A stretch of 64,000 nucleotides of DNA from Mesorhizobium sp. B2-8-5 (GTDB taxonomy: Bacteria > Pseudomonadota > Alphaproteobacteria > Rhizobiales > Rhizobiaceae), in assembly GCF_006440675.2 (NCBI RefSeq), contig NZ_CP083951.1, positions 3,691,501 to 3,755,500 on the forward strand. The letters are read 5' to 3'. Positions 1-64,000 of the stretch are shown here, one piece after another; position 1 is the first letter of the stretch, and every line of letters starts with the position of its first letter. The notes under the pieces are model-generated. The model was not told where the DNA came from. It was given only the letters and a program-made list of their open reading frames with translations, and ran no database searches. Made by a program: the position numbers and the translations under genes.

Positions 1-167
1 TAGGAGCAGGTGCTGAGGATGAACAGCCACGCCCAGACGACCAGGTAGAGCTTGATCGGGTGCTCCTGATGAACCTCGGCGTGAGCGACCGCTGTCGCGG
101 CCGCATCCTGCGCATGGGCGGTGTGCAGCGCGTGTTGTCCGAGACCGTTTGCGGTTGCTTCAGCCAT
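1..167 (-). CDS. Cytochrome c oxidase subunit IV-like protein (partial, C-terminus outside window)
   Basis: Reading on the minus strand from an ATG at 167, the frame stays open to the window edge and gives about 55 residues. An Ala/His-rich N-terminus is followed by a hydrophobic segment starting KLYLVVWAWLFILSTCSY, which resembles the first membrane helix of the short prokaryotic cytochrome c oxidase subunit IV family. It starts 26 bp downstream of the subunit III gene and is the last visible gene of the coxMNOP-type operon, so it is probably a small accessory subunit of that oxidase. The rest of the gene lies left of the window. The family call rests on context and one helix only. Confidence 0.6.
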   Translation of the reverse strand, partial: MAEATANGLGQHALHTAHAQDAAATAVAHAEVHQEHPIKLYLVVWAWLFILSTCS

Positions 168-193
168 AGCTTCCTCTCAATAGGGACTGCCTC

Positions 194-916
194 TCACCAA
201 AGATAAAAGAAGGCGAAAATGAACACCCAAACCAGGTCGACGAAGTGCCAGTAGAGGCCCATGATCTCGACATTCTCGTAGCGGCCCTTGCGGCTGGTGA
301 AGAAGCCGGGACGACCGGTGTCGAAGTCGCCACGCCAGACTTTTCGCGCCACGATGATGAGGAAGATCACGCCGATCGTCACGTGCGTGCCGTGGAAACC
401 GGTGATCATGAAGAAGCATGAGCCGAACTGCGCGGCTCCCCAGGGATTGCCCCAGGGCCGTACCCCTTCGGTGATCAGCTTGGTCCATTCGAAGGCCTGC
501 ATGCCGACGAACGTTGCGCCAAGCGCAGCGGTCAACAGCATCAGGATCGCGGTCTTGCGGCGGTCGCGGCGGTAGCCGAAATTGACGGCCATGGCCATGG
601 TGCCGCTGCTCGAGATCAGCACGAAGGTCATGATGGCGATAAGGATCAGCGGGATCTCCTGGCCGCCGATGCGCAAGGCAAAGACCTCGCTCGGGTTCGG
701 CCAGGGCACGCGTGTCGACATGCGGGCGGTCATATAGGAGAGCAGGAAGCAGCCGAAGATGAAGGTGTCGCTGAGCAGGAAGATCCACATCATGGCCTTG
801 CCCCAGGACACGTTCTTGAACGCGCGCTGATCCGAGGCCCAGTCGGCGGTAATGCCGCGCCAACCGGCGGGCCGAGGCTCCATCTGGCTGGTATGTGTCA
901 TGGTCGTCTCGGCCAT
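194..916 (-). CDS. coxP: Heme-copper oxidase subunit III (CoxP-like)
   Basis: A 240-residue integral membrane protein of the cytochrome c/quinol oxidase subunit III family. Typical blocks are visible: WGKAMMWIFLLSDTFIFG near the N-terminus, GMQAFEW in the middle, FFMITGFHGTHVTIGV, and the C-terminal GLYWHFVDLVWVFIFAFFYLW. Subunit III supports proton uptake and stability of the catalytic core. It lies 10 bp after a second subunit III-like gene. That arrangement (II, I, III, III) is the one known for coxMNOP, an alternative cytochrome c oxidase of Bradyrhizobium. The start at 916 is an ATG with a second in-frame ATG five codons later, so the N-terminus may be slightly shorter. Confidence 0.9.
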   Translation of the reverse strand: MAETTMTHTSQMEPRPAGWRGITADWASDQRAFKNVSWGKAMMWIFLLSDTFIFGCFLLSYMTARMSTRVPWPNPSEVFALRIGGQEIPLILIAIMTFVLISSSGTMAMAVNFGYRRDRRKTAILMLLTAALGATFVGMQAFEWTKLITEGVRPWGNPWGAAQFGSCFFMITGFHGTHVTIGVIFLIIVARKVWRGDFDTGRPGFFTSRKGRYENVEIMGLYWHFVDLVWVFIFAFFYLW

Positions 917-926
917 CGCCGGTCTC

Positions 927-1631
927 CTAGGTCAGCAATTGTCGGCAAATTTCGATGAACGTCGCCGCCCAACCTGCCAGAAGGGCGAAGATGCCGAGCC
1001 AGACGAAAAGCAGGAAATGCCAATACATGGCGCAGAGCTCGACGCTGAGACGAATTCGCTCCGGCCGCGCTCCGCTCCAGGCACCGATGCTCGTCCTGCC
1101 AAGGCCGAACAGACCGCCCAGTATGTGCAGGCCATGCATGCCGGTGATCAGATAGAAGAAGCTGTTGGCCGGGTTGGATGCCAGCAGATAGCCGTCCCCG
1201 GTCAGCTGCCGCCATGCCATCAACTGCCCGACAAGGAAGGCAAGCGCGGTGAGCCCTGCCGTGGCAAGGCCTAACCGGACGTTGTCGATCTGGCCCTTGC
1301 GCGCGGCAACCACCGCGCATTGCAGCGCGACGCTGCTCAATACCAGCACGCCGGTGTTGAGCCAGAGCAGGCGGGGCAGCGGCAGCGGCTGCCAGTCCGG
1401 CAGGCCCATGCGCATGAAATAGGCGCTGGTGAACAGCGAGAACAGGCAGCCGACGACGGCGAGGAAGACGCCGAGACCGATCTTGGCGGTGGGCAGGGAC
1501 GACCGGCCGGTGCCGGCGAAATCCCCGGCCAGACCTTGCTCCAGCCATGGCTTGGATGTCAGCCGCTGGTGCGAAAGCCACCAGCCGGCAAAGCCGGCGA
1601 TCACAGCCAAGAAGACCAGGATGACGCTCAT
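927..1631 (-). CDS. coxO: Second heme-copper oxidase subunit III-like protein (CoxO-like)
   Basis: A 234-residue polytopic membrane protein of the subunit III superfamily, more divergent than its neighbour. The diagnostic parts are FFYLITGMHGLHILGG in the second half and the C-terminal MYWHFLLFVWLGIFALLAG. The start codon overlaps the end of the subunit I gene by 4 bp, suggesting translational coupling. Two adjacent subunit III paralogues after subunits II and I is the coxMNOP layout. Whether both proteins enter one complex cannot be read from sequence. Confidence 0.85.
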   Translation of the reverse strand: MSVILVFLAVIAGFAGWWLSHQRLTSKPWLEQGLAGDFAGTGRSSLPTAKIGLGVFLAVVGCLFSLFTSAYFMRMGLPDWQPLPLPRLLWLNTGVLVLSSVALQCAVVAARKGQIDNVRLGLATAGLTALAFLVGQLMAWRQLTGDGYLLASNPANSFFYLITGMHGLHILGGLFGLGRTSIGAWSGARPERIRLSVELCAMYWHFLLFVWLGIFALLAGWAATFIEICRQLLT

Positions 1632-3397
1632 GCCTGCTCCCTTGAGGGGGCGAAGGTGCCCGGCACGTTTTGCGGGATGAAGTCCTCCTTGGCGCCTGGC
1701 ACGCTGTAGTCATAGGCCCACCGATAGACGATCGGCAGTTCCTTGCCGAAATTGCCGTGCGCCGGCGGTGTCTGCGGCGTCTGCCATTCGAGTGTGGTCG
1801 CCCGCCACGGATTGCCGCCGGCCTCGCGGCCATGGCGGATGCTCCAGATCAGGTTGAACAGGAAAACCATCTGAGCGAAGCCGACGATGAAGGCCATGAT
1901 GCTGATGAACGAGTTCAGATGACGGGCCGATTCCGTCATTATGGTCATGTCGGTCAACTCGGCGTAGCGCCGCGGAACGCCCATCAGGCCGAGATAGTGC
2001 ATGGGGAAGAAGATCAGGTAGGCGCCGAGGAAGGTTACCCAGAAGTGGAACTTGCCGAGTGTGTCGTCCAGCATCCGTCCAGTGACCTTCGGATACCAGT
2101 GATAGATTGCGCCGAAGATCACCAGGATCGGCGCGACGCCCATGACCATGTGGAAATGGGCGACGACGAACATCGTATCCGACAGCGGCACGTCGACAAC
2201 GACATTACCGAGGAACAGTCCGGTCAAGCCGCCATTGACGAAGGTGACGATGAAGGCGAGCGCGAAAAGCATCGGCGGGGTGAGATGGATATCGCCGCGC
2301 CACAGCGTCAGCACCCAGTTATAGACCTTGATCGCCGTCGGCACGGCAATGATCAACGTCGTGGTAGCAAAGAAGAAGCCAAAATAGGGGTCCATGCCGC
2401 TCACATACATGTGGTGCGCCCAGACAACGAAGCTCAGGGCGCCGATGGCGATGATCGCCCAGACCATCATGCGGTAGCCGAAGATGTTCTTGCGCGCATG
2501 GGTGCTGATCAGGTCGGAGACGATGCCGAAAGCCGGCAGAGCGACGATGTAGACTTCCGGGTGGCCGAAGAACCAGAACAAGTGCTGGAAAAGGATCGGG
2601 CTGCCGCCATTGTGCTGAAGTTGCTCGCCCATCTCGACAATCGCCGGCATGAAGAAGGAAGTGCCGAGCACGCGGTCAAGCAGCATCATCACGCACGCGA
2701 CAAACAGCGCCGGGAAGGCGAGCAACGCCATGACGGTGGCGGTGAAGATGCCCCAGACGGTAAGCGGCAGGCGCATCAACGTCATGCCGCGCGTGCGGCC
2801 CTGCAGCACCGTCACAACATAGTTCAGGCCGCCCATGGTGAAGCCGACGATGAACAGGATGAGCGAAGAGAGCATCAGTATGATGCCCCAGTCCTGCCCA
2901 CCCGGCGTTCCGGACATGATGGCCTGCGGCGGGTAGAGGGTCCACCCGGCGCCTGTCGGCCCACCCGGCGCGAAGAAGCTCGACACCAGAACGAGTACTG
3001 CCAGCAGATAGATCCAGTAGCTCAGCATGTTGACATAGGGGAAGACCATGTCGCGGGCGCCGACCATCAGCGGGATGAGGTAGTTGCCGAAGCCGCCGAG
3101 GAAGAGCGCAGTGAGCAGGTAGATCACCATGATCATGCCGTGCATGGTGATGAACTGGTAGTAGGCCTCCGGGGTGATGAAGTCGAACGTGCCGGGAAAG
3201 CCGAGCTGCAGGCGCATCAGCCAGGAGAGAACCAGCGCCACAAGGCCGATCGCCGTTGCCGTTGCCGAGTACTGGACCGCGATGACCTTCGCGTCCTGCG
3301 AGAAGACGTACTTGGTCCACCAGTTGTGCGGATGGTAGAGTTCCACTTCCCCAACTTCGGCGGGCGGAACGGCATCTGCGGGTGTGACGTCGACCAT
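1628..3397 (-). CDS. coxN: Cytochrome c oxidase subunit I (CoxN-like)
   Basis: Catalytic subunit of an aa3-type heme-copper oxidase, about 589 residues with roughly twelve membrane helices. Key elements are visible: the GHPEVYI block (CuB histidine and the cross-linked His-Tyr pair), VWAHHMYVSGMDP (paired CuB histidines) and HFHMVMG (heme ligand region), plus GGFGNYLIPLMVGARDM. The reading frame is open upstream to 3631, but the ATG at 3397 is the better start: it begins MVDVTPADAV and has a GGAGGTG ribosome-binding site just before it. It lies 17 bp after the subunit II gene. A large antisense open frame over the same stretch is a high-G+C shadow. Confidence 0.93.
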   Translation of the reverse strand: MVDVTPADAVPPAEVGEVELYHPHNWWTKYVFSQDAKVIAVQYSATATAIGLVALVLSWLMRLQLGFPGTFDFITPEAYYQFITMHGMIMVIYLLTALFLGGFGNYLIPLMVGARDMVFPYVNMLSYWIYLLAVLVLVSSFFAPGGPTGAGWTLYPPQAIMSGTPGGQDWGIILMLSSLILFIVGFTMGGLNYVVTVLQGRTRGMTLMRLPLTVWGIFTATVMALLAFPALFVACVMMLLDRVLGTSFFMPAIVEMGEQLQHNGGSPILFQHLFWFFGHPEVYIVALPAFGIVSDLISTHARKNIFGYRMMVWAIIAIGALSFVVWAHHMYVSGMDPYFGFFFATTTLIIAVPTAIKVYNWVLTLWRGDIHLTPPMLFALAFIVTFVNGGLTGLFLGNVVVDVPLSDTMFVVAHFHMVMGVAPILVIFGAIYHWYPKVTGRMLDDTLGKFHFWVTFLGAYLIFFPMHYLGLMGVPRRYAELTDMTIMTESARHLNSFISIMAFIVGFAQMVFLFNLIWSIRHGREAGGNPWRATTLEWQTPQTPPAHGNFGKELPIVYRWAYDYSVPGAKEDFIPQNVPGTFAPSREQA

Positions 3398-3414
3398 CGG
3401 AGCACCTCCGTGCC

Positions 3415-4302
3415 CTATTCTGCGGACCTCGAGAGTTTCGAGTTTGCCGCGACGTCCAAACCGGACGCCATCGTCTTTCCTGACGATTGGCTCGCCCAGC
3501 CTGTTTGCTTGGGCGTCGACAACTGCGCAAAAGTCTGCTGCTGCCCGAGCCAGGACAGATAATCCTGCTCGGCGTCGACCATGACCACGCCATGCATCAG
3601 CGGATGTCCCTGGCCGCACAGTTCGGCGCACAAGACCTGGAAAGTGCCGGTCCTTGTCGGAGTGAACCAGAAATAGGTGACCGACCCCGGGATCATGTCC
3701 ATCTTTGCGCGAAATTCCGGGATATAGAAATCATGCAGGACATCGATCGAACGCAGCAGCACCTTGACCGGCTTGCCGACCGGCAGATGCAGGTCGGTGG
3801 CCTCGACCACGATATCGTCCTGGCCGTTGGGATCTTTGGGTGCGATGCCTAACGGATTGTCGGCGGTGACGTCGCGGGTGTCCGAAGTACCGAGCTTGCC
3901 GTCCTTGCCGGGCAAGCGGAAGCTCCACTGCCACTGCTGGGCGACGACCTCGATCTCGGTCGCATCGCTTGGAACGGTGACGAAGCGGCTCCAGACGAAC
4001 AGGCCGGGAACCAGCAAGGCAGTGACGCCTGCCGCAGTGACGACCATGAGCCACCATTCGAGCCGCTTGTTCTCCGGTTCGTATGCCGCGCGATTGCCTT
4101 CCCGATGCCGGAAGCGGAAGACGCAATAAGCCATAAAGAGGACGACAGCGGCAAAGACGATGCCGGTGATCCAGAAGCTGATGATGATGGTGTGGTCGAT
4201 ATAGTCCCAGTTCGAGGCAATCGGAGTCCACCACCATGGGCTCAGGAAGTGGAACAACACTGAGCCCACAACGATTAAAACGAGTACAAGCACAACGGCC
4301 AT
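3415..4302 (-). CDS. coxM: Cytochrome c oxidase subunit II (CoxM-like)
   Basis: A 295-residue subunit II with two N-terminal membrane helices and a periplasmic CuA domain. The CuA ligands are present in CAELCGQGHPLMHGVVMV (two Cys, His, Met), with an upstream aromatic QQWQWSF patch used in electron transfer from cytochrome c. There is no CXXCH heme motif, so it is not a caa3-type fusion. The start at 4302 (MAVVLVLVLIVVG) follows a GGAGGAA ribosome-binding site. The frame is open ten codons further, which looks spurious. It is the first gene of the operon M-N-O-P, so the promoter should lie in 4303-4450. Confidence 0.92.
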   Translation of the reverse strand: MAVVLVLVLIVVGSVLFHFLSPWWWTPIASNWDYIDHTIIISFWITGIVFAAVVLFMAYCVFRFRHREGNRAAYEPENKRLEWWLMVVTAAGVTALLVPGLFVWSRFVTVPSDATEIEVVAQQWQWSFRLPGKDGKLGTSDTRDVTADNPLGIAPKDPNGQDDIVVEATDLHLPVGKPVKVLLRSIDVLHDFYIPEFRAKMDMIPGSVTYFWFTPTRTGTFQVLCAELCGQGHPLMHGVVMVDAEQDYLSWLGQQQTFAQLSTPKQTGWASQSSGKTMASGLDVAANSKLSRSAE

Positions 4303-4450
4303 GTCCCGTTCCTCCGGTATTGCCGGGCGCACGAAGCGTCCGAATTACCAAAGCGCATCATGCTCGATTTCCGGTTGAAATTCCAGAGCCGACTATCTTG
4401 ATCGGCAAAACGTTGCTTTTGCGCCCGGATCCTCGGGCGATCGGCGGGGG

Positions 4451-4497
4451 GCTTTAAAGCGCGTCGCGCTGAAGCGGATTCAGGCGACGCGCTTTAA
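4451..4497. repeat. Large extragenic palindrome (rhizobial repeat type)
   Basis: A near-perfect inverted repeat between coxM and radC. The arms TTAAAGCGCGTCGC and GCGACGCGCTTTAA are exact complements, extended by GGC/GCC with a one-base bulge. The inter-arm sequence contains a nested CTGAA/TTCAG stem. A shorter relative occurs at 11530-11560. This resembles the highly repeated intergenic palindromes of rhizobial genomes. It could also act as a transcription barrier between the two minus-strand units. Confidence 0.7.
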
Positions 4498-4509
4498 GCC
4501 TTTGTTTTC

Positions 4510-4558
4510 ATGCATGTCGTTATCGCAAAACCGCTGCACACTTTTGCGCGACATGCAT
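4510..4558. repeat. Second extragenic palindrome abutting the first
   Basis: Outer arms TGCATGTCG and CGACATGCA are exact complements, and an inner pair CGCAAAA/TTTTGCG lies within, giving a long imperfect hairpin. It ends at the radC stop codon and lies about 12 bp from the preceding palindrome, forming a mosaic repeat element. From memory this type of hairpin is very common between genes in Mesorhizobium; copy number would have to be counted in the genome. Confidence 0.65.
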
Positions 4559-5319
4559 TAGATCAAAAGCAGGCCCTTCATCGAGGCGTTGCTCTTGCGG
4601 CCGATGATGATGTGATCGTGCACGGCGATGCCGAGCGGCTTGGCCGTATCGATGATCTGCTTGGTCATCTCGATGTCCGCGCGGGAAGGTGTGGGATCTC
4701 CCGAAGGATGGTTGTGGACCAGGATGACGGCGCTGGCGGAGAGTTCGAGCGCCCGCTTCACCACCTCGCGCGGATAGACCGGCGTATGGTCGACGGTGCC
4801 GGTCTGCTGCACCTCGTCGGCGATGAGCCCGTTCTTCTTGTCGAGGAACAGGACGCGGAACTGTTCGCGGGCCTCGAAGGCCATGGCCGAACGGCAATAG
4901 TCGAGCAATTGCGTCCAGTTGGACAGGACTTCGCGGCCACGCACCTCGCCGCGCGCCATGCGCTGGGCGGTGGCGGCGATGACTTTTAGATCGGTCGCGA
5001 CGGTCGGCCCGATGCCTTTGACTTCTTCAAGCAAGGGTGCCGGCGCGCCGAGCACTTCGGCCAGCGAGCCGAAGCGGGCGATCAGCGCCTTGGCGATGGG
5101 CTTGGTGTCGACGCGCGGGATCAGCCGGAAGAGCAACAGTTCGAGCAGTTCATAGTCGGGCAGGGCGTCCGGTCCGCCGGCGACGAAGCGTTCGCGCAGA
5201 CGGTCGCGATGGCCGTGATAATGGGGCTTTTCTGCTGCCGTGGCCTTTTTCGGCGCCGTCCTGGGCGGCTCGATCCAGCCTTCGGAAAAGAACGCCCGCT
5301 CGTCCTCGACTTTCCCCAT
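4558..5319 (-). CDS. radC: RadC family JAB/MPN-domain protein
   Basis: A 253-residue protein of the RadC (DUF2466) family. An N-terminal helix-hairpin-helix-like part ([28 protein letters not shown], split here by eye into the family's usual blocks) precedes a C-terminal JAB/MPN metalloprotease-like domain with the hallmark [18 protein letters not shown]. The first His pair and the Asp correspond to the family's metal site. Despite the name, a role in DNA repair is not established; the biochemical activity of RadC proteins is uncertain. The ATG start at 5319 follows GGGAGCGG. It lies just downstream of map on the same strand, a common rhizobial order. Confidence 0.93.
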
Positions 5320-5351
5320 GCTCGCCCGCTCCCCTCAGGCCTCGGCTGAAA

Positions 5352-6179
5352 CTAGGCTGGCAGGCCGGGGCGGTCGAGCTTTTTCGGCGACAGCGTGAAG
5401 ATCTCGCAGCCGGTGTCGGTGACGCCGATCGTGTGCTCGTATTGCGCCGACAGCGAGCGGTCGCGCGTGACCGCCGTCCAGCCATCGGACAGCACCTTCA
5501 CATGCGGGCGGCCGAGATTGATCATCGGCTCGACCGTGAAAATCATGCCCGGCCGCATCTCGACGCCTTCATTGACGGTGCCGTAATGCAGGATGTTCGG
5601 CGCGTCGTGGAAAAGCTGGCCGACGCCGTGGCCGCAGAAATCGCGGACCACCGAGCAGCGCTCGGCCTCGGCATAGGTCTGGATCGCGGCGCCGATGGCG
5701 CCGGTGCGGGCGCCGGGCTTGATCGCGGTTATGCCGCGCATCAGGCACTCATAGGTCACCTCGAGCAGGCGCTCGGCGGCGCGCTTGATCGTGCCCACTG
5801 GATACATGCGCGAGGAATCGCCGTGCCAGCCGTCGAGGATATAGGTGACGTCGATGTTGACGATGTCGCCTTCCTTCAGCGGCTTGTTGTCGGGAATGCC
5901 ATGGCAGACGACATGGTTGATCGAGGTGCAGGACGACTTGGTGTAGCCGCGATAATTGAGCGTCGCCGGCAGCGCGCCATGGTCCATGCCGAATTCGAAG
6001 ACGAAGCGGTCGATCGTTTCCGTCGTCACGCCGGGCTTCACCATCGGCACAAGCTCGTCAAGGCAGCGCGCCGTGAGGTCGCAGGCCTTGCGCATGCCGG
6101 CAAAACCTTCCTCGCCATAGAGGCGGATCTGGCCGGTATTTCGAAGGGGGGCCGTGGAGGCGTCGAGATAGGTAACCAT
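5352..6179 (-). CDS. map: Type I methionine aminopeptidase
   Basis: A 275-residue cytosolic enzyme that removes the initiator methionine from nascent proteins. All five metal ligands can be placed: Asp in VNIDVTYILDGWHGD (two Asp), His in CGHGVGQLFHDAP, Glu in FTVEPMI and Glu in YEHTIGV. The substrate-binding His of INHVVCHGIPD is also present. The frame is open upstream to 6257, but the ATG at 6179 (MVTYLDASTAPLRNTG) matches the normal family N-terminus, although no strong ribosome-binding site precedes it. radC follows 32 bp downstream. Confidence 0.95.
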   Translation of the reverse strand: MVTYLDASTAPLRNTGQIRLYGEEGFAGMRKACDLTARCLDELVPMVKPGVTTETIDRFVFEFGMDHGALPATLNYRGYTKSSCTSINHVVCHGIPDNKPLKEGDIVNIDVTYILDGWHGDSSRMYPVGTIKRAAERLLEVTYECLMRGITAIKPGARTGAIGAAIQTYAEAERCSVVRDFCGHGVGQLFHDAPNILHYGTVNEGVEMRPGMIFTVEPMINLGRPHVKVLSDGWTAVTRDRSLSAQYEHTIGVTDTGCEIFTLSPKKLDRPGLPA

Positions 6180-6375
6180 TTTTGTCCGTTTGCCGGCGTT
6201 GGCTCCAAAGGAGCCGAATGCGAAAATCTGCTCCAGATTTGGCACCGGAAGCCGCAAGGTTCAAGGACGAAGTGCGATTGCGGCGTCCATTGCGGCTTTC
6301 CTTCGGCCATTCCATCGGTTAGGTCCGTCCTGATGTCCGGAGATTGCCTTGACGGCACCTGAACGCGAAAGACCG

Positions 6376-6744
6376 ATGCTGTTGCCGGTCAGGACCGCCT
6401 GCGCGGGCCTGATGGCGCTGCTGATGCTCGCGCTGCTGGGCTTCGCGCAGGCCGAAATCTCCGCGTCGGCCGTTTCGCTCCCGGGCGGTTCCAGCGTCAG
6501 CGCCGCTCGCCAGGGCGACACGATCGCGCTGCTCAGAACGACCGGCAAGGCGCAGGCGCTTGAAATCCGGGCCGGCCGGCCACTGCCGATAAAGCTCGTC
6601 AGCGGCAATCCCGGAGCGCTCGCGCCCGCATCCGATTTCCTGCTTATCGGCCATGTATTGCCGGCCGAAATGGGCGTCGCGCCCGTATCGGCAAGCGCAG
6701 CAGCTTCGCGCACCAACCAGCCACGCGCGCCGCCTGCCGCGTAA
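6376..6744 (+). CDS. Small secreted protein of unknown function
   Basis: About 122 residues from the ATG at 6376 (a TTG at 6349 is an alternative start). The N-terminus MLLPVRTACAGLMALLMLALLGFAQA reads, in two parts, as a positively charged start plus hydrophobic core and AQA signal-peptidase site, so export to the periplasm is likely. The mature part is short, Ala/Ser-rich and has no motif I recognise. Antisense frames of similar length exist, so the coding strand rests mainly on the signal peptide. It is divergent from map. Confidence 0.5.
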   Translation: MLLPVRTACAGLMALLMLALLGFAQAEISASAVSLPGGSSVSAARQGDTIALLRTTGKAQALEIRAGRPLPIKLVSGNPGALAPASDFLLIGHVLPAEMGVAPVSASAAASRTNQPRAPPAA

Positions 6745-6854
6745 GGCCGGGCCGCAAAGCGGCATTCAAATCAAAGACATTCCTTCGCGTCGCGATCCGG
6801 CGACGGCCGTCGGCCGTCCGCCGGTTGCGTGCGCGTCAGTTCGGATTCCGTTCA

Positions 6855-7091
6855 ATGCAACGCATCAAGACGTTCAAGACGCTTACCCGCGCGGCTGCCG
6901 CGGCCTCTTTTCTGGCAGTCCAGGCGGTAATCTGCATCGGCACCGTCTACTGGGCCGTTGCCGCCACCCTTCGCATGGAAGGAACGGCGGCGATCATGCT
7001 CGGCGCCATCTTCGCGCTGCCGTCGGCCTATGTGCTGATGGTGGTTACCCGCATGGCCTATGATGCCGAGACCGACCCGGCCAACCAGTAG
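6855..7091 (+). CDS. Small two-helix membrane protein, unknown function
   Basis: A 78-residue protein from the ATG at 6855 (a TTG ten codons earlier is possible). It has a basic N-terminus, a hydrophobic segment around SFLAVQAVICIGTVYWAVA and a second around AIMLGAIFALPSAYVLMVV, then a short acidic tail. It is probably an inner membrane protein with both ends on one side. No family recognised. It stands alone between the secreted protein and the ABC importer genes. Confidence 0.5.
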   Translation: MQRIKTFKTLTRAAAAASFLAVQAVICIGTVYWAVAATLRMEGTAAIMLGAIFALPSAYVLMVVTRMAYDAETDPANQ

Positions 7092-7237
7092 CACCTGTGA
7101 TACGGAGCAGGGGCAAGGCAGGGCGATGCGAGTTGCGTTGCCCTGTCACACAATGGTTATCCTGCGGCCTTACTCAGGTTTTCCAGCCCCGGCGCCTGCC
7201 GGACCTCGCCCAGCCTTGATCAACAACAGGTATTTCC

Positions 7238-8212
7238 ATGCGCCAGATCGTTTTCGCCGGCATGTTGCTGGCATCCACCGTAGCGGGAGCCGCCGCCGCC
7301 GACAGCACGCTGGTGCTCTACACCAGCCAGCCGAACACCGATGCCCAGCAGACCGTCGACGCCTTCATGGCGAAGAACCCGGGGATTAAGGTCGACTGGG
7401 TGCGCGACGGGACGCCGAAGATTCTGGCCAAGCTGCATGCCGAGATCGAGGCCGGCCAGCCGCAGGCCGACGTGCTGCTGATCGCCGATGTCGTGACCAT
7501 GGAAGGCCTGAAGAAGGAAGGCCGGCTGCTCGCCTATCCGGAGGCCAAGGTCGACGGCCTCGACGCGGCGCTCTACGACAAGGACAAGACCTATTTCTCG
7601 ACCAAGCTGATCACCACCGGCATCGTCTACAACACCAAGGCGCCTTTCGTGCCGACAAGCTGGGAAGACCTGAAGAAGCCGGAAGCCAAGGGCCTGATCG
7701 CGATGCCCAGTCCGCTGACCTCGGGCGCGGCGATGATCCACACGGTGACGCTGACCGGCAAGCTGCCGGAGGGTTGGGACTATTATGGCGCGCTCGCCAA
7801 GAACGGCGCGCAGGCCAGCGGCGGCAATGGCGACGTGCTGAAGGCCGTCAGCGGCGGCGACAAGCTGTTCGGCATGATCGTCGACTACATGCCGATCCGC
7901 GAGAAGGCCAAGGGCGCGCCGGTAGAGTTCGTCTTCCCGAAGGAAGGCGTGTCCGCCGTCACCGAACCGGTCGCTATCCTATCCACCGCCAAGAACAAGG
8001 AAGCCGCCAAGGCCTTCGTCGATTTCCTCTTGTCGAAGGACGGGCAGGAAGTGGCGGCCAAGATGGGCTACATCCCGGCCCGTGCCGACGTCGCGCTGCC
8101 GGCCGGCTATCCGGACCGCGCCTCGATCAAGGTGCTCGACTATGATGCGGCGGCCGCGCTCGCCAATGATGCCCAGAACAAGGAAAAGTTCAGCGCGGTG
8201 ATGAGCCAGTAA
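7238..8212 (+). CDS. ABC importer periplasmic substrate-binding protein (iron(III)/phosphonate type)
   Basis: A 324-residue extracellular solute-binding protein. The signal peptide MRQIVFAGMLLASTVAGAAA ends before DSTLVLYTSQP, the usual first strand of the FbpA/AfuA-like class. Further class features are VDWVRDGTPKILAKLHAE, ADVLLIADVVTMEGLKKEG and GIVYNTKAP. This class binds ferric iron or small anions such as 2-aminoethylphosphonate; the metal-binding tyrosine pair typical of FbpA is not clearly seen, so the substrate is left open. The fused permease gene starts 19 bp downstream on the same strand. Confidence 0.85.
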   Translation: MRQIVFAGMLLASTVAGAAAADSTLVLYTSQPNTDAQQTVDAFMAKNPGIKVDWVRDGTPKILAKLHAEIEAGQPQADVLLIADVVTMEGLKKEGRLLAYPEAKVDGLDAALYDKDKTYFSTKLITTGIVYNTKAPFVPTSWEDLKKPEAKGLIAMPSPLTSGAAMIHTVTLTGKLPEGWDYYGALAKNGAQASGGNGDVLKAVSGGDKLFGMIVDYMPIREKAKGAPVEFVFPKEGVSAVTEPVAILSTAKNKEAAKAFVDFLLSKDGQEVAAKMGYIPARADVALPAGYPDRASIKVLDYDAAAALANDAQNKEKFSAVMSQ

Positions 8213-8231
8213 GCGGCCCGGAAGGGAAACT

Positions 8232-9977
8232 TTGGCCTCCGCGGAACATCACATCGCCAGGCGGGGCGTGGCGTCGCCGCGGGCCGACGGCTTCATGACG
8301 TCAGGCCCGATATTCGGCCAGCGTCTGTCGGCGCTGGCCGTCCTGCTGGTCATCGCCGTGCTCTGCCTGTTGCCGATGGCGCGTCTCGTGCTTGCGGCGA
8401 TCGCGCCGGGCGGCGAGACCGATTTCGCCGCCTTCGCCGGGCGGCTTGCCAGCTCTGCCGCGCTCAAGGCGATGTGGCACACGCTGGACACGGCTTTTTT
8501 CGGCGCGCTGCTGGCGCTTTGCCTCGGCATTCCGTTCGCCGTCGCGGTGACGATGACCGATCTGCCGGGACGAAAGATCCTCGGGTTTCTTCTGCTTTTG
8601 CCGCTGATGATCGCGCCGCAGGTCACCGCGCTCGCCTGGCTGCATCTCTTCGGCCCATCGAGCACGCTGCTCGGTATGCTTGGGCTGGCGCCTGCGCCCG
8701 GGACCGGCAATCCCATGCTTGGCCGTGGCGGCATCATCCTTCTCTATGGCGTCCAGCATGCGCCGATCGTGTTCATCACCATGCGGGCAGGGCTGTCGCG
8801 CGTGCCGCGCGATCTGGTCGAGGCGGCGCGCTCCTGCGGCGAGCGGCCGCTCGGCGTATTGCGGACCATCGTACTGCCCGTCGTGCGGCCCTATGTGGTG
8901 GCCGCCGCGGCGCTTGCCTTCGTCTCGGGCGTCGGCAATTTCGGCATACCGGCGCTGCTCGGCATGCCCGTCAACTATCTGACGCTGCCAACTTTGATCT
9001 ATCAGGACCTGTCGAGTTTTGGCCCGAGCGTGTTGCCGCAGATCGCGGCGCTGTCGGTGCTGGTCGGCGCCCTGGCGCTGGCCGGCATGGTCTTCCAGTC
9101 GCTGGCGCTGCGCGGCACCGGGCATCGCATCGTTGCCGGCACGCCGGCGCAATTCGAGCTCGGAGGCTTGCGCATGCCGCTCGCCGGCGCGGGCTGGCTT
9201 GTCATCGGCCTGATCCTCATTCTGCCGGCCTGCGCGTTGCTGGCGACGTCGCTGGTGCCGTCCTTCGGCGTGCCGCTCAGTCCGCGGACGGCAACGATCG
9301 CCAACTATGTGGAAGTGCTTGTCCGGCAGGCGTCCACGGCGCGGGCCTTCCGCAATTCACTGCTCTTTGCCGGCGGCGCGGCGCTTATCCTCGCCCTTGG
9401 CGTCATTCCGATGGCCGCGCGGCTCGAACGTTTCGACAAGCGCTGGCGGCGTGTGCTCGGCGGCATCGTCGACCTGCCTTACACGATCCCCGGCGTGGTG
9501 CTGGCGATCGCCTGCATCCTTTTGTTCTTGCGGCCGCTGCCGCTGATCGGCAGCCTCTATGCGACCGCGTCGATCATCCTCGTCGCCTATGCGATGCGCT
9601 TCCTGACGCTGGCAATGAAACCGGTGACGACGGCCGTCGGGCAGATTCCGCGTGATCTCGAAGAGGCGGCGGCGGTGTCCGGCGCTGGTCCGTTCCGGCG
9701 GCTCGCAACGATCACCGCGCCGCTCGCGGCGCCCGCGGCCGTTGCGGGCGGGCTGCTGGTGTTCATGAGTGCTTTCAACGAGTTGACGGTCTCGGCGCTG
9801 CTGTGGTCGAGCGGCAAGGAAACGCTCGGCGTCGTGCTGTTCAGCCTGGAAGAGGCCGGGCTCGGCACGCAGGCAGCGGCAATCGCGGTATCCACGATCA
9901 TCGTCGTGATCGCGCTGCTTCTGGCGCTTGATCGGTTCGGGCGCCGCTTGCCGGCCGGCGTGTTGCCCTGGCGCTAA
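8232..9977 (+). CDS. ABC importer permease with two fused membrane domains (FbpB/ThiP-like)
   Basis: A 581-residue inner membrane protein with two tandem binding-protein-dependent transport domains, each ending in an EAA-type loop that contacts the ATPase (DLVEAARSCGERPLGVLRTIVLP split across about residues 196-218, and DLEEAAAVSGAGPFRRLATI in the second half). One polypeptide therefore supplies both halves of the channel. The TTG start at 8232 has a GGAAGGG ribosome-binding site; an in-frame ATG at 8295 lacks one. It belongs with the binding protein upstream. The matching ATPase is encoded on the opposite strand, converging 1 bp away. Confidence 0.88.
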   Translation: MASAEHHIARRGVASPRADGFMTSGPIFGQRLSALAVLLVIAVLCLLPMARLVLAAIAPGGETDFAAFAGRLASSAALKAMWHTLDTAFFGALLALCLGIPFAVAVTMTDLPGRKILGFLLLLPLMIAPQVTALAWLHLFGPSSTLLGMLGLAPAPGTGNPMLGRGGIILLYGVQHAPIVFITMRAGLSRVPRDLVEAARSCGERPLGVLRTIVLPVVRPYVVAAAALAFVSGVGNFGIPALLGMPVNYLTLPTLIYQDLSSFGPSVLPQIAALSVLVGALALAGMVFQSLALRGTGHRIVAGTPAQFELGGLRMPLAGAGWLVIGLILILPACALLATSLVPSFGVPLSPRTATIANYVEVLVRQASTARAFRNSLLFAGGAALILALGVIPMAARLERFDKRWRRVLGGIVDLPYTIPGVVLAIACILLFLRPLPLIGSLYATASIILVAYAMRFLTLAMKPVTTAVGQIPRDLEEAAAVSGAGPFRRLATITAPLAAPAAVAGGLLVFMSAFNELTVSALLWSSGKETLGVVLFSLEEAGLGTQAAAIAVSTIIVVIALLLALDRFGRRLPAGVLPWR

Positions 9978-9978
9978 A

Positions 9979-11022
9979 TCAGGCGCTCGGCACCACCCAA
10001 GCGTCCGACACGGCGACATGCACGCGCTGTCCCGCCGCCAGTGCCTCCGCGCTGTCGACGAGCAGGTGCTGGCCGGGCTCGGCGAGCGCCAGCCGCACTT
10101 CATGCACCGGCCCGCGGTAGACGCTGTCCAGCACCGTCGCGGGCAGTCCCTCGGCCGCGATGCGCAAGGCTTCCGGGCGTAGCAGGACCTTGACCGCACC
10201 GGCCGGTTTGTCGTGGCTGCGCGCCGTGAGCCGGTGGCCGGCGATATCGATGATCGAGGCTTTGTCCGAATGGCCGACGGTGTTGCCTGAGACCAGGCTG
10301 CCGCGACCGACGAAACCAGCAACAGCGGCGTCGGCGGGAGAGCGATAGATTTCCCGTGGGGGTGCTGCCTGCAGCAGTCGGCCTTTGCTCATCACAGCGA
10401 CGCGGTCGGCAAGCGCCAGGGCCTCGGCCTGGTCATGCGTGACATAGACGATGGTCGCGCCGGTGCGGCGATGGATATCGCGGAAGGCGTCGACCATGGC
10501 CGCGCGCAGATGCATGTCGAGATTGGCGAGCGGCTCGTCGAACAGGATGATGCCTGACTCGGCGACCAGGCAGCGGGCCAGCGCGACGCGCTGCCGCTGA
10601 CCGCCCGACAACTCGTCGATGCGGCGCTTGGCGAAACCGCCGAGGCCGACGATATCGAGGACCGAAGCGACGCGGGCAGGGATGGCGGCGGAGGGAACAT
10701 GCCTGGCCTTCAGCGGATAGGCGACGTTTTCGGCGACATCCATATGCGGCCACAGCGCGTAGGATTGGAAAACGACGCCGACATTGCGCGCCTCCGGCGG
10801 CAGCTGCCGCTTCGGGTCGGCGACAAGCGCATCGCCAAGGAAAACGCGGCCTTCGCTCGGCGCCTCGAAGCCGGCGATCAACCGCAGCATCGTCGTCTTG
10901 CCGCAGCCGGAAGGGCCGAGCAGCGCCGTGAAAGATCCCTGCGGAAAGGCCAGCGAAACGCCGTCCAGCGGGGTGGTGCCGCTATAGCGCTTGACCAGAG
11001 ACTCGACCCGGATTTCGCTCAT
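9979..11022 (-). CDS. ABC importer ATP-binding protein (FbpC-like)
   Basis: A 347-residue ATPase. Walker A is GPSGCGKTT near residue 40, the signature is LSGGQRQRVALARC, Walker B is IILFDEPLANLD, and the H-loop is VYVTHDQAEALALAD. A C-terminal regulatory TOBE-like region follows (VKVLLRPEALRI onward), as in ferric and spermidine/putrescine-type importers. The frame is open to 11121, but ATG 11022 (MSEIRVESLVKRYSG) is the normal family start. It should power the permease at 8232-9977, yet it is transcribed convergently from its own promoter upstream of 11022, which is unusual for an importer operon. Confidence 0.9.
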   Translation of the reverse strand: MSEIRVESLVKRYSGTTPLDGVSLAFPQGSFTALLGPSGCGKTTMLRLIAGFEAPSEGRVFLGDALVADPKRQLPPEARNVGVVFQSYALWPHMDVAENVAYPLKARHVPSAAIPARVASVLDIVGLGGFAKRRIDELSGGQRQRVALARCLVAESGIILFDEPLANLDMHLRAAMVDAFRDIHRRTGATIVYVTHDQAEALALADRVAVMSKGRLLQAAPPREIYRSPADAAVAGFVGRGSLVSGNTVGHSDKASIIDIAGHRLTARSHDKPAGAVKVLLRPEALRIAAEGLPATVLDSVYRGPVHEVRLALAEPGQHLLVDSAEALAAGQRVHVAVSDAWVVPSA

Positions 11023-11227
11023 TTTTTCGCCCGCGGCAGCTGTGATGGCCGGCAATACGGTGGAAATCCGGCATTGGCAATGCAGCCGGTATCGATCCGG
11101 ACTGACGCCGATCCGCCGCACCGACTCTTCATCGCACTGAGGTCACATTTGCGAGTCAGAAGGCCGCAAAAGCAACTTTTCACATCGAGCGGCGTTGCTC
11201 CGGCTACGCCAGTTCGGGAGACAGGGA

Positions 11228-11533
11228 ATGGACAGATTGCAATTCGAGGTGCCGGTGCGCATCACGCCCGCGCCCGGCCTGCCGGTCGAGGAAATCTACA
11301 GCGTCGAGCAGGCGCTCGATTTCCTGCAGGATTGGCCGAAGCGCCGGCAGGGCAAGGTCTACGAAGCCGCGTTCAACGCCTGTTTCGGCGCGACGGTCGA
11401 CGTGGCCAGCGCCGAGGAAGCCTGCCGCGCGTTCGCTGCCTTCTGCCGCGTCAGCGGATTGCTGGCGAGGGACGCGATGTTCCCCGGCAAGCGTGGCAGC
11501 GCGACAGGGACGTATCGCGAGGCGCGCGCTTAA
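11228..11533 (+). CDS. DUF982 domain protein
   Basis: A 101-residue cytosolic protein. The central pattern, YSVEQALDFLQDWPKRRQGK followed by AACFGA-like helix text and a final EEACRAFAAFCRVSGLL, is that of the DUF982 family, which is abundant in rhizobia and has no known function. The ATG at 11228 follows GGGAGACAGGGA, a good ribosome-binding site; the frame extends to 11195 without one. It is divergent from the ABC ATPase gene. Confidence 0.75.
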   Translation: MDRLQFEVPVRITPAPGLPVEEIYSVEQALDFLQDWPKRRQGKVYEAAFNACFGATVDVASAEEACRAFAAFCRVSGLLARDAMFPGKRGSATGTYREARA

Positions 11534-11560
11534 AGCGCGGCGCGCTTTGAGCCTTTGCAA
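11530..11560. repeat. Short extragenic palindrome related to the one at 4451
   Basis: AAAGCGC and GCGCTTT form a short perfect inverted repeat directly after the DUF982 stop codon. Its flank GCGCTTTGAGCCTTTG matches GCGCTTTAAGCCTTTG at the edge of the large palindrome near 4490, so it looks like a reduced copy of the same repeat family. It may also serve as a terminator between the convergent DUF982 and hydroxylase genes. Confidence 0.5.
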
Positions 11561-11565
11561 CTGGT

Positions 11566-12252
11566 TCAGCCGCCGAACGACACGCCACGATAGCGCATCC
11601 CCACCTGCACGCCGCGCACGATCACACGCGACAGGATTTCCATGTCCAGCGGCATTTGCGGACGCCACACGTCGAGGAGGAGAGCGACGCGGGGCTGATC
11701 CGAGTTGTTCATAACCTCGTGCTCGAACGTGTCGTCCCATAGCATGCACTCGCCGTCGGCGATGCGCCGTTCCTCGTGATCGATCATCATGATCGTTGCC
11801 GGACGGCCGTCCGGCTGTTTCGGGATGACCAGGCCAAGATGGAACCGCATGATGCCGCGAAAAGGTCCGCGGTGCGCCGGGATGTGCTTGCGCGGGGCCA
11901 GGAATGAGACAGCTGCCGATTTGACCTCCGGGCACTCCGCAAGCAGCCGGCTCAGGACCGGCATGCGCGCGAGGTTTTCCGGGACCGTCATGTCATAGGC
12001 CTTGAGCACGAACATGCGCCAGTCGAGACCGTCGTTGGCCGAGATATCGGCCTGCTCCGGCATGATGTCGTGGAAGCGCGGCGCGTTGTTCAGCTTCGCC
12101 GCCAGCGCCTCGTCGCGGATATCCCGCCAGGCGGCGGTGAACTTCGCGGCATTGGGAAAATGCGTGCCGGCATCAAGAATGGCCGGTGCATCTATGCGTT
12201 TCTCATAGATACGGCGGACCAGATTGGTTCCCAGATCGTAGGCGCCTGACAT
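11566..12252 (-). CDS. Aspartyl/asparaginyl beta-hydroxylase family protein
   Basis: A 228-residue protein of the Asp_Arg_Hydrox (PF05118-like) Fe(II)/2-oxoglutarate dioxygenase family. The jelly-roll core is visible: KHIPAHRGPFRGIMRFHLGL carries the first metal His region and FEHEVMNNSDQPRVALLLDV the distal His and the 2-oxoglutarate-binding Arg. Bacterial members hydroxylate proteins, peptides or lipids such as ornithine lipids; the substrate cannot be deduced. The ATG at 12252 is followed upstream by a tandem 11-bp repeat (12275-12296) that may be part of its promoter. Confidence 0.82.
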   Translation of the reverse strand: MSGAYDLGTNLVRRIYEKRIDAPAILDAGTHFPNAAKFTAAWRDIRDEALAAKLNNAPRFHDIMPEQADISANDGLDWRMFVLKAYDMTVPENLARMPVLSRLLAECPEVKSAAVSFLAPRKHIPAHRGPFRGIMRFHLGLVIPKQPDGRPATIMMIDHEERRIADGECMLWDDTFEHEVMNNSDQPRVALLLDVWRPQMPLDMEILSRVIVRGVQVGMRYRGVSFGG

Positions 12253-12274
12253 CTCATTACCTCAACGACGCTGT

Positions 12275-12296
12275 TATGTAGTGGGTATATAGTGGG
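12275..12296. promoter_or_regulatory. Tandem 11-bp repeat upstream of hydroxylase gene
   Basis: TATGTAGTGGG and TATATAGTGGG lie head to tail, 22 bp before the hydroxylase start codon on the minus strand. The 11-bp period puts both copies on the same helix face, which suggests an operator. The minus-strand reading is A/T-rich and could also supply a -10 element. Confidence 0.3.
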
Positions 12297-12369
12297 ATAT
12301 TGCTTGCGGGCATGGCTCACGGGAATTTGTTCGGGCCGTTCGTGACGGATAGGCAGCACGGCTCACCGG

Positions 12370-13863
12370 TCATTGCGTCTTCGATGCCAGCCGCGGACCG
12401 GTGCGGACATCGATGATTTCGGGCCTGGCGGTGTCGATCGCGCCGTTCCAGCCACCGCCGAGCGCCTTGTTGAGGGCTATATAATCGGTGGCGATCGAGA
12501 CGCGGCTTTGCAGGACGGAGTCGTCGGCGGAATAGGCCGACCGCTGGGCATCGAGCACATCGAGAAGGCTGGTCTCTCCAGCCTTGTAGAGCGTTCCTTC
12601 AAGCCGCGCGGCATCGCCATAAGACTTCGCGGAGGAGGCGAGCTTGCCGTTTCTGATGCGCTCCTGCGACAGCGAAACCGTGGCGTTTTCCACGTCTTCC
12701 AGAGCCGTCAGCACGGCGGACTTGTAGGCCACGAAATACTGATCGCGTTGGGCTTTGGCGACGTCCACGGCCGCCTGCAGCTGGCCGGCGTTGAACAATG
12801 GCACGCTGAGCGTGGGGCCAAAGGACCAGCCGATGGTGGAGTTCTTGCCGAGATCGCCGAGCTTGAGGGCCGTGGTGCTGATGTCGCCGGTCAGGCTGAC
12901 GCTCGGATAACGCGCCGCCTCGGCCTGGCCGATCTTGGCGGTGGACTGCGCATATTGCCGCTCGGCCAAGCGCACGTCCGGACGGGTGAGCAGGATGTCG
13001 GCCGGGATGCCGGTCGGAATCGGCAGGCGCGGCGCCGGGATCGGTCCGGCGCGCTTCAAGCGCTCGGTGAGCGCCGCCGGCGGTCGCCCGGTCAGCACGG
13101 AAAGGCGATGCACAGCCTCGGCATAGCTCGCTTCCAGGCTCGGAACGCCGGCTTCCGTGCCGCTGGCCTGTCCATCCGCCTTGGCGACATCCGCCGCGGT
13201 CGCCGAGCCGGCCAGAGCCATGGTGCGGGTGAGCTGGGCGGTTTGCCGCTGCGACGCCGCAGAGCGCCGGGCAAGCGCTATACGGGCCTGATAGCCGCGT
13301 GCTTGGACGTAGTTCGAGGTCACGTCGCCAATCAGCGTGAGAAGGGTTGAACGCAGTTCTTCTTCGGAGGCGTCCAGTCCGTAGCTCGCCGCCTCGACGC
13401 CCCTGTGGTTGGCGCCGAAGAGGTCGAGTTCCCAGCTGGAATCGAAGCCTGCCTGATACTGGCTGTAGGTCTCGCTGGCCGTCGTGCCCGCGGTGGTGGC
13501 CGAGACCCTGTTGCGGGTGGCCGAGGCCGAACCGTCGGTGGATGGAAGCAATGTGCCTACCGACTGGCGGTAGCTCGCCCGCGCCTCGCGGATCTTGGCC
13601 TTGGCGGTGGCGACATCGAGATTGCCGGCAACCGCTTCGTCGACAAGCGCGTTCAGCTCGGGGTCGCGCAGGCGCTGCCACCATTTCGACAATTGCGCCG
13701 GCTTGGCCGGGTTCGCCGCTTTCTGCCCGCTCCAGTTCGCCGGCATTGCCAGCAGAGGCTTCTGGTAATCCGGACCGACGACGCATCCCGAGAGCAGGGC
13801 AGTGGCAAGCGCGGGCAAAAAGAGCCCCTTCGCGGTCGCGAAACCGCGTTCAAAATCAAACAT
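12370..13863 (-). CDS. RND efflux outer-membrane lipoprotein, NodT family
   Basis: A 497-residue TolC-like channel protein. The N-terminus ends in the lipobox LLSGC, so the mature protein is acylated at Cys and anchored in the outer membrane. The two long helical repeats of the OEP family are visible, with signatures such as VDVAKAQRDQYF and TLYKAGETSLLDVLDAQRS. It lies 13 bp after the second RND permease and is the last gene of the operon, so it probably serves as exit duct for both pumps encoded upstream. NodT-family members transport dyes, antibiotics or plant compounds. Confidence 0.92.
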   Translation of the reverse strand: MFDFERGFATAKGLFLPALATALLSGCVVGPDYQKPLLAMPANWSGQKAANPAKPAQLSKWWQRLRDPELNALVDEAVAGNLDVATAKAKIREARASYRQSVGTLLPSTDGSASATRNRVSATTAGTTASETYSQYQAGFDSSWELDLFGANHRGVEAASYGLDASEEELRSTLLTLIGDVTSNYVQARGYQARIALARRSAASQRQTAQLTRTMALAGSATAADVAKADGQASGTEAGVPSLEASYAEAVHRLSVLTGRPPAALTERLKRAGPIPAPRLPIPTGIPADILLTRPDVRLAERQYAQSTAKIGQAEAARYPSVSLTGDISTTALKLGDLGKNSTIGWSFGPTLSVPLFNAGQLQAAVDVAKAQRDQYFVAYKSAVLTALEDVENATVSLSQERIRNGKLASSAKSYGDAARLEGTLYKAGETSLLDVLDAQRSAYSADDSVLQSRVSIATDYIALNKALGGGWNGAIDTARPEIIDVRTGPRLASKTQ

Positions 13864-13876
13864 TTGAGAGAAACCT

Positions 13877-16800
13877 TTATTCCGGAGTGGCTGTGGCTTG
13901 TGTCCCGCCTATATCCTGCTTGGCCGCCTTGCCCCTGAAGATGCGGCGCACCGTGACGAACAACAGCGGCACGAGGAAGACGCCGATCGCGGTCGCCGCG
14001 ATCATGCCGCCCATGACGCCGATGCCGACCGAGTTCTGCGCGCCGGAGCCGGCGCCGCTGGCGATCGCAAGCGGCGTGACGCCCAGGATGAAGGCCAGCG
14101 ACGTCATCAGGATCGGCCGCAGGCGTTGTCGCGCCGCCTCGAGCGTCGCCTCGACCAATCCCATTCCGGCCGACTGCCGCTCAATGGCGAACTCGACGAT
14201 GAGGATGGCGTTCTTGGCGGCAAGACCGATCGTGGTCAGCAGCCCGACCTTGAAATAGACGTCGTTGGTCTGCCCGAACAGGCTTGCCGCCGCCAGCGCG
14301 CCGAAGATACCGATCGGCACCGACAGCATGACGGCGAACGGGATCGACCAGCTCTCGTAAAGCGCGGCAAGGCAGAGGAAGACGACCAGCGCCGAAATCG
14401 CGTAGAGCGACATCGCCTGGTTGCCGGAAAGCCTCTCCTGATGCGACAGCCCGGTCCATTCATGCGAATATCCGGCCGGCAGTTGCGCGACCAGCCTGTC
14501 GATCTCGTCCATCGCCGCGCCGGAGCTTTGGCCCGCCGCCGCCGCGCCCTGGATCTCCACCGCGGCCGAGCCGTTGTAGCGTTCGAGGCGGGGCGATCCG
14601 TAGGTCCAGTGGCTGGAGGCGAAGGCCGAGAACGGCACCATGGCGCCGCCGGAGTTGCGGACCTGCCATTTGTCGAGGTCTTCCGGCTGCATGCGGAAGT
14701 CCGGGTCCGATTGCAGATAGACCGGCTTCACCCGGCCGCGATCGATGAAGTCGTTGACGTAGTCGCTGCCCCAGGCGGTCGACAGCGTGTTGTTGATGTC
14801 GGCAAGGCTGATGCCCAGCGCGCTCGCTTTTTCCTGGTCGATATCGACCGAGAATTGCGGCTGATCCTCCTGGCCGTTGGGGCGGGTGTTGGCGAGCGGC
14901 GTGCTCTTCGCGGCCAAGCCCAGCAGCTGGTTGCGCGTCTGGATCAGCGCTTCATGGCCGGCGCCATTGACGTCCTGGAGGTAGAAATCGAAGCCGTTGG
15001 TGTTGCCGAACCCCTGGATGGCGGGCGGGGCGAGCGCGAAAACCTGCGCGTCCCTGATCTTGGAGAAGGCGCCCATGGCGCGGCCGGCGACCGCCGATGC
15101 GGCGAGAGCCGGCGTCTTGCGCTGGTCGAAGTCCTTCAGCCGCACGAAGGCGATGCCGACATTCTGTCCGGCGCCGCCGAAGCCGAAGCCGGAAGCGGTG
15201 AACACGCCTTCGACCGCGTCCTTCTCCTCGTTCAGATAGTGGTTGGTCACCTCGGCCAGCACGCGCTCGGTGCGATCCTGCGTCGCGCCGACCGGCAGGG
15301 ATGCGCTGGTGATCAGGATGCCCTGATCCTCGTCCGGCAGGAACGAGCTCGGCAGCCGGGCGAACATCCAGCCCATGGCGATGACGATGGCCAGGAACAC
15401 GGCCAGGAAGCGCCACGACCGGTTGATGATGCCGTGCGAGCCGTCGCGATAGGCGATCGTGCCGCGATCGAAGACGCGGTTGAACCAGCCGAACGGACCT
15501 TTCTGCGTCGCGTGGTTCTTGGCCGGCCGCAGGATCGTGGCGCATAGCGCCGGCGTCAGCACCAGCGCGACCAGCACCGAGAGCACCATCGCCGAGACAA
15601 TGGTGACGGAGAATTGCCGGTAGATGATGCCGGTGGAGCCGCCGAAGAAGGCCATCGGCACGAACACGGCCGACAGCACGGTGGCGATGCCGATCAGCGC
15701 GCCGGTGATCTCGTGCATCGATTTGCGCGTCGCCTCTTTCGGCGGCAGGCCTTCCTCCTGCATCACGCGCTCGACATTCTCGACCACGACGATGGCGTCG
15801 TCGACGAGCAGGCCGATGGCCAAAACCATGGCGAACATGGTGAGCGTGTTGATCGAATAGCCGAAGAAGGAAAGCACGCCGAATGTGCCGAGCAGCACCA
15901 CCGGCACCGCGATCGTCGGGATGATGGTGGCGCGCAGGTTCTGCAGGAAAAGCAGCATCACCAGGAAAACCAGCACGATCGCTTCGGCGAGCGTCTTCAC
16001 CACTTCCTCGATCGACAGGCGCACGAAGGGCGAGGTGTCGTATGGGTAGACGACCTCGACGCCTTGCGGGAAGGTCGAGCTCAGGCGATTGATCGTCGCG
16101 CGCACCGCCTCGGCGGTGCTGATGGCGTTGGCGCCGGTCGCCAGGTTGACGGCGACGCCGGCGGCAGGCTTGCCGTTGTAATGGGCCTGCGTGGTGTAGC
16201 TTTCGGCGCCGATCTCGACCTTGGCGACGTCGTTCAGCCGAACCAGCGAGCCGTCGGTATTGCTCTTGAGGATGATGTTGCGGAACTGTTCGGCGGTTTG
16301 CAGCCGGCTCTTGGCCGTCACCGTGGCGTTGAGCTGCTGGCCCTTGCGCGCCGGCAAGCCGCCGAGCTGGCCCGCCGAAACCTGCGTGTTCTGCGCTTCG
16401 ATGGCGGTGGCGACATCGTTCGGCATCAGCGCGTATTGCGCCAATTTGTCGGGGTCGAGCCAGATGCGCATGGCATAGCCGGAGCCGAAGAGCTGCGTCG
16501 AGCCGACGCCTTCGACGCGCTTCAGCGTGTCGTTGACGGTGCTGTCGACATAATCGGCAAGGTCGGTCGAGTTCATCTTGCCGTCGCTGGAGACGAAGCC
16601 GATGACCATCAGGAAGCCGGTCGAGGATTTGGAGACGGTGATGCCGTTGCTCTGGACGACCTGGGGCAGCTGCGACTGCACCAGCTGCAGCTTGTTCTGC
16701 GTCTGAACCTGGGCCGTATCCGCGTTGGCGGCGCTGGTGAAGGTCAGCGTGATCGAAGCCTGACCGGTCGAGGTCGACGTCGCCATCATGTAATCGAGAT

Positions 16801-17020
16801 TATCGATGCCGGTCATGCCCTGCTCGATGACCTTGGTCACCGAGTTCTCGACGGTCTGGGCATCGGCGCCGGGATAGGTGGCGCTGATATTGACGGTGGT
16901 CGGCGCGATCTGCGGATATTGCGAGATCGGCAGCGATTGCAGCGCGAGCAGGCCGCCCAGCATGATCACGATGGCGATCACCCAGGCGAAGATCGGCCGG
17001 TTGATGAAGAAACCCGACAT
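13877..17020 (-). CDS. RND multidrug efflux permease, HAE1 family (pump 2)
   Basis: A 1047-residue AcrB/MexB-like proton-drug antiporter with twelve membrane helices and two large periplasmic loops. The N-terminus [20 protein letters not shown] is characteristic, and the proton-relay aspartate pair is seen in [17 protein letters not shown]. The frame runs upstream to 17074, but the ATG at 17020 gives the canonical start. It lies 4 bp after its adaptor gene and 13 bp before the outer-membrane lipoprotein gene, so it forms a full tripartite pump with them. Substrate is unknown. Confidence 0.94.
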
Positions 17021-17024
17021 CGCT

Positions 17025-18317
17025 TTAGTTTCCGGTTGCGCCGGAGGCCGGCTGCTTTGCGGCACCGGCGGCATTGCCGCCGGCGGGGGCGGCTGAGGCG
17101 GAGTTCTGCTCGCGGTCCTTGATCTCGCCGGTCGTTTCGTCGATCGTCACTTCGACCGCCGTCGCGTCGCCGCCGGCGCGCACCAGCTGCAGGCCCTCGA
17201 CGATGACGCGGTCGCCGTCGCCGACGCCGGAATCCACGAGCCAGTTGTTACCGACGCTGTTGCGCACGCTCAGCGTACGCTGCTCGACCTTGCCCTGGGC
17301 ATTGATCACCATGGCCGTCGCCTGGCCCTTGGGATCACGGGTGACGCCGCGCTGCGGCACCAGGAAGCTGTTTTGGGCTACGCCTTCCTCGACGATGGCG
17401 CGCACGTACATGCCCGGTAAGAGCAAGCGGTCGGGATTGGGGAACTGGGCTCTGAGCGCGAAGGTGCCGGTGGACTGGTCGACATTGGCGCCGGCGAATT
17501 CCATCTTGCCGTCCTCTGCGTAGATGGTGCCGTTGTCGAGCTTCAGCTTGACGCTGACATTGGCCCCGCTGAACTTCAGCCGGCCTTCGTTGATCGCCTG
17601 GCGCAGATTGAGCAGGTTGGTGCTCGATTGCGTGACGTCGACATTGATCGGGTCGAGCGAGCGAATGGTGGTCAGCACCGTCTCCTGGTTGGCCGTGACC
17701 AGCGCGCCCGGCGTCAATGACGATTTGTCGATCCGGCCGGCGATCGGCGCGGTGATCGAGGTGCGGTTGAGGCTGATCTTCGCGGTCTCGACGCTGGCCT
17801 TGGCCGACGCGACATCGGCTTGGGCCTGCGCCAGCGTCGCGGCGGCATCGTCGTAATCCTGCTTCGAGACCACGTTCTGCTTCAGCAGCCCGGAATAACG
17901 ATCGAATTTGGCCTGCGCGGTGGGCACCGCGGCTTCCGCCTTCTGCTGGGTGGCGACGGCGCTATCATAGGCGGCCTGATAGCTCGCCGGGTCAATAAGG
18001 TAGAGCGGCTGTCCCGCCACCACCTCGGCGCCTTCCTGGAACAGGCGCTGCTGGATGATGCCGTCGACCTGCGGGCGCACCTCGGCAATGAGAGAGGCCG
18101 CCGTGCGGCCCGGCAATTCGGCGGTGATCGCAACCGATTGCGGATGCAGCGTGACGACGCCGACCTCGGGCCTGCCGACGCCACCCATGCCGGCCGGCAC
18201 CTGGCTCTTTTCCTGCGAGCAGGCCGCCAGGAGAAGCGCGGCGCACAGAATTCCCGCCCAGGGAGACAGGCGGCGAGGCCTCGCCAGCAACAGAGAGCGG
18301 TCAGGCTTGATATGCAT
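17025..18317 (-). CDS. RND efflux periplasmic adaptor lipoprotein (pump 2)
   Basis: A 430-residue membrane fusion protein of the AcrA/MexA family with a lipobox LLLAAC near residue 33. The lipoyl/hairpin/beta-barrel layout is visible, from [20 protein letters not shown] through the coiled-coil hairpin ([16 protein letters not shown]) to the barrel ([15 protein letters not shown] region). The C-terminal tail is rich in Ala, Gly and Asn. Its start overlaps the end of the upstream RND permease gene by 17 bp, and its stop lies 4 bp before the downstream one. Confidence 0.92.
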
Positions 18318-21300
18318 TGGCTGGATCTTTCGCTGGAGTTGCGGTTCCCGCTTGGCCGGTCGCGCCGGGCGCTTCGACCAACAGCTTGCCGAGGTGGCGG
18401 ACGAGGAAGCCCTGGATGTCGTCCATGAAGGTGTAGACCACCGGCACGTAGACGAGGCTGAGCACGGTCGAGGAGATGAGCCCGCCGATCACGGCGATCG
18501 CCATCGGCGCCCGGGTCTCGGCGTCGGCGCCGATGCCAAGCGCGATCGGCAGCATGCCGGCGCCCATGGCGATCGATGTCATGACGATTGGCCGGGCTCG
18601 CTTGCGGGCGGCGTCGAGCAGTGCCTCGAAGCGGCTCATGCCATGCTCCTTCTCGGCGACCAGGGCATATTCGACGAGCAGGATCGAGTTCTTGGCCGCG
18701 ATGCCCATCAGCATCAGTATGCCGATCAACGGCGAGATGCCAAGTGCCTTGCCCGTGACGAGCAGGAAGCCAAGCGCGCCGCCGACCGACAGCGGCAGCG
18801 CCACTAGGATGGTCACCGGCTGCACGAAGCTGCGGAACAGCAAAACCAGCGTCAGGTACATCAGGATGATGCCGGCGGCGATCGCGGTGGCAAAGCCCGT
18901 GAACAACTCCTGCATGCGCTGGGCATCGCCGCGCGCCAGCTCGTGCACGCCCTGGGGCAGGCTTTTCATGATCGGCAGCGCGCGAATGGCTGTGGTCGCC
19001 TGGCCAAGCGTCAGGCCGGAGAGGTCGGCCTCTATCGTCGCGCTGCGGCTGCGGTCGACGCGCGTGATGCTGTTCGGTCCGGCGCTGAAGCCGATGTCGG
19101 CGACGGCGCCGAGCGGCACCGTGCCCTTGCTGCCGGCCAGCGGCAACACCGCAAGCTTCGCCGGATGGTCGATGGCGCCGTCGGGCAGAGTGACGACGAT
19201 CGACACCTGTCGATCGCCGAGATTGAATTTCGCCAGGCTGGTGTCGGTGTCGCCGATGGTGGCGATCTTCACCGTCGCGGCGATCTCTGTCGGCGTGACG
19301 CCAAGCTCGGCAGCCCTGGCGCTGTCGGGTCGCACGATCAGCTCGGGCTTGGTGGTGGCGGCCGTCGAGGTCGGGTTGATCAGGCCCGGCACGGATTTCA
19401 TCTGCTCGATCAGCGCGTTGCTCGCTTTTTCGAGAGCCGCGCCGTCGTCGCCGACCAGTGTGATCGACACCTTGGCGCCGGCGAAGCCGTCGGCGCCGAA
19501 CTGGATGCGGGCGCCTGGAATGCCGTTGAGCTTCGGCGAAGCCTCGGCCTCGAATTGCTGCTGGCTCATGGTGCGCTCGGCGCGCGGCTTCAGGTTGACC
19601 GTGACGGTCGCGGTCCGCACCTCGGCCGAGCTCGAGCTTTGGTTCGGCCCGCCGCCTGACGAGGCGGCCGTGCCGATGTTGGCAAACACGCTGTCGACGG
19701 CCGGCTCCTTCTGAAGCCGTTTGTTGATCTCCTGCACCACAGCCGTGGTCTGCTCGATGGTCGAGCCGGGCTGCAGCTCGACCGAGATCATCGAGCGGCC
19801 GCGATCCGCCGCCGCCATGAATTCGGTCGGCAGTTTCGTTGCCAGCGCCATCGAGCCAGCAAAGAAGGCAATGCCTGCCAACAGCGTGATCCAGCGGTGG
19901 TCGAGCGCCTTGCGCAGCAGCCACAGATAGGTCGGCACCCAGGCAGGCAGATCGTCCTCGTCGTGGCCGCCGGCGCGCACCAGATAGGCGCCCATCAACG
20001 GGGTGAGCATGCGCGCCACCAGCAGCGAAAACAGCACGGATACGCAGACGGCGACGGCAAAGGAGAAGAAGAATTTGCCGGGAATGCCGGGCATGAAGGC
20101 GACCGGCAGGAAAACGGCGACGATGGTGGCGGTGGTCGCAACCACGGCGAGGCCGATCTCGTCCGCCGCCTCGATCGCTGCCTGGTAGGCGCTAACGCCG
20201 GTCTGGCGCATGTGGCGCACGATGTTCTCGATCTCGACGATGGCGTCGTCGACAAGGATGCCGACGACCAGCGACAGCGCGAGCAAAGTGATGTTGTTGA
20301 GCGAGATGTCGAAGGCCGCCATCACCGCGAAGGTCGGAATCAGCGACAGCGGCATGGCTACCGCCGACACCAGCGTTGCCCTGATGTCGCGCAGGAACAG
20401 CCAGACCACGCCGACGGCGAGCAGAGCGCCGAGCCAGAGCGCCTCGAGGGCGGCATCATAGCTTTCCTGGACGAAGCCGGACGAGGAGGTGACTTCGGTG
20501 AATTTCGCCGTCGTGGTCCTGGCCCCCAAGTCGGCGATCGCGGCGCGGGCGGCCTTGACCACGTCGATCTCGCTCGAACCGACCGATCTGTAGACATTTA
20601 AGGCGACGACCTGCCTGCCGTCGAGATAGGCGGCCTGGCGCGGCTTTTCCCAGCTGTCGACGACGGTGCCTAGATCGGACAGCTTGACGTCACCGGCGCC
20701 ATTGAGCGCGATGCGGGTGTCGGCCAGCGCCTCGACCGTCGTGGCGCTGGCGAGCGTGCGCACGGACTGCTCCTGGCCACCGATATTGGCGCGGCCGCCC
20801 GGCTGGTTGACGTTGTTGGAGGCCAGCGTCTGGCTGACATCGCCGGCGCTGATGCCCAGCGCCGCCAGGCGGTCGGGATCGAGCTCGACGCGGATGACCC
20901 GGTCGACGCCGCCGGAACGGGTGATCTTGGAGACGCCATCGACACCGAGCAGCACCTTGGCGACGTCGTTGTCGATGTACCAGCTCAGCTGATCCGGCGA
21001 CATAGCGGGCGCCTCGACGACAAAGGTCAGCACCGAATTGCCGGTCGCGTTGACCTTCGCCACGACCGGCGTCTGGGCTGCGGCCGGCAGGCTGGACTGC
21101 ACACCCGAGACCGCGTTGCGGACATCGTTGGTGGCGGTCTCGGGATCGGTGCCGAGGGTGAATTCGACCGTGGTGACGGACGAGCCCTCGCTGATCGAGG
21201 TCGAGACGTCGTCGACGCCTTCGAGGGTTGCCACGGCATTTTCGATCACCCGCGCGACCTGGACTTCCATTTCGCTCGGCGCGGCGCCCGGCTGCGCCAC

Positions 21301-21447
21301 TGTGACGGTGACGGTCGGCAGGTCGATGTCGGGCATGTTGTTCGTGCGCAGCTGCATGAAGCCATAGACGCCGGCGATGGCCAGCGACAGGAACAGCACG
21401 ATGGTCGGCACCGGATTGCGGATCGACCAGGAGGAGATGGCGTTCAT
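18301..21447 (-). CDS. RND efflux permease, MdtB/MdtC-like (pump 1)
   Basis: A 1048-residue RND transporter starting MNAISSWSIRNPVPTIVLFL, with the aspartate pair in LVDDAIVEIENIVRHM. Sequence blocks such as QLRTNNMPDIDLPTVTVTV and the VASVALE-like periplasmic segments are closer to the MdtBC/CzcA-type branch than to AcrB. It overlaps its own adaptor gene (upstream) by 4 bp and the second adaptor gene (downstream) by 17 bp, so the five genes are surely co-transcribed. The two permeases of the operon are paralogues from different branches, not a recent duplication. Confidence 0.93.
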   Translation of the reverse strand: MNAISSWSIRNPVPTIVLFLSLAIAGVYGFMQLRTNNMPDIDLPTVTVTVAQPGAAPSEMEVQVARVIENAVATLEGVDDVSTSISEGSSVTTVEFTLGTDPETATNDVRNAVSGVQSSLPAAAQTPVVAKVNATGNSVLTFVVEAPAMSPDQLSWYIDNDVAKVLLGVDGVSKITRSGGVDRVIRVELDPDRLAALGISAGDVSQTLASNNVNQPGGRANIGGQEQSVRTLASATTVEALADTRIALNGAGDVKLSDLGTVVDSWEKPRQAAYLDGRQVVALNVYRSVGSSEIDVVKAARAAIADLGARTTTAKFTEVTSSSGFVQESYDAALEALWLGALLAVGVVWLFLRDIRATLVSAVAMPLSLIPTFAVMAAFDISLNNITLLALSLVVGILVDDAIVEIENIVRHMRQTGVSAYQAAIEAADEIGLAVVATTATIVAVFLPVAFMPGIPGKFFFSFAVAVCVSVLFSLLVARMLTPLMGAYLVRAGGHDEDDLPAWVPTYLWLLRKALDHRWITLLAGIAFFAGSMALATKLPTEFMAAADRGRSMISVELQPGSTIEQTTAVVQEINKRLQKEPAVDSVFANIGTAASSGGGPNQSSSSAEVRTATVTVNLKPRAERTMSQQQFEAEASPKLNGIPGARIQFGADGFAGAKVSITLVGDDGAALEKASNALIEQMKSVPGLINPTSTAATTKPELIVRPDSARAAELGVTPTEIAATVKIATIGDTDTSLAKFNLGDRQVSIVVTLPDGAIDHPAKLAVLPLAGSKGTVPLGAVADIGFSAGPNSITRVDRSRSATIEADLSGLTLGQATTAIRALPIMKSLPQGVHELARGDAQRMQELFTGFATAIAAGIILMYLTLVLLFRSFVQPVTILVALPLSVGGALGFLLVTGKALGISPLIGILMLMGIAAKNSILLVEYALVAEKEHGMSRFEALLDAARKRARPIVMTSIAMGAGMLPIALGIGADAETRAPMAIAVIGGLISSTVLSLVYVPVVYTFMDDIQGFLVRHLGKLLVEAPGATGQAGTATPAKDPANAYQA

Positions 21448-22601
21448 CGCGTCTGCTCCGCCGCGCTTGCGGCATCGGCAGCCGTCGCTTCGCCGGCGGC
21501 GACGCGCACGAGATTGCCGTCATTGAGGAAGCCGGCGCCGGCGACGACGACTTGTTCGCCTTCCGACAGGCCGCTTTCGATGGCGACCCGACCGTTCTGG
21601 CGCGCGCCGGTCGCGACGGGACGCGCGCTGACCTTGCTTTCACCGTCAATGACGAACACGGCCGGCTTGCTGTCATGCCAGACCAGGGCCGTCTCGGCGA
21701 CGGCAAGCCGCCGGGACGACGCCGTCTCGATCGTGACGCGGGCAAACATGCCGGGCTTCAGCCCGGAACCTTCGCCGACCGCGACATAGACGGTGGCGAG
21801 CCGGGTGGTCGCATTAACCGTCTCTGCTATTGAGGAAACGCTGCCGGAGAAAGCGCGGCCCGAGGCGTCTATGATGTTCGCCGCCTGGCCAACCGAGATG
21901 GCCGCCAGATCCTTTTCCGGGACGAGGACGCCGACCTCCAGCCTGCCGTCGCGGATGATCTTCATCAACTCAGTGCCGGCCTGGACGATGGAGCCCGTCA
22001 CGGCCGGCTTGCTGGACACGATGCCGTCGAAGGGTGCGCGGATAGTCGTCCTGTCGAGCTCGGCCTGCAACCTGTCGGCGGCGGCTTCGGCCTGCTCGAC
22101 ACCTGCCTTGCCGGTTTTCACCGCGGTCGCCTTTTCCTCGGCGGTCTCCGCGCTGACGGCATTGCTGGCGAGCAGCTTATCGGCGCGCGCGGCGGCTGAC
22201 AGCGCGGAGTCGAGTGTCGCCTGCGCCTGGGCGACAGCCGCCTTCTGCTCGGCAAGCTGGGCCTTGAGAAGCGAGTCGTCCAGCCGGGCGATGACATCGC
22301 CGGCCCTCACACGGTCGCCCTCGGCTGCCAGGACCTCGGTCAGGCGCAGGCCGCTCTCTTCCGCGCCGATCGTCGCTTCCTGCCAGGCTGCCACCGTGCC
22401 GGTGGCGCTGACGGAAGATGTGACCGCCTCGGGATGGACCCGCTCCACCGAAACGGTGAGCGTGGCAGCCTGAGCAGGCGCGGCTTTCCCGACGTCCGGC
22501 TCCGGCGCGCCGCGGCCATAGGCCTTCAGCATCGCGGCGACAGCGGCCGCGACCAGTATGGCGACGAGGAGAAGATGGCTTTTACGCAATTTTCTGGTCA
22601 T
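21444..22601 (-). CDS. RND efflux periplasmic adaptor (pump 1)
   Basis: A 385-residue membrane fusion protein. It begins with a basic MTRKLRKSH and one hydrophobic helix (LLLVAILVAAAVAAML) without a lipobox Cys, so it is probably membrane-anchored. The lipoyl half (ATGTVAAWQEATIGAEESG) and hairpin (AQAQATLDSALSAAARADKL) are clear, followed by the barrel from ERTTIRAPFDGIVSS-like text onward. First clear gene of the efflux operon. No strong ribosome-binding site precedes the ATG, so coupling to a short upstream frame is possible. Confidence 0.9.
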   Translation of the reverse strand: MTRKLRKSHLLLVAILVAAAVAAMLKAYGRGAPEPDVGKAAPAQAATLTVSVERVHPEAVTSSVSATGTVAAWQEATIGAEESGLRLTEVLAAEGDRVRAGDVIARLDDSLLKAQLAEQKAAVAQAQATLDSALSAAARADKLLASNAVSAETAEEKATAVKTGKAGVEQAEAAADRLQAELDRTTIRAPFDGIVSSKPAVTGSIVQAGTELMKIIRDGRLEVGVLVPEKDLAAISVGQAANIIDASGRAFSGSVSSIAETVNATTRLATVYVAVGEGSGLKPGMFARVTIETASSRRLAVAETALVWHDSKPAVFVIDGESKVSARPVATGARQNGRVAIESGLSEGEQVVVAGAGFLNDGNLVRVAAGEATAADAASAAEQTR

Positions 22602-22797
22602 GATTTTCGGTGTTCGAAGGCGAGATCGGAAGCGACAGGCGGTAGGCGGCGAAGCTCAGCCGGATCGCCCCCTGCAGCACCTGCTTCGACAGGATCTGCT
22701 GCCTGGCGCCGGCGCCGGGGCGGGTCGTCAAGGGCGAGCCCAGGGAGGCAAGCAGCCGCAGCATCATCAGGGCTTCCCACATCATAATGCGCTCCAT
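22582..22797 (-). CDS. Possible small leader ORF before the efflux operon
   Basis: A 71-residue open frame (MERIMMWEALMMLRLLASLG at its start) whose stop lies 20 bp inside the first adaptor gene. Start codons at 22830, 22797 and 22785 are possible. The adaptor gene lacks a good ribosome-binding site, which makes translational coupling from this frame conceivable, but there is no family match and the G+C-rich context produces many chance frames. Confidence 0.25.
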   Translation of the reverse strand: MERIMMWEALMMLRLLASLGSPLTTRPGAGARQQILSKQVLQGAIRLSFAAYRLSLPISPSNTENHDQKIA

Positions 22798-22892
22798 GCG
22801 AGTTGGCGGTCGCGCGGACGCGTCCGCCAACTCGCAGAAAGTACCGGCCGGCCCTTGAACGGGTGGGTCAGGGGGCCGGCCGGTGCAGCCGG

Positions 22893-23555
22893 TCAGAGTT
22901 GCTCGCCATTCCGGGGTAGGGGTGGAGGGAGCTGTCCGCCGTGATCGGGCAGACCTCCGGGGCCGGCTGCATCCGTCGGATCACCCCACGGGCCGGGGGG
23001 CGGGCCATGCGGCCGATCCGCCGAAGCGAGGATTTCGAGCTGTTCGGGTGTCAGCTTGGAGCGGAGCGCAGCGATCGCGTCCTTCAGCTTGGCCGCCGAG
23101 GCGGCGCGCGTCGTGACATCGTCGGCCAGCTTTTCCTGGAATGCGAAGGGATCGCGGGCAGCACCTGGCGCAGGTCCGTCGGGACCCGGACCGCCGGTGC
23201 CGCCCAGGCCGAAGTCCGGTCGTGCCGGCGGCGCCAGCACCGCCTGCAGCGCGCTGGTGTAATCGCGCCAGGCGTCGAGCTGTTCGGAGCGGATGCCGAT
23301 GCGGGTCTCGAGCAACGAAAGGTGCGCCGCGAGCATTTCGGGCGGCGGTCTCATGCGACGAGGGCCGAAATCCCCCGGTCCATGCCGCATCGCCCAACGC
23401 TGTCCGTGCCAGCGCATCGGGCCTGGACCCGCATCGTCCTGCCGATCGAAGGCCGGCGGCTGGTCGCCCGGTGCGCCGGGCTCGGGCTGGGCGGCCAGCA
23501 CCGGGTGGATGGCCGCGACCGAGAACAGGCCGAGCGCCAAAAGTCTGCTTCGCAT
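22893..23555 (-). CDS. Spy/CpxP-like periplasmic protein (LTXXQ motif type)
   Basis: About 220 residues with signal peptide [21 protein letters not shown]. The mature protein is Pro/Gly-rich at both ends, with two helical segments in the middle: [20 protein letters not shown] and [20 protein letters not shown]. The phrase LTPEQ matches the LTXXQ motif of the Spy/CpxP family of stress-induced periplasmic chaperones and sensors. The ATG at 23555 is preceded by AAAGGATAA; the longer upstream frame is not supported. It is divergent from the two-component system and probably belongs to its regulon, as CpxP does with CpxRA. Confidence 0.7.
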
Positions 23556-23637
23556 GACGTTATCCTTTCCTGCATGCTTCGGATGCAGGGAGGATAGGAA
23601 GCGACTTTTGCCGCTTCGCGTCGGCGTGTTGCCGAAG

Positions 23638-23697
23638 GTTTCCGCAAAAAGGAGATTTGTTTCCGAACGTTTCCGGCGCCTTGCGGGAAACGTTCGG
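23638..23697. promoter_or_regulatory. Phased GTTTCCG repeats and 12-bp inverted repeat, candidate response-regulator sites
   Basis: GTTTCCG occurs at 23638, 23659 and 23669 on the plus strand, that is 21 and 10 bp apart, so all copies face the same side of the helix. A fourth copy lies on the minus strand at about 23685-23691. The last two form a perfect inverted repeat with arms CCGAACGTTTCC (23663-23674) and GGAAACGTTCGG (23686-23697). OmpR-family regulators typically bind direct repeats with 10-11 bp spacing. The site lies between the Spy-like gene and the response regulator gene, so it could autoregulate both. Confidence 0.5.
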
Positions 23698-23733
23698 TTG
23701 CAATTTTTCGTGCCGTTGGCGCGCGGCACTTCC

Positions 23734-23739
23734 TATAAT
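23734..23739 (+). promoter_or_regulatory. Perfect -10 box upstream of the response regulator gene
   Basis: TATAAT at 23734-23739, 57 bp before the regulator start codon. The matching -35 position (around 23711) has only TGCCGT, a poor consensus, which fits an activator-dependent promoter next to the repeats at 23638-23697. Confidence 0.45.
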
Positions 23740-23796
23740 CAGGGACAAGCAGTGATAGACGGGCAACGATAACGGGCAAGGTGAAACGGGCCGGGT

Positions 23797-24543
23797 ATGC
23801 AGGCACAACCCCACATCCTCGTCGTCGACGACGACCGCGAGATCCGTACGCTGCTCGGGCGCTATCTGGACGGCCAGGGCTTTCGCGTCTCGGTGGCGGC
23901 TGACAGGCGCGAGTGCGAGCAGAAGCTGGGCGCCGGCCAGTTCGATCTTGTCGTGCTCGACGTCATGCTGCCCGATGGCTCGGGTCTCGACATCTGCAGG
24001 AGCCTGCGTGACCGCAAGCCGCACATCCCGGTCATCCTGCTGACGGCGCTGAAAGAGGATGTCGACCGCATCATCGGGCTAGAATTCGGCGCCGACGACT
24101 ATCTCGGCAAGCCGTTCAACCCGCGCGAGCTGTCGGCCCGCATCCGCGCCGTGCTCAGGCGCTCGGCGCCCGAGGAGGCCGCTCCGCCCAAGGTGCGCGT
24201 CTACCAGTTCGCCGGCTACCGGCTGGAGCCGGACACGCGCAAGGTAATGGATGCCGATGGCGCCTTGATCGATCTTACCGGCGCCGAGTTCGACCTGCTG
24301 CAGGTTTTCCTCGACCGTCCCGGCCGGCTTTTGTCGCGCGACCAGCTGCTCGACCTGACGCAGGGCCGCGAGCGCGATCCGCTGGAGCGCTCCGTCGACG
24401 TGCTGGTGAGCCGGCTGCGCAAGAAATTTGCCGAAGCGGGCGAGGCGGCGCTGTTCAAGACGGTGCGCAATGGCGGCTATCAGCTGACCGCGCGCGTCGA
24501 GACGATGGAGTACCGCGCCCCGACGACGGAGGCGGGCACATGA
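23797..24543 (+). CDS. OmpR-family response regulator
   Basis: A 248-residue two-domain regulator. The receiver domain has the acidic pocket DDD near residue 11, the phosphoacceptor Asp55 in DLVVLDVMLPDG, the Thr in LLTALK and the Lys in YLGKPFNPREL. The C-terminal winged-helix domain (about residues 145-235) shows the typical LTGAEFDLLQVFLDRPGRLL and SVDVLVSRLRKKF. It is followed, with a 4-bp overlap, by its histidine kinase. Probable targets are the divergent Spy-like gene and the adjacent efflux operon; this is inferred from position. Confidence 0.93.
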   Translation: MQAQPHILVVDDDREIRTLLGRYLDGQGFRVSVAADRRECEQKLGAGQFDLVVLDVMLPDGSGLDICRSLRDRKPHIPVILLTALKEDVDRIIGLEFGADDYLGKPFNPRELSARIRAVLRRSAPEEAAPPKVRVYQFAGYRLEPDTRKVMDADGALIDLTGAEFDLLQVFLDRPGRLLSRDQLLDLTQGRERDPLERSVDVLVSRLRKKFAEAGEAALFKTVRNGGYQLTARVETMEYRAPTTEAGT

Positions 24544-25784
24544 CCTCGCTGCGCCGACGGCTGATCATCCTTCTCGTCGTTTCGATCCTCGGTGTCGTGG
24601 GCCTCGCGACATTCGTTGCCGTCAAGGTGCTCGGGGGTCCGTCGCCCGAACTGATCATGGGGCCGCTGGCCCACCAGATCCAGTATATGGTGCAATTGGC
24701 TCCCGGCCACGCGCAGACCGCGCGCGACGCGCCGGTCACCGTCAGCGGCAGTCCGGCCCCCGGTATCGAGGACCGCAAGCACACGCGCGTGCTGAACGAT
24801 ATCCTGCAGCATGACGGCGTCGATGTTTCGGCTGTCGTCACCCGTAACGTCGGCGGGCCGGGCATGGTCGCCTCGGTCGCTCTGCCTGGCAATCGCTGGA
24901 TGATCGTCGACGTTCCCGATTTCGGTCCGCCGCGCGATGTCTGGTATGGGCTGGCGGGCTGGATGGCGCTGATCGTGCTCGGCGCCACGCCGGTCTCGAT
25001 CTACTTTACCGGTGTGCTGGTGCGGCCGCTGGAGATGCTGGAAGCCGCCGTCAGCAAGATCGGATCGGATGGGGTGCTGGCGGCTGTGCCGGAGAAAGGA
25101 CCCGCCGAAGTCAGGGCGACGGCGCGTGCGCTCAACGAGCTGTCGGAAAGGCTCAAGACCGCGATGGAAAGCCGCATGCGCCTTGTCGCGGCCGCGGGTC
25201 ATGACCTGCGCACGCCGATGACCAGGATGCGGCTCAGGGCCGAGTTCCTCGACGAAGACCGCGAAAAATGGCTGAGCGATCTCGACGAGCTCGATCGCAT
25301 CGCCGACAGCGCCATCCGCCTGGTGCGCGAGGAGGTCAACCAGGACGCGATCGAGCCGGTGGAACTGGACAGGCTGGTCCGCGATATCGAGGTCGAGATG
25401 ATCTCGCTTGGCCACGCGGTGACGATCGACCACCTTGATCACGTATCGGTCAAAGCCGGCGCGCTTGGCTTGCGCCGCGCGCTGCGCAACCTGATCGTCA
25501 ACGCCGCCACGCACGGCAAGAGCTGCTCCGTCGCGCTTGCGGGGCGGGGCGGCCAAGCGGTTCTCACCATCGCCGACGGCGGCCCCGGCATTCCGCCCGA
25601 CCTGTTGAGCAAGGCCTTCGAACCGTTCTTCCGAGTCGATCCGGCGCGCACGCAATTCATTCCGGGCGCTGGGCTGGGGCTCGCGATCGCGAAGGAGATC
25701 ATCGAGCGCTACGGCGGCACGATCACGCTGGAGAACAGGCAGGGGGGAGGGTTGCTGCAGACGGTGGTGTTTGCAACAACCTGA
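24540..25784 (+). CDS. Sensor histidine kinase (EnvZ/CpxA type)
   Basis: A 414-residue inner membrane kinase. An N-terminal helix (LIILLVVSILGVVGLATFVA) and a second near residues 136-160 enclose a periplasmic sensor of about 100 residues, followed by a HAMP linker. The phosphoacceptor is His221 in AAAGHDLRTPMTRMR. The ATP-binding domain has N (LIVNAATHG), G1 (IADGGPGIP) and G2 (GAGLGLAIAKEI) boxes. The start ATG overlaps the regulator stop by 4 bp. The signal is unknown; the neighbours suggest envelope stress or efflux substrates. Confidence 0.93.
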   Translation: MTSLRRRLIILLVVSILGVVGLATFVAVKVLGGPSPELIMGPLAHQIQYMVQLAPGHAQTARDAPVTVSGSPAPGIEDRKHTRVLNDILQHDGVDVSAVVTRNVGGPGMVASVALPGNRWMIVDVPDFGPPRDVWYGLAGWMALIVLGATPVSIYFTGVLVRPLEMLEAAVSKIGSDGVLAAVPEKGPAEVRATARALNELSERLKTAMESRMRLVAAAGHDLRTPMTRMRLRAEFLDEDREKWLSDLDELDRIADSAIRLVREEVNQDAIEPVELDRLVRDIEVEMISLGHAVTIDHLDHVSVKAGALGLRRALRNLIVNAATHGKSCSVALAGRGGQAVLTIADGGPGIPPDLLSKAFEPFFRVDPARTQFIPGAGLGLAIAKEIIERYGGTITLENRQGGGLLQTVVFATT

Positions 25785-25936
25785 CGTCGTTCGTCCTCGG
25801 GCAATTCCAGACCCTTGGCGCGGGCTTTCAAACGCTTTTTCAAGGCTTTGCTCGCTGCATCGTGACCGCACCGCTGTTGCGGAGCGGCGTCGCAAGATGC
25901 GAATTTGGCGATACGATGTTTTGCGAGGATGCCACC

Positions 25937-26230
25937 ATGCCCATACGCAAGATTGCGTTTTGCGCGGCAGCGATGATCGTTGCCGCCACAAATTTCGCCG
26001 ATGCGAGGCCCGACACGCGCAAGATGACCTGCGCGCAGACCCAGGCGCTGATCCAGAGCCAGCATGCGGCGGTGCTGAGCACCGGAGCGAACACCTATGA
26101 TCGCTACGTCCGCCAGTTCGGCAACGAGTGCGATGCTCCCTACGTGCCGATGGTCGACTATGTCCCGGCCAGTGACGGTCGGTGCATGGTTTATCGGTGC
26201 GAAGAGCCGGCGCCCATGGTTCCGGATTGA
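25937..26230 (+). CDS. Small secreted cysteine-containing protein
   Basis: A 97-residue protein from the ATG at 25937 with the signal peptide MPIRKIAFCAAAMIVAATNF-ADA. The mature part has four cysteines (in KMTCAQTQ, FGNECDAPY, GRCMVYRCEE), probably forming disulfides in the periplasm. Similar short proteins are common in Hyphomicrobiales and are uncharacterised. The frame extends upstream to 25862 but the signal peptide fixes the start. Confidence 0.65.
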   Translation: MPIRKIAFCAAAMIVAATNFADARPDTRKMTCAQTQALIQSQHAAVLSTGANTYDRYVRQFGNECDAPYVPMVDYVPASDGRCMVYRCEEPAPMVPD

Positions 26231-26289
26231 TCGGCGACCAGCGCCGCTTTCCCGGCTTGCACGTAATCCCAGACGCCGGCTGATGCCAT

Positions 26290-26544
26290 TTACTTGACCT
26301 TTTGGATCTCCGGGGGAGGCGTCTGGTCAGTCGCCGGAGCCGGCGTGCAATCCGGGCCCTTGCAGTCGAGGACCGGATCCTCGGCCGGGGGCAGGCAATT
26401 TTGCCCCTCGCAATGAATTGCCGGCGACGGTTCCGTCGCTGGCTGGCTATTCGGCTGGACAGGTTGATCGTCGGCGCGAACAGGCGAAGCGCCTGCCAGG
26501 CCAATCATCGCCGCGCACGGCAGCGCTATCCGAAGCAAGTTCAT
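26290..26544 (-). CDS. Small secreted proline-rich protein
   Basis: An 84-residue protein from the ATG at 26544, starting MNLLRIALPCAAMIGLAGAS with a signal-peptidase site near VRA-DD. The mature part is rich in Pro, Gln and acidic residues with two short Cys pairs (HCEGQNCLP and LDCKGPDCTP), a near-repeat. Function unknown. It lies convergent to the preceding secreted protein gene. Confidence 0.55.
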   Translation of the reverse strand: MNLLRIALPCAAMIGLAGASPVRADDQPVQPNSQPATEPSPAIHCEGQNCLPPAEDPVLDCKGPDCTPAPATDQTPPPEIQKVK

Positions 26545-26849
26545 TCTTGCCTCCACGGTTGGGAGCGAGGAGAAGCTACACCTTCGGTTGGGAGCCTACA
26601 CCCTGTCAGCCGTGAATGGCGTTAACGGCGGGTTTCTGCCCCCGAGAGCCCATTGTCGCGCCGACTGCCGCAATGAACCAGACCTGGCCGCGCTCCATGA
26701 CGCCTCCTGTCGGTTGCCAATCCGAAGCGAACAAGACGTCCGAGGCCTGTTCCGTCGAGAGGGAGTACAATGGGCATCTCTCGGCCATCTGTACGTGCAA
26801 TTTCACTCCGCAAGCGGAACGAGAGTGCGGGTTAACCAGTTACGTCGAT

Positions 26850-27008
26850 ATGCCTACCAAGGTCAAAGAACCGCAGCCGAAGTCCGACCAGAAAAAGGGC
26901 CCTGTTCCCGATCAGGAAGGATCGCCAGAGCCTGAACATGTCGATAAGCCACCGCGAGACGTACGAGAGGCACCGGCACCAAATCCCGACGGCGACAAGA
27001 AGTCCTGA
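26850..27008 (+). CDS. Possible small hydrophilic protein
   Basis: A 52-residue frame starting MPTKVKEPQPKSDQKKG, very rich in Lys, Asp, Glu and Pro, so intrinsically disordered if made. The longer upstream frame to 26616 looks non-coding. An opposing frame covers the same DNA, so the call is weak. The stretch 26557-26849 before it shows no convincing gene. Confidence 0.3.
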   Translation: MPTKVKEPQPKSDQKKGPVPDQEGSPEPEHVDKPPRDVREAPAPNPDGDKKS

Positions 27009-27310
27009 TGAATTGCGCAAGTGAAACGATGGCCCCGCTGCCATGTGGCCAGGCCTTTGCCAACCCAACCTCGGATGTAACCCAGGAGGGTTTCTCGCTG
27101 CTTCATCAATTGCATGAAGGTCCGATCCGGAGTGAAATTTCCAGCCGCGCCGCCTCCGGTGAGGCTATCCAAAGGCTCATCGAAGCGATCGCACACAGAA
27201 ATGAAACTGTCGATTTGGCTGTTGAGCGGATCGGTCGGTAGCTTCTGCCTCAGATAATCCTCAAGCGTTAGGCCCCTGATCGCCGCTCGACGGTCCTCAC
27301 ATGTCTTTGA
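26912..27310 (-). pseudogene. Possible gene remnant next to the island boundary
   Basis: A minus-strand frame of about 130 residues with natural-looking protein composition in its first two thirds (ALTLEDYLRQKLPTDP-like start, then LNSQIDSFISVCDRFDEPLD and FMQLMKQRETLLGYIRGW). No good start codon precedes it; the frame runs into the tRNA fragment. It may be what remains of a gene truncated by the insertion event, or a relic of an older island end. The last third is probably not native coding sequence. Confidence 0.3.
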
Positions 27311-27317
27311 AAAGACT

Positions 27318-27365
27318 GGTACGCCCAAGGGGAATCGAACCCCTGTTACCGCCGTGAAAGAGCGG
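27318..27365 (-). tRNA. 3' half of tRNA-Glu(UUC): left attachment site (attL)
   Basis: On the minus strand this reads an anticodon stem-loop (CCGCT-CTTTCAC-GGCGG, anticodon TTC), a T arm (AGGGG-TTCGATT-CCCCT), the 3' acceptor strand TGGGCGT, discriminator A and an encoded CCA. No D arm or 5' acceptor strand follows upstream (27366-27400), so it is not a working tRNA. A 3'-tRNA fragment about 170 bp from a tyrosine integrase is the classic direct repeat left by island integration. The intact gene should lie, on the same strand, at the far right end of the island. Confidence 0.85.
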
Positions 27366-27535
27366 ACTTTTCGCCTTATGCGGATCGCTGATCGTCTACT
27401 CGTGTCTATCAGCGTATAGCGTAACTATTTGTATTCATTGGATAGTTAGAGTGGCATATCTAGGGTTGTCTTCTCGCGCCCGCGGGTGTATTTCGGGACC
27501 GATTTCGGGTCAACTCTCGAGGCGGGACAGGCCAC

Positions 27536-28894
27536 ATGGCGCGAACCAGGACAGAAGCGGCGATAACGACGCGCAATGCGCGCAAGCAGCTCAAGCCGCG
27601 AAAGAAGCCCTATTGTCGGTCACTCGGGCCAACCGTTGCTGTCGGCTACCAAAGAAAGCCGCGGGGAGGGGTTTGGCAGGCGATTGAATCGCTCGGTAAC
27701 AAACGTTACCGCGTTGAGCAGATTGGCATTGCGGATGATTTTTTGGACGCGGATGGCGTCAACATTTTTGACTATGAGCAGGCCAAGAGCGCTGCCCTGG
27801 CGAAGATCTCCTCGTGGCACGCAGGGGAGATAGCATCCGCGGAAGGCCCTGCGCCGACAGTGCGTTCGGCCGTGGAGAACTACATTGAACTGCAAGCGAC
27901 GCGGGAACGTGCGGTGGCGGGCAAAGGCAGGTTGCGGGGCGATGCACGGCTGAGGCTTTCCCGACACGTGTTGTCGGATCCGGTCTGTGATGTCGCGCTC
28001 CATGATTTGAAAGAGGCTCATTTTGACCAATGGAGGAGCCGTCGACCGCCCGATCTTTCAGTGTCGACTGTTCGCCGGGTGGTCAACGATCTCAAGGCCG
28101 CCCTCAACGCCGCGGCTGTCAAAAATCGTTCCCGCCTTCCGGCTGATGTGGCGGTCGTCATCAAGAATGGGTTGTCAGCTGGCGAGGCCGCGCCACCTAT
28201 TGCTCGCGACCAGGCCGCTCTGCCCGACGCAGATATCCGCCGCATAATCGAAGCGGCGAGGGTGGTCGATATCGACCAGGGCTGGGACGGCGACCTTTTG
28301 CGCATGGTGCTGGTGCTGTCCGCGACCGGAGCCCGCTTTTCGCAAGTCGCTCGGATGACTGTAGGCGATGTTCAGATACCACAAAGCCGATTGATGGTGC
28401 CGACGAGCCGTAAGGGCAGGGGTACAAAAAAGACGACGCACGTCGGTATAAGAGTTGGCACCGATGTCATCGATCAGTTGCGCTCGGCGATTGCAGGAAA
28501 GCAGCGTAGCGAAGGCTTGCTACAACGATGGCGCCATGTTCAAACAAAGGCCTCTGACATTCGGCCGCCCCAATGGGTTCGCGATGCTCGTGGTCCGTGG
28601 GTTGCAGCGAGCGAACTCGCCCGGCCTTGGCTCGACATCATCACCAGCGCCGGCCTCTCGCGCGAAGTCGTGCCTTACTCTTTGAGGCATTCCTCCATAG
28701 TTCGCCAGCTTCGAGCAGGTCTTCCTGTTCGGCTCGTGGCCGCCCTGCATGACACCAGCACTACGATGATTGAACGCCACTATGCGTCGGCTATTGTCGA
28801 CCTGCTCGACGAGCTATCTGCAAGCGCAATCGTTCCGCTGATGGCTGACCAACCGGGAACGGACGTGGTGCCGCTTCGCGCCGATCAGTTGTAA
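27536..28894 (+). CDS. Tyrosine recombinase (island integrase)
   Basis: A 452-residue site-specific recombinase. The catalytic residues can be placed: Arg267 in SATGARFSQ, a Lys near 293-299 in SRKGRGTKK, Arg384-His385 in YSLRHSSIVR, His405 in ALHDTST and the nucleophile Tyr416 in ERHYAS. The first position of box II is Tyr rather than His, as in many phage integrases. An N-terminal arm-binding and core-binding region (about residues 100-200) precedes the catalytic part. It reads inward from the half-tRNA attachment site and should insert and excise the island at tRNA-Glu. Confidence 0.92.
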   Translation: MARTRTEAAITTRNARKQLKPRKKPYCRSLGPTVAVGYQRKPRGGVWQAIESLGNKRYRVEQIGIADDFLDADGVNIFDYEQAKSAALAKISSWHAGEIASAEGPAPTVRSAVENYIELQATRERAVAGKGRLRGDARLRLSRHVLSDPVCDVALHDLKEAHFDQWRSRRPPDLSVSTVRRVVNDLKAALNAAAVKNRSRLPADVAVVIKNGLSAGEAAPPIARDQAALPDADIRRIIEAARVVDIDQGWDGDLLRMVLVLSATGARFSQVARMTVGDVQIPQSRLMVPTSRKGRGTKKTTHVGIRVGTDVIDQLRSAIAGKQRSEGLLQRWRHVQTKASDIRPPQWVRDARGPWVAASELARPWLDIITSAGLSREVVPYSLRHSSIVRQLRAGLPVRLVAALHDTSTTMIERHYASAIVDLLDELSASAIVPLMADQPGTDVVPLRADQL

Positions 28895-29154
28895 ACAGGA
28901 GATCAACCGCGCCGAACGACGTGAGGAAACCCGGCGGTGACCCCCTGTGAATATCGGGGAAATCTTTCCAAAACAAATGCCTGATCAATGTACGCAATTG
29001 AACGCGCATGAACGAGCCGAGGACTCGTGGAACCCGTAGTAGCTGGCTTTTCAGCCGGCCTGAGCATCGATTTATCCAGAATTTTGTCTTGTTTACACCC
29101 GTCTAGGCGTGGGCATAAGTGGCTGTTGGCTCAATTTTGATATGAGGCAACACC

Positions 29155-29415
29155 ATGTCGTTCCAGCATCTCACGAACAACGATTCAACCAGCCTAGCAC
29201 CAACCCGCCCCCAACTCGCGACCGACGTCAAGGGCGCGGTGATCTACACTGGGCTGTGCCGTGCGCAGCTCTACAAGGACATGCGCGCCGGCCTGCTCGT
29301 TGTTCGCAAAAAGGGCTCCCGCACGATCCTGCTGTACGAGGAGTTGGATCGCTACCTCAAAGCCATGCCCGAGGCGAAGTTCAAGCCCCTAGGCAATAAC
29401 GCCTTGAACTCGTAG
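29155..29415 (+). CDS. Excisionase/AlpA-like helix-turn-helix protein
   Basis: An 86-residue protein with a winged HTH of the MerR/excisionase kind: IYTGLCRAQLYKDMRAGLL forms the helix-turn-helix and VVRKKGSRTILLYEELDRYL the wing. Such proteins bend attachment-site DNA for excision or switch island genes on. The N-terminal 20 residues are low complexity. It is 260 bp after the integrase gene; the gap between them shows no gene. Confidence 0.7.
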   Translation: MSFQHLTNNDSTSLAPTRPQLATDVKGAVIYTGLCRAQLYKDMRAGLLVVRKKGSRTILLYEELDRYLKAMPEAKFKPLGNNALNS

Positions 29416-29486
29416 TTCCTCACCTCCCAACAAACAATCTTGACCAAGATCGTGCTGCAGAGCCCGATCTGCGGAAGGACTTTGCC

Positions 29487-30042
29487 ATGGGACGCCGCTC
29501 CGACTTCCCCCGCATCGCCAAAGATCTCTATAGCACGCCCGCAATGGCGCTTCCGCCCCTGCTGTTCCATCTTCCTCGCTCTATTCGCTACCTTGAGCCA
29601 ACGGCCGGCAAACGGTGCTCTGATCCGCGGCTTGACCGAGCATGGCCATATCTGCGAACTGGCAATTGACCTAGATCCCGGTGATCCGCAGATCGTCCGC
29701 CGTGACGCGCTGTCTCTGACGTCAGCCGATATCGTCGGCATAGACATGATCATCGGCAACTTGCCTTGGTCATGGTCTTCATTTGAACCGCTTCTAAAGC
29801 ACCTGCTGACGCTCGGCCTCCTAATCTGGGTTCTGCGCGACACGCCATGGCTATTCAACCTGCGCTCGTCTGCACTGGTTGACCGCTGCGCGCTTGTGCA
29901 GCCGACACGCCGGCTGCGCTGGATACCAAACACGGAAAACACAGCAAAGGACGACTCCGCCTGGCACTTTTTCCCGCCCGGGCACTATGGCGGGCCGCGT
30001 ATCAATCTGCGCGTCGACGCGCGTCTCCTCTCGCGGAACTGA
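29487..30042 (+). pseudogene. Frameshifted DNA adenine methyltransferase-like gene
   Basis: The ATG at 29487 (MGRRSDFPRIAKDLYSTP, with AAGGA before it) opens a frame that reads to the methyltransferase motif I region YLEPTAG. There the frame breaks. Removing one A from the AAA at 29610-29612 restores EPTAGNGALIRGL and continues without a stop to 30042, including the catalytic-loop-like GNLPWS (variant of NPPW) and RWIPNTENTAKDDSAWH. The restored product is about 184 residues. Small methyltransferases beginning MGRRSDF are familiar from rhizobial islands. Either the gene is inactive or the extra A is a sequencing error. Confidence 0.7.
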
Positions 30043-30044
30043 CG

Positions 30045-30257
30045 GTGAGCAAAGTGAGGGACAGCGGGTCGCAGAACCCTGAGGTGGCACCGACCCGACA
30101 GCCGCCTGCTCAGATTGAAGAGGCTGTGCGCTGGCTGGCAGCGACCACCGAACTGCCACGTCCTCTGGTTCCGTATCTGCGCACGACGTTCTACCTCAGC
30201 GCTGTTGAAGCCATCCAGGCCATTCGACTGGCGAATGCTCTCCGGCGGCTGCCATGA
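30045..30257 (+). CDS. Small island protein of unknown function
   Basis: A 70-residue protein from a GTG at 30045, one codon after the previous frame ends. The C-terminal half is helical (EEAVRWLAATTELPRPLVPY, then YLSAVEAIQAIRLANALRRL). The stop overlaps the next start as ATGA, so it is coupled to the HTH protein that follows. Similar short genes precede replication-type HTH genes in rhizobial islands, from memory; function unknown. Confidence 0.55.
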   Translation: MSKVRDSGSQNPEVAPTRQPPAQIEEAVRWLAATTELPRPLVPYLRTTFYLSAVEAIQAIRLANALRRLP

Positions 30258-31084
30258 GCTTCAACGACATCAACTTCGTCCACGAGCTCTCGATCCCAAA
30301 GCAGGAGCCAGAGGAGCCAGCAGATATCGAGCGGGCTAAGCACGTCCTGCTCTATATCGCGACCCGCGTCGGTAATGGAGTGGGGTGCTGGGCTTCACAA
30401 GAAACGATGGCAGAGGAAATGGCGATGCCGCTTCGGGCGGTCGAGCGAGCGATCCAACTGCTCAAGCGGTTGAAACTGATCAAAACCACTCGGCGTTCGC
30501 GAAAAACCAGCATCATAAAAGTGAATACAAGCTGGGTGCCGCCATATAATGCCCCGCCAGTAGGTGACGGATCATTGGCGGCGCCCATTCCGTCATCTGT
30601 TGGCGGATCAGAATTGTCGGCCGATCCGCCAACAGGCGCTGCCCGAACCGCCAGCCAGGCGGCGGACAAACATAACGAACACGCCGGGCGCTCGCGCCGG
30701 ACTGGCGTGGAGGCTGTTGAGCAAGGGTTTGGTTCAAAGCTAGATAAGCCGGCATCTGTGTCCTTTGAAGAGGAACCGATTTCCGATCCTCAGCCGGCCA
30801 CACTGATCGGTGCTTCCTTCATCGAAATCCCGATGCTCGGGCCTTCCTTCGAACAGAAAGCCAAAGGCGCTGAACTGGCGACACCAGGCTCGGGCAGCCA
30901 CCTAGACGGTGGCTCGCCCGGCGCGCCTTCGCTAGTAGCGCGCCAACCGTCATCGCCAGCACAACGGGCCCGCGACAGCAAGCAACACGCGCCGCCCATC
31001 GCCCCGATTGGTCGAAAGCCCGTCCTGCCGCAAATCGAAGACCAAGAACTCTACAACCGCCTCACCAAGCGGTCACCCCGGTAA
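30254..31084 (+). CDS. Replication-type helix-turn-helix protein
   Basis: A 276-residue protein. Residues about 30-95 form a winged HTH of the HTH_36 kind: CWASQETMAEEMAMPLRAVE and RAIQLLKRLKLIKTTRRSRK. The remainder is low-complexity, Pro/Ser/Ala-rich linker, ending in a short basic helix. Such proteins occur in phages and islands as replication initiators or replisome organisers and as regulators; which applies here cannot be told. Overlaps the preceding small gene by 4 bp. Confidence 0.6.
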   Translation: MSFNDINFVHELSIPKQEPEEPADIERAKHVLLYIATRVGNGVGCWASQETMAEEMAMPLRAVERAIQLLKRLKLIKTTRRSRKTSIIKVNTSWVPPYNAPPVGDGSLAAPIPSSVGGSELSADPPTGAARTASQAADKHNEHAGRSRRTGVEAVEQGFGSKLDKPASVSFEEEPISDPQPATLIGASFIEIPMLGPSFEQKAKGAELATPGSGSHLDGGSPGAPSLVARQPSSPAQRARDSKQHAPPIAPIGRKPVLPQIEDQELYNRLTKRSPR

Positions 31085-31128
31085 TCCCAACCGACGTCCG
31101 GCGAATCCGGCAAACTATGGAGATAGTT

Positions 31129-31725
31129 ATGAAGTGCACCACCCCCCGGATGAAGATAGCAGGTGCTCAGAGGCGGAAAGGTCCTGAGCGGGCGGCAAGA
31201 GTGTCCGCAGAGATCAACCTGTTCAAACTCAGGACCATCATCCCGGATTTCGCGGGCTGCAAGGACGTCTCAATGCGTTGGGTCGTCTGGGGGCGTAAGC
31301 GACCACCTGCGCCGTATCCCGACCTGATTGCAAACTACCGGCCAGACGATGTGTACGCACAGTGTTGGATCGATGAATTGTTCACGACGGACGAGGCCAA
31401 GAAATTGATCAGCTATCTGGAAACTCACCATCCCCAACGCAAGAACAGCATCGAAAAGGTCAATCTCCCGGCATCTGGGGATTTGTTCCCGATCCTTGCC
31501 CTCTCCGTTGGTGGTCCCACGGGCCATTATGAACTGGCGTGCGAGGAAACTTACGACCTACCGTTCTGGGTGTTGGGCGCGTACGATCTCGAAGAGCATG
31601 AACCATTGCTAAATCGCGAATCTGATTTGATACGGCGGAAAGCCTTTGCGCGGAGCACGTTCTACGTCATCAACGGCAAAGTCTTGTGCGCTGCTGATCT
31701 CGAAGAAATCGACCGGCTCCATTGA
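31129..31725 (+). CDS. Hypothetical island protein
   Basis: A 198-residue soluble protein. The ATG at 31129 has GGAGATAGT in front; an ATG at 31117 is less likely. The N-terminus is basic (KCTTPRMKIAGAQRRKG), the rest mixed with a plausible globular fold including YPDLIANYRPDDVYAQCWID. No family recognised. An inverted repeat sits over its stop codon. Confidence 0.5.
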   Translation: MKCTTPRMKIAGAQRRKGPERAARVSAEINLFKLRTIIPDFAGCKDVSMRWVVWGRKRPPAPYPDLIANYRPDDVYAQCWIDELFTTDEAKKLISYLETHHPQRKNSIEKVNLPASGDLFPILALSVGGPTGHYELACEETYDLPFWVLGAYDLEEHEPLLNRESDLIRRKAFARSTFYVINGKVLCAADLEEIDRLH

Positions 31726-31742
31726 CACGCCACACTGTCAAT
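31721..31742. promoter_or_regulatory. Inverted repeat upstream of the terminase-like gene
   Basis: Arms ATTGACA and TGTCAAT are exact complements separated by 8 bp; the left arm includes the stop codon of the previous gene. It lies about 30 bp before the ATG at 31774. It could be an operator for a dimeric repressor or a weak terminator stem; no U-run follows. Confidence 0.3.
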
Positions 31743-31773
31743 GGGCTGAAGGTCAAGGTATTATGATACCGCC

Positions 31774-32214
31774 ATGAGCGCTGATAAGCTGAATACGCGA
31801 CAGGAACGTTTCTGCCTCTGGTTGGCCGAGGGCCTTCCACAATCTCGGGCGTACGTCGAGGCTGGATATTCAGCGCGTGGTAATGCCGCTGAAGTCAGCG
31901 CTTCCCAGCTTCTAAGAAATCCTAAGGTCGCCGCCCGGCTTGCCGAGCTGCAGGCTGGGGCTGCAAGGCGTTCGGAGATCACGGTCGATGAGTTGGTCGC
32001 CGAGCTTGAAAGCATGCGCAAACTCGCTATGGCATGCAAGAACCCGGCCGCAGGCGTAGCTGCGGTTATGGGCAAGGCCAAACTGCTCGGTCTGATCGTC
32101 GACAAAGCCGAAGTCGCCACAACAATTCGCAAGCCACTCCGCGAGCCCAGCGATACTGAGCAGATGAGCCTTGAAGAGTGGCAAGCCAAATTCGCGCCAG
32201 GAGGGCTGCAATAG
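31774..32214 (+). CDS. Phage terminase small subunit-like protein
   Basis: A 146-residue protein. The N-terminal part, LNTRQERFCLWLAEGLPQSR followed by AYVEAGYSARG and ASQLLRNPKVAARLAELQ, is the helix-turn-helix pattern of the Terminase_2 small subunits that recognise phage packaging sites. No large subunit or capsid genes follow, so it is a phage remnant or was recruited for another role, for example DNA recognition within the island. Confidence 0.65.
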   Translation: MSADKLNTRQERFCLWLAEGLPQSRAYVEAGYSARGNAAEVSASQLLRNPKVAARLAELQAGAARRSEITVDELVAELESMRKLAMACKNPAAGVAAVMGKAKLLGLIVDKAEVATTIRKPLREPSDTEQMSLEEWQAKFAPGGLQ

Positions 32215-32337
32215 GCCTGTTCTCGCCATGGCGACCGGGCCCCCCCATTTGACCCCTTCTTCCAAATCCCATGTTGACTTTCCGGCTTGGAATTATCAAA
32301 TGCTGAAGCAAATGATATCGAAGCGTGGCTCGAAGTC

Positions 32338-33156
32338 ATGAACAGCAAAGCTTTAAAGAAGGTAGTGGCCTATCTTCGCACCTCGTCAGCGGCCAATGTC
32401 GGTTCTGACAAGGATAGCGAGAGGCGGCAGCGCGAGGCAGTCGATCTATACGCCCGATCCGCTGGCCTGGAAATTGTCGAAACATACTATGATGCGGCCG
32501 TCAGCGGCGCAGACGCGGTGACCGCCCGACCTGGCTTCTCGGCGATGTTGGAGCGCCTGCTCTCGAACGGTGTGCGTGTCATCTTAGTCGAGACAGCTTC
32601 ACGGTTCGCACGAGACCTCATCGTTCAGGAGACGGGATACGAGATGCTCAAGGCGCGCGGCATCGATTTGATTGCCGTCGACAGCCCTGAGAGCTTCGTG
32701 GCCGACACGCCGACGGCAAACTTGATCAGGCAGGTTCTGGGTGCGGTTGCCGAATTTGAGAAGGCGATGCTCGTGGAAAAGCTGCGAGGGGCCCGCGAGC
32801 GCAAGCGGATGGCGACCGGTAGGAAGGTTGGCGGCCGCAAAAACTATGCAGAAATTGACGGCGGACCGAAAATGATCGCGCTCGCAAAAAAGCTGCATCG
32901 TTACTCGGTCCATGGCAAGCGGCGGACCCTCGCTGAAATCGCGGAAGCCCTGGAATACGAAGGTTTCGTGTCGACCGCCGGAACGCGGTACACTCCGACC
33001 GCAGTATCAAGAATGCTTGCCTCCAAGAGCAACAAGCTAACGACTCGACATGAAGCTGATCCCGAGCCGTCGCCAACGCTGGCCCCGGATACGTGTGCCC
33101 GACCAGATGCGCCCGACGTGCCCACCATGCGAACTCCGCTTGGTTCGCGATGGTAG
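32338..33156 (+). CDS. Serine recombinase (resolvase/invertase family)
   Basis: A 272-residue recombinase. The N-terminal catalytic domain begins KKVVAYLRTSSAANVG, with the nucleophilic serine in RTSS, then DSERRQREAVD, and the LVETASRFARD block carrying the active-site arginines. ILR-like AEFEKAMLVEKLRGARERKR leads into a C-terminal HTH (RRTLAEIAEALEYEGF). The ATG at 32338 fits the family start; the longer frame to 32287 does not. It may resolve or rearrange parts of the island. Confidence 0.85.
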   Translation: MNSKALKKVVAYLRTSSAANVGSDKDSERRQREAVDLYARSAGLEIVETYYDAAVSGADAVTARPGFSAMLERLLSNGVRVILVETASRFARDLIVQETGYEMLKARGIDLIAVDSPESFVADTPTANLIRQVLGAVAEFEKAMLVEKLRGARERKRMATGRKVGGRKNYAEIDGGPKMIALAKKLHRYSVHGKRRTLAEIAEALEYEGFVSTAGTRYTPTAVSRMLASKSNKLTTRHEADPEPSPTLAPDTCARPDAPDVPTMRTPLGSRW

Positions 33157-33536
33157 CGAGGGCGACTATGGCGGAAATAGTCTTTCAGCGCGTTGGCGAT
33201 TATCTCTTGGCGTTCAACCAGGAGGCGATAATCGTGGCCGACATCCTCCGCTTAGTGTTAACGCGGGCACCAGAAGATGACGCCGATATGGTCGGCATAC
33301 CCATCCACGCACAAACGGAGAGCTTTGCGGCTCTTCATCCTGCCGGGCATAAGCCACACCTGATCGCGAAGCCCGAGGCGCTCGACGAGGTCTGGCAACG
33401 CACCCATGCAGACTTTAAGGGCATGGTCGAAGGCAAACGCACCGTAATGGTGTTTCGCCGTGATGGCCCGACGCTCGTTGCGCTCGCCCATCTCACGCCG
33501 GCTGAGACGGCTCGGCTCTATCCGAGGAACGTGTAG
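33150..33536 (+). CDS. Hypothetical protein
   Basis: About 128 residues; starts at ATG 33150 (overlapping the recombinase end) or 33168 (MAEIVFQRVGDYLLAFNQEA) are both possible. It is soluble, mixed alpha/beta by eye, with no recognised motif. The overlap suggests co-expression with the serine recombinase. A perfect 14-bp palindrome (33547-33560) follows the stop. Confidence 0.5.
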   Translation: MVARATMAEIVFQRVGDYLLAFNQEAIIVADILRLVLTRAPEDDADMVGIPIHAQTESFAALHPAGHKPHLIAKPEALDEVWQRTHADFKGMVEGKRTVMVFRRDGPTLVALAHLTPAETARLYPRNV

Positions 33537-33546
33537 CGCGCCGGTA

Positions 33547-33560
33547 CCCGGCATGCCGGG
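33547..33560. terminator. Possible terminator palindrome
   Basis: The 14 bases CCCGGCATGCCGGG are self-complementary and lie 11 bp after the preceding stop codon, followed by GGTTTGCC. The stem is short and the T-run poor, so termination is only a suggestion. Confidence 0.25.
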
Positions 33561-33671
33561 GGTTTGCCGACGACAGGGGGCGGGATCGATTGTGGGGCCC
33601 CTATGAGACGCGCCTTACCGAGCGTCGGGCGACGGAGATCAAAGGACCAATCCTGAAAGCCGCCATTAGGT

Positions 33672-36011
33672 TCATTGTGCCACGATGCCTATTTGGCACC
33701 CCAGTCGAGTCCCCACGGTGCGATCCAGCGCCTGTCTCAATTCGACCATGGTGTTGCTCATCAGTTCTGAAGACGTCAGCCCTAGTATCTTGAGCACCTC
33801 TGCCCGAAGCTTCTGAACGTATATGAGGAACTGACGGTTCCTGGGCGAAGCCGCAACCGACGCATCGATTGCATCCAAGCTCCACAGCACCGTGGTCCAA
33901 CTCTCAAGGAAGTCGATCGGCATCTCCGTGTATTTGCGTGAAATCATGAGGCGAGTGACAGGCGGCCCCTTTCCGCAGAAGAACGCGGCGATTACACGCA
34001 AGGCCATCCTCGGCCAACCCGTCTCTTCGACAGTTGCCTCGAGGCCCATCGGCAATTTTGCATGTCGCGCCTTTTGCAGCAGCAGCATCAGCCAGAACCT
34101 CAGTCGGAGCACGTCGCTGGAGCCGAGCGGTCCCTTGTTGGACCTGATATTGGAAGCGTACGCCTGCACCATCCTCTCGAACATCCTGGCGTCGACCGCT
34201 GCACCCACCTCGTCGTCGGGAGCATCCGCAGCCTTGACTTCAGCCTTTCGAGTCGTCGCGTCGAGTTCCCGATCCTCATCCTCATCGCCGAGTTCCATCC
34301 ATCCGTGATCGCCGGACGGATCGTCGACTTTCGCGCCCTCGGCCGCTCGACCGACGAGCACGTTTAAGAAGCCACGAATACTGTCCGAGTGCATGCCCAC
34401 TAGGGTGCTGTCGCGTTGGCCGTCACCCCGGTTGTCTGGTGACCGGGTCTCCATAAACTCTTCGTAGGTGAGATGAGCGAATTGCTGCTCCGGAGCTACG
34501 CTGGTCGGTCGGGGGCGAGATGCGGTCACATGGACGTGTTTGCGGTCAGTGAGGTCGGCGCGCGCCAACTCGTCGAACGCCTGGTGCATCCGGAGGTCGA
34601 AGTCCTCGCCGCGGTCGAATATCGCGACGGCCTTTGCAACGGCGCCGCTGGCGGCCTCACGCCTGCGTCTGCGAAGCATGGAACGATGGGTCACGTGGGC
34701 CGGATTAGAGACGAACCCTTCCGCTGTGACGACAACGAAGCTGATCCGTTCCGGGTTTTCTATTGTGGCCCGGAAGGAGCGCGGCGCTTCGCCGTCGATG
34801 GGGTCGAAGGGTATCGCCCCGATCTCCACCGCGTTCGTATCGAGAAGGCGCAGCGAGCCAGACCCGCCGATGCCGGCCAGATGCGACCAAACAAGTCTGT
34901 CCCCCTCGAGTTCGAACGAACCGGGTCTCAAAGATGCGATTTTCTCGAGTGGAATGGGCGGAGCGGCCTCGCCCTGTTTTATGTCTTCCGCATCGAGTGG
35001 ATCGTCCTCCAAGCAGGCGTCCAGACCGAGAGCTTCGACCGCCTTGTTGCGTGGAAGCCTCCTATAGATGCAGGCTTCGGCGTTTGTGCCGACGGCCCGG
35101 CCGCGCCCCAATGCCGCTTCTGTGCAATTGGCACTGCCGACAAGTACGTGATCGTGCGTGGCGGTCGTAGCGATTGCGACCTTGGCATGAGCAAACCGTC
35201 CGTGCAGTTCCCTCGGCAACTCCCGGAATTGGAGGTCGGATGGCGCGGAGGCGTCGATCGGGAACTCATGCTGACTTAAGTCGAGAAGGATCGAAGTGGT
35301 CTCAGCTTCGAGCGACCTCATAAGCGCGCCTAAGGCGGAAAGGCCATTGTCCCAGTACGGGCTGGCAACGACGAGCCGTTCGACCGCTTCATTCCCTACC
35401 AGGTCGGCGAAGCGTCTCCCGATGCCTTCGTTGCCATCATTCGAGAGGAAAGCGATGACCGATCCGTCCTCCAACTGCTGGATGGGATCGGGCTCCGGGC
35501 CGAGGAGCCACGGCGCACGGTCGAATGCCCAATCGATAGCGTCGCGCGCTGCCCCGACGTCGCTTGGAACAAGGCTCTGAAGATAGCGCCATGCCGAGCG
35601 TACAATCTCCCGCTCTGGACCGGCCTCGTCTTGGCATTCGAGCTCGATTATGGCCTCCACGTTGCCCGCCAAGCCTGCAGCGGTGATGTTCGCCGATCCA
35701 ACGAAGAGCCGGCCAGCCCGCCGCCCAATCTGCAGCACGATCTTCGGATGGAAGACTCCCGCCGTGACCGGAGGAGAGAACAGTTCGTAGTCGCGCCCCA
35801 ACTGGACCGGCAACTGGGAGCCGTCGGACAGCGACATCGACACCATCCGCTCGTCCGCGATGACGAGGAGGTTGGTAGCGCCGCTGGTCATTAGCTGCGG
35901 AAGCATGATCTGCTCGTAGGCGGCGAACTCGATCGAGAAAGTGATCGATATCACGGTGTGGAACGGTCGCGAACCGGTGCCCCGCCGTCCCATGCGATCC
36001 GGGTACTTCAC
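33672..36011 (-). CDS. Phospholipase D-like protein with two atypical HKD motifs
   Basis: A 779-residue protein. The N-terminal third holds two PLD-type half-sites: FHPKIVLQIG with GSAN at about 105-108, and HAKVAIA with GSAN at about 292-295. Both have the H-x-K and GS-x-N elements but lack the Asp of the classical HKD motif, as in some restriction-type nucleases of the PLD superfamily. The long C-terminal part (about residues 440-779) has no recognised domain; it is highly charged around 560-610 and helical towards the end. The GTG start overlaps the stop of the upstream gene by 4 bp (GTGA), so both proteins are made together. Candidate nuclease of an uncharacterised defence module next to dpd. 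Confidence 0.7.
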   Translation of the reverse strand: MKYPDRMGRRGTGSRPFHTVISITFSIEFAAYEQIMLPQLMTSGATNLLVIADERMVSMSLSDGSQLPVQLGRDYELFSPPVTAGVFHPKIVLQIGRRAGRLFVGSANITAAGLAGNVEAIIELECQDEAGPEREIVRSAWRYLQSLVPSDVGAARDAIDWAFDRAPWLLGPEPDPIQQLEDGSVIAFLSNDGNEGIGRRFADLVGNEAVERLVVASPYWDNGLSALGALMRSLEAETTSILLDLSQHEFPIDASAPSDLQFRELPRELHGRFAHAKVAIATTATHDHVLVGSANCTEAALGRGRAVGTNAEACIYRRLPRNKAVEALGLDACLEDDPLDAEDIKQGEAAPPIPLEKIASLRPGSFELEGDRLVWSHLAGIGGSGSLRLLDTNAVEIGAIPFDPIDGEAPRSFRATIENPERISFVVVTAEGFVSNPAHVTHRSMLRRRRREAASGAVAKAVAIFDRGEDFDLRMHQAFDELARADLTDRKHVHVTASRPRPTSVAPEQQFAHLTYEEFMETRSPDNRGDGQRDSTLVGMHSDSIRGFLNVLVGRAAEGAKVDDPSGDHGWMELGDEDEDRELDATTRKAEVKAADAPDDEVGAAVDARMFERMVQAYASNIRSNKGPLGSSDVLRLRFWLMLLLQKARHAKLPMGLEATVEETGWPRMALRVIAAFFCGKGPPVTRLMISRKYTEMPIDFLESWTTVLWSLDAIDASVAASPRNRQFLIYVQKLRAEVLKILGLTSSELMSNTMVELRQALDRTVGTRLGCQIGIVAQ

Positions 36012-37519
36012 GGGGTTGCTCCGAGCAATGCATGGGCTCGAGGCGTTGGACCATTCTCGTCGATTAGGCCGATGTCCTCGAGAAATTGCACGGCGGGGCC
36101 AAGCCGAGGCGTGGTCGGCACTGGTGCGTATCCGCTGCGCCGGACCAGGCGGCCGTCCCCCACCTCGAACAGGAAGGTGTAGTCGCGTTGTTGGCGGAGT
36201 TTTTGCATTGCGACCCAGCTGTGCCGTCGGACGACACGCTCTACAACATAAGATGCGATCAATTCTCCTACTGGCTCATGTTCGCGCCGTGCGATCCAAG
36301 CGAGTTCGGTCAGAATCGAACGTCCGTTGCCATGTCCAGCCAACTCGCGTCGAGCCGCCCCATAGAGATCGGAGCGCGCCGTGATCCGCCGATCGAGAGC
36401 AGCCATGAGCCCGATGGCATCCCAGACCTTCTGTTCCGCGGTGCCGCGGCGGCTGGTGAGTTGCGACCATGCTCCCAGGTAGTCGTAATCGTAGGGATCG
36501 ACGTCGATCCTGAATTGCGACCATGACACGTCGGCGTCACGCTCCACTGACGCGGCGAGCCGCTCCCGCACCAGGGCCTCTATCTCCGCCAGCGTGCGCC
36601 CGGCATCGGCCTCACCCATGAGGTCGGTCGCCCACTCCAGGAGCGAGGCAGCCGCGATCTGCAACAGATCTTGGCAATGGTACGCCTCCCAGCGAGCCTG
36701 TTGCCGACTGAGAGCTTCGTCGTCGGCCGACGGGGCAGCGAACAGATGCCACCGGATCGCGGCGGCGTCGGGGCGAGCGCGCAATGCCCGCGCCGTCATG
36801 AGGATAAGTCTCAGTGAAGCGGCCCGGCTCGCGTCGCTTTCCGTGGCCTCTAGCGGCGAGAAGAGCAGCCGCTCATAGATATCGCGCTCCGAGGAGTGTT
36901 CCGGAATTTCGGAAGGTCTGATGGGATTAAGGCGATCCAACTGCGCGGGTGTTACGCGAGCCGATTTGATTGTTTCAAGGAGCAGCCTCTCGACCTTTGG
37001 GCCTATTGAGGCCCGGAAGGCAGTGGCCGCCGCTCTGCCGGCCCCGTTGGTCGCCCGTTGGATGCCGTGGTTGCCCTGGCGAAAAAGCCCGACCTCGACC
37101 ATCTGGGTGTAGTAGGCGCCGCCGAACACACCGAGCGACTGGCGCAGGTAATGCACTGCGTTGGCATCGTTCGACGCCGCCTCTGCAAAGTCGATGACAT
37201 CCTCTTCGAAAGCCAACCTCCGATTCGCCCAATCCACGCCACCCACACCGCCTTCGCCAGTCGCATATGCAGATACGAGCGCGTAAAGGGCCTCGGCTCG
37301 CCGCACCCAGGTGCGCCACGTGGCAAAATCGTTCGACGCATCCGTTCGGGCGTAGGTGTCGCTCACCCAACAATAGTAGCCGTAGTACCTCATCCTCAAC
37401 GTCACGTTGCTGATCCCGGGCAGCAGCGACTGATAGAGGGCGACACCCGCATTCTGCATGCCAAGGGGGTCAAGGCCCCGCTTGTCGGCACGCTCTGTCC
37501 ATTCTGGGTCAGCGACCAC
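36008..37519 (-). CDS. Unknown-family partner of the PLD-like protein
   Basis: About 503 residues from a GTG at 37519, which has GGATGGGGGG before it; the frame extends to a TTG at 37585. The N-terminus contains GLDPLGMQNAGVALYQSLLP and GISNVTLRMRYYGYYCWVSD, rich in aromatic residues. The rest is mostly alpha-helical, with no membrane segment, nucleotide-binding loop or metal motif. I do not recognise the family. The coupling to the PLD-like gene and the position back to back with the dpd cluster suggest a sensor or scaffold for that nuclease. This is inference from context only. Confidence 0.6.
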   Translation of the reverse strand: MVADPEWTERADKRGLDPLGMQNAGVALYQSLLPGISNVTLRMRYYGYYCWVSDTYARTDASNDFATWRTWVRRAEALYALVSAYATGEGGVGGVDWANRRLAFEEDVIDFAEAASNDANAVHYLRQSLGVFGGAYYTQMVEVGLFRQGNHGIQRATNGAGRAAATAFRASIGPKVERLLLETIKSARVTPAQLDRLNPIRPSEIPEHSSERDIYERLLFSPLEATESDASRAASLRLILMTARALRARPDAAAIRWHLFAAPSADDEALSRQQARWEAYHCQDLLQIAAASLLEWATDLMGEADAGRTLAEIEALVRERLAASVERDADVSWSQFRIDVDPYDYDYLGAWSQLTSRRGTAEQKVWDAIGLMAALDRRITARSDLYGAARRELAGHGNGRSILTELAWIARREHEPVGELIASYVVERVVRRHSWVAMQKLRQQRDYTFLFEVGDGRLVRRSGYAPVPTTPRLGPAVQFLEDIGLIDENGPTPRAHALLGATP

Positions 37520-37845
37520 TTTAACCCCCCATCCTATATTTCCCCAGTATTCATATACCGGCTCAATAATGGAGGCCAAGACCAATTGTTACGGAAACTT
37601 TAGGAACCCAATCACGTCTCCAGGCCTGCCACGGAACGAGGTAAAAAAGCATCTGTCGAGGTCAAAAGCAGGACAGAGAAGTCTTGCTTGCTGGGGGGGC
37701 GTGGCCATGCCAACGCGCCTGTGCTCGCTTTGACTCACCTTTGAATCGTGCGTGAGCGGTTGCCCAGAGTCAGTTTGAGCGGCGGCGGTCTAGTGGGCTT
37801 TTGAAAAACTGCGTGGCTTTTTCACAGGCTCCTCGATGAGCATTT
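37520..37845. other. Divergent intergenic region between PLD pair and dpd operon
   Basis: A gene-free stretch of 326 bp that must hold the promoters of both divergent operons. Close to the plus-strand start, TGAAAAA (37802-37808) and TTTTTCA (37818-37824) form an inverted repeat 22 bp before the ATG at 37846, a possible operator or mRNA hairpin. Nothing else stands out. Confidence 0.5.
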
Positions 37846-38871
37846 ATGATACCATTTTCGCGGGGGAAATTACGATTTAATGTAGCCAAACGGCTTTCGA
37901 GTTCCTATGCATTAATGCCGACCAATGGCTCATGTGGATGGTATTTTGTGGCGCTGGTGATTACGGCTTGTACGAACCGCAAACGCAAACCGGTCACGGG
38001 CAACCTCCGTGTGGCGTCCCTTCCGCAAGCGAATTTGCCCGACCTGGCGAGCCGATGGTGTGATCGTCTTGCGACGGCCAAGCCTAGATTCCCGGCCGCG
38101 CAACTTTATGGGGGGCGAGCTTTCAAGGAGGCGACTGCGGCAGCTGCAGCCATGGACGCGCAGTTGTACGTGGTCTCGGCTGGTCTGGGCTTCATCAGTG
38201 CCTCGACTGAAGTTCCGTCTTATGCGTGTACGGTCTTGCTCGATGCCGACGACAGTATCGCGGCGCGTGTCAAAGGCAGCTTTGTCCGGTCTGTATGGTG
38301 GAAAGAACTGAGCCGGTTCTCGCCATTTTCAGAAGTTTTGCGGCACATAATTTCGCAATCGGACGGTCTGGTGTGCGCAGCGCTTTCTGACGCTTACCTT
38401 GATATGATTAGCAGGGAGTTGGTGGAGTTGTCGGCGACAGATCGGTGCCGGCTTCGAATTTTTACTCACACACCATTAGAGCGAATTGCACCCGCGTTGC
38501 GAGGCTTCGTGATGCCGTACGACGATCGGCTCGATGGACCTGATAGCACGATGCGAGGCACGCGCAGTGACTTTGCCTCGCGGGCCCTTCGGCACTTCGT
38601 TGAGCATGTACACATTGCTTTCGATAACAATGACGCGGCAACTGACTCCCTGAACGTCACTGCCATGCTACGGGATTGGCGATATCCGACAAGGGTTCAG
38701 CGGGACCGCTGTGACGATGACGCGATACGTCGTCTGATCAATGAACATTGGATTATGGCAAACGGTAGCACTGCGCGCCTTCTGCGGCTGTTCCGAGACG
38801 AGCTAAATATCGCCTGCGAACAGGGCAGATTGGCAGGGCTGGTGCGCGAAGTTGGTGCGGAACGTTCATGA
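37846..38871 (+). CDS. DUF6884-like protein, candidate DpdC (preQ0-to-ADG conversion in DNA)
   Basis: 341 residues from ATG 37846; an in-frame GTG at 37948 would give a 307-residue protein starting just before the conserved block ALVITACTNRKRKP and may be the true start. The pattern C-T-x-R-K, then LYGGRAFKEA and YVVSAGLGFISASTEVPSYA, matches the DUF6884 fold by eye. In the Salmonella Dpd system DpdC is required to turn DNA-bound preQ0 into the amide ADG. First position in the biosynthetic operon and coupling (4-bp overlap) to the DpdB gene make this the best DpdC candidate. The assignment is by context and not by a recognised DpdC alignment. Confidence 0.5.
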   Translation: MIPFSRGKLRFNVAKRLSSSYALMPTNGSCGWYFVALVITACTNRKRKPVTGNLRVASLPQANLPDLASRWCDRLATAKPRFPAAQLYGGRAFKEATAAAAAMDAQLYVVSAGLGFISASTEVPSYACTVLLDADDSIAARVKGSFVRSVWWKELSRFSPFSEVLRHIISQSDGLVCAALSDAYLDMISRELVELSATDRCRLRIFTHTPLERIAPALRGFVMPYDDRLDGPDSTMRGTRSDFASRALRHFVEHVHIAFDNNDAATDSLNVTAMLRDWRYPTRVQRDRCDDDAIRRLINEHWIMANGSTARLLRLFRDELNIACEQGRLAGLVREVGAERS

Positions 38872-39986
38872 CTGCAGTGGACCATCTAAAAATTCGGGCC
38901 GTTCGTGCGGAACAAGGTGGGACCGGGGTTTTCGCGTTCTTTCTTCAAGGCTCTGACATCACTCGCATCGCCGATATCAGTCGTATCCGCCGCGAGGAGC
39001 AAGAACTCAAGGGATTCCAGCGCGGCGTGATTCGTGAACATGTGAAGCAGATTACCGCCTTTCTGGACAGCGGTGCGGTGCTCTTTCCGAATGCCATTAT
39101 TCTCGCAATGGCGCCCGAGGTGGAATTTGCGTCGGCGCGCGGGCGAGCACCCGGAAACATTTGTGAGGTGGGTGACGCTGGCACGCTGTCGATACCGATA
39201 TATCCGGAAGGACGACGAGCGGCGTGGATCGTCGATGGTCAGCAACGCTCACTTGCACTTGCGGAGGCGAGGGATCGGTCGATTGCGGTCCCGGTCGTCG
39301 GTTTCGTGTCGGCACACCTGGCAACGCAACGAGAGCAATTCATTCTGGTCAACAAAGCGAAACCGCTTCCCACTCGTTTGATAAATGAGTTGCTTCCGGA
39401 GGTCAGCGTTCTTCTACCGCGTGACCTCGCAGCGCGTCAGTTGCCAAGTGCGCTTTGCGAGGCGCTCAATACAGATCCGAGTTCGCCATTCTACGGGTTG
39501 ATCCGCCGCGAATCTGACGGCAAGGATAAGGTCGGCATTGTCACCGACAATTCGCTCATCGAAACGATGCGCATGAGTCTCAAAACGCCAGCTGGGGCGC
39601 TCGGCCAATTTAAACATAACGGACGCGGCAACGATACAGAGGCAATGTATGAGGCTCTGTTGCTCTACTGGTGTGCGGTTCGGGATACGTTCCCTGACGC
39701 TTGGGGAAGGCCTCCGGTTGAGAGCCGTCTTATGCACAGCGCAGGTATACGTGCAATGGGCGCCTTGATGGACCCTATTATGCTTCGGACCGATGGTGTG
39801 TCCGATCGCGTAGCGGCGGTTCGTGCTACGCTCGAGCGACTCGCCCCGCATTGCGCGTGGACGAGCGGTTCTTGGAAGGGCCTCGGCATGGACTGGAACG
39901 ATATCCAGTCAACGTCTCAGCACATCAGCAAACTCAGTGATCACCTGATGCACCTCGAGCGTGACCTCGCGCGAGGCGTTGCATGA
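38868..39986 (+). CDS. dpdB: DGQHR-domain protein DpdB, copy 1
   Basis: A 372-residue protein of the DndB/DpdB-like DGQHR family; the signature here is IVDGQQRSLAL near residue 123. ParB-like features follow (REQFILVNKAKPLPTRLINE). In the Dpd system, DpdB works with DpdA to exchange guanine for preQ0 in DNA, and family relatives show ATPase activity. It overlaps the DUF6884-like gene and dpdA by 4 bp each. A second paralogue follows dpdA, sharing the DGQQR block, the FILVN/FVLIN block, SAGIRAMG/GAGIQAMG and a C-terminal W-rich stretch. Confidence 0.8.
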   Translation: MTAVDHLKIRAVRAEQGGTGVFAFFLQGSDITRIADISRIRREEQELKGFQRGVIREHVKQITAFLDSGAVLFPNAIILAMAPEVEFASARGRAPGNICEVGDAGTLSIPIYPEGRRAAWIVDGQQRSLALAEARDRSIAVPVVGFVSAHLATQREQFILVNKAKPLPTRLINELLPEVSVLLPRDLAARQLPSALCEALNTDPSSPFYGLIRRESDGKDKVGIVTDNSLIETMRMSLKTPAGALGQFKHNGRGNDTEAMYEALLLYWCAVRDTFPDAWGRPPVESRLMHSAGIRAMGALMDPIMLRTDGVSDRVAAVRATLERLAPHCAWTSGSWKGLGMDWNDIQSTSQHISKLSDHLMHLERDLARGVA

Positions 39987-41314
39987 AGTTTATTTTTGCT
40001 GACAGCCTGGACTATGTAGACCCTGCGTTCGACTTCATAGCGGATCGCAGTCCGGCAGAGCGACAGCCCTATTGGGACGACGCTTATCCGCACGAGATCT
40101 TGGGTTATGCGCCTTATGATGGAGTGCTGGTTTCGCGCGGTATTGTTGGAGACCATCGTGTGAAGGGCAAATACACGGCGAGCCAGGCGCGGCGCTTTGG
40201 CTTGGTTGGTGTCCGCAAATTTCTCCGCCTCGACAGGCCAGAGTTCACACACCTCGACATATTCGGCGACTGTGGCGCCTTCACTTACGTCAACGAAGAC
40301 CGTCCGCCGTATACGCCGGCAGAAATGGCCGAGTTTTATGACGAGTGCGGCTTCACTCACGGCTGTTCCGTTGACCATGTCATATTCGACTTCTACCCCG
40401 CTGTCGTCGGGATGGAAGGCGGGTCCGTTGATGCTAAGCAACGGTTCGACATAACGCTTGAGAACGCCGATCAATTTCTTCGTGAAGTTGAACAGATAGG
40501 TGCGAGTTTCACGCCACTGGGGGTCGTTCAAGGATGGTCACCAGGCAGTATGGCGGAAGCCGCGCGACGGCTCGTCACGATGGGATATGAGTATCTTGCA
40601 ATCGGCGGCATGGTTCCGCTCAAGTCACCAGAGATCAAGATTTGCCTAGAGGCTATTCGCGCCGCCGTGCCAGCCTCAACCAAGCTTCATATTCTGGGTT
40701 TCGCTAAGGCTGACGATATCGACAGCTTCCATGGTTACGACATCGCCAGCTTTGATACGACATCGCCGCTGATACGAGCGTTCAAGGACGCTAAGAAAAA
40801 CTATTATCTACCGGGCGACGGTCTCGCGTTGCGGTACTTCACGTCGATCCGAGTGCCGCAGGCGATCGAAAATCCTAGGCTTCAGCGAAGCGTGAAAAGG
40901 GGAACGTTCCGCGCCGAGGATTTGGTCCGAATGGAAGTGGCGGCGCTTGGATCGCTCCGAGCCTTCGATCGGGGCGAAGCCGATCTTGATGAGGCGCTAC
41001 ATAGTGTTCTTGTTTACAGCGCCCCGCTGTTTGAAGAAAAGCCTTTCGAAGACTGCCAAAACAGTCCAGCACTTTTGCAACTTGCGAAGCGCTATCGGGA
41101 AACCTTGTCGGAACGGCCATGGCGGCAATGTCCTTGCGCGATATGCGCGGCCACATCGGTCGAGGTAATCATATTCCGCGGCAGCAATCGCAACAAACGC
41201 CGCGGGATTCACAATCTCGCTGTCTACAAGAATCATATTGAACGATTGGATTTGAAGCGTGCTGTCAAACGAACCGATGAAATATCTCGCCGTCTGTGCG
41301 CAGCAGAGTGCTGA
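39983..41314 (+). CDS. dpdA: DNA-guanine transglycosylase DpdA (TGT-like)
   Basis: A 443-residue relative of tRNA-guanine transglycosylase that exchanges guanine for preQ0 in DNA. The TGT active-site parts are visible: Asp96 in FGDCGAF, Asp131 in SVDHVIFD, GGMVPLKS near 208-215, and the nucleophile-position Asp257 in IASFDTTSP. Near the C-terminus a zinc site CPCAIC is followed after 21 residues by HN, where classical TGT has a spacing of about 25. There is no PUA domain or other RNA-binding extension. The ATG overlaps the upstream dpdB stop by 4 bp. Its partner in the system is DpdB. Confidence 0.88.
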   Translation: MKFIFADSLDYVDPAFDFIADRSPAERQPYWDDAYPHEILGYAPYDGVLVSRGIVGDHRVKGKYTASQARRFGLVGVRKFLRLDRPEFTHLDIFGDCGAFTYVNEDRPPYTPAEMAEFYDECGFTHGCSVDHVIFDFYPAVVGMEGGSVDAKQRFDITLENADQFLREVEQIGASFTPLGVVQGWSPGSMAEAARRLVTMGYEYLAIGGMVPLKSPEIKICLEAIRAAVPASTKLHILGFAKADDIDSFHGYDIASFDTTSPLIRAFKDAKKNYYLPGDGLALRYFTSIRVPQAIENPRLQRSVKRGTFRAEDLVRMEVAALGSLRAFDRGEADLDEALHSVLVYSAPLFEEKPFEDCQNSPALLQLAKRYRETLSERPWRQCPCAICAATSVEVIIFRGSNRNKRRGIHNLAVYKNHIERLDLKRAVKRTDEISRRLCAAEC

Positions 41315-42359
41315 GCATCAGGTGCTCACCTTTGCAGCTAGGGCGACTGACGTTTTACGCTTTGCGTCGATCGAGCGCATTGGCCGCAACGAGCAGGGTG
41401 AACTCAGTGGGTTTCAGCGGCCACAGGTTGCAGCCCACATTCGAGAAATTCGCGACTATCTCGAAAAGCCAAATGCTGTGCTCCCCAACCCGATTGTGGT
41501 CGCGTTCACTGATCGCGTCGAAATTGATGATCTTGGCAACGGGGCCGCTCAACTCACAATCGATGTGAGTGTGGGTGCACCAGGGCTGGTCGTAGATGGC
41601 CAGCAACGACTGTCAGCACTTGCCCAAGTTGACCGCGACTTCCAGGTCTTTGTTTCTGCACTCATCTGTCGTGATGATGCAGAACTACGGCGCCAGTTCG
41701 TCCTCATCAACAACACGCGACCGCTACCTAAGTCCCTTATCTACGAATTGCTGCCGACAGTGGACGACTTGCCGCCGCGCCTTAGCCGGCGGTCTATGGC
41801 AGCGAACCTGACTGCGCGCCTCAACTTCGAGAATACCGCACTGAAAGGCTACATCAAACAGCACACATCCCCGGGCGGGATCATCGCCGACACGGTTATT
41901 CAGAAAATAATCATGGAATCCCTCGCAAACGGCGTGATGCGCGAACTGATTAAATCGCATGACGGTGAAACGAGTTGTGTCCGACTTGTCTCGAATTTCT
42001 TCGACGGAGTGAAGCGAGCGTTTCCCGAAGCCTGGCATGGCCATAACCCCAGTTCGTCGCGCCTGTTACATGGCGCTGGCATTCAGGCGATGGGCGATGT
42101 CATGGAAGTGTTGGCGCAGCGCGGGAGCGCTCGCACCGTCAGCGACTTTCAAGATGGCCTCCAATGTCTCAGGGGCAAAACCGCTTGGACCGAAGGTAAA
42201 TGGGAGTTGGGCGGGGAGGTTCGAGGCTGGAACGCTCTCCAAAACGTCAATCGCGATATCTCACTCCTGAAACATTATCTCGTCGGCGTCGTGAAGGCGG
42301 ATCAGCGCCAGAGGCGCAAGGCGGCGCCGACCCCACTCCTCGATAGGGCGGCAGGCTAA
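41277..42359 (+). CDS. dpdB: DGQHR-domain protein DpdB, copy 2
   Basis: About 360 residues from ATG 41277 (a GTG at 41259 is possible); it overlaps the end of dpdA by 38 bp. The signature is VVDGQQRLSAL, followed by RRQFVLINNTRPLPKSLIYE. Similarity to copy 1 runs over the whole length but is clearly incomplete, so the duplication is old. Most described dpd clusters have one dpdB, which makes a heteromeric complex with copy 1, or separate roles in modification and sensing, worth considering. The stop TAA at 42357-42359 is 2 bp from the queE start. Confidence 0.75.
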   Translation: MKYLAVCAQQSAEHQVLTFAARATDVLRFASIERIGRNEQGELSGFQRPQVAAHIREIRDYLEKPNAVLPNPIVVAFTDRVEIDDLGNGAAQLTIDVSVGAPGLVVDGQQRLSALAQVDRDFQVFVSALICRDDAELRRQFVLINNTRPLPKSLIYELLPTVDDLPPRLSRRSMAANLTARLNFENTALKGYIKQHTSPGGIIADTVIQKIIMESLANGVMRELIKSHDGETSCVRLVSNFFDGVKRAFPEAWHGHNPSSSRLLHGAGIQAMGDVMEVLAQRGSARTVSDFQDGLQCLRGKTAWTEGKWELGGEVRGWNALQNVNRDISLLKHYLVGVVKADQRQRRKAAPTPLLDRAAG

Positions 42360-42361
42360 CG

Positions 42362-42997
42362 ATGAGCTACGCAGTTAAGGAAATTTTCTACACTCTCCAA
42401 GGCGAAGGCCGTCAGGCCGGCCGCGCGGCCGTTTTTTGCCGTTTCACCGGATGCAACCTTTGGTCCGGAAGGGAGGCCGACCGCCCGAAAGCCATATGTC
42501 AGTTTTGTGATACCGACTTCGTGGGCACGGATGGCGACGGCGGCGGTCGTTTTGCAACATCCCATGACTTGGCAAGCGCTATCGAGGCGAAATGGTCAAA
42601 CTCATTGTCGCAGCGAAGGTTCGTCGTTTTAACAGGCGGCGAACCACTCCTTCAAGTCGACCCATCTCTCATCGGCGCGTTGCACCATAAGGGATTCGAG
42701 ATCGCGGTCGAAACCAATGGCACGCTCATGCCACCCTCAGGGATCGACTGGGTCTGCGTCAGCCCAAAGGCAGGCACTGAAATCGCGATTAAGAGCGGAA
42801 ATGAACTCAAGTTGGTATTTCCGCAGATGGGTGCAGAGCCCGAACGCTTCGAAGCTCTGGCCTTCGACCATTTCCTCCTCCAGCCAATGGATGGGCCTGA
42901 TCGCATCTCGAATACGCACGACGCGGTCGCCTATTGCCTTGCCAACCCGCGCTGGCAACTCAGCCTTCAAACTCACAAACAACTTGGAATCAGATGA
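42362..42997 (+). CDS. queE: 7-carboxy-7-deazaguanine synthase QueE
   Basis: A 211-residue radical SAM enzyme that converts 6-carboxytetrahydropterin to 7-carboxy-7-deazaguanine in preQ0 synthesis. The N-terminus VKEIFYTLQGEG is the QueE signature. The iron-sulfur cluster cysteines are in FCRFTGCNLW and ICQFCDTDF, with the extended spacing of QueE. LTGGEPLLQ is the SAM-binding block and VSPKAGTEIAIKSGNELKLV the substrate region. Coupled to queD by an ATGA overlap. Confidence 0.95.
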   Translation: MSYAVKEIFYTLQGEGRQAGRAAVFCRFTGCNLWSGREADRPKAICQFCDTDFVGTDGDGGGRFATSHDLASAIEAKWSNSLSQRRFVVLTGGEPLLQVDPSLIGALHHKGFEIAVETNGTLMPPSGIDWVCVSPKAGTEIAIKSGNELKLVFPQMGAEPERFEALAFDHFLLQPMDGPDRISNTHDAVAYCLANPRWQLSLQTHKQLGIR

Positions 42998-43347
42998 AGA
43001 TAACTCAGGCATTCACATTCGAGGCTGCCCACAGGTTGCCACATGTGCCGTTGACACACCGCTGCCACCGCATGCATGGCCATTCCTATAGAATTGAGCT
43101 CCGCCTCGAGGGACCCGTTGACGATCACACCGGTTTTGTCGTCGACTTCTTCGACGTGGAGGCCGCCTTCAATCCATTGCTCCTTCAACTCGACCATTAT
43201 TGTCTCAACGATGTCGAAGGCTTGGAAAACCCCACTGCAGAAAACATTGCAATTTGGATATGGAATCGCATCAAGCCTGCGGTGCCGCAGACGTCTGCTG
43301 TTGTCGTCTACGAGACGCCTGACTGCTGGGCTGAATACGAAGGGTGA
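42994..43347 (+). CDS. queD: 6-carboxytetrahydropterin synthase QueD
   Basis: A 117-residue enzyme of the 6-pyruvoyltetrahydropterin synthase family. The zinc histidines are in FEAAHRLPH and HRMHGHSYRIEL, the catalytic region includes the RCHRMHGH Cys, and the Glu is in VVYETPDC. It makes the QueE substrate from dihydroneopterin triphosphate. The frame extends upstream into queE, but the ATG at 42994 overlaps the queE stop by 4 bp and gives the family N-terminus. Confidence 0.95.
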   Translation: MKITQAFTFEAAHRLPHVPLTHRCHRMHGHSYRIELRLEGPVDDHTGFVVDFFDVEAAFNPLLLQLDHYCLNDVEGLENPTAENIAIWIWNRIKPAVPQTSAVVVYETPDCWAEYEG

Positions 43348-43356
43348 GATGGCATC

Positions 43357-44064
43357 ATGGAAGAGTCAAAGGCAATCGTCCTGTTCTCCGGCGGCCAGGA
43401 TTCAACTACGTGTCTTGCTTGGGCATTAGAACGCTTTGAATATGTCGAAACGATCGGGTTCGACTATGGTCAACGTCATCGCATCGAACTCGATATTCGT
43501 CCTGAGGTATTGACAGCAATTCGCCAAAGTTTTCCGTCTTGGGACAAGAAACTGGGCGAGGATCGTGTGATTGACGTCACTGTTCTTGGGCAAATCAGCG
43601 ACACGGCGCTCACACGCGATGTCGAAATTGCGATGCTTCAAAATGGCCTTCCCAACACGTTTGTCCCGGGGCGCAATCTGCTTTTCATGATTTTTGCGGC
43701 AGCGGTCGCTTACCGCCGCGGGGCACGCCATATAGTAACGGGTGTTTGCGAGACAGACTACTCTGGCTACCCCGATTGTCGCGACGACACCATGAAGGCG
43801 ATGCAACTCGCGCTCAATCTTGGCATGGACCACCGCTTCGTCGTTCACACGCCGCTAATGTGGATCGACAAAGCCGAAACCTGGCGGATGGCAGATGTTC
43901 TTGGGGGCAAAGTTTTGGTCAACCTCATACTTGATAAAACACATACCTGTTATAATGGTAACCGAACAGAGCAGCACGTCTGGGGCTGGGGCTGTGGAAA
44001 CTGTCCTTCTTGTGAGCTTCGCGCCAACGGTTATCGCCAATTCAGCTGTGAGCTTGCGGCCTAG
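43357..44064 (+). CDS. queC: 7-cyano-7-deazaguanine (preQ0) synthase QueC
   Basis: A 235-residue ATP-dependent enzyme that makes preQ0 from 7-carboxy-7-deazaguanine and ammonia. The PP-loop SGGQDSTTC at about residues 11-19 and [11 protein letters not shown] are clear, as is VPGRNLLFM. The zinc cysteines lie near the end in TCYNG and [12 protein letters not shown]. Nine bp after queD, the last gene of the biosynthetic operon. Together with queE and queD it supplies preQ0 for DpdA; folE and queF are not present in the cluster. Confidence 0.95.
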
Positions 44065-44472
44065 CGCGGTTCTACGCGAGAAATTCTGCTTGCTCTGGCC
44101 GAAGGCTGGGGCAGTCGGTCCGGCAGCCTGACGCGTCCAATCTGAGCACCCGGTGGGCCCGATCGTGCCGGCGCTTCCGCCAGAGGGCGCGCCATCGCGG
44201 GCCCAGTAACTGCCCCAGAGAGCTGGTATAGGCGGAAAGGCCAACGCGTCGCGTGGCTCGACAGTCCGCCCTAAACGAGCATCACCTAGCTAGGACTTGT
44301 GGAGGCAAATAACGCTGGTTCGATCCGAGCGAGCCATTTCTAACGAATGGTTTGAACACGGTTGTGACCCATGCTCATCCTGTGAATTGCGCGGGGCGTT
44401 TTTCAAATTGAATATGAATATAGCTAGTTGAGACGATAATATCTCATCCATCAATAGCGTGGGGGGGATTCG
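44065..44472. other. Gene-free gap between the two dpd operons
   Basis: 408 bp without a supported gene. The first 300 bp look like decayed or shuffled G+C-rich sequence. The last 80 bp are A/T-rich (for example AATATGAATATAGC and GATAATATC) and likely hold the promoter of dpdE; GAGA and TCTC flank the ATA-rich core at about 44432-44447. No clear -35/-10 pair with correct spacing was found. Confidence 0.45.
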
Positions 44473-47400
44473 GTGTTCGTGAGGGTGCTCCGGGGTGAGC
44501 GTGCTGCACTTGGTGTTGGGAAGGCAATCGGTCGGAGCGGCGACATTTGCTCAGTCGAATTTTTCGACGCGCCCTGGAACCCGGCAATCTCAGTCGACGT
44601 AGGTGTCGCCGATCTTGAGGCGGTCACGCTTCCCGAACAGACACGGATCTATCACTACAACGCCGCACTTTCCTCTTGGGAAATCGGGCGACTGCTCGAT
44701 GATCATGGTATCCGCCAATATTGCAGATTCCCCAACGGATCCGACCGATGGCTCTCGGTTGCCCACGTGAACGTTCGATGGAATCACCCAATCGTCGATC
44801 CCACAGCTTTCCTCGCCGCTAAGATCAATGAAACGCCACGCTTTTCCGATGGTCGCAGCGGGTTCGTCCGCTCGGTCATGGCCCAGCGAGGGGTAACTAT
44901 GGGGATGTCCGCGTTAATATCTTCTGCGGTCGAACTCGAGGCCCACCAGATCGAGGTTGTTCGCCGTATTCTCCAGGACCCGGTGCAGCGCTATTTGCTT
45001 GCCGACGAAGTTGGACTCGGCAAGACAATCGAAGCCGGCATATTGATCCGCCAATGCATCCTTGACTGCGGCGATAGCGCCTTCATTTTGATTATCGTTC
45101 CCGACGCACTCGTTTCTCAGTGGCGCCACGAACTTGACGAAAAATTCTTCCTCGGGGCCGATTTCGACCGCCGCATCCGCGTGATTGGACCCAGTGATCA
45201 CGATGCCATTCGTCCACTTCTCGCCCGCGCCACTATGCTGGTGATCGACGAGGCTCATCATCTGACGGGTAGGAGAGCAGAATCTGACTATGATCTATAT
45301 GCGGACATCGCGGCCACGGCACCGGCGATCGAACGTGTCCTGTTGCTCTCCGCCACGCCGGCTCTTCACAATGAGGGTGGTTTCCTCGAAATGCTCCATC
45401 TACTCGACCCCGACACCTACGCGCTCGATGACGAGTCTGGGTTTCGTCGCCGGGTCGCCAGCCGTCAAATGCTCGCGCAGATCGTTGCGGGCTTGGCGCC
45501 GGAAAACGTTCTCTATCTCGACCGTACACTCGACCAACTCGCCGAACATTTTGCCGACGACCATCTGCTGCAGACCCATGTCGCGGCTTTACGCATCATC
45601 GTTGATGGGTTGCCGGACGAATCCGATCCCGAATTGATCAACGCGATCGGCCGGGTGCGCGCGCACATCAGCGAGGTTTATCGCCTCCACCGCAGGATTT
45701 TGCGCCACCGACGGCGCAACATCATCGGTCTTACCCCAGACCGGTCGGGCACGATCCGAGTGGACTACGGCAGTTCTGCCACCGCGCGTGTATACCACGC
45801 GGCTGAATATTGGCGCTTCGAGGAAGCGACAACAGTCAATGGCGAGCCAACGCGGACCGACCGAACACGCATCTTCTTCCAGACGCTTGAGCGGATACAG
45901 GAATATGCATCTTCGGGCGCTGGCGATGTCGGTTTTCTCGCACGCCAGACCCTTCTCGTCGGCGACAGCGCGCGTTTCGCTGGCATAGTGGAGGGGTTAT
46001 CAGGCGAGGAGGCGTTCGACGATCGGGTATCCGCGCTGGTTGCGGCGATCAAGCCCTTGCTCGGTCCCCGGCAGCAGTTTGTCATCTTCTGCACCGACAG
46101 CGAGACGGCCGACCGGCTAGCGAAGACGCTTACCAGTGATCTAGGCCTGCCGGTCGATCGGCATGATCCCGAGCACGAAGACTGGATGGCGTTCAATCGA
46201 GATCCGGCGCGGCCAATCCTGGTGTGCGATCACCGTGCTGAAGAGGGTCTTAATCTTCAGGGCGGACGAAAGATCGTCATCCATTATGATCTGCCGTTCA
46301 ATCCCAACCGGATCGAACAACGCTTGGGGCGTGCCGACCGCTATGGGGCCGGCGACGCGGTGCGCTCGATTGTCCTCGCCTGCCGCGACAATCCCTATGA
46401 GACCGCCTGGGTCAACTACCTCGATGAAGCCTTGAGGATCTTCGATCGTTCGGTCGCGAGCCTCCAATACATCATCGAAGAGATGACTCGGACCTTCGCG
46501 TCATCGCTGTTTCGCGAAGGCCCCGAGGCGATCATCGATCTCATCGCCGAGAGCCGGGGTGAAGACGGCAGGATCGAGCGTGAAATCGCCGCCATTGATC
46601 AGCAGGACGCGCTAGATGCGCTGGGCGCTCCATCCTACGACATGCTGGATGCCCTCAGCGACATCGACGAAGGATGGCGAGAGATTGATTCTGCTGCCTC
46701 GGCCTGGATCGAGACCAACCTAATGTTCGCGCGCGACCCAGGACAGGGCGGTCGCGAGGAGCAGGCGCCTGGCACACTTCCCTTCTGCTATCGCTACGTG
46801 ACGGGGCAACCGCATACGCTGGTTCCGCTTCAGACCTTTCTGAACCGCTTTTCCGCCACGATGGACACCTCAGTCGAGGCTCGTCTCACGCGCACGGTAA
46901 AAACCTACCCAGTGACGTACCGACGTCGCACCGCGCTCGGACGCGAAGGCAGGGCCGCACAAGCCCGTTTGTTGCGCTATGGGGAGCCCTTCATCGACGG
47001 CATGTGGGACCTCTCGCAGATCGATGATCGTGGACGGTCAAGCGCGATGTGGCGGTACTTTCCGGGGCATCAGGGCGAGGGTACCGTCGACCTCTATTTT
47101 CGCTTCGACTTTATCGTCGAGCCCGACCTCGCCGGTGCGCGCTCAGTGCTGGCGGCAGCGGACCGACTGAGCGCCGCCGGCGAGGCAGCGGTCACGCGCC
47201 GCGGTGATATGGCGCTACCACCCTTTTTCCAGACGATCTGGCTCGATCAGGAGATGGAGCGGGTGACGGACGCGACGCTGCTTGTCAAGCTCGATCTACC
47301 CTACCGCCCGGTTGCGGCAGAACAGGCTGGTCGCGATTTCAACCTTAACCCGAAGCGATGGAACCAGCTTGGTCGGCTGCGCCTCCCCCAGATGACCGAC

Positions 47401-47712
47401 TGGCCTGCGATCTGCTGGCAGGCGCGCAGTCAGGCCGAGATAGCGTTGCGCCAATTGCCGGCGCTCGTGGACGGCCTCGTCGAAGCCCGTAATAGGTCGA
47501 CCGCAGTCGACTATGGGCGTCTCGGCCAATTGCGTGCCCGTGCCGACCGTCGGAGCGATCCTACCGCCGAAACGGAATGGCAAATCGAGCGCGATCTTGC
47601 CGATGCGCTCGACGCCGGAATCAGCGCACCCTCGGTGCGCGTCGACGCGGTCATCGCCTGCTTCCTGACCGGCGATCCAGCGACGACCGCCGCAATCGAC
47701 GGACGGGTCTGA
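44473..47712 (+). CDS. dpdE: SNF2-type helicase DpdE
   Basis: A 1079-residue superfamily 2 ATPase. Walker A is ADEVGLGKTIEAG (about 178-185), the DEAH box VIDEAHHL (about 259-262), motif III LLLSATP, and the second RecA domain ends in RIEQRLGRADRYG. This is the SNF2/HepA-like arrangement. A long C-terminal region without known domain follows. In Salmonella, dpdE is among the genes needed for the restriction-like phenotype against unmodified DNA. The GTG start follows a GGGGGGGAT ribosome-binding site. The stop overlaps the dpdF start as TGATG. Confidence 0.88.
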   Translation: MFVRVLRGERAALGVGKAIGRSGDICSVEFFDAPWNPAISVDVGVADLEAVTLPEQTRIYHYNAALSSWEIGRLLDDHGIRQYCRFPNGSDRWLSVAHVNVRWNHPIVDPTAFLAAKINETPRFSDGRSGFVRSVMAQRGVTMGMSALISSAVELEAHQIEVVRRILQDPVQRYLLADEVGLGKTIEAGILIRQCILDCGDSAFILIIVPDALVSQWRHELDEKFFLGADFDRRIRVIGPSDHDAIRPLLARATMLVIDEAHHLTGRRAESDYDLYADIAATAPAIERVLLLSATPALHNEGGFLEMLHLLDPDTYALDDESGFRRRVASRQMLAQIVAGLAPENVLYLDRTLDQLAEHFADDHLLQTHVAALRIIVDGLPDESDPELINAIGRVRAHISEVYRLHRRILRHRRRNIIGLTPDRSGTIRVDYGSSATARVYHAAEYWRFEEATTVNGEPTRTDRTRIFFQTLERIQEYASSGAGDVGFLARQTLLVGDSARFAGIVEGLSGEEAFDDRVSALVAAIKPLLGPRQQFVIFCTDSETADRLAKTLTSDLGLPVDRHDPEHEDWMAFNRDPARPILVCDHRAEEGLNLQGGRKIVIHYDLPFNPNRIEQRLGRADRYGAGDAVRSIVLACRDNPYETAWVNYLDEALRIFDRSVASLQYIIEEMTRTFASSLFREGPEAIIDLIAESRGEDGRIEREIAAIDQQDALDALGAPSYDMLDALSDIDEGWREIDSAASAWIETNLMFARDPGQGGREEQAPGTLPFCYRYVTGQPHTLVPLQTFLNRFSATMDTSVEARLTRTVKTYPVTYRRRTALGREGRAAQARLLRYGEPFIDGMWDLSQIDDRGRSSAMWRYFPGHQGEGTVDLYFRFDFIVEPDLAGARSVLAAADRLSAAGEAAVTRRGDMALPPFFQTIWLDQEMERVTDATLLVKLDLPYRPVAAEQAGRDFNLNPKRWNQLGRLRLPQMTDWPAICWQARSQAEIALRQLPALVDGLVEARNRSTAVDYGRLGQLRARADRRSDPTAETEWQIERDLADALDAGISAPSVRVDAVIACFLTGDPATTAAIDGRV

Positions 47713-50282
47713 TGGACAGTCTCGACTTTTCATCGTTGCACGATCTTCTCGATAAATGGCCAACTGTAGCCGTTCCACCTAAAAGTGCCGACGGCGTGTT
47801 CGAGCGGACCCGCCAGATACTTCAGTCCGCTCAGGCGGTGGCTGTCTTTCACGAGTGGAGCGACCTAATGGTGCTACTGCGCCATGTGTTGCGCCGACAT
47901 TCGTTGCAGTCCGGATCAACCGCGCGCCTCCGGGTGCCGTCCAATAGCGACTGGCCCAATCGAGATCAGTGGTCGCAATTCGGCGTCCGCGCCCAACGCG
48001 TCGGTAACCACTATCTACTCGACGCCGTCCCGTGGTCGCCGGACTGGGTGGACGACATTGATGCGCCACTTTTCGAAGACGCATTCGCCGAACGCGATGT
48101 GCGGCTCGACGGGCGTCGGCCGATCGATCCCTTCCTGGAAGAGGTGAGCGGCTTCGATTGCTATATGTCACCGGGGCAGCGTGAGGCCGTCCGCAGCGCA
48201 TTCCTGCTGCCGCCGGGCAAGACACTGATCATTGCGCTCCCCACTGGCTCTGGCAAAAGCTTCGTCGCACAGGCCCCGGTCCTCGTGCGCGGTCTCGAAG
48301 GGCCCGTGACAATCTGTGTCGTGCCGACCACCGCGCTTGCGCTCGATCAAGCACGCCAGACCACCAACCTGCTAAAGGCGCGTTTTCCCCGTCGCGAAGT
48401 TCCCATCTTGGCGTGGCATGCCGGCCTTAGTGGTGAGGAGCGTTTCGGTGTCAAATCGATGATCCGGCAGGGCACTCAAGGCATACTCTATTGTTCGCCG
48501 GAAGGGGTGACGGGAGCCTTGCTTCCCGCCCTTTACGACGCGGCGGAAGCGGGATTGCTCGCCTATCTTGTCATTGACGAGGCTCACCTTATTAGCCAGT
48601 GGGGCGACGGATTCAGACCCGCCTTCCAGATGTTGGCGGGGATCAGGCGAGGGCTGCTCGCCAAATGTGGCGACAGACCGTTCAAGACGGTGTTGATGTC
48701 GGCGACGCTAACGTCCGAAACCGTCACCACTATTGATACGCTGTTTGGCCCTGCCGAGACCGTCCAGATGGCCGCATCGATCCATCTGCGTCCCGAGCCC
48801 CAATATTGGATCCACCGCGAGGGCGATCCCGCCGTAAAGACGACTAAGGTGCTCGAGGCGCTTCGCCATGCGCCGAGGCCGAGTATCCTCTACCTCACCA
48901 AGCGTGAGGATGCCGAAGAATGGCTGGGCCGGCTGCGCCGGGCCGGGTTTGCGCGCTGCGCGACCTTCCATGGTGATACCAATGACACCATACGCCGGCG
49001 CATCATCGACCAATGGGCGGACAACGAACTTGACATCATCGTGGCTACTTCAGCTTTCGGCGTTGGCATCGACAAAGGGGACGTCCGGACAATTATCCAC
49101 GCTGCGGTGCCCGAGACGCTCGATCGTTTCTATCAAGAAGTCGGGCGAGGCGGCCGCGACGGGCGCAACTCGGCGTCACTCATCATCTATTCCGATGTCG
49201 ATCGCGAGATCGCCGATCGACTGGCGGCACCGTCGCTGATCAGCGATGAATTGGGGTTCGACAGATGGTTGGCAATGTCGGCGTCCGCCACCCCTCTAAA
49301 TGCCATGGGAACCCTACTTCAGATCGACTTGAATGCGGTGCCAAAACGGCTTTACCGCCAGACCGACTATAACGCTGCCTGGAATATGCGCACACTGATA
49401 ATGATGGCGCGTGCCGATATGCTCAAGCTTGAGTCGCGGCCGCCAGACCTGATAGCGCGAAACGAAGATGAAACTGATGCCGATTACGAAATACGCAATG
49501 AAGAGCATTGGTCACAATATTTTATGCAGGCTGTGGTGAGCGTGTCCGAAATGGGGCACCGCAATCAAGCAGTCTTCGACGACCGCATAGGCGGCGAGCG
49601 GACGAGGTCGCTCGCCGCGGCCTCGTCAGGCGGCCGCCTTCTGGATGCCTTGCTGAACGGCAAAACCGAAGTGTCGGATCTCTTACATGATCTCTATACG
49701 AGCCATAAACCTCGGCGCACCGTCCTCGTGTCACGCGCGTGTGGTGGTTGCCCGGCCGATCGGCGTACTCACCGCGCTGATCCCTTCTACAGCGAGCCTA
49801 ACTCGTTCGGCATTGAGGATGTCGAGGCGCCCGACACCAGCCTGTTCCGGCTGCGCTTCCCGCACCTGTCGATCACCTCCCCGGTGATCATCGCATTACC
49901 CGAGGAGGTCAGGTCGGCGCAAATCGTCGACATCTTGGCAGATCTCGTCTCGACGTTTGGGATTCGCGAGATTGCGGTCCCTGATGCGATGCGTGAGTTC
50001 GACGGCATCAGGCAGTTGCATCGGCGAGCGCCCGACCGCATACTGCTGGTCCAGTCGCTTGAGGAAGAGGCCGCTTCGCAGCCAACCGTCTATCGAGTGG
50101 CTCGCGCCTCCGTCATTGGCGACCATGTTTCGGCCGAGCCGCTCATGCTGCTCGTCCGGCCGCTCCATATCATGATCGCGACAGCCTCGACGGCCGATCC
50201 CTTCCACCCGGGTCGGCGACTGATTGAGACAGGCAACAACGTCCTCACATTCGACCAGTTTAAGGCAGGGGCACGGCGATGA
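47712..50282 (+). CDS. dpdF: RecQ-like helicase DpdF
   Basis: An 856-residue superfamily 2 helicase. Walker A is PTGSGKS at about 177-183, the DEAH box is VIDEAHLISQWG, then SATLTSETV, and motif VI QEVGRGGRDGRNSA, all typical of RecQ. A cysteine pair in ACGGCPADRR near the C-terminal part may bind zinc. The ATG at 47712 shares one base with the dpdE stop; the longer frame from 47577 is an artefact. It is coupled by a 4-bp overlap to dpdG. Role within restriction is unproven. Confidence 0.85.
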   Translation: MDSLDFSSLHDLLDKWPTVAVPPKSADGVFERTRQILQSAQAVAVFHEWSDLMVLLRHVLRRHSLQSGSTARLRVPSNSDWPNRDQWSQFGVRAQRVGNHYLLDAVPWSPDWVDDIDAPLFEDAFAERDVRLDGRRPIDPFLEEVSGFDCYMSPGQREAVRSAFLLPPGKTLIIALPTGSGKSFVAQAPVLVRGLEGPVTICVVPTTALALDQARQTTNLLKARFPRREVPILAWHAGLSGEERFGVKSMIRQGTQGILYCSPEGVTGALLPALYDAAEAGLLAYLVIDEAHLISQWGDGFRPAFQMLAGIRRGLLAKCGDRPFKTVLMSATLTSETVTTIDTLFGPAETVQMAASIHLRPEPQYWIHREGDPAVKTTKVLEALRHAPRPSILYLTKREDAEEWLGRLRRAGFARCATFHGDTNDTIRRRIIDQWADNELDIIVATSAFGVGIDKGDVRTIIHAAVPETLDRFYQEVGRGGRDGRNSASLIIYSDVDREIADRLAAPSLISDELGFDRWLAMSASATPLNAMGTLLQIDLNAVPKRLYRQTDYNAAWNMRTLIMMARADMLKLESRPPDLIARNEDETDADYEIRNEEHWSQYFMQAVVSVSEMGHRNQAVFDDRIGGERTRSLAAASSGGRLLDALLNGKTEVSDLLHDLYTSHKPRRTVLVSRACGGCPADRRTHRADPFYSEPNSFGIEDVEAPDTSLFRLRFPHLSITSPVIIALPEEVRSAQIVDILADLVSTFGIREIAVPDAMREFDGIRQLHRRAPDRILLVQSLEEEAASQPTVYRVARASVIGDHVSAEPLMLLVRPLHIMIATASTADPFHPGRRLIETGNNVLTFDQFKAGARR

Positions 50283-51181
50283 GCATCCTGAACATGCCAA
50301 GCGACGGGCTGTTCAACGTCGCGATTGTCCTCGCCCGCGCACTGGTCCGCCTCAGTACAACGAGCCGCGAAGACCTGCTTGGCGCATGCGGCCTCGGCGT
50401 CGATGGCCTGGATCCAAAGCATTTGACCCAGACGCTCAACCGCTGGACCGAACTAGGCCTTTTTGCGATCGAGGACAAACTAGTCAGCCTGCGCGAACCC
50501 TATCGGACGGTCCTTGGCAAGAATCCCGATATTGCCGAAAGCCGTCTGCCGAAGGTGCTACGGACGATCGCGCTCGCGCCAGAGAACAACCTGCGTTTCT
50601 TTGAAGCCGAGGAGAATAAAAGCGCCGATCTAAATCGCGGCCTCTCGTGGATCCTCGCCCAGGACATTTACACGATCGACACCAGTTCACATGCCAGGAT
50701 TGATGCCCTTGAGGGCAGTCAGGTCGCCGACAAGGCAAAGAGGATGCTCCAGAACGATACGCGATGGAACGGCCTGCGGACGTGGATGATCTATCTCGGC
50801 TTCGCGCGAAACGGGTCGCCGGTCACCATCGATCCGACTCAGGCCTTGCGCGAAAGCCTAGACGAGGTCTTTGGCACGGAGCAAACGCTTCCTGCAACAC
50901 TGTTCGTCGATCGCATCGCCGAAGTGCTCCCCGTCCTCGATGGTGGGTCCTATCGCAAGCACATCGAGGATCTCCTCAAAGGTTCGACTTGGACTAGGCC
51001 ACCTTCGAACACCCTCTCAACTGCACTGTCGCGTGCGATCCGGCGGCTTGGGTATGAGGGCGCGATCGCGACTGAACAGCGTAGTGACACCGAAGCGGGC
51101 GTAAACCTGGTGGGTGCCGAGCAGCGGCTTTGGCTCCGGATGACGCATGTCCGACGCATCGCCCCAAGGAAGGGCAAATAA
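50279..51181 (+). CDS. dpdG: DpdG-like protein
   Basis: A 300-residue protein of the DpdG type, placed by length and position between dpdF and dpdH. The N-terminal third looks like a winged-helix pair (LARALVRLSTTSREDLLGAC, then LTQTLNRWTELGLFAIEDKL), so it may bind DNA. In Salmonella dpdG is needed for the restriction-like effect. ATGA overlap with dpdF upstream, TAATG junction with dpdH downstream. Confidence 0.75.
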   Translation: MSILNMPSDGLFNVAIVLARALVRLSTTSREDLLGACGLGVDGLDPKHLTQTLNRWTELGLFAIEDKLVSLREPYRTVLGKNPDIAESRLPKVLRTIALAPENNLRFFEAEENKSADLNRGLSWILAQDIYTIDTSSHARIDALEGSQVADKAKRMLQNDTRWNGLRTWMIYLGFARNGSPVTIDPTQALRESLDEVFGTEQTLPATLFVDRIAEVLPVLDGGSYRKHIEDLLKGSTWTRPPSNTLSTALSRAIRRLGYEGAIATEQRSDTEAGVNLVGAEQRLWLRMTHVRRIAPRKGK

Positions 51182-54100
51182 TGCTCGAAAGCTATTGGCC
51201 CGATGCCGATGCAGTGAACGCTTGCATCAAGAATGAAGCGGAGACCGCCGATGCAGCGGTGCTGCTCGCCGTTCACCAGCCCGTTGCGATCGTGCGGCGC
51301 GCCGAAGGTAGTGAGGTCACAACGCCGGCGACCGAGTTGGATCTGCTTGAAGCCTTCACCACCGAAAATGTTCCCGGCGGCTACGTGCTCCTGCCCATCA
51401 CCGGCGTCTCCGGAGTGGGCAAGTCACATATTGTCCGCTGGCTTGATGCCCAATTGCAGCGTTCTGCGAAGCGCGATCGCTATCACATCATCCGCATCCC
51501 CAAGAGTGCGAGCCTGCGCACCGTCGTCGAACTGATCCTTGCGCCGCTCAAGGACAATCCCCAATACACCAAGCCTTGGCAGGATCTCACTCGCGCGGTT
51601 GCAGAGGTGAACCTGGATAGTGCCGTCGTCACCTTTCGCGCCCACCTCGAAAATGCGCTTACAGCGCGCCGCGCTGAGTTGATCGCCGAGTTCAAGCAAA
51701 ATCCCGACCGAAGCGACCTACGCCAACTGATCGGGTATTCTGGGGATTTGCCGAAGCTCTTTTCGGACGCAGCGCTCGCCGAGCATTTCAAGACCATCCT
51801 CGCCCGAGTGTTGTCTCGCGCGCTGAGTGGGCGATCGGGCGAAGTCGAGCAGGCAGATACGCTGTCTCGTTTTGTCGCGTCCGATCTAATCCTTCCCAAG
51901 GAGGTGGATATCAGCAAGGCCGCCCAGAGGGTCCGCGACTATTACAAGGTCAACATCGCCATGGTCGGGCTCGAACGGCTCGAGCCAGCGGTCGACTTGC
52001 TGAACAAGGCGATTGATCCGGCGATCAGCAATGTCTTTCAACTCGAGCAGAGCACGGGCGGCATTACGCTGCAGGAGATCATCCTCTCGGTTCGCGAGAT
52101 CCTGTTCCAGGAAGGCAAGGATCTGGTCCTTCTCGTCGAGGATTTTGCGGCGCTTGCGGGCATTCAGGAGGTACTGCTTAAGGTCTGCATTCAGGAAGGC
52201 GAATATGCCGGCGAAAAAGTGCGCGCGACCATGCGCACGGCGCTCGCACTCACCGACGGTCATCTGAATTTCCGCGATACGATCCTGACCCGCGCCCGCT
52301 GGGAATGGGTTATCGGGGGCCGACTGCAGGGCGATGACGAAATCAAGGCAAGCGTCGTGGATATGGTCGGCGCCTATCTCAATGCCGCCCGCTGGGGGAG
52401 CGCCGATCTCAAGCGCCTCTTCAGGCAGCGTGGGCCGGAACAGTCGCTCACCGACTGGTTGCCGTTGTGGCGCGACGAGGATCTTAACGAAGCCGACAGC
52501 GACGCTGTCGCCGCATTTGGAAGCGCGAGCAATGGCGCGCCGCTCTTTCCGTTCAACCGCGAAGCAATCGATGCGCTTGCCGGCCGCATTCTGCTCAAAG
52601 GTGGGAAGCTCGAACTCAATCCGCGGCGCGTCATCAACCAGATCCTGCGGTCGACTCTGCTATTGCGCAAGAGCTTCGAAGCTCACAACTTCCCGACGCC
52701 CGAGTTCCAGGGCTTTCGGCCGAACGCCACTCTCGCAAGCTGGATCAAGCAGACCCATCAGCCCGATTCGGTCAGCGGCCGGCTTTCAACCCTTCTCGCG
52801 CTCTGGGGCGGCAACCCGCCCGACGTAGCGGCGATCAAGCATATCTCGCCGGCGATTTTTACGGCCTTTCACCTGCCACCGCCGAGCGAACTTGCCAATA
52901 TTGGCTTCGTCGCGCCACCGCCTCCTGCACCTCCCACGACAAGCGAGGGCAAGACCGAGGGTGGTGGGGCCGAAGTCGCCACGCGTGTTGTGGACATGGC
53001 CACCGAGGATCCGCGCGTTACCGACCTGCGCGTCAAGCTGGAGAAATGGTCCGGTGGTACTGCTCTTGAGCAGCGGGATGCCAACGAGTTGCGCAAGGCG
53101 CTGATGGACATGGTCCGCGATGCTATCGACTGGCCGGCTCTCCGAATGCGCTCTGTCGATCTTCCGCCAAACTGGATAGAGATTCCGCAGGCGCGCGGCA
53201 ACCTGAACACGAAGATTTCAGTCGCCGACGACGCAAAGGACGCCGATGGCTCGGTGCGTGCGGGCCTGCTGGCCGCCTTCCGCTTCGCCACCGTCAACAA
53301 CCGCCGCTGGTCATATGCACAAGCGGACGATGACTATATCGCAAGTGCTACGATCGTTGATCGGCTAATCGCCCAACTCAATCCGATTTTGGTACGAGCC
53401 GCGCACGATCAGGCGGCCGCCCTTAGCCGCGCCCTCATCACCCAGTCGAGGATCATCGGGCTCGAACCCGCACTCAAGCCCACAACATCGGAATCAGCGC
53501 TAAAGGCGCTCTTTGCCAAACCCGAGCCGAAGGCAACACAGATCTTCGAGGAGAGTTGGGATCGGCTCCGGTCGAACGCCTCGGCAGCGATCGACGACAA
53601 GCCGGGACGCGAGCGGCTGCAGACCGAATTGCTCGAGCGGACGGCGGCTTTCCAAGGGACTGGGCGCACAGCTTTTGGGATCGACATCGTCCGCCTGATC
53701 GACGCGCTCGGCGATGACGCCGCCGCACGAGGGGGGGGTGACCAGCTGCCCCAAGACGTCAAAGACTTCATCCGTCCGATTGCCGAGGTGCGTTTAAAGA
53801 ATCAACTCAGCCCGGTAGTCGCTAAGCTCAAATCGTTCAATGCGCAGATTAGCGCCTATATCGACGACAGCTTCGACAAGGCAGCGTTCGTTGCCGATCT
53901 CCATGACATCGGCCGCCTGCTCGCCATGACTGGCACTCATATCAATCTGCTCATCACACTCAAAGAGTTCGAGCGCAGACTGATCGAATTTCAGGCCAGT
54001 GCGATCAAGGATCTGGTGAGCAAAGTTGCCACGATCGTCGACGGCGACCTCGATCAGATTCCCAAAGCACTCAATAGCCTCGGCGCGCTCGACTTCGGGC

Positions 54101-54279
54101 TGATCGATCGAACCATGACCTTTCTCGGCCACACGACAAGCCTGATCAAGGCGGCGGAGGACAGTGTCGCGCGCGAAGAGGCAAATCGGGGGCAGGCCGA
54201 TCCTGCCACGCTCGTTGCCGAAATCACCGCGATGCTGACCACCATCGCCCAACCCGATGCGCAGGAGGCGACGCCATGA
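51181..54279 (+). CDS. dpdH: Large ATPase DpdH
   Basis: A 1032-residue protein with an N-terminal P-loop ATPase domain: Walker A TGVSGVGKSHIV at about 74-85 and a Walker B-like LVLLVEDFAALAG near 315. Most of the remainder is helical, with a Pro-rich linker (APPPPAPPTTSE, near residue 580) separating two halves. Placed as DpdH by size and order. The upstream frame to 51130 is not needed, since the ATG at 51181 overlaps the dpdG stop. Couples to dpdI by a 4-bp overlap. Confidence 0.78.
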   Translation: MLESYWPDADAVNACIKNEAETADAAVLLAVHQPVAIVRRAEGSEVTTPATELDLLEAFTTENVPGGYVLLPITGVSGVGKSHIVRWLDAQLQRSAKRDRYHIIRIPKSASLRTVVELILAPLKDNPQYTKPWQDLTRAVAEVNLDSAVVTFRAHLENALTARRAELIAEFKQNPDRSDLRQLIGYSGDLPKLFSDAALAEHFKTILARVLSRALSGRSGEVEQADTLSRFVASDLILPKEVDISKAAQRVRDYYKVNIAMVGLERLEPAVDLLNKAIDPAISNVFQLEQSTGGITLQEIILSVREILFQEGKDLVLLVEDFAALAGIQEVLLKVCIQEGEYAGEKVRATMRTALALTDGHLNFRDTILTRARWEWVIGGRLQGDDEIKASVVDMVGAYLNAARWGSADLKRLFRQRGPEQSLTDWLPLWRDEDLNEADSDAVAAFGSASNGAPLFPFNREAIDALAGRILLKGGKLELNPRRVINQILRSTLLLRKSFEAHNFPTPEFQGFRPNATLASWIKQTHQPDSVSGRLSTLLALWGGNPPDVAAIKHISPAIFTAFHLPPPSELANIGFVAPPPPAPPTTSEGKTEGGGAEVATRVVDMATEDPRVTDLRVKLEKWSGGTALEQRDANELRKALMDMVRDAIDWPALRMRSVDLPPNWIEIPQARGNLNTKISVADDAKDADGSVRAGLLAAFRFATVNNRRWSYAQADDDYIASATIVDRLIAQLNPILVRAAHDQAAALSRALITQSRIIGLEPALKPTTSESALKALFAKPEPKATQIFEESWDRLRSNASAAIDDKPGRERLQTELLERTAAFQGTGRTAFGIDIVRLIDALGDDAAARGGGDQLPQDVKDFIRPIAEVRLKNQLSPVVAKLKSFNAQISAYIDDSFDKAAFVADLHDIGRLLAMTGTHINLLITLKEFERRLIEFQASAIKDLVSKVATIVDGDLDQIPKALNSLGALDFGLIDRTMTFLGHTTSLIKAAEDSVAREEANRGQADPATLVAEITAMLTTIAQPDAQEATP

Positions 54280-55004
54280 GCACGACCTTGCCTGCCCGTG
54301 CGTCGGCGTTACGCGCTCGTCTGAGCCGCCTTCATGAGATGAGTTCCAACGTGGCTGAAGCCGCCGACCTGGAAGGCCTACGGGGCCAACTTGCCCGGCA
54401 CGTCGAGAAATTTTCGGGCTCAGCCGAGAAGAGGCGCCTACTCACCAAGGCCGGCATCACCATTGTCGACCCCCCGAGCGGCGCTGTGGTCCGCAAAAAG
54501 GCGACTACCGTGCTCGAGCGCTTTGCAGTGACACCAAAGTCCGCAACACTCAAAAGGGGCCAGGCATGGCCGACAATGCTCGAGGAGATCGACTCGGCAG
54601 CACGCGATCTCCAGGCGGCGGTCACCGCCGCCTGGAAGGCCGAGCGGACCAGCCTGTTCAGCGGCGATACGCCTGCAGCGATCGAGTCCAAGCTGGCCAA
54701 GACGAAGCCGAACCAGGAAGCACTCAAAGTCTATCAGGGCCTCTATAGCCAGTTTAAAGCACTCTTCGACAGCCTGCCTCCCGATCAGGCGACAATCGAG
54801 CGAGCACGAACACTGGGCAGCCAACTCGAAGGCGTTGCGAAGGCGTTCGATTTCCATGTCGCGCCCGAGGTGAAGGCGTTTCTCGAGGCGGTACAGTCCG
54901 TTCTTGGTGCTCCGATCAGCCTGTTGACTGACGAGGTGCTCGCGTGGCTGCGCGAAAATGAGAGTCTCGACGCCTATCGCGTCAAATCATCGGATCGCGC
55001 ATGA
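54276..55004 (+). CDS. dpdI: DpdI-like protein
   Basis: A 242-residue, mostly helical soluble protein with heptad-like stretches at the N-terminus (ALRARLSRLHEMSSNVAEAA) and the middle. No catalytic motif. The position between dpdH and dpdJ and the size identify it as DpdI. In Salmonella dpdI contributes to the restriction-like phenotype, possibly as a structural partner of the large neighbours. It overlaps both neighbouring genes by 4 bp. Confidence 0.72.
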   Translation: MSTTLPARASALRARLSRLHEMSSNVAEAADLEGLRGQLARHVEKFSGSAEKRRLLTKAGITIVDPPSGAVVRKKATTVLERFAVTPKSATLKRGQAWPTMLEEIDSAARDLQAAVTAAWKAERTSLFSGDTPAAIESKLAKTKPNQEALKVYQGLYSQFKALFDSLPPDQATIERARTLGSQLEGVAKAFDFHVAPEVKAFLEAVQSVLGAPISLLTDEVLAWLRENESLDAYRVKSSDRA

Positions 55005-58000
55005 ACGGCGATGAAAAACTCCTCCTCACCAGCCTGGATCGGATAGAACAGCGCGAAGCACGGCTGCTCACCTGGGGCCTCGTTGATGGATTTCTGACGC
55101 TTGGGGAACTCGGCGAACTCATTGACCCCCTGCTTGACGACACCGCTTATGCCGACGGTCTGACCTTCGTCAGTGTCGCCGAAGTCGTGGCAGCGCTTCG
55201 CGATCGCGCGCTGCTGTTCGACATCGGCGACGGCGAAACCAGCCGCTTTCGCTCGCGGATGGCGGAAGCGGTCCGACTATTTTTTCGGCTCAGGCAGTTG
55301 TTTCCGCAGCATCGGGGCCTGATTGGCTGGCAATCCGCGCCGACGCTCGTCGCGGACTTCCGCTTCATCTGGCGCCGACGGCGTTATCCGCGCCGGCAAA
55401 TCTCGGCCGAGCAAGCGCGCATTCAGGTTCAGGCGGCAACGTCCGACGCCTCTGCGCGCGATGCTCTGTCGACCCTAATCAACAGCTACGGCCCCGATTT
55501 CGGCCTAGCCAGCTTCCAGGTCGATGCCGCCGCTCGCATCTTGGCCGGTTTCGAGCAGTCTAACTCGATCGCGACGCTGGTCAGCGCCGGGACCGGAAGC
55601 GGAAAAACCCTCGCGTTCTATCTACCTTCACTCGCTCGGATTGCATCGCACATCCGGCGCGATTCCTCCGCCAGTCGCTGGGTCAAGGTGCTCGCGCTCT
55701 ACCCGCGCAACGAATTGCTCAAAGACCAGTTCGCCGAGGTCTACAGTCAGGCACGGCGGCTCGACGCCAGCCTGTTGCAACAGGGCTGTCGCAAGATCCT
55801 CATCGGCACCTATTTCGGCCCGACGCCGAAGGACGCCGCCGACGCTGAGGCCCGCACCGGTTGGCGTCGCCACGCGGACGGCTTGATCTGCGACTATCTG
55901 CGCTGCCCGACCGATGGCTGTGACGGCGATATGCTGTGGCATAACCTGGATCGCAGGGCCGGGGCCGAACGCCTGGTCTGCCAGACCTGCGCCGCCTCAA
56001 TCGAAAGCGACGAGATTATCCTTACGCGTCAACGGCTCGAGCGCGAGAGCCCAGACATCCTGTTCACTACGACCGAGATGCTGAACCAGCGGATGGGCGA
56101 TGACCGTGTCCGCCACCTGTTCGGCCTAGGTGATCGCTGTGAACGCCCTGTCGAACTCATGCTGCTCGACGAAGTCCATACCTATGCCGGTACATCGGGC
56201 GCGCAGGTCGCGTTCCTGCTACGCCGATGGCGCCGACTACTGCGCCGGTCGGTCAGTTTCGTCGGCCTCTCGGCGACGCTCGCCGACGGGGCGCGCTTCT
56301 TTGCGCGATTGACCGGACTGCACGAACAGGCCTCTCTTGAGATCGCCCCCCGGACCCGCGATATGATCGCAGAGGGCGCGGAGTATCTGCTGGCGCTTCG
56401 CGGCGACCCCGTTTCCCGTACCGCGCTTCTGTCGACCACGATCCAGTCGGCCATGTTGCTCTCCCGAATGCTCGATGCACCTGACCTGCGCCGGAGCCAA
56501 GGCGTCTTTGGCGAACGGCTGTTCCTATTCGCCGACAATCTCGATGTCATCAACCGCATGTTCTTCGCCATGCTTGATGCCGAGGGACGGCAAAGCAGCG
56601 GCCGGATCGACATGAACCGTCACCCCAATGGTGGGCTTGCCTCCTTGCGCACGCCGATGGCGAGCGAACATCGCAAGCTTCATGGCCAAGATTGGCAGGC
56701 CGCTGTCGACATCGGTCACACTCTGCAATCCAACGATCGCAAGACCGTCGGCCGCGTCATGTCTATGGACCCGGGTGTCGGCAGTCATCTCGATATCATC
56801 GTTGCGACCGCGTCGCTCGAGGTCGGCTATAATGACCCGCTCGTCGGCGCCGTCATCCAGCACAAGTCTCCCAACGACGTCGCCCAATTTCTCCAGCGTA
56901 AAGGCCGGGCTGGGCGTTCGGGACGCATGCGCCCTTGGACGGTCGTGATCTTGTCCGACTATGGCCGCGATCGGCTCGCCTATCAGGGTTATGACCTGCT
57001 GTTCGACCCTGAGATCGCTGCCCGATCGCTGCCAATCAGCAATCGCTATGTCGAACGTATCCAGGCGGTTTACGCGACGCTCGATTACCTCAGCCTGGTG
57101 ATCGGCACAAACCCGCGCGGCAGCGTGTGGATCAACATGTACGGACCCGCTGGCACGCCCAACCAGCGCGCACGCCAGACGAAACTGGCCGACCTCATCC
57201 GCGGCATTCTCACCACCGAAGCCGACCTCGAACGCTATGCAGACTATCTCGGACAGGCTCTCAAGCTTGACCGCGACGAGATCGAAGCCCTGCTTTGGGA
57301 CCATCCGCGCCCGCTCCTGGTCGAGGTGCTACCGACCGCGTTGCGCCGGCTAGAATCGCGCTGGTCAGCTTATGGCGAGGCAGGCGCCGACTATCATGTC
57401 GGCAACTCGCCCTTGCCCGAGTTCGCTCCGGCCAACCTGTTCAGTGATCTCAACCTGCCCGAAGTCGAGATCGTGCTCGGCCAGTCGGGTCGAGCAACGC
57501 CCGAGCGTGTCGTCATGCCGATCTCGCAGGCGATGAAGGAATATGCGGCCGGCCGCGTCTCGCGGCGCTACGGCATCAGCCATGCTCTTGAACGGCACTG
57601 GATTTGTCCGCAACTCGACCAGAATGTCGCGCAAAGCGTCGATCTCGCGCCCTACGTGCGGGCCGACCTCATCGGTGAATGGCGGGTTCGGACGACCAAT
57701 GGGGACGTCCTGCCGCTACCGGTCTATCGGCCGCGCGAATTTCTGGTCCAGCAACCCGCCAGTACGGTGGTCGACACCTCGAACGCGCGGTTGCGCTGGC
57801 GTTCGCAGATCGTAGCCCGCGAAGTCGGTCTGGTCCTGGCGTCGCCGATAGGCAGCCCATGGGCTCCCTTCATTGCCGATGCCCGCTTCTACACCCATCA
57901 GAACCTCAGTGCGGCAGAAGCGCGGCGTATGGCGATCGGGAGCGACGCTAGCATCCGCTATCGCGACGGGACGTCACAAAACAAGAAATTCAGCTACGAG

Positions 58001-59554
58001 ATGGACGGAGGCGCCGCTGCGCTTGGCTTCAGCTTCGGGGTCGACGCATTCTGTCTGCGCCTCCGTTTCCCACAGGACCTTTGGTCGAGCCTCGGCACCG
58101 ACTCGGATCCGCCCTACCGAGCGATCCGCACCGCGCGTTTCCACAACCAAGCAATCGACGGATCCTATCTCGACGCCGTCGACAATCGCTTCGCCCGGGA
58201 GTGGCTCGCCCACCTCCTTCTCGCGGCGATCAGCAACGAGGCGATCGCCAAGGCGATCGGGCTGGAAGAAGCCGCTGACAATCTGGCGCACGATCGGGCG
58301 GAACTGAGTCTAGGCCAGACGCTCGACATCCTGTTCCAGTCGCCAATCGTCGATGATCCCACCGGCCAGGGCAACCTTCAGGATAAGCTCCGCCAGGATC
58401 TGGCCCTGCACATCGCCAACCCGCAGATCCGAACCAGGTTGTTTAGCCTTGCGGAGATCCTGTGGCAACCGATCGTCGCCAATTGGGAGCCTTGGCTGCG
58501 CGAGCGCTTCGCGGCGACAACCGCGGCAGCCGCCCTCAACGCTATATTGAGCCTTTGTCCGGAGATCGACGCAGACGGCCTCGTCGTCGATATCGACCCC
58601 GGTCCGCGTGAGTCCGACGACGTTCTCACCGATCAACCGGCCGCCGAAATCTGGATCAGCGAGACCGCCCCTGGCGGCAACGGTCAGATCGAGGAGGCGC
58701 TGCGCCAATACGCCGAGGACCCGCGCCGCTTTTATAGTCTTATGACGGCGGCGTTGCGCGACAATGATTTCGCACTCAGCGATTATCAATTGCAGCGCTT
58801 TCTCAGTTTGGTCGTCGAGGGAGACCCCGACGGCGATCTGGCGGCGGCGACGAACGGCTTCCGTGATGCTTATGGGGTGTCCGAGAGCCACCGGGCTTTT
58901 TCGGTCGTGCGCGAAACGTTAGCGGCGGAGGGATTCGTGACCTTCCACGCTTTCATGGTCGCGCTCGCTAACCGTGTCCTTCGCCCCGGCTCGACTCGCG
59001 AAAGCGACACCTTCTTTCTCGGTGCTATCCGCCACTGGTCGGCCGAGGAAGAGCGGCTTGGAGTTGAACTGGATGCGCGTGTCGTCGCATACAGGCTGTC
59101 ACGACGCGACGACATCGATACTGCGCTCAGCTTCGCCGGCATCGACACGCCCACGATCAATCCCGCCCAATGGCGCTTCGGTGTAATCTATGGCTTGCTG
59201 TGGCCGCGCGGGCCGCAGATCCGCCAGGCCGGATTGCACCTCTATTCCCAATTTGCTGACCTGCCAGCACCCGAACCCTTGCTGTTGATGTCGTTCCTCG
59301 CACATGAAAATGCGTTTATCGATCTTGAGGATGACAAATGGCCCGGCGAATGCCTGACACGTCTAGCCGATGCCGGATCCGCAACGCTCATCTGTCCGAT
59401 GAACCAGGCCGGTCGCCTCGCGGACGCCTTCAATTTCCTCGCCACTAACCCGGTGCAGACGGGTTACCTGTCGGTCTTTGCCCGCGTGCAGGCGGTCCGG
59501 CGCTCGGGCAGCGCCTATCATGTCGATGTCGATATCGCGGAGGCCGTGCAATGA
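55001..59554 (+). CDS. dpdJ: Very large helicase DpdJ
   Basis: A 1517-residue superfamily 2 helicase. Walker A is AGTGSGKTLAFYLP at about 196-203. Inserted in the first RecA domain is a probable zinc cluster, CPTDGCDGD and CQTCAAS (about 307-330). The DEVH box is LLDEVHTYAG, motif III VGLSATLADG, and motif VI QFLQRKGRAGRSGRM. The C-terminal 900 residues are of unknown fold. It resembles DrmA-type helicases in overall design. In Salmonella it is possibly required for restriction. Overlaps dpdI and dpdK by 4 bp each. Confidence 0.85.
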   Translation: MNGDEKLLLTSLDRIEQREARLLTWGLVDGFLTLGELGELIDPLLDDTAYADGLTFVSVAEVVAALRDRALLFDIGDGETSRFRSRMAEAVRLFFRLRQLFPQHRGLIGWQSAPTLVADFRFIWRRRRYPRRQISAEQARIQVQAATSDASARDALSTLINSYGPDFGLASFQVDAAARILAGFEQSNSIATLVSAGTGSGKTLAFYLPSLARIASHIRRDSSASRWVKVLALYPRNELLKDQFAEVYSQARRLDASLLQQGCRKILIGTYFGPTPKDAADAEARTGWRRHADGLICDYLRCPTDGCDGDMLWHNLDRRAGAERLVCQTCAASIESDEIILTRQRLERESPDILFTTTEMLNQRMGDDRVRHLFGLGDRCERPVELMLLDEVHTYAGTSGAQVAFLLRRWRRLLRRSVSFVGLSATLADGARFFARLTGLHEQASLEIAPRTRDMIAEGAEYLLALRGDPVSRTALLSTTIQSAMLLSRMLDAPDLRRSQGVFGERLFLFADNLDVINRMFFAMLDAEGRQSSGRIDMNRHPNGGLASLRTPMASEHRKLHGQDWQAAVDIGHTLQSNDRKTVGRVMSMDPGVGSHLDIIVATASLEVGYNDPLVGAVIQHKSPNDVAQFLQRKGRAGRSGRMRPWTVVILSDYGRDRLAYQGYDLLFDPEIAARSLPISNRYVERIQAVYATLDYLSLVIGTNPRGSVWINMYGPAGTPNQRARQTKLADLIRGILTTEADLERYADYLGQALKLDRDEIEALLWDHPRPLLVEVLPTALRRLESRWSAYGEAGADYHVGNSPLPEFAPANLFSDLNLPEVEIVLGQSGRATPERVVMPISQAMKEYAAGRVSRRYGISHALERHWICPQLDQNVAQSVDLAPYVRADLIGEWRVRTTNGDVLPLPVYRPREFLVQQPASTVVDTSNARLRWRSQIVAREVGLVLASPIGSPWAPFIADARFYTHQNLSAAEARRMAIGSDASIRYRDGTSQNKKFSYEMDGGAAALGFSFGVDAFCLRLRFPQDLWSSLGTDSDPPYRAIRTARFHNQAIDGSYLDAVDNRFAREWLAHLLLAAISNEAIAKAIGLEEAADNLAHDRAELSLGQTLDILFQSPIVDDPTGQGNLQDKLRQDLALHIANPQIRTRLFSLAEILWQPIVANWEPWLRERFAATTAAAALNAILSLCPEIDADGLVVDIDPGPRESDDVLTDQPAAEIWISETAPGGNGQIEEALRQYAEDPRRFYSLMTAALRDNDFALSDYQLQRFLSLVVEGDPDGDLAAATNGFRDAYGVSESHRAFSVVRETLAAEGFVTFHAFMVALANRVLRPGSTRESDTFFLGAIRHWSAEEERLGVELDARVVAYRLSRRDDIDTALSFAGIDTPTINPAQWRFGVIYGLLWPRGPQIRQAGLHLYSQFADLPAPEPLLLMSFLAHENAFIDLEDDKWPGECLTRLADAGSATLICPMNQAGRLADAFNFLATNPVQTGYLSVFARVQAVRRSGSAYHVDVDIAEAVQ

Positions 59555-60090
59555 CCTTCGAGACACGTCGAATTTTCAAGAGCGCGGTCACAAGCCAGAA
59601 TCTAATCCGTGAACTGCTGCAACTGATGCTCCTCGGCGAACTTCTCGCTCCGGGCGGCGAACGGGCCTGGCTGGTCAGCCCATGGATCAGCAATATCTTG
59701 CTGTTCGACAATCGCGCGGGTGGCTTCGGGTCGGTCAATCCTGAATGGGGCAGCCGCGAAGTTCGTCTCGTGGAAGTTACGATCAACCTGATGGCGCGCG
59801 GCACGTCGCTCGGCATCGCAACCAGTTTCGACACGCATAATGATGCCTTCATCGCGACCGTCAGCGAGGCAGCCGAAGAGGCAGGACTTTCCGATCGGCT
59901 GCTGATCGTCCAGCGCCAGCACCTTCATACCAAGGGGGTGCTTCTCAAGCGCGGTCTGCTCACAGGGTCAATGAACCTGACCTATAACGGCCTCGAGTTG
60001 AACGACGAGATGGTCGTCTATGACACCAATGCAAAGACGCTCGCCGAAGCGCGCCTAAATTTCGAATCCTATATCGAGGTCGACAAGTGA
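59551..60090 (+). CDS. dpdK: PLD-type nuclease DpdK
   Basis: A 179-residue protein with one phospholipase D-like half-site, HLHTKGVLLKRG followed by LLTGSMNLTYNG (H-x-K and GS-x-N), so it is expected to act as a dimer. The N-terminus has AWLVSPWISNILLFDN, typical for the first strand of the fold. It is the likely nuclease of the restriction half; dpdK is needed for the Salmonella phenotype. Start and stop overlap dpdJ and dpdD by 4 bp. Confidence 0.82.
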   Translation: MTFETRRIFKSAVTSQNLIRELLQLMLLGELLAPGGERAWLVSPWISNILLFDNRAGGFGSVNPEWGSREVRLVEVTINLMARGTSLGIATSFDTHNDAFIATVSEAAEEAGLSDRLLIVQRQHLHTKGVLLKRGLLTGSMNLTYNGLELNDEMVVYDTNAKTLAEARLNFESYIEVDK

Positions 60091-62369
60091 TCGCCGATCT
60101 CGCACCGTCCGAGGTCGCTTGGCTGCAGGTCTTCTTCAGCGCGCCCAATGGTCTCAACTGGCACAGTATCGAGCAGCGCACGGCGCCGCAGGGGCTCATC
60201 GATCATATACTTCCCTGGCTACACCTAGTCGGCAGCGGTCCCCCGCAAACGCCGATCATGCTGCCCTTTGTGCGCTCCGGCGAGATTGTCGGCTGGTACG
60301 CGACCACGCGCGGACCGGCTGGCGCTTTCGAACTCAAGAAGGAACTGATGGGCTGGCTCGGGCCAACCTATCTCGACCAGATCGAGGCCATGTCCGGGGA
60401 CAGTCCCGATCCAATGGCAATGGCGATGCGGCAACGCTACGACGGGATCGTTTACCGCTTTTCTGGTACGGTCGGCGCGACGACCGCGCGGATGGCCGAT
60501 CGTTTGACCGCCTTTGCCAATCTTGCCCAGCGCCGCCCGCTGACCAACCGCATGCCCGTGCGACCGGTTGGGGCCATCCGCTCGGACTTCGAGCGTGCGC
60601 TACTAGTCCAGGACGCCGAGCGGGCTGAGGCCTTGATTGCCGAGTTGCGCGAGACGGGGCGCCTGAACGAGGAGAACCTCAAGTATCTCGATGTGCGGCT
60701 GAAGGCCGGTCTCGGTCTTTGGCCGCAGATCGCCCGCGATCACTGGCTGATCAAGACGCTCTCCGATCTGCCGATGCCGGTGCAGATTCTCGCCGACATC
60801 ATCGAGGCACTCTACAGGACGTATCTCGACGATCTGGAGAAGATCGGCGATGCCCCGGCGCTACTCGACGCATTCAAGCAGCATCTGGGAACACCCTATC
60901 CGCGTCTTTTCGCGACCCGACGCGGTATCCGCACGCCGCGGGTGATCAAGGCCTTCCTGCTGTTCGAGCGCGTGCTCGACCGGCCAAACGATGCGCTCCT
61001 CACTGATCTGGCCTCCCTGTTACCGACCGATGATCCTGGTCACATGTTGTTCGCAGGGCTTGCCGCGCCTGTTTCTGCACCGGCGCCATCGCCGGTCCTG
61101 GAAGGACCAGTTTCGGCCTCGGACGAGGACGAGGCTGAACAGGCATTTGACGACGGCCAATATGACCGTGCCTTCGCGCTTTATCGCGACCTGCCGCTGA
61201 GCAAGCGTTCGGTGCAGCGCCTGCTCGCCTGCGTGCTTTTCATCGATGCTAACGACACGTGTCAAAGTCTGCTTGCCAGGATCGACGAGGCCGATCCGGC
61301 ATTCGTCGCGACCCTGGCCGACCCCGTTCGTAAAAGGATCGACGACCTGCGGGGCGCGCCACAGCGGGATGCGCGTGACGAAGCGCCGATAACCGCAGTC
61401 GATAGCTGGTTTGCCTGGGCTGAAGGCCTCGCCGCTGGCCGCGACATTAGCGCTCTTGCCCAGTCACTCGACAACGCTCTCACATGGGACGTCGCCCAGA
61501 TTACCAGGGATGACGCTGCATCGAGCCGATTTGCGGGACTGCTGGGCGGGCTCTCCGGCGAGGCGGCTCAGGCTGCACGTCGCGCGGTGCCCGCGATCTT
61601 CAACGCTGTCTTTGTAGATGGCACGCCTGTGCATGAAAGCGGGAGGCCGATCGCGATCCTACTCTTCGACCTGCTAGCCCTTGACGATACCTTGACCCCG
61701 ACTGATCTCGAACTTCTCCAATTGCTCCTCGGACAACTGCTGACGATCGGCCTGTCTCCGTCCGATTATCGCAATCTCGTCAGCGGCCTCGAAGACGTCC
61801 AACTCCGGGTAGGCTCCTACGCGCATCTCACGTGGAGCCTTGATATTTGCGAGGCGCTTGCCATCGCACCTGCGCCGGGGGAAGCGGCGCGCGCAGCCCG
61901 GCGGCAATTCTTTCTCCTGTTGGTGGGGCAGGCACAACTCTTCGCGCATCGCCTTGAGCGCCAGGATGTTCTGCCTTTCATATTGCTATGCCGAGACTAT
62001 GGGCTCGATTCGGAGGTGCTTGGTGCGATCACGCTTCCCGAGCAGGCGGAAGCGGATATCGAAACGCACGACCTGTCCGGCAAGATGATTGCGATCTACA
62101 CACTGGCGGAGGCAGCTGCGCGCCGCGCCAGGGCAGCGCTTCTTGAGATGTTTCCCGGCGTTCGCGTCGAAACCAATGCAGACACGGTGGCGACGGCGCG
62201 CCTTACCAGTCTCGCCAAGGCCGCAGACATTTTTGTCTTCGCATGGAAGAGCAGCAGCCATCAGGCCTATTATTGTGTGAAGGATGCGATGGGAACGCGC
62301 GAACCGGTAATGGTGGCGGGCAAGGGGACGGCTAGTCTACTTCGTGCCGTTCTCGACAGTCTGAGCTGA
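60087..62369 (+). CDS. dpdD: DpdD-like protein
   Basis: A 760-residue protein starting at a GTG that overlaps the dpdK stop. No catalytic motif is recognised. The middle is helical with an acidic segment (SDEDEAEQAFDDGQYDRAFA) that looks like a TPR-like repeat; the C-terminus is alpha/beta. Identified as DpdD by size and position at the end of the operon. In Salmonella dpdD takes part in the restriction-like effect. Confidence 0.75.
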   Translation: MIADLAPSEVAWLQVFFSAPNGLNWHSIEQRTAPQGLIDHILPWLHLVGSGPPQTPIMLPFVRSGEIVGWYATTRGPAGAFELKKELMGWLGPTYLDQIEAMSGDSPDPMAMAMRQRYDGIVYRFSGTVGATTARMADRLTAFANLAQRRPLTNRMPVRPVGAIRSDFERALLVQDAERAEALIAELRETGRLNEENLKYLDVRLKAGLGLWPQIARDHWLIKTLSDLPMPVQILADIIEALYRTYLDDLEKIGDAPALLDAFKQHLGTPYPRLFATRRGIRTPRVIKAFLLFERVLDRPNDALLTDLASLLPTDDPGHMLFAGLAAPVSAPAPSPVLEGPVSASDEDEAEQAFDDGQYDRAFALYRDLPLSKRSVQRLLACVLFIDANDTCQSLLARIDEADPAFVATLADPVRKRIDDLRGAPQRDARDEAPITAVDSWFAWAEGLAAGRDISALAQSLDNALTWDVAQITRDDAASSRFAGLLGGLSGEAAQAARRAVPAIFNAVFVDGTPVHESGRPIAILLFDLLALDDTLTPTDLELLQLLLGQLLTIGLSPSDYRNLVSGLEDVQLRVGSYAHLTWSLDICEALAIAPAPGEAARAARRQFFLLLVGQAQLFAHRLERQDVLPFILLCRDYGLDSEVLGAITLPEQAEADIETHDLSGKMIAIYTLAEAAARRARAALLEMFPGVRVETNADTVATARLTSLAKAADIFVFAWKSSSHQAYYCVKDAMGTREPVMVAGKGTASLLRAVLDSLS

Positions 62370-62672
62370 TTCAGCCCATGCGACGCCCCTGATCAGCTCC
62401 CCAACGTGTTGTCGAATCATGAACACGCTAAAGGTCGGCAGATCGGCACGACAACAATTCCATTTTCGACCCGATCTGCAAAAGGGGCGTGTGGACATCG
62501 CCGGCATGGTGGTGAGGGTTGCGCGAAAGTCGGCCATCATTCTATTTAACACGATCGCCCCCAAGTATCTGTTGCCATTTGGAAATTTAGTTGGTGGGGC
62601 AGGGATTGAATCTGCGCCGGTCGCGCGAAGCCCGGCGCCTCGGCAGTACTGAACGAGGCACTCATTCGTCGT
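62370..62672. other. Intergenic stretch after dpdD
   Basis: 303 bp between convergent dpdD and the next minus-strand gene. A short GCTGATTCAGC palindrome sits at the dpdD stop codon. GGTGGGGCAGGGATTGAAT at about 62594 resembles a tRNA 3' end on the minus strand but does not fold. No gene is supported. Confidence 0.4.
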
Positions 62673-63242
62673 CTATTCTTCTGCAGGGTCGGTCGTTTGC
62701 AAACTCACGCCCTGGACCCAGCGGGTACCGCCCTTTTTGCGCTCGTATATCGCCAAGAACAGTGATCGTCCGTTGCTCAGCAGGGCGAGTGCGTCGCTCG
62801 TAAAGTTCGGTGGGACATAAAGCCATGCCGTCCAGCGTGGCTCGCCGCGGATCTTCTTGATGAGCCCCATGCCTGAGGGTGGATTGTAAATCGGGATCTG
62901 CCTACCGCGATATGAACGATATTGCGGCAAACCGTGTTCGTCACGCGCCTGCACGTCCTTCACCGTTGCACTAAGGCGCCGTGTGTCCGAATTGGAGCCA
63001 TAGATTGCTAATTCATAGGCATCGCCCGCCCGTCCTTCTGGATAAGTCGCCATGCCTACCACTGTCAGTTGCGTTGTGAACTGATACAGCGGATCGCCAT
63101 CATCCAAATCCCAAGCATACTCAGGTGCGTAAACATCGTGATTGATGCGAGCTTTGACGCTCACCTCGCAGCTCTCCACTCTAATGGCGATGTGCGTGTG
63201 TTCTTCTTCCGGTCCGTTCTGGCGCTTTGTTCTGCCGGGCAT
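62673..63242 (-). CDS. Hypothetical protein next to the ATPase gene
   Basis: A 189-residue soluble protein starting MPGRTKRQNGPEEEHTHI at an ATG. It looks rich in beta strands (LTVVGMATYPEGRAGDAYEL, then WLYVPPNFTSDALALLSNGR and LFLAIYERKKGGTRWV). No family recognised. It lies 145 bp downstream of the truncated ATPase gene on the same strand, and may be co-transcribed with it. Confidence 0.5.
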   Translation of the reverse strand: MPGRTKRQNGPEEEHTHIAIRVESCEVSVKARINHDVYAPEYAWDLDDGDPLYQFTTQLTVVGMATYPEGRAGDAYELAIYGSNSDTRRLSATVKDVQARDEHGLPQYRSYRGRQIPIYNPPSGMGLIKKIRGEPRWTAWLYVPPNFTSDALALLSNGRSLFLAIYERKKGGTRWVQGVSLQTTDPAEE

Positions 63243-63387
63243 TGGATCATCCGCCTGCCTGATCGATTCAGTTCATCGGCATAACGGCCGGTGGGGCGTA
63301 AGCCGACCGTAGGCATTGTGCCAGAAGCCCTGCTTCCATAGCTATCAGCGGACGCCTGAAAGGCACCCGCTGCAAACGCGCCGCTAG

Positions 63388-64000
63388 CTAGTACGCGTAA
63401 GTCGTGAGGCTGTCCGTACGCACTGCCAAGTTCCTTCGGCGATCCACGTGCAAAATGCAGTCCTGCGGGGCGGCGTTTAGAATATGGGACGAGTGACTTG
63501 CAATGACGATCTGTGCAGGCAAGGAGTTTAAGAGCGCAACCAGCCGTTTCTGCAAGGTGGGATGCAAATAGACTTCAGGTTCATCAAGCATGATTGTGCT
63601 CGCATCTCTGGCGCTATAGAGATGCCACAACAATTGTATAAATATCTGCAAGCCATCGCCCGACCATGACAGTTCCTTTGGTATCCGGCTTCCCGGTTCG
63701 CGATAGAAGACGGAAATCCGATTGCCAACCATGTCGAGGTCGACGTCCTCTAGGCGCATTTCCGGTAGCCAGTCCTCGCAAAACCCTCGGAAGTCGTCCC
63801 ACGAGGACGTTTTGCTCAACCGCCAGAGATGATTGCGAAAGTGCCTGCTAGCCAGGCGGCCATTGGAGTGCTTCGCGATGTACTTGGTGTCCTTGACCTG
63901 CTCCACGCGATCAAGTGGTGTGATGACCGGTATCGGAACAATCGGCAAAAACAGGCTGCGGACCTTGGCAGGGGTAGAAATGGCCCGCCCATTCTCGTCA
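63388..64000 (-). CDS. AAA ATPase, C-terminal part (gene runs past the window end)
   Basis: The minus-strand frame is open to position 64000 (residues DENGRAISTPAKVRSLF precede the first in-window TTG at 63948), so this is the C-terminal part, about 204 residues, of a larger protein. The ABC-type signature WSGDGLQIFIQLLWHLY, Walker B TIMLDEPEVYLHPTLQ and switch His in IVIASHSSHIL place it in the AAA_15/OLD-like ATPase class. The Walker A motif lies outside the window. ATPases of this class are frequent in defence islands, alone or with a nuclease. Confidence 0.8.
   Translation of the reverse strand, partial: DENGRAISTPAKVRSLFLPIVPIPVITPLDRVEQVKDTKYIAKHSNGRLASRHFRNHLWRLSKTSSWDDFRGFCEDWLPEMRLEDVDLDMVGNRISVFYREPGSRIPKELSWSGDGLQIFIQLLWHLYSARDASTIMLDEPEVYLHPTLQKRLVALLNSLPAQIVIASHSSHILNAAPQDCILHVDRRRNLAVRTDSLTTYAY

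Follow-up and report, generated by a model that had tools for sequence, protein, structure and literature searches.

A complete Dpd 7-deazapurine DNA gene set with two DpdB paralogues on a tRNA-Glu island of Mesorhizobium

Introduction

Does an island in a rhizobial genome carry a complete Dpd (7-deazapurine-in-DNA) gene set, and what would two dpdB genes do in such a locus? The question is raised by a 64,000-nucleotide stretch of Mesorhizobium sp. B2-8-5 (contig NZ_CP083951.1), here called the window, in whose numbering positions are given unless another locus is named. A complete, intact-looking copy of the Dpd genes in a cultivable soil genus provides a second test bed, and the presence of two DpdB paralogues allows a clean genetic approach to the role of the DpdB ATPase. 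Of the whole locus, it is the double DpdB that merits closer attention.

Gene Content of the Dpd Locus

Genes were called with NCBIfam, Pfam and PADLOC models, with the curated cut-offs applied for NCBIfam. An earlier note on this DNA had claimed a complete Dpd set at 37846-62369, and all of the genes it named were found there, in order and as open frames (Table 1). Profile searches, the route by which that note allowed its assignment to be refuted, recovered dpdA to dpdH, dpdJ and dpdK, ten of the eleven letters, at strong scores and dpdI weakly, and placed queE, queD and queC in their expected families. The candidate DpdC of the note is DpdC by PADLOC (E 1.5e-106); it has no NCBIfam match, and Pfam gives DUF6884 only. 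Every dpd gene with an NCBIfam match exceeds the curated cut-off except dpdI, so that the restriction genes dpdD, dpdE, dpdF, dpdG, dpdH, dpdJ and dpdK all pass, while dpdI has the expected position and size. The locus is thus confirmed, at the level of sequence, as a complete and intact-looking Dpd set, and it is a further example of an already known kind of system.

Table 1. Features of the island and of its Dpd locus, in window numbering.
Feature	Position	Strand	Basis
Left attachment repeat, copy of the 3' part of tRNA-Glu(ttc)	27307..27365	.	59-bp repeat, 98%; partner at 64485-64543, just past the window
Tyrosine recombinase (phage integrase family), likely island integrase	27536..28894	+	PF00589 28.5 bits, cut-off 27.1
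dpdC	37846..38871	+	PADLOC DpdC 354 bits; DUF6884 below cut-off
dpdB1 (upstream DpdB paralogue)	38868..39986	+	NF041060 447 bits, cut-off 300; trees
dpdA, DNA-guanine transglycosylase	39983..41314	+	NF041059 550 bits, cut-off 200; PDB 7ui4 E 4e-90; motifs
dpdB2 (downstream DpdB paralogue)	41277..42359	+	NF041060 378 bits, cut-off 300; trees
queE, Cx14CxxC type	42362..42997	+	TIGR04508 350 bits
queD, PTPS-family protein	42994..43347	+	PF01242 128 bits
queC	43357..44064	+	TIGR00364 210 bits; the genome's only over-cut-off QueC
dpdE, SNF2/RapA-like helicase	44473..47712	+	NF041062 970 bits
dpdF, RecQ-like helicase	47712..50282	+	NF041063 915 bits; match begins at residue 54 of the longer frame
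dpdG	50279..51181	+	NF041064 306 bits
dpdH, P-loop ATPase	51181..54279	+	NF041065 839 bits
dpdI, divergent	54276..55004	+	NF041066 106 bits, below cut-off 150
dpdJ, YprA-type helicase	55001..59554	+	NF041067 1834 bits
dpdK, PLD-type protein, one HxK...GSxN motif	59551..60090	+	NF041068 196 bits; motif
dpdD	60087..62369	+	NF041061 546 bits

The genes overlap or nearly abut within two groups, and a 408-base gap (44065-44472) precedes dpdE. Revision of the start sites from the sequence gave likely starts at 42994 for queD, about 47712 for dpdF and about 51181 for dpdH. The open frame of dpdB2 spans 41259-42359, with a GTG at 41259 and the first ATG at 41277. No Rfam match for RNA elements was found at gathering cut-offs across 26000-64000.

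DpdA carries the GDCGAF, SVDH, SFDTTSPL and CxCxxC...H motifs. Residues 1-420 of DpdA align in a PDB sequence search with the solved DNA-guanine transglycosylase 7ui4, which a passage of PMC12137116 identifies as DpdA of Salmonella Montevideo. PDB sequence searches with a DpdB2 profile and with DpdK gave no match. The divergence of DpdI might be taken as a sign of a system that this host keeps silent or that is in part broken, but the frames of all 15 genes are open and the family motifs sought in the Dpd proteins are all intact, and we consider such decay improbable.

The Island, Its Attachment Site and the Host

The Dpd cluster sits on an island of about 37.2 kb (27307-64484) in a tRNA-Glu gene. 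These bounds were set from the 59-base tRNA-Glu repeat and from an empty site in the congener G121, where both flanks, 90-99% identical to those of the island, join on a single copy of the tRNA-Glu gene with a 58-base overlap. The suggestion of an island was therefore borne out, and the element is larger than the stretch 37846-62369, with its right end just beyond the window; the tRNA-Glu(ttc) gene itself lies at 64495-64569, immediately to the right. The G+C content of the Dpd region is 0.55-0.63, and that of much of the left flank about 0.64-0.68.

The rhizobial setting proposed from the letters alone also stood. A DpdB2 relative 96% identical to that of the window is from a named Mesorhizobium sp., and 10 kb of the left flank match a Mesorhizobium huakuii plasmid at 84% identity. 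The host genome is a single contig of 6.46 Mb, and DpdA occurs in four of the 146 genomes of the genus that were searched, its own included. The RpoB protein of the host is only 70-73% identical to those of the nine sphingomonad and acetobacterial genomes compared; rpoB was chosen because 16S rRNA was not found in the host genome and was found in only one of eight relatives.

Comparison with Known Systems

As judged from the enterobacterial yardstick described below, the fit to the Salmonella type that the earlier note had described holds for the order from dpdE to dpdD. It is incomplete in two respects, since the window has two dpdB genes and its restriction genes run in the same direction as dpdAB. 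The note had recognized one DpdB and missed the other, the lower-scoring of the two in Table 1. The sites of insertion differ as well: a passage of PMC6159554 places the Salmonella cluster near tRNA-Leu, whereas the island studied here lies in tRNA-Glu.

As a yardstick for the type with a single DpdB, an Enterobacter plasmid (NZ_CP086409, locus L046) was used, and a near copy of its dpdAB is present in 159 of 5,426 E. coli genomes. L046 resembles the window in having dpdA-dpdB, dpdE-F-G-H, a protein at the place of dpdI and dpdJ-K-D, in the same order from E to D. In contrast to the window, it has one DpdB and its restriction operon is opposite to dpdAB, and no queE-D-C is listed in the stretch compared. 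DpdA is 39% and DpdE 28% identical between the two. The window, with two DpdBs, thus does not belong to the enterobacterial type, in which one DpdB lies downstream of dpdA.

Closer relatives of the locus are found in sphingomonads. Five loci (L002, L004, L008, L011 and L013) have the order C-B1-A-B2-queE-D-C, followed by dpdE-F, as in the window, and are 80-84% identical to it in DpdA and 52-56% in DpdE, but they differ in their hosts and in a QueD that is only 34-39% identical. Rhizobial plasmids of Sinorhizobium (L044), Shinella (L056), Agrobacterium (L057) and Bradyrhizobium (L062) share the order B1-A-B2-queE-D-C, with QueD 70-76% and DpdA 47-64% identical, and the DpdE of the Shinella and A. 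vitis plasmids is 57% identical to that of the window over the first 842 residues. Unlike the window, these plasmids have a VUT transporter gene next (L044, L057) and a HAD hydrolase gene (L044, L057, L062).

BRIGADE and other Dpd-like YprA systems, as presented in a passage of PMC12458937, likewise combine a 7-deazaguanine cluster with a YprA-type helicase and a nuclease; the same passage has BRIGADE detected only in halophilic archaea. An ARMADA-like YprA helicase beside the 7-deazaguanine cluster would mark a member of BRIGADE, but the cluster has a single YprA-type helicase, which matches DpdJ from end to end (1834 bits), and this canonical DpdJ, together with DpdK, sets the window apart.

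Two DpdB Paralogues

In the window dpdA is flanked by dpdB1 upstream and dpdB2 downstream. This arrangement was followed in 47 places, comprising the window and 46 loci (25 from genome contigs, 15 of 25 plasmid records, two of three phage records and four DpdA places in three congeners). A full DpdB lies on both sides of dpdA in 36 of them, a count that is not a rate because the loci were gathered by their likeness to the DpdA or DpdB of the window. The downstream copy stands alone in two (L009 and the Enterobacter plasmid L046) and the upstream copy alone in two (L023, and L051, whose downstream copy is split). One further place is a phage DpdB with no dpdA in the stretch, and six have no DpdB near dpdA at a phmmer E of 1e-8 or below; in two of these six a gene annotated as DndB or DGQHR lies within a few kb. 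On plasmids of Acetobacter pasteurianus (L059, 6001-7359) and Methylorubrum extorquens AM1 (L063, 6001-7284), dpdA is present but no DpdB turned up within 6 kb of it. When the phylum was sampled evenly, three of 398 genomes had DpdB over the cut-off, two of them with two copies (one being the genome of the window) and one with a single copy.

In a careful tree of 66 rows the 32 upstream copies form one clade and the 31 downstream copies another, with supports of 100/99 and 100/100. The near-identical single copies of L046 and G328, as well as the DpdB of Myxococcus phage Mx4, fall outside both, and the grouping of these three is weak (92/65). A quick tree of 80 rows returned the same two clades (SH-aLRT 99 and 100), and in both trees the enterobacterial single DpdB groups with neither DpdB1 nor DpdB2. 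DpdB pieces shorter than 300 residues were left out of both trees, and seven near-duplicate loci were also left out of the 66-row tree. Depending on where the root among the DpdB lineages lies, the trees fit either loss of a copy in the enterobacterial type or gain of one in the double type.

DpdB1 and DpdB2 are about 31% identical. They share 52 columns that are conserved at 95% or more in both sets, including VDGQQR, so the DGQQR motif is kept in both, and ten columns are fixed for different residues in the two. The idea that one of the pair is a plainly dead copy was rejected, since both retain the shared conserved columns. By this and by the two clades found across loci, the pair is ancient and stable, and neither copy looks dead. 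Predicted structures of both proteins appear ParB-like, with weak resemblance.

Three phage records have a DpdB2 match. Two belong to Myxococcus phage Mx4 and to a derivative of this phage. The third, 'Bacteriophage sp.' MT835580 (L043), was not counted as phage: a Sphingomonas parapaucimobilis contig (L014) matches 19 kb of it at 99.9% DNA identity, and it is probably bacterial DNA.

Second dpdB copies have already been counted in print. A passage of the GATOR-GC preprint (PMC11888242) counts 2,335 unique dpd windows across eight phyla, intact operons being commonest (>50%), with dpdB showing the most additional copies (801). Duplication of DpdB may well be familiar to specialists. Among the matches listed in the open-access literature, none was found to deal with two orthologous DpdB clades or with the swapping of cassettes, and the reason for keeping two DpdB paralogues seems unaddressed in the open-access literature searched.

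Proposed Action of the Locus

The locus as a whole is very probably a complete Dpd restriction-modification system, carried by an integrative island and equipped with paired DpdBs. Leaving aside the partnership of DpdB1 and DpdB2, we regard this explanation as close to secure, with the chemistry and the restriction taken from published work on related systems. By analogy with these, QueD, QueE and QueC, fed by the single FolE of the host, would make preQ0, and DpdA would swap guanine in DNA for preQ0 with the help of DpdB. DpdC would then convert the nitrile, once inserted, into the amide (ADG) by hydrolysis. Unmarked DNA would be attacked jointly by DpdE, F, G, H, I, J, K and D, with DpdE, DpdF and DpdJ as presumed motor proteins and DpdK as a probable nuclease.

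For the pair, we tentatively infer that DpdB1 and DpdB2 would together make up a ParB-like DNA clamp of two parts, driven by nucleotide, which places DpdA on its site, and that the enterobacterial system would use one protein where the pair acts here. This partnership is the most likely reading, although it falls somewhat short of an even chance. Two separate homodimers, each steering DpdA to a different sequence, would instead give the host two modification specificities. This would suit the shared motif set of the two proteins, neither of which looks like a dead subunit, and the invariant columns that each has of its own. Independent specificities might, though, be lost singly more often than is seen, both DpdBs being present in 36 of the 47 loci and one being lost or broken in three (L009, L023 and L051), and this arrangement appears rather unlikely.

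A division of labour between modification and restriction or regulation, for example with one DpdB sensing unmodified sites for DpdE-K, is compatible with the match of both proteins to the DndB family in Pfam (PF14072). It seems unlikely in view of L044 and L057, which keep both DpdBs with no restriction dpd gene seen within 20 kb and 6 kb on each side, respectively, although on the L057 plasmid a DpdE lies at a distance of about 26 kb.

Apparent Exchange of the Modification Cassette

For DpdB1, DpdA and DpdB2, the window shares 71-85% identity with most sphingomonad loci, and for QueD only 34-39%. A locus in the congener G085 (L088) has the opposite pattern, with QueE 80%, QueD 86% and QueC 75% identical to the window but DpdA only 48%. 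Because the DpdB and DpdA proteins are sphingomonad-like and the que genes G085-like, the cassette of the window seems to be a mosaic joined near dpdB2/queE.

Between loci, the cassette from dpdC to queC looks, from DNA alignments, to have been exchanged as a block and set beside unrelated downstream genes. Over 7949-14067 the DNA of the sphingomonad locus L002 and that of locus L003 agree at 91.9% identity, and nothing matches beyond this stretch. Among 190 pairs drawn from 20 of 22 loci (the contigs of the other two ended too soon), 113 have at least 4 kb of the cassette in common and less than 150 bases of the next 4 kb, on aligned-length sums that can double-count overlapping pieces (one row exceeds the cassette length). 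Of the remainder, 32 share at least 1 kb downstream, 16 fall between, and in 29 less than 4 kb of the cassette is aligned.

In L043 (14863-23447), the place of dpdE-K after queC is taken by a protein with a PD-(D/E)XK match and by a fusion of 2,134 residues in which SF1-type helicase domains are joined to a DpdJ-like helicase. Open frames of similar size with a similar DpdJ match are present in L003, L005 and L018.

The swaps point to a modification module able to serve more than one kind of restriction module, a matter of interest for the recombination of such systems and for the workings of self-recognition. It is conceivable, at much the same tentative level as the DpdB partnership, that Dpd comprises at least two deep types: a single-DpdB type in enterobacteria and a double-DpdB type (C-B1-A-B2-queE-D-C, mainly in Alphaproteobacteria), in which a heteromeric ParB-like clamp would drive the modification enzyme. 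As the 6-kb cassette of the double type would move as a unit between unrelated restriction modules, what the restriction machines read would be the DNA mark itself rather than a protein partner.

PreQ0 Supply in the Host

One copy of folE lies elsewhere in the host genome, which also has one copy of the tRNA Tgt. With this Tgt present and no over-cut-off QueC other than that of the island, the island queC may also supply tRNA queuosine. That the que genes mainly serve this purpose, in a host without a QueC of its own, could draw further on the genus, where 39 of 61 sampled genomes (that of the window included) have an over-cut-off QueC and 22 do not. Yet in most related loci the que genes come after dpdB2 and share its orientation, so that supply for DNA is their usual setting, and uses in DNA and tRNA can coexist; a mainly tRNA role is very improbable.

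Other Genes of the Island

Between the integrase and the Dpd genes, at 30254-33156, lie genes for a helix-turn-helix protein, a terminase small subunit-like protein and a resolvase, because of which the island may be a phage-satellite-like element. At its right end an AAA_21-type ATPase gene on the minus strand (63388-64000, with the frame continuing to 64365) adjoins the tRNA-Glu attachment site.

Two genes on the minus strand (33672-37585), divergent from dpdC, encode a 779-aa PLD-domain protein with weak ZacB/DrmC-like matches and a 525-aa protein with no Pfam match. The pair was rejected as a part of Dpd, as neither protein matched in 25 related genome loci, which extend no further than about 8.7 kb upstream of dpdC, several of them much less, with the best of overlapping matches kept. 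The 525-aa protein has 550 relatives of its own at E of 1e-10 or below, of which the best 120 were listed. One of them (P0122, 87% identical), like the DpdB2 relative P0001 (96%), is from a named Mesorhizobium sp. whose longest contig has 278,706 bases, and the PLD pair and Dpd may travel together.
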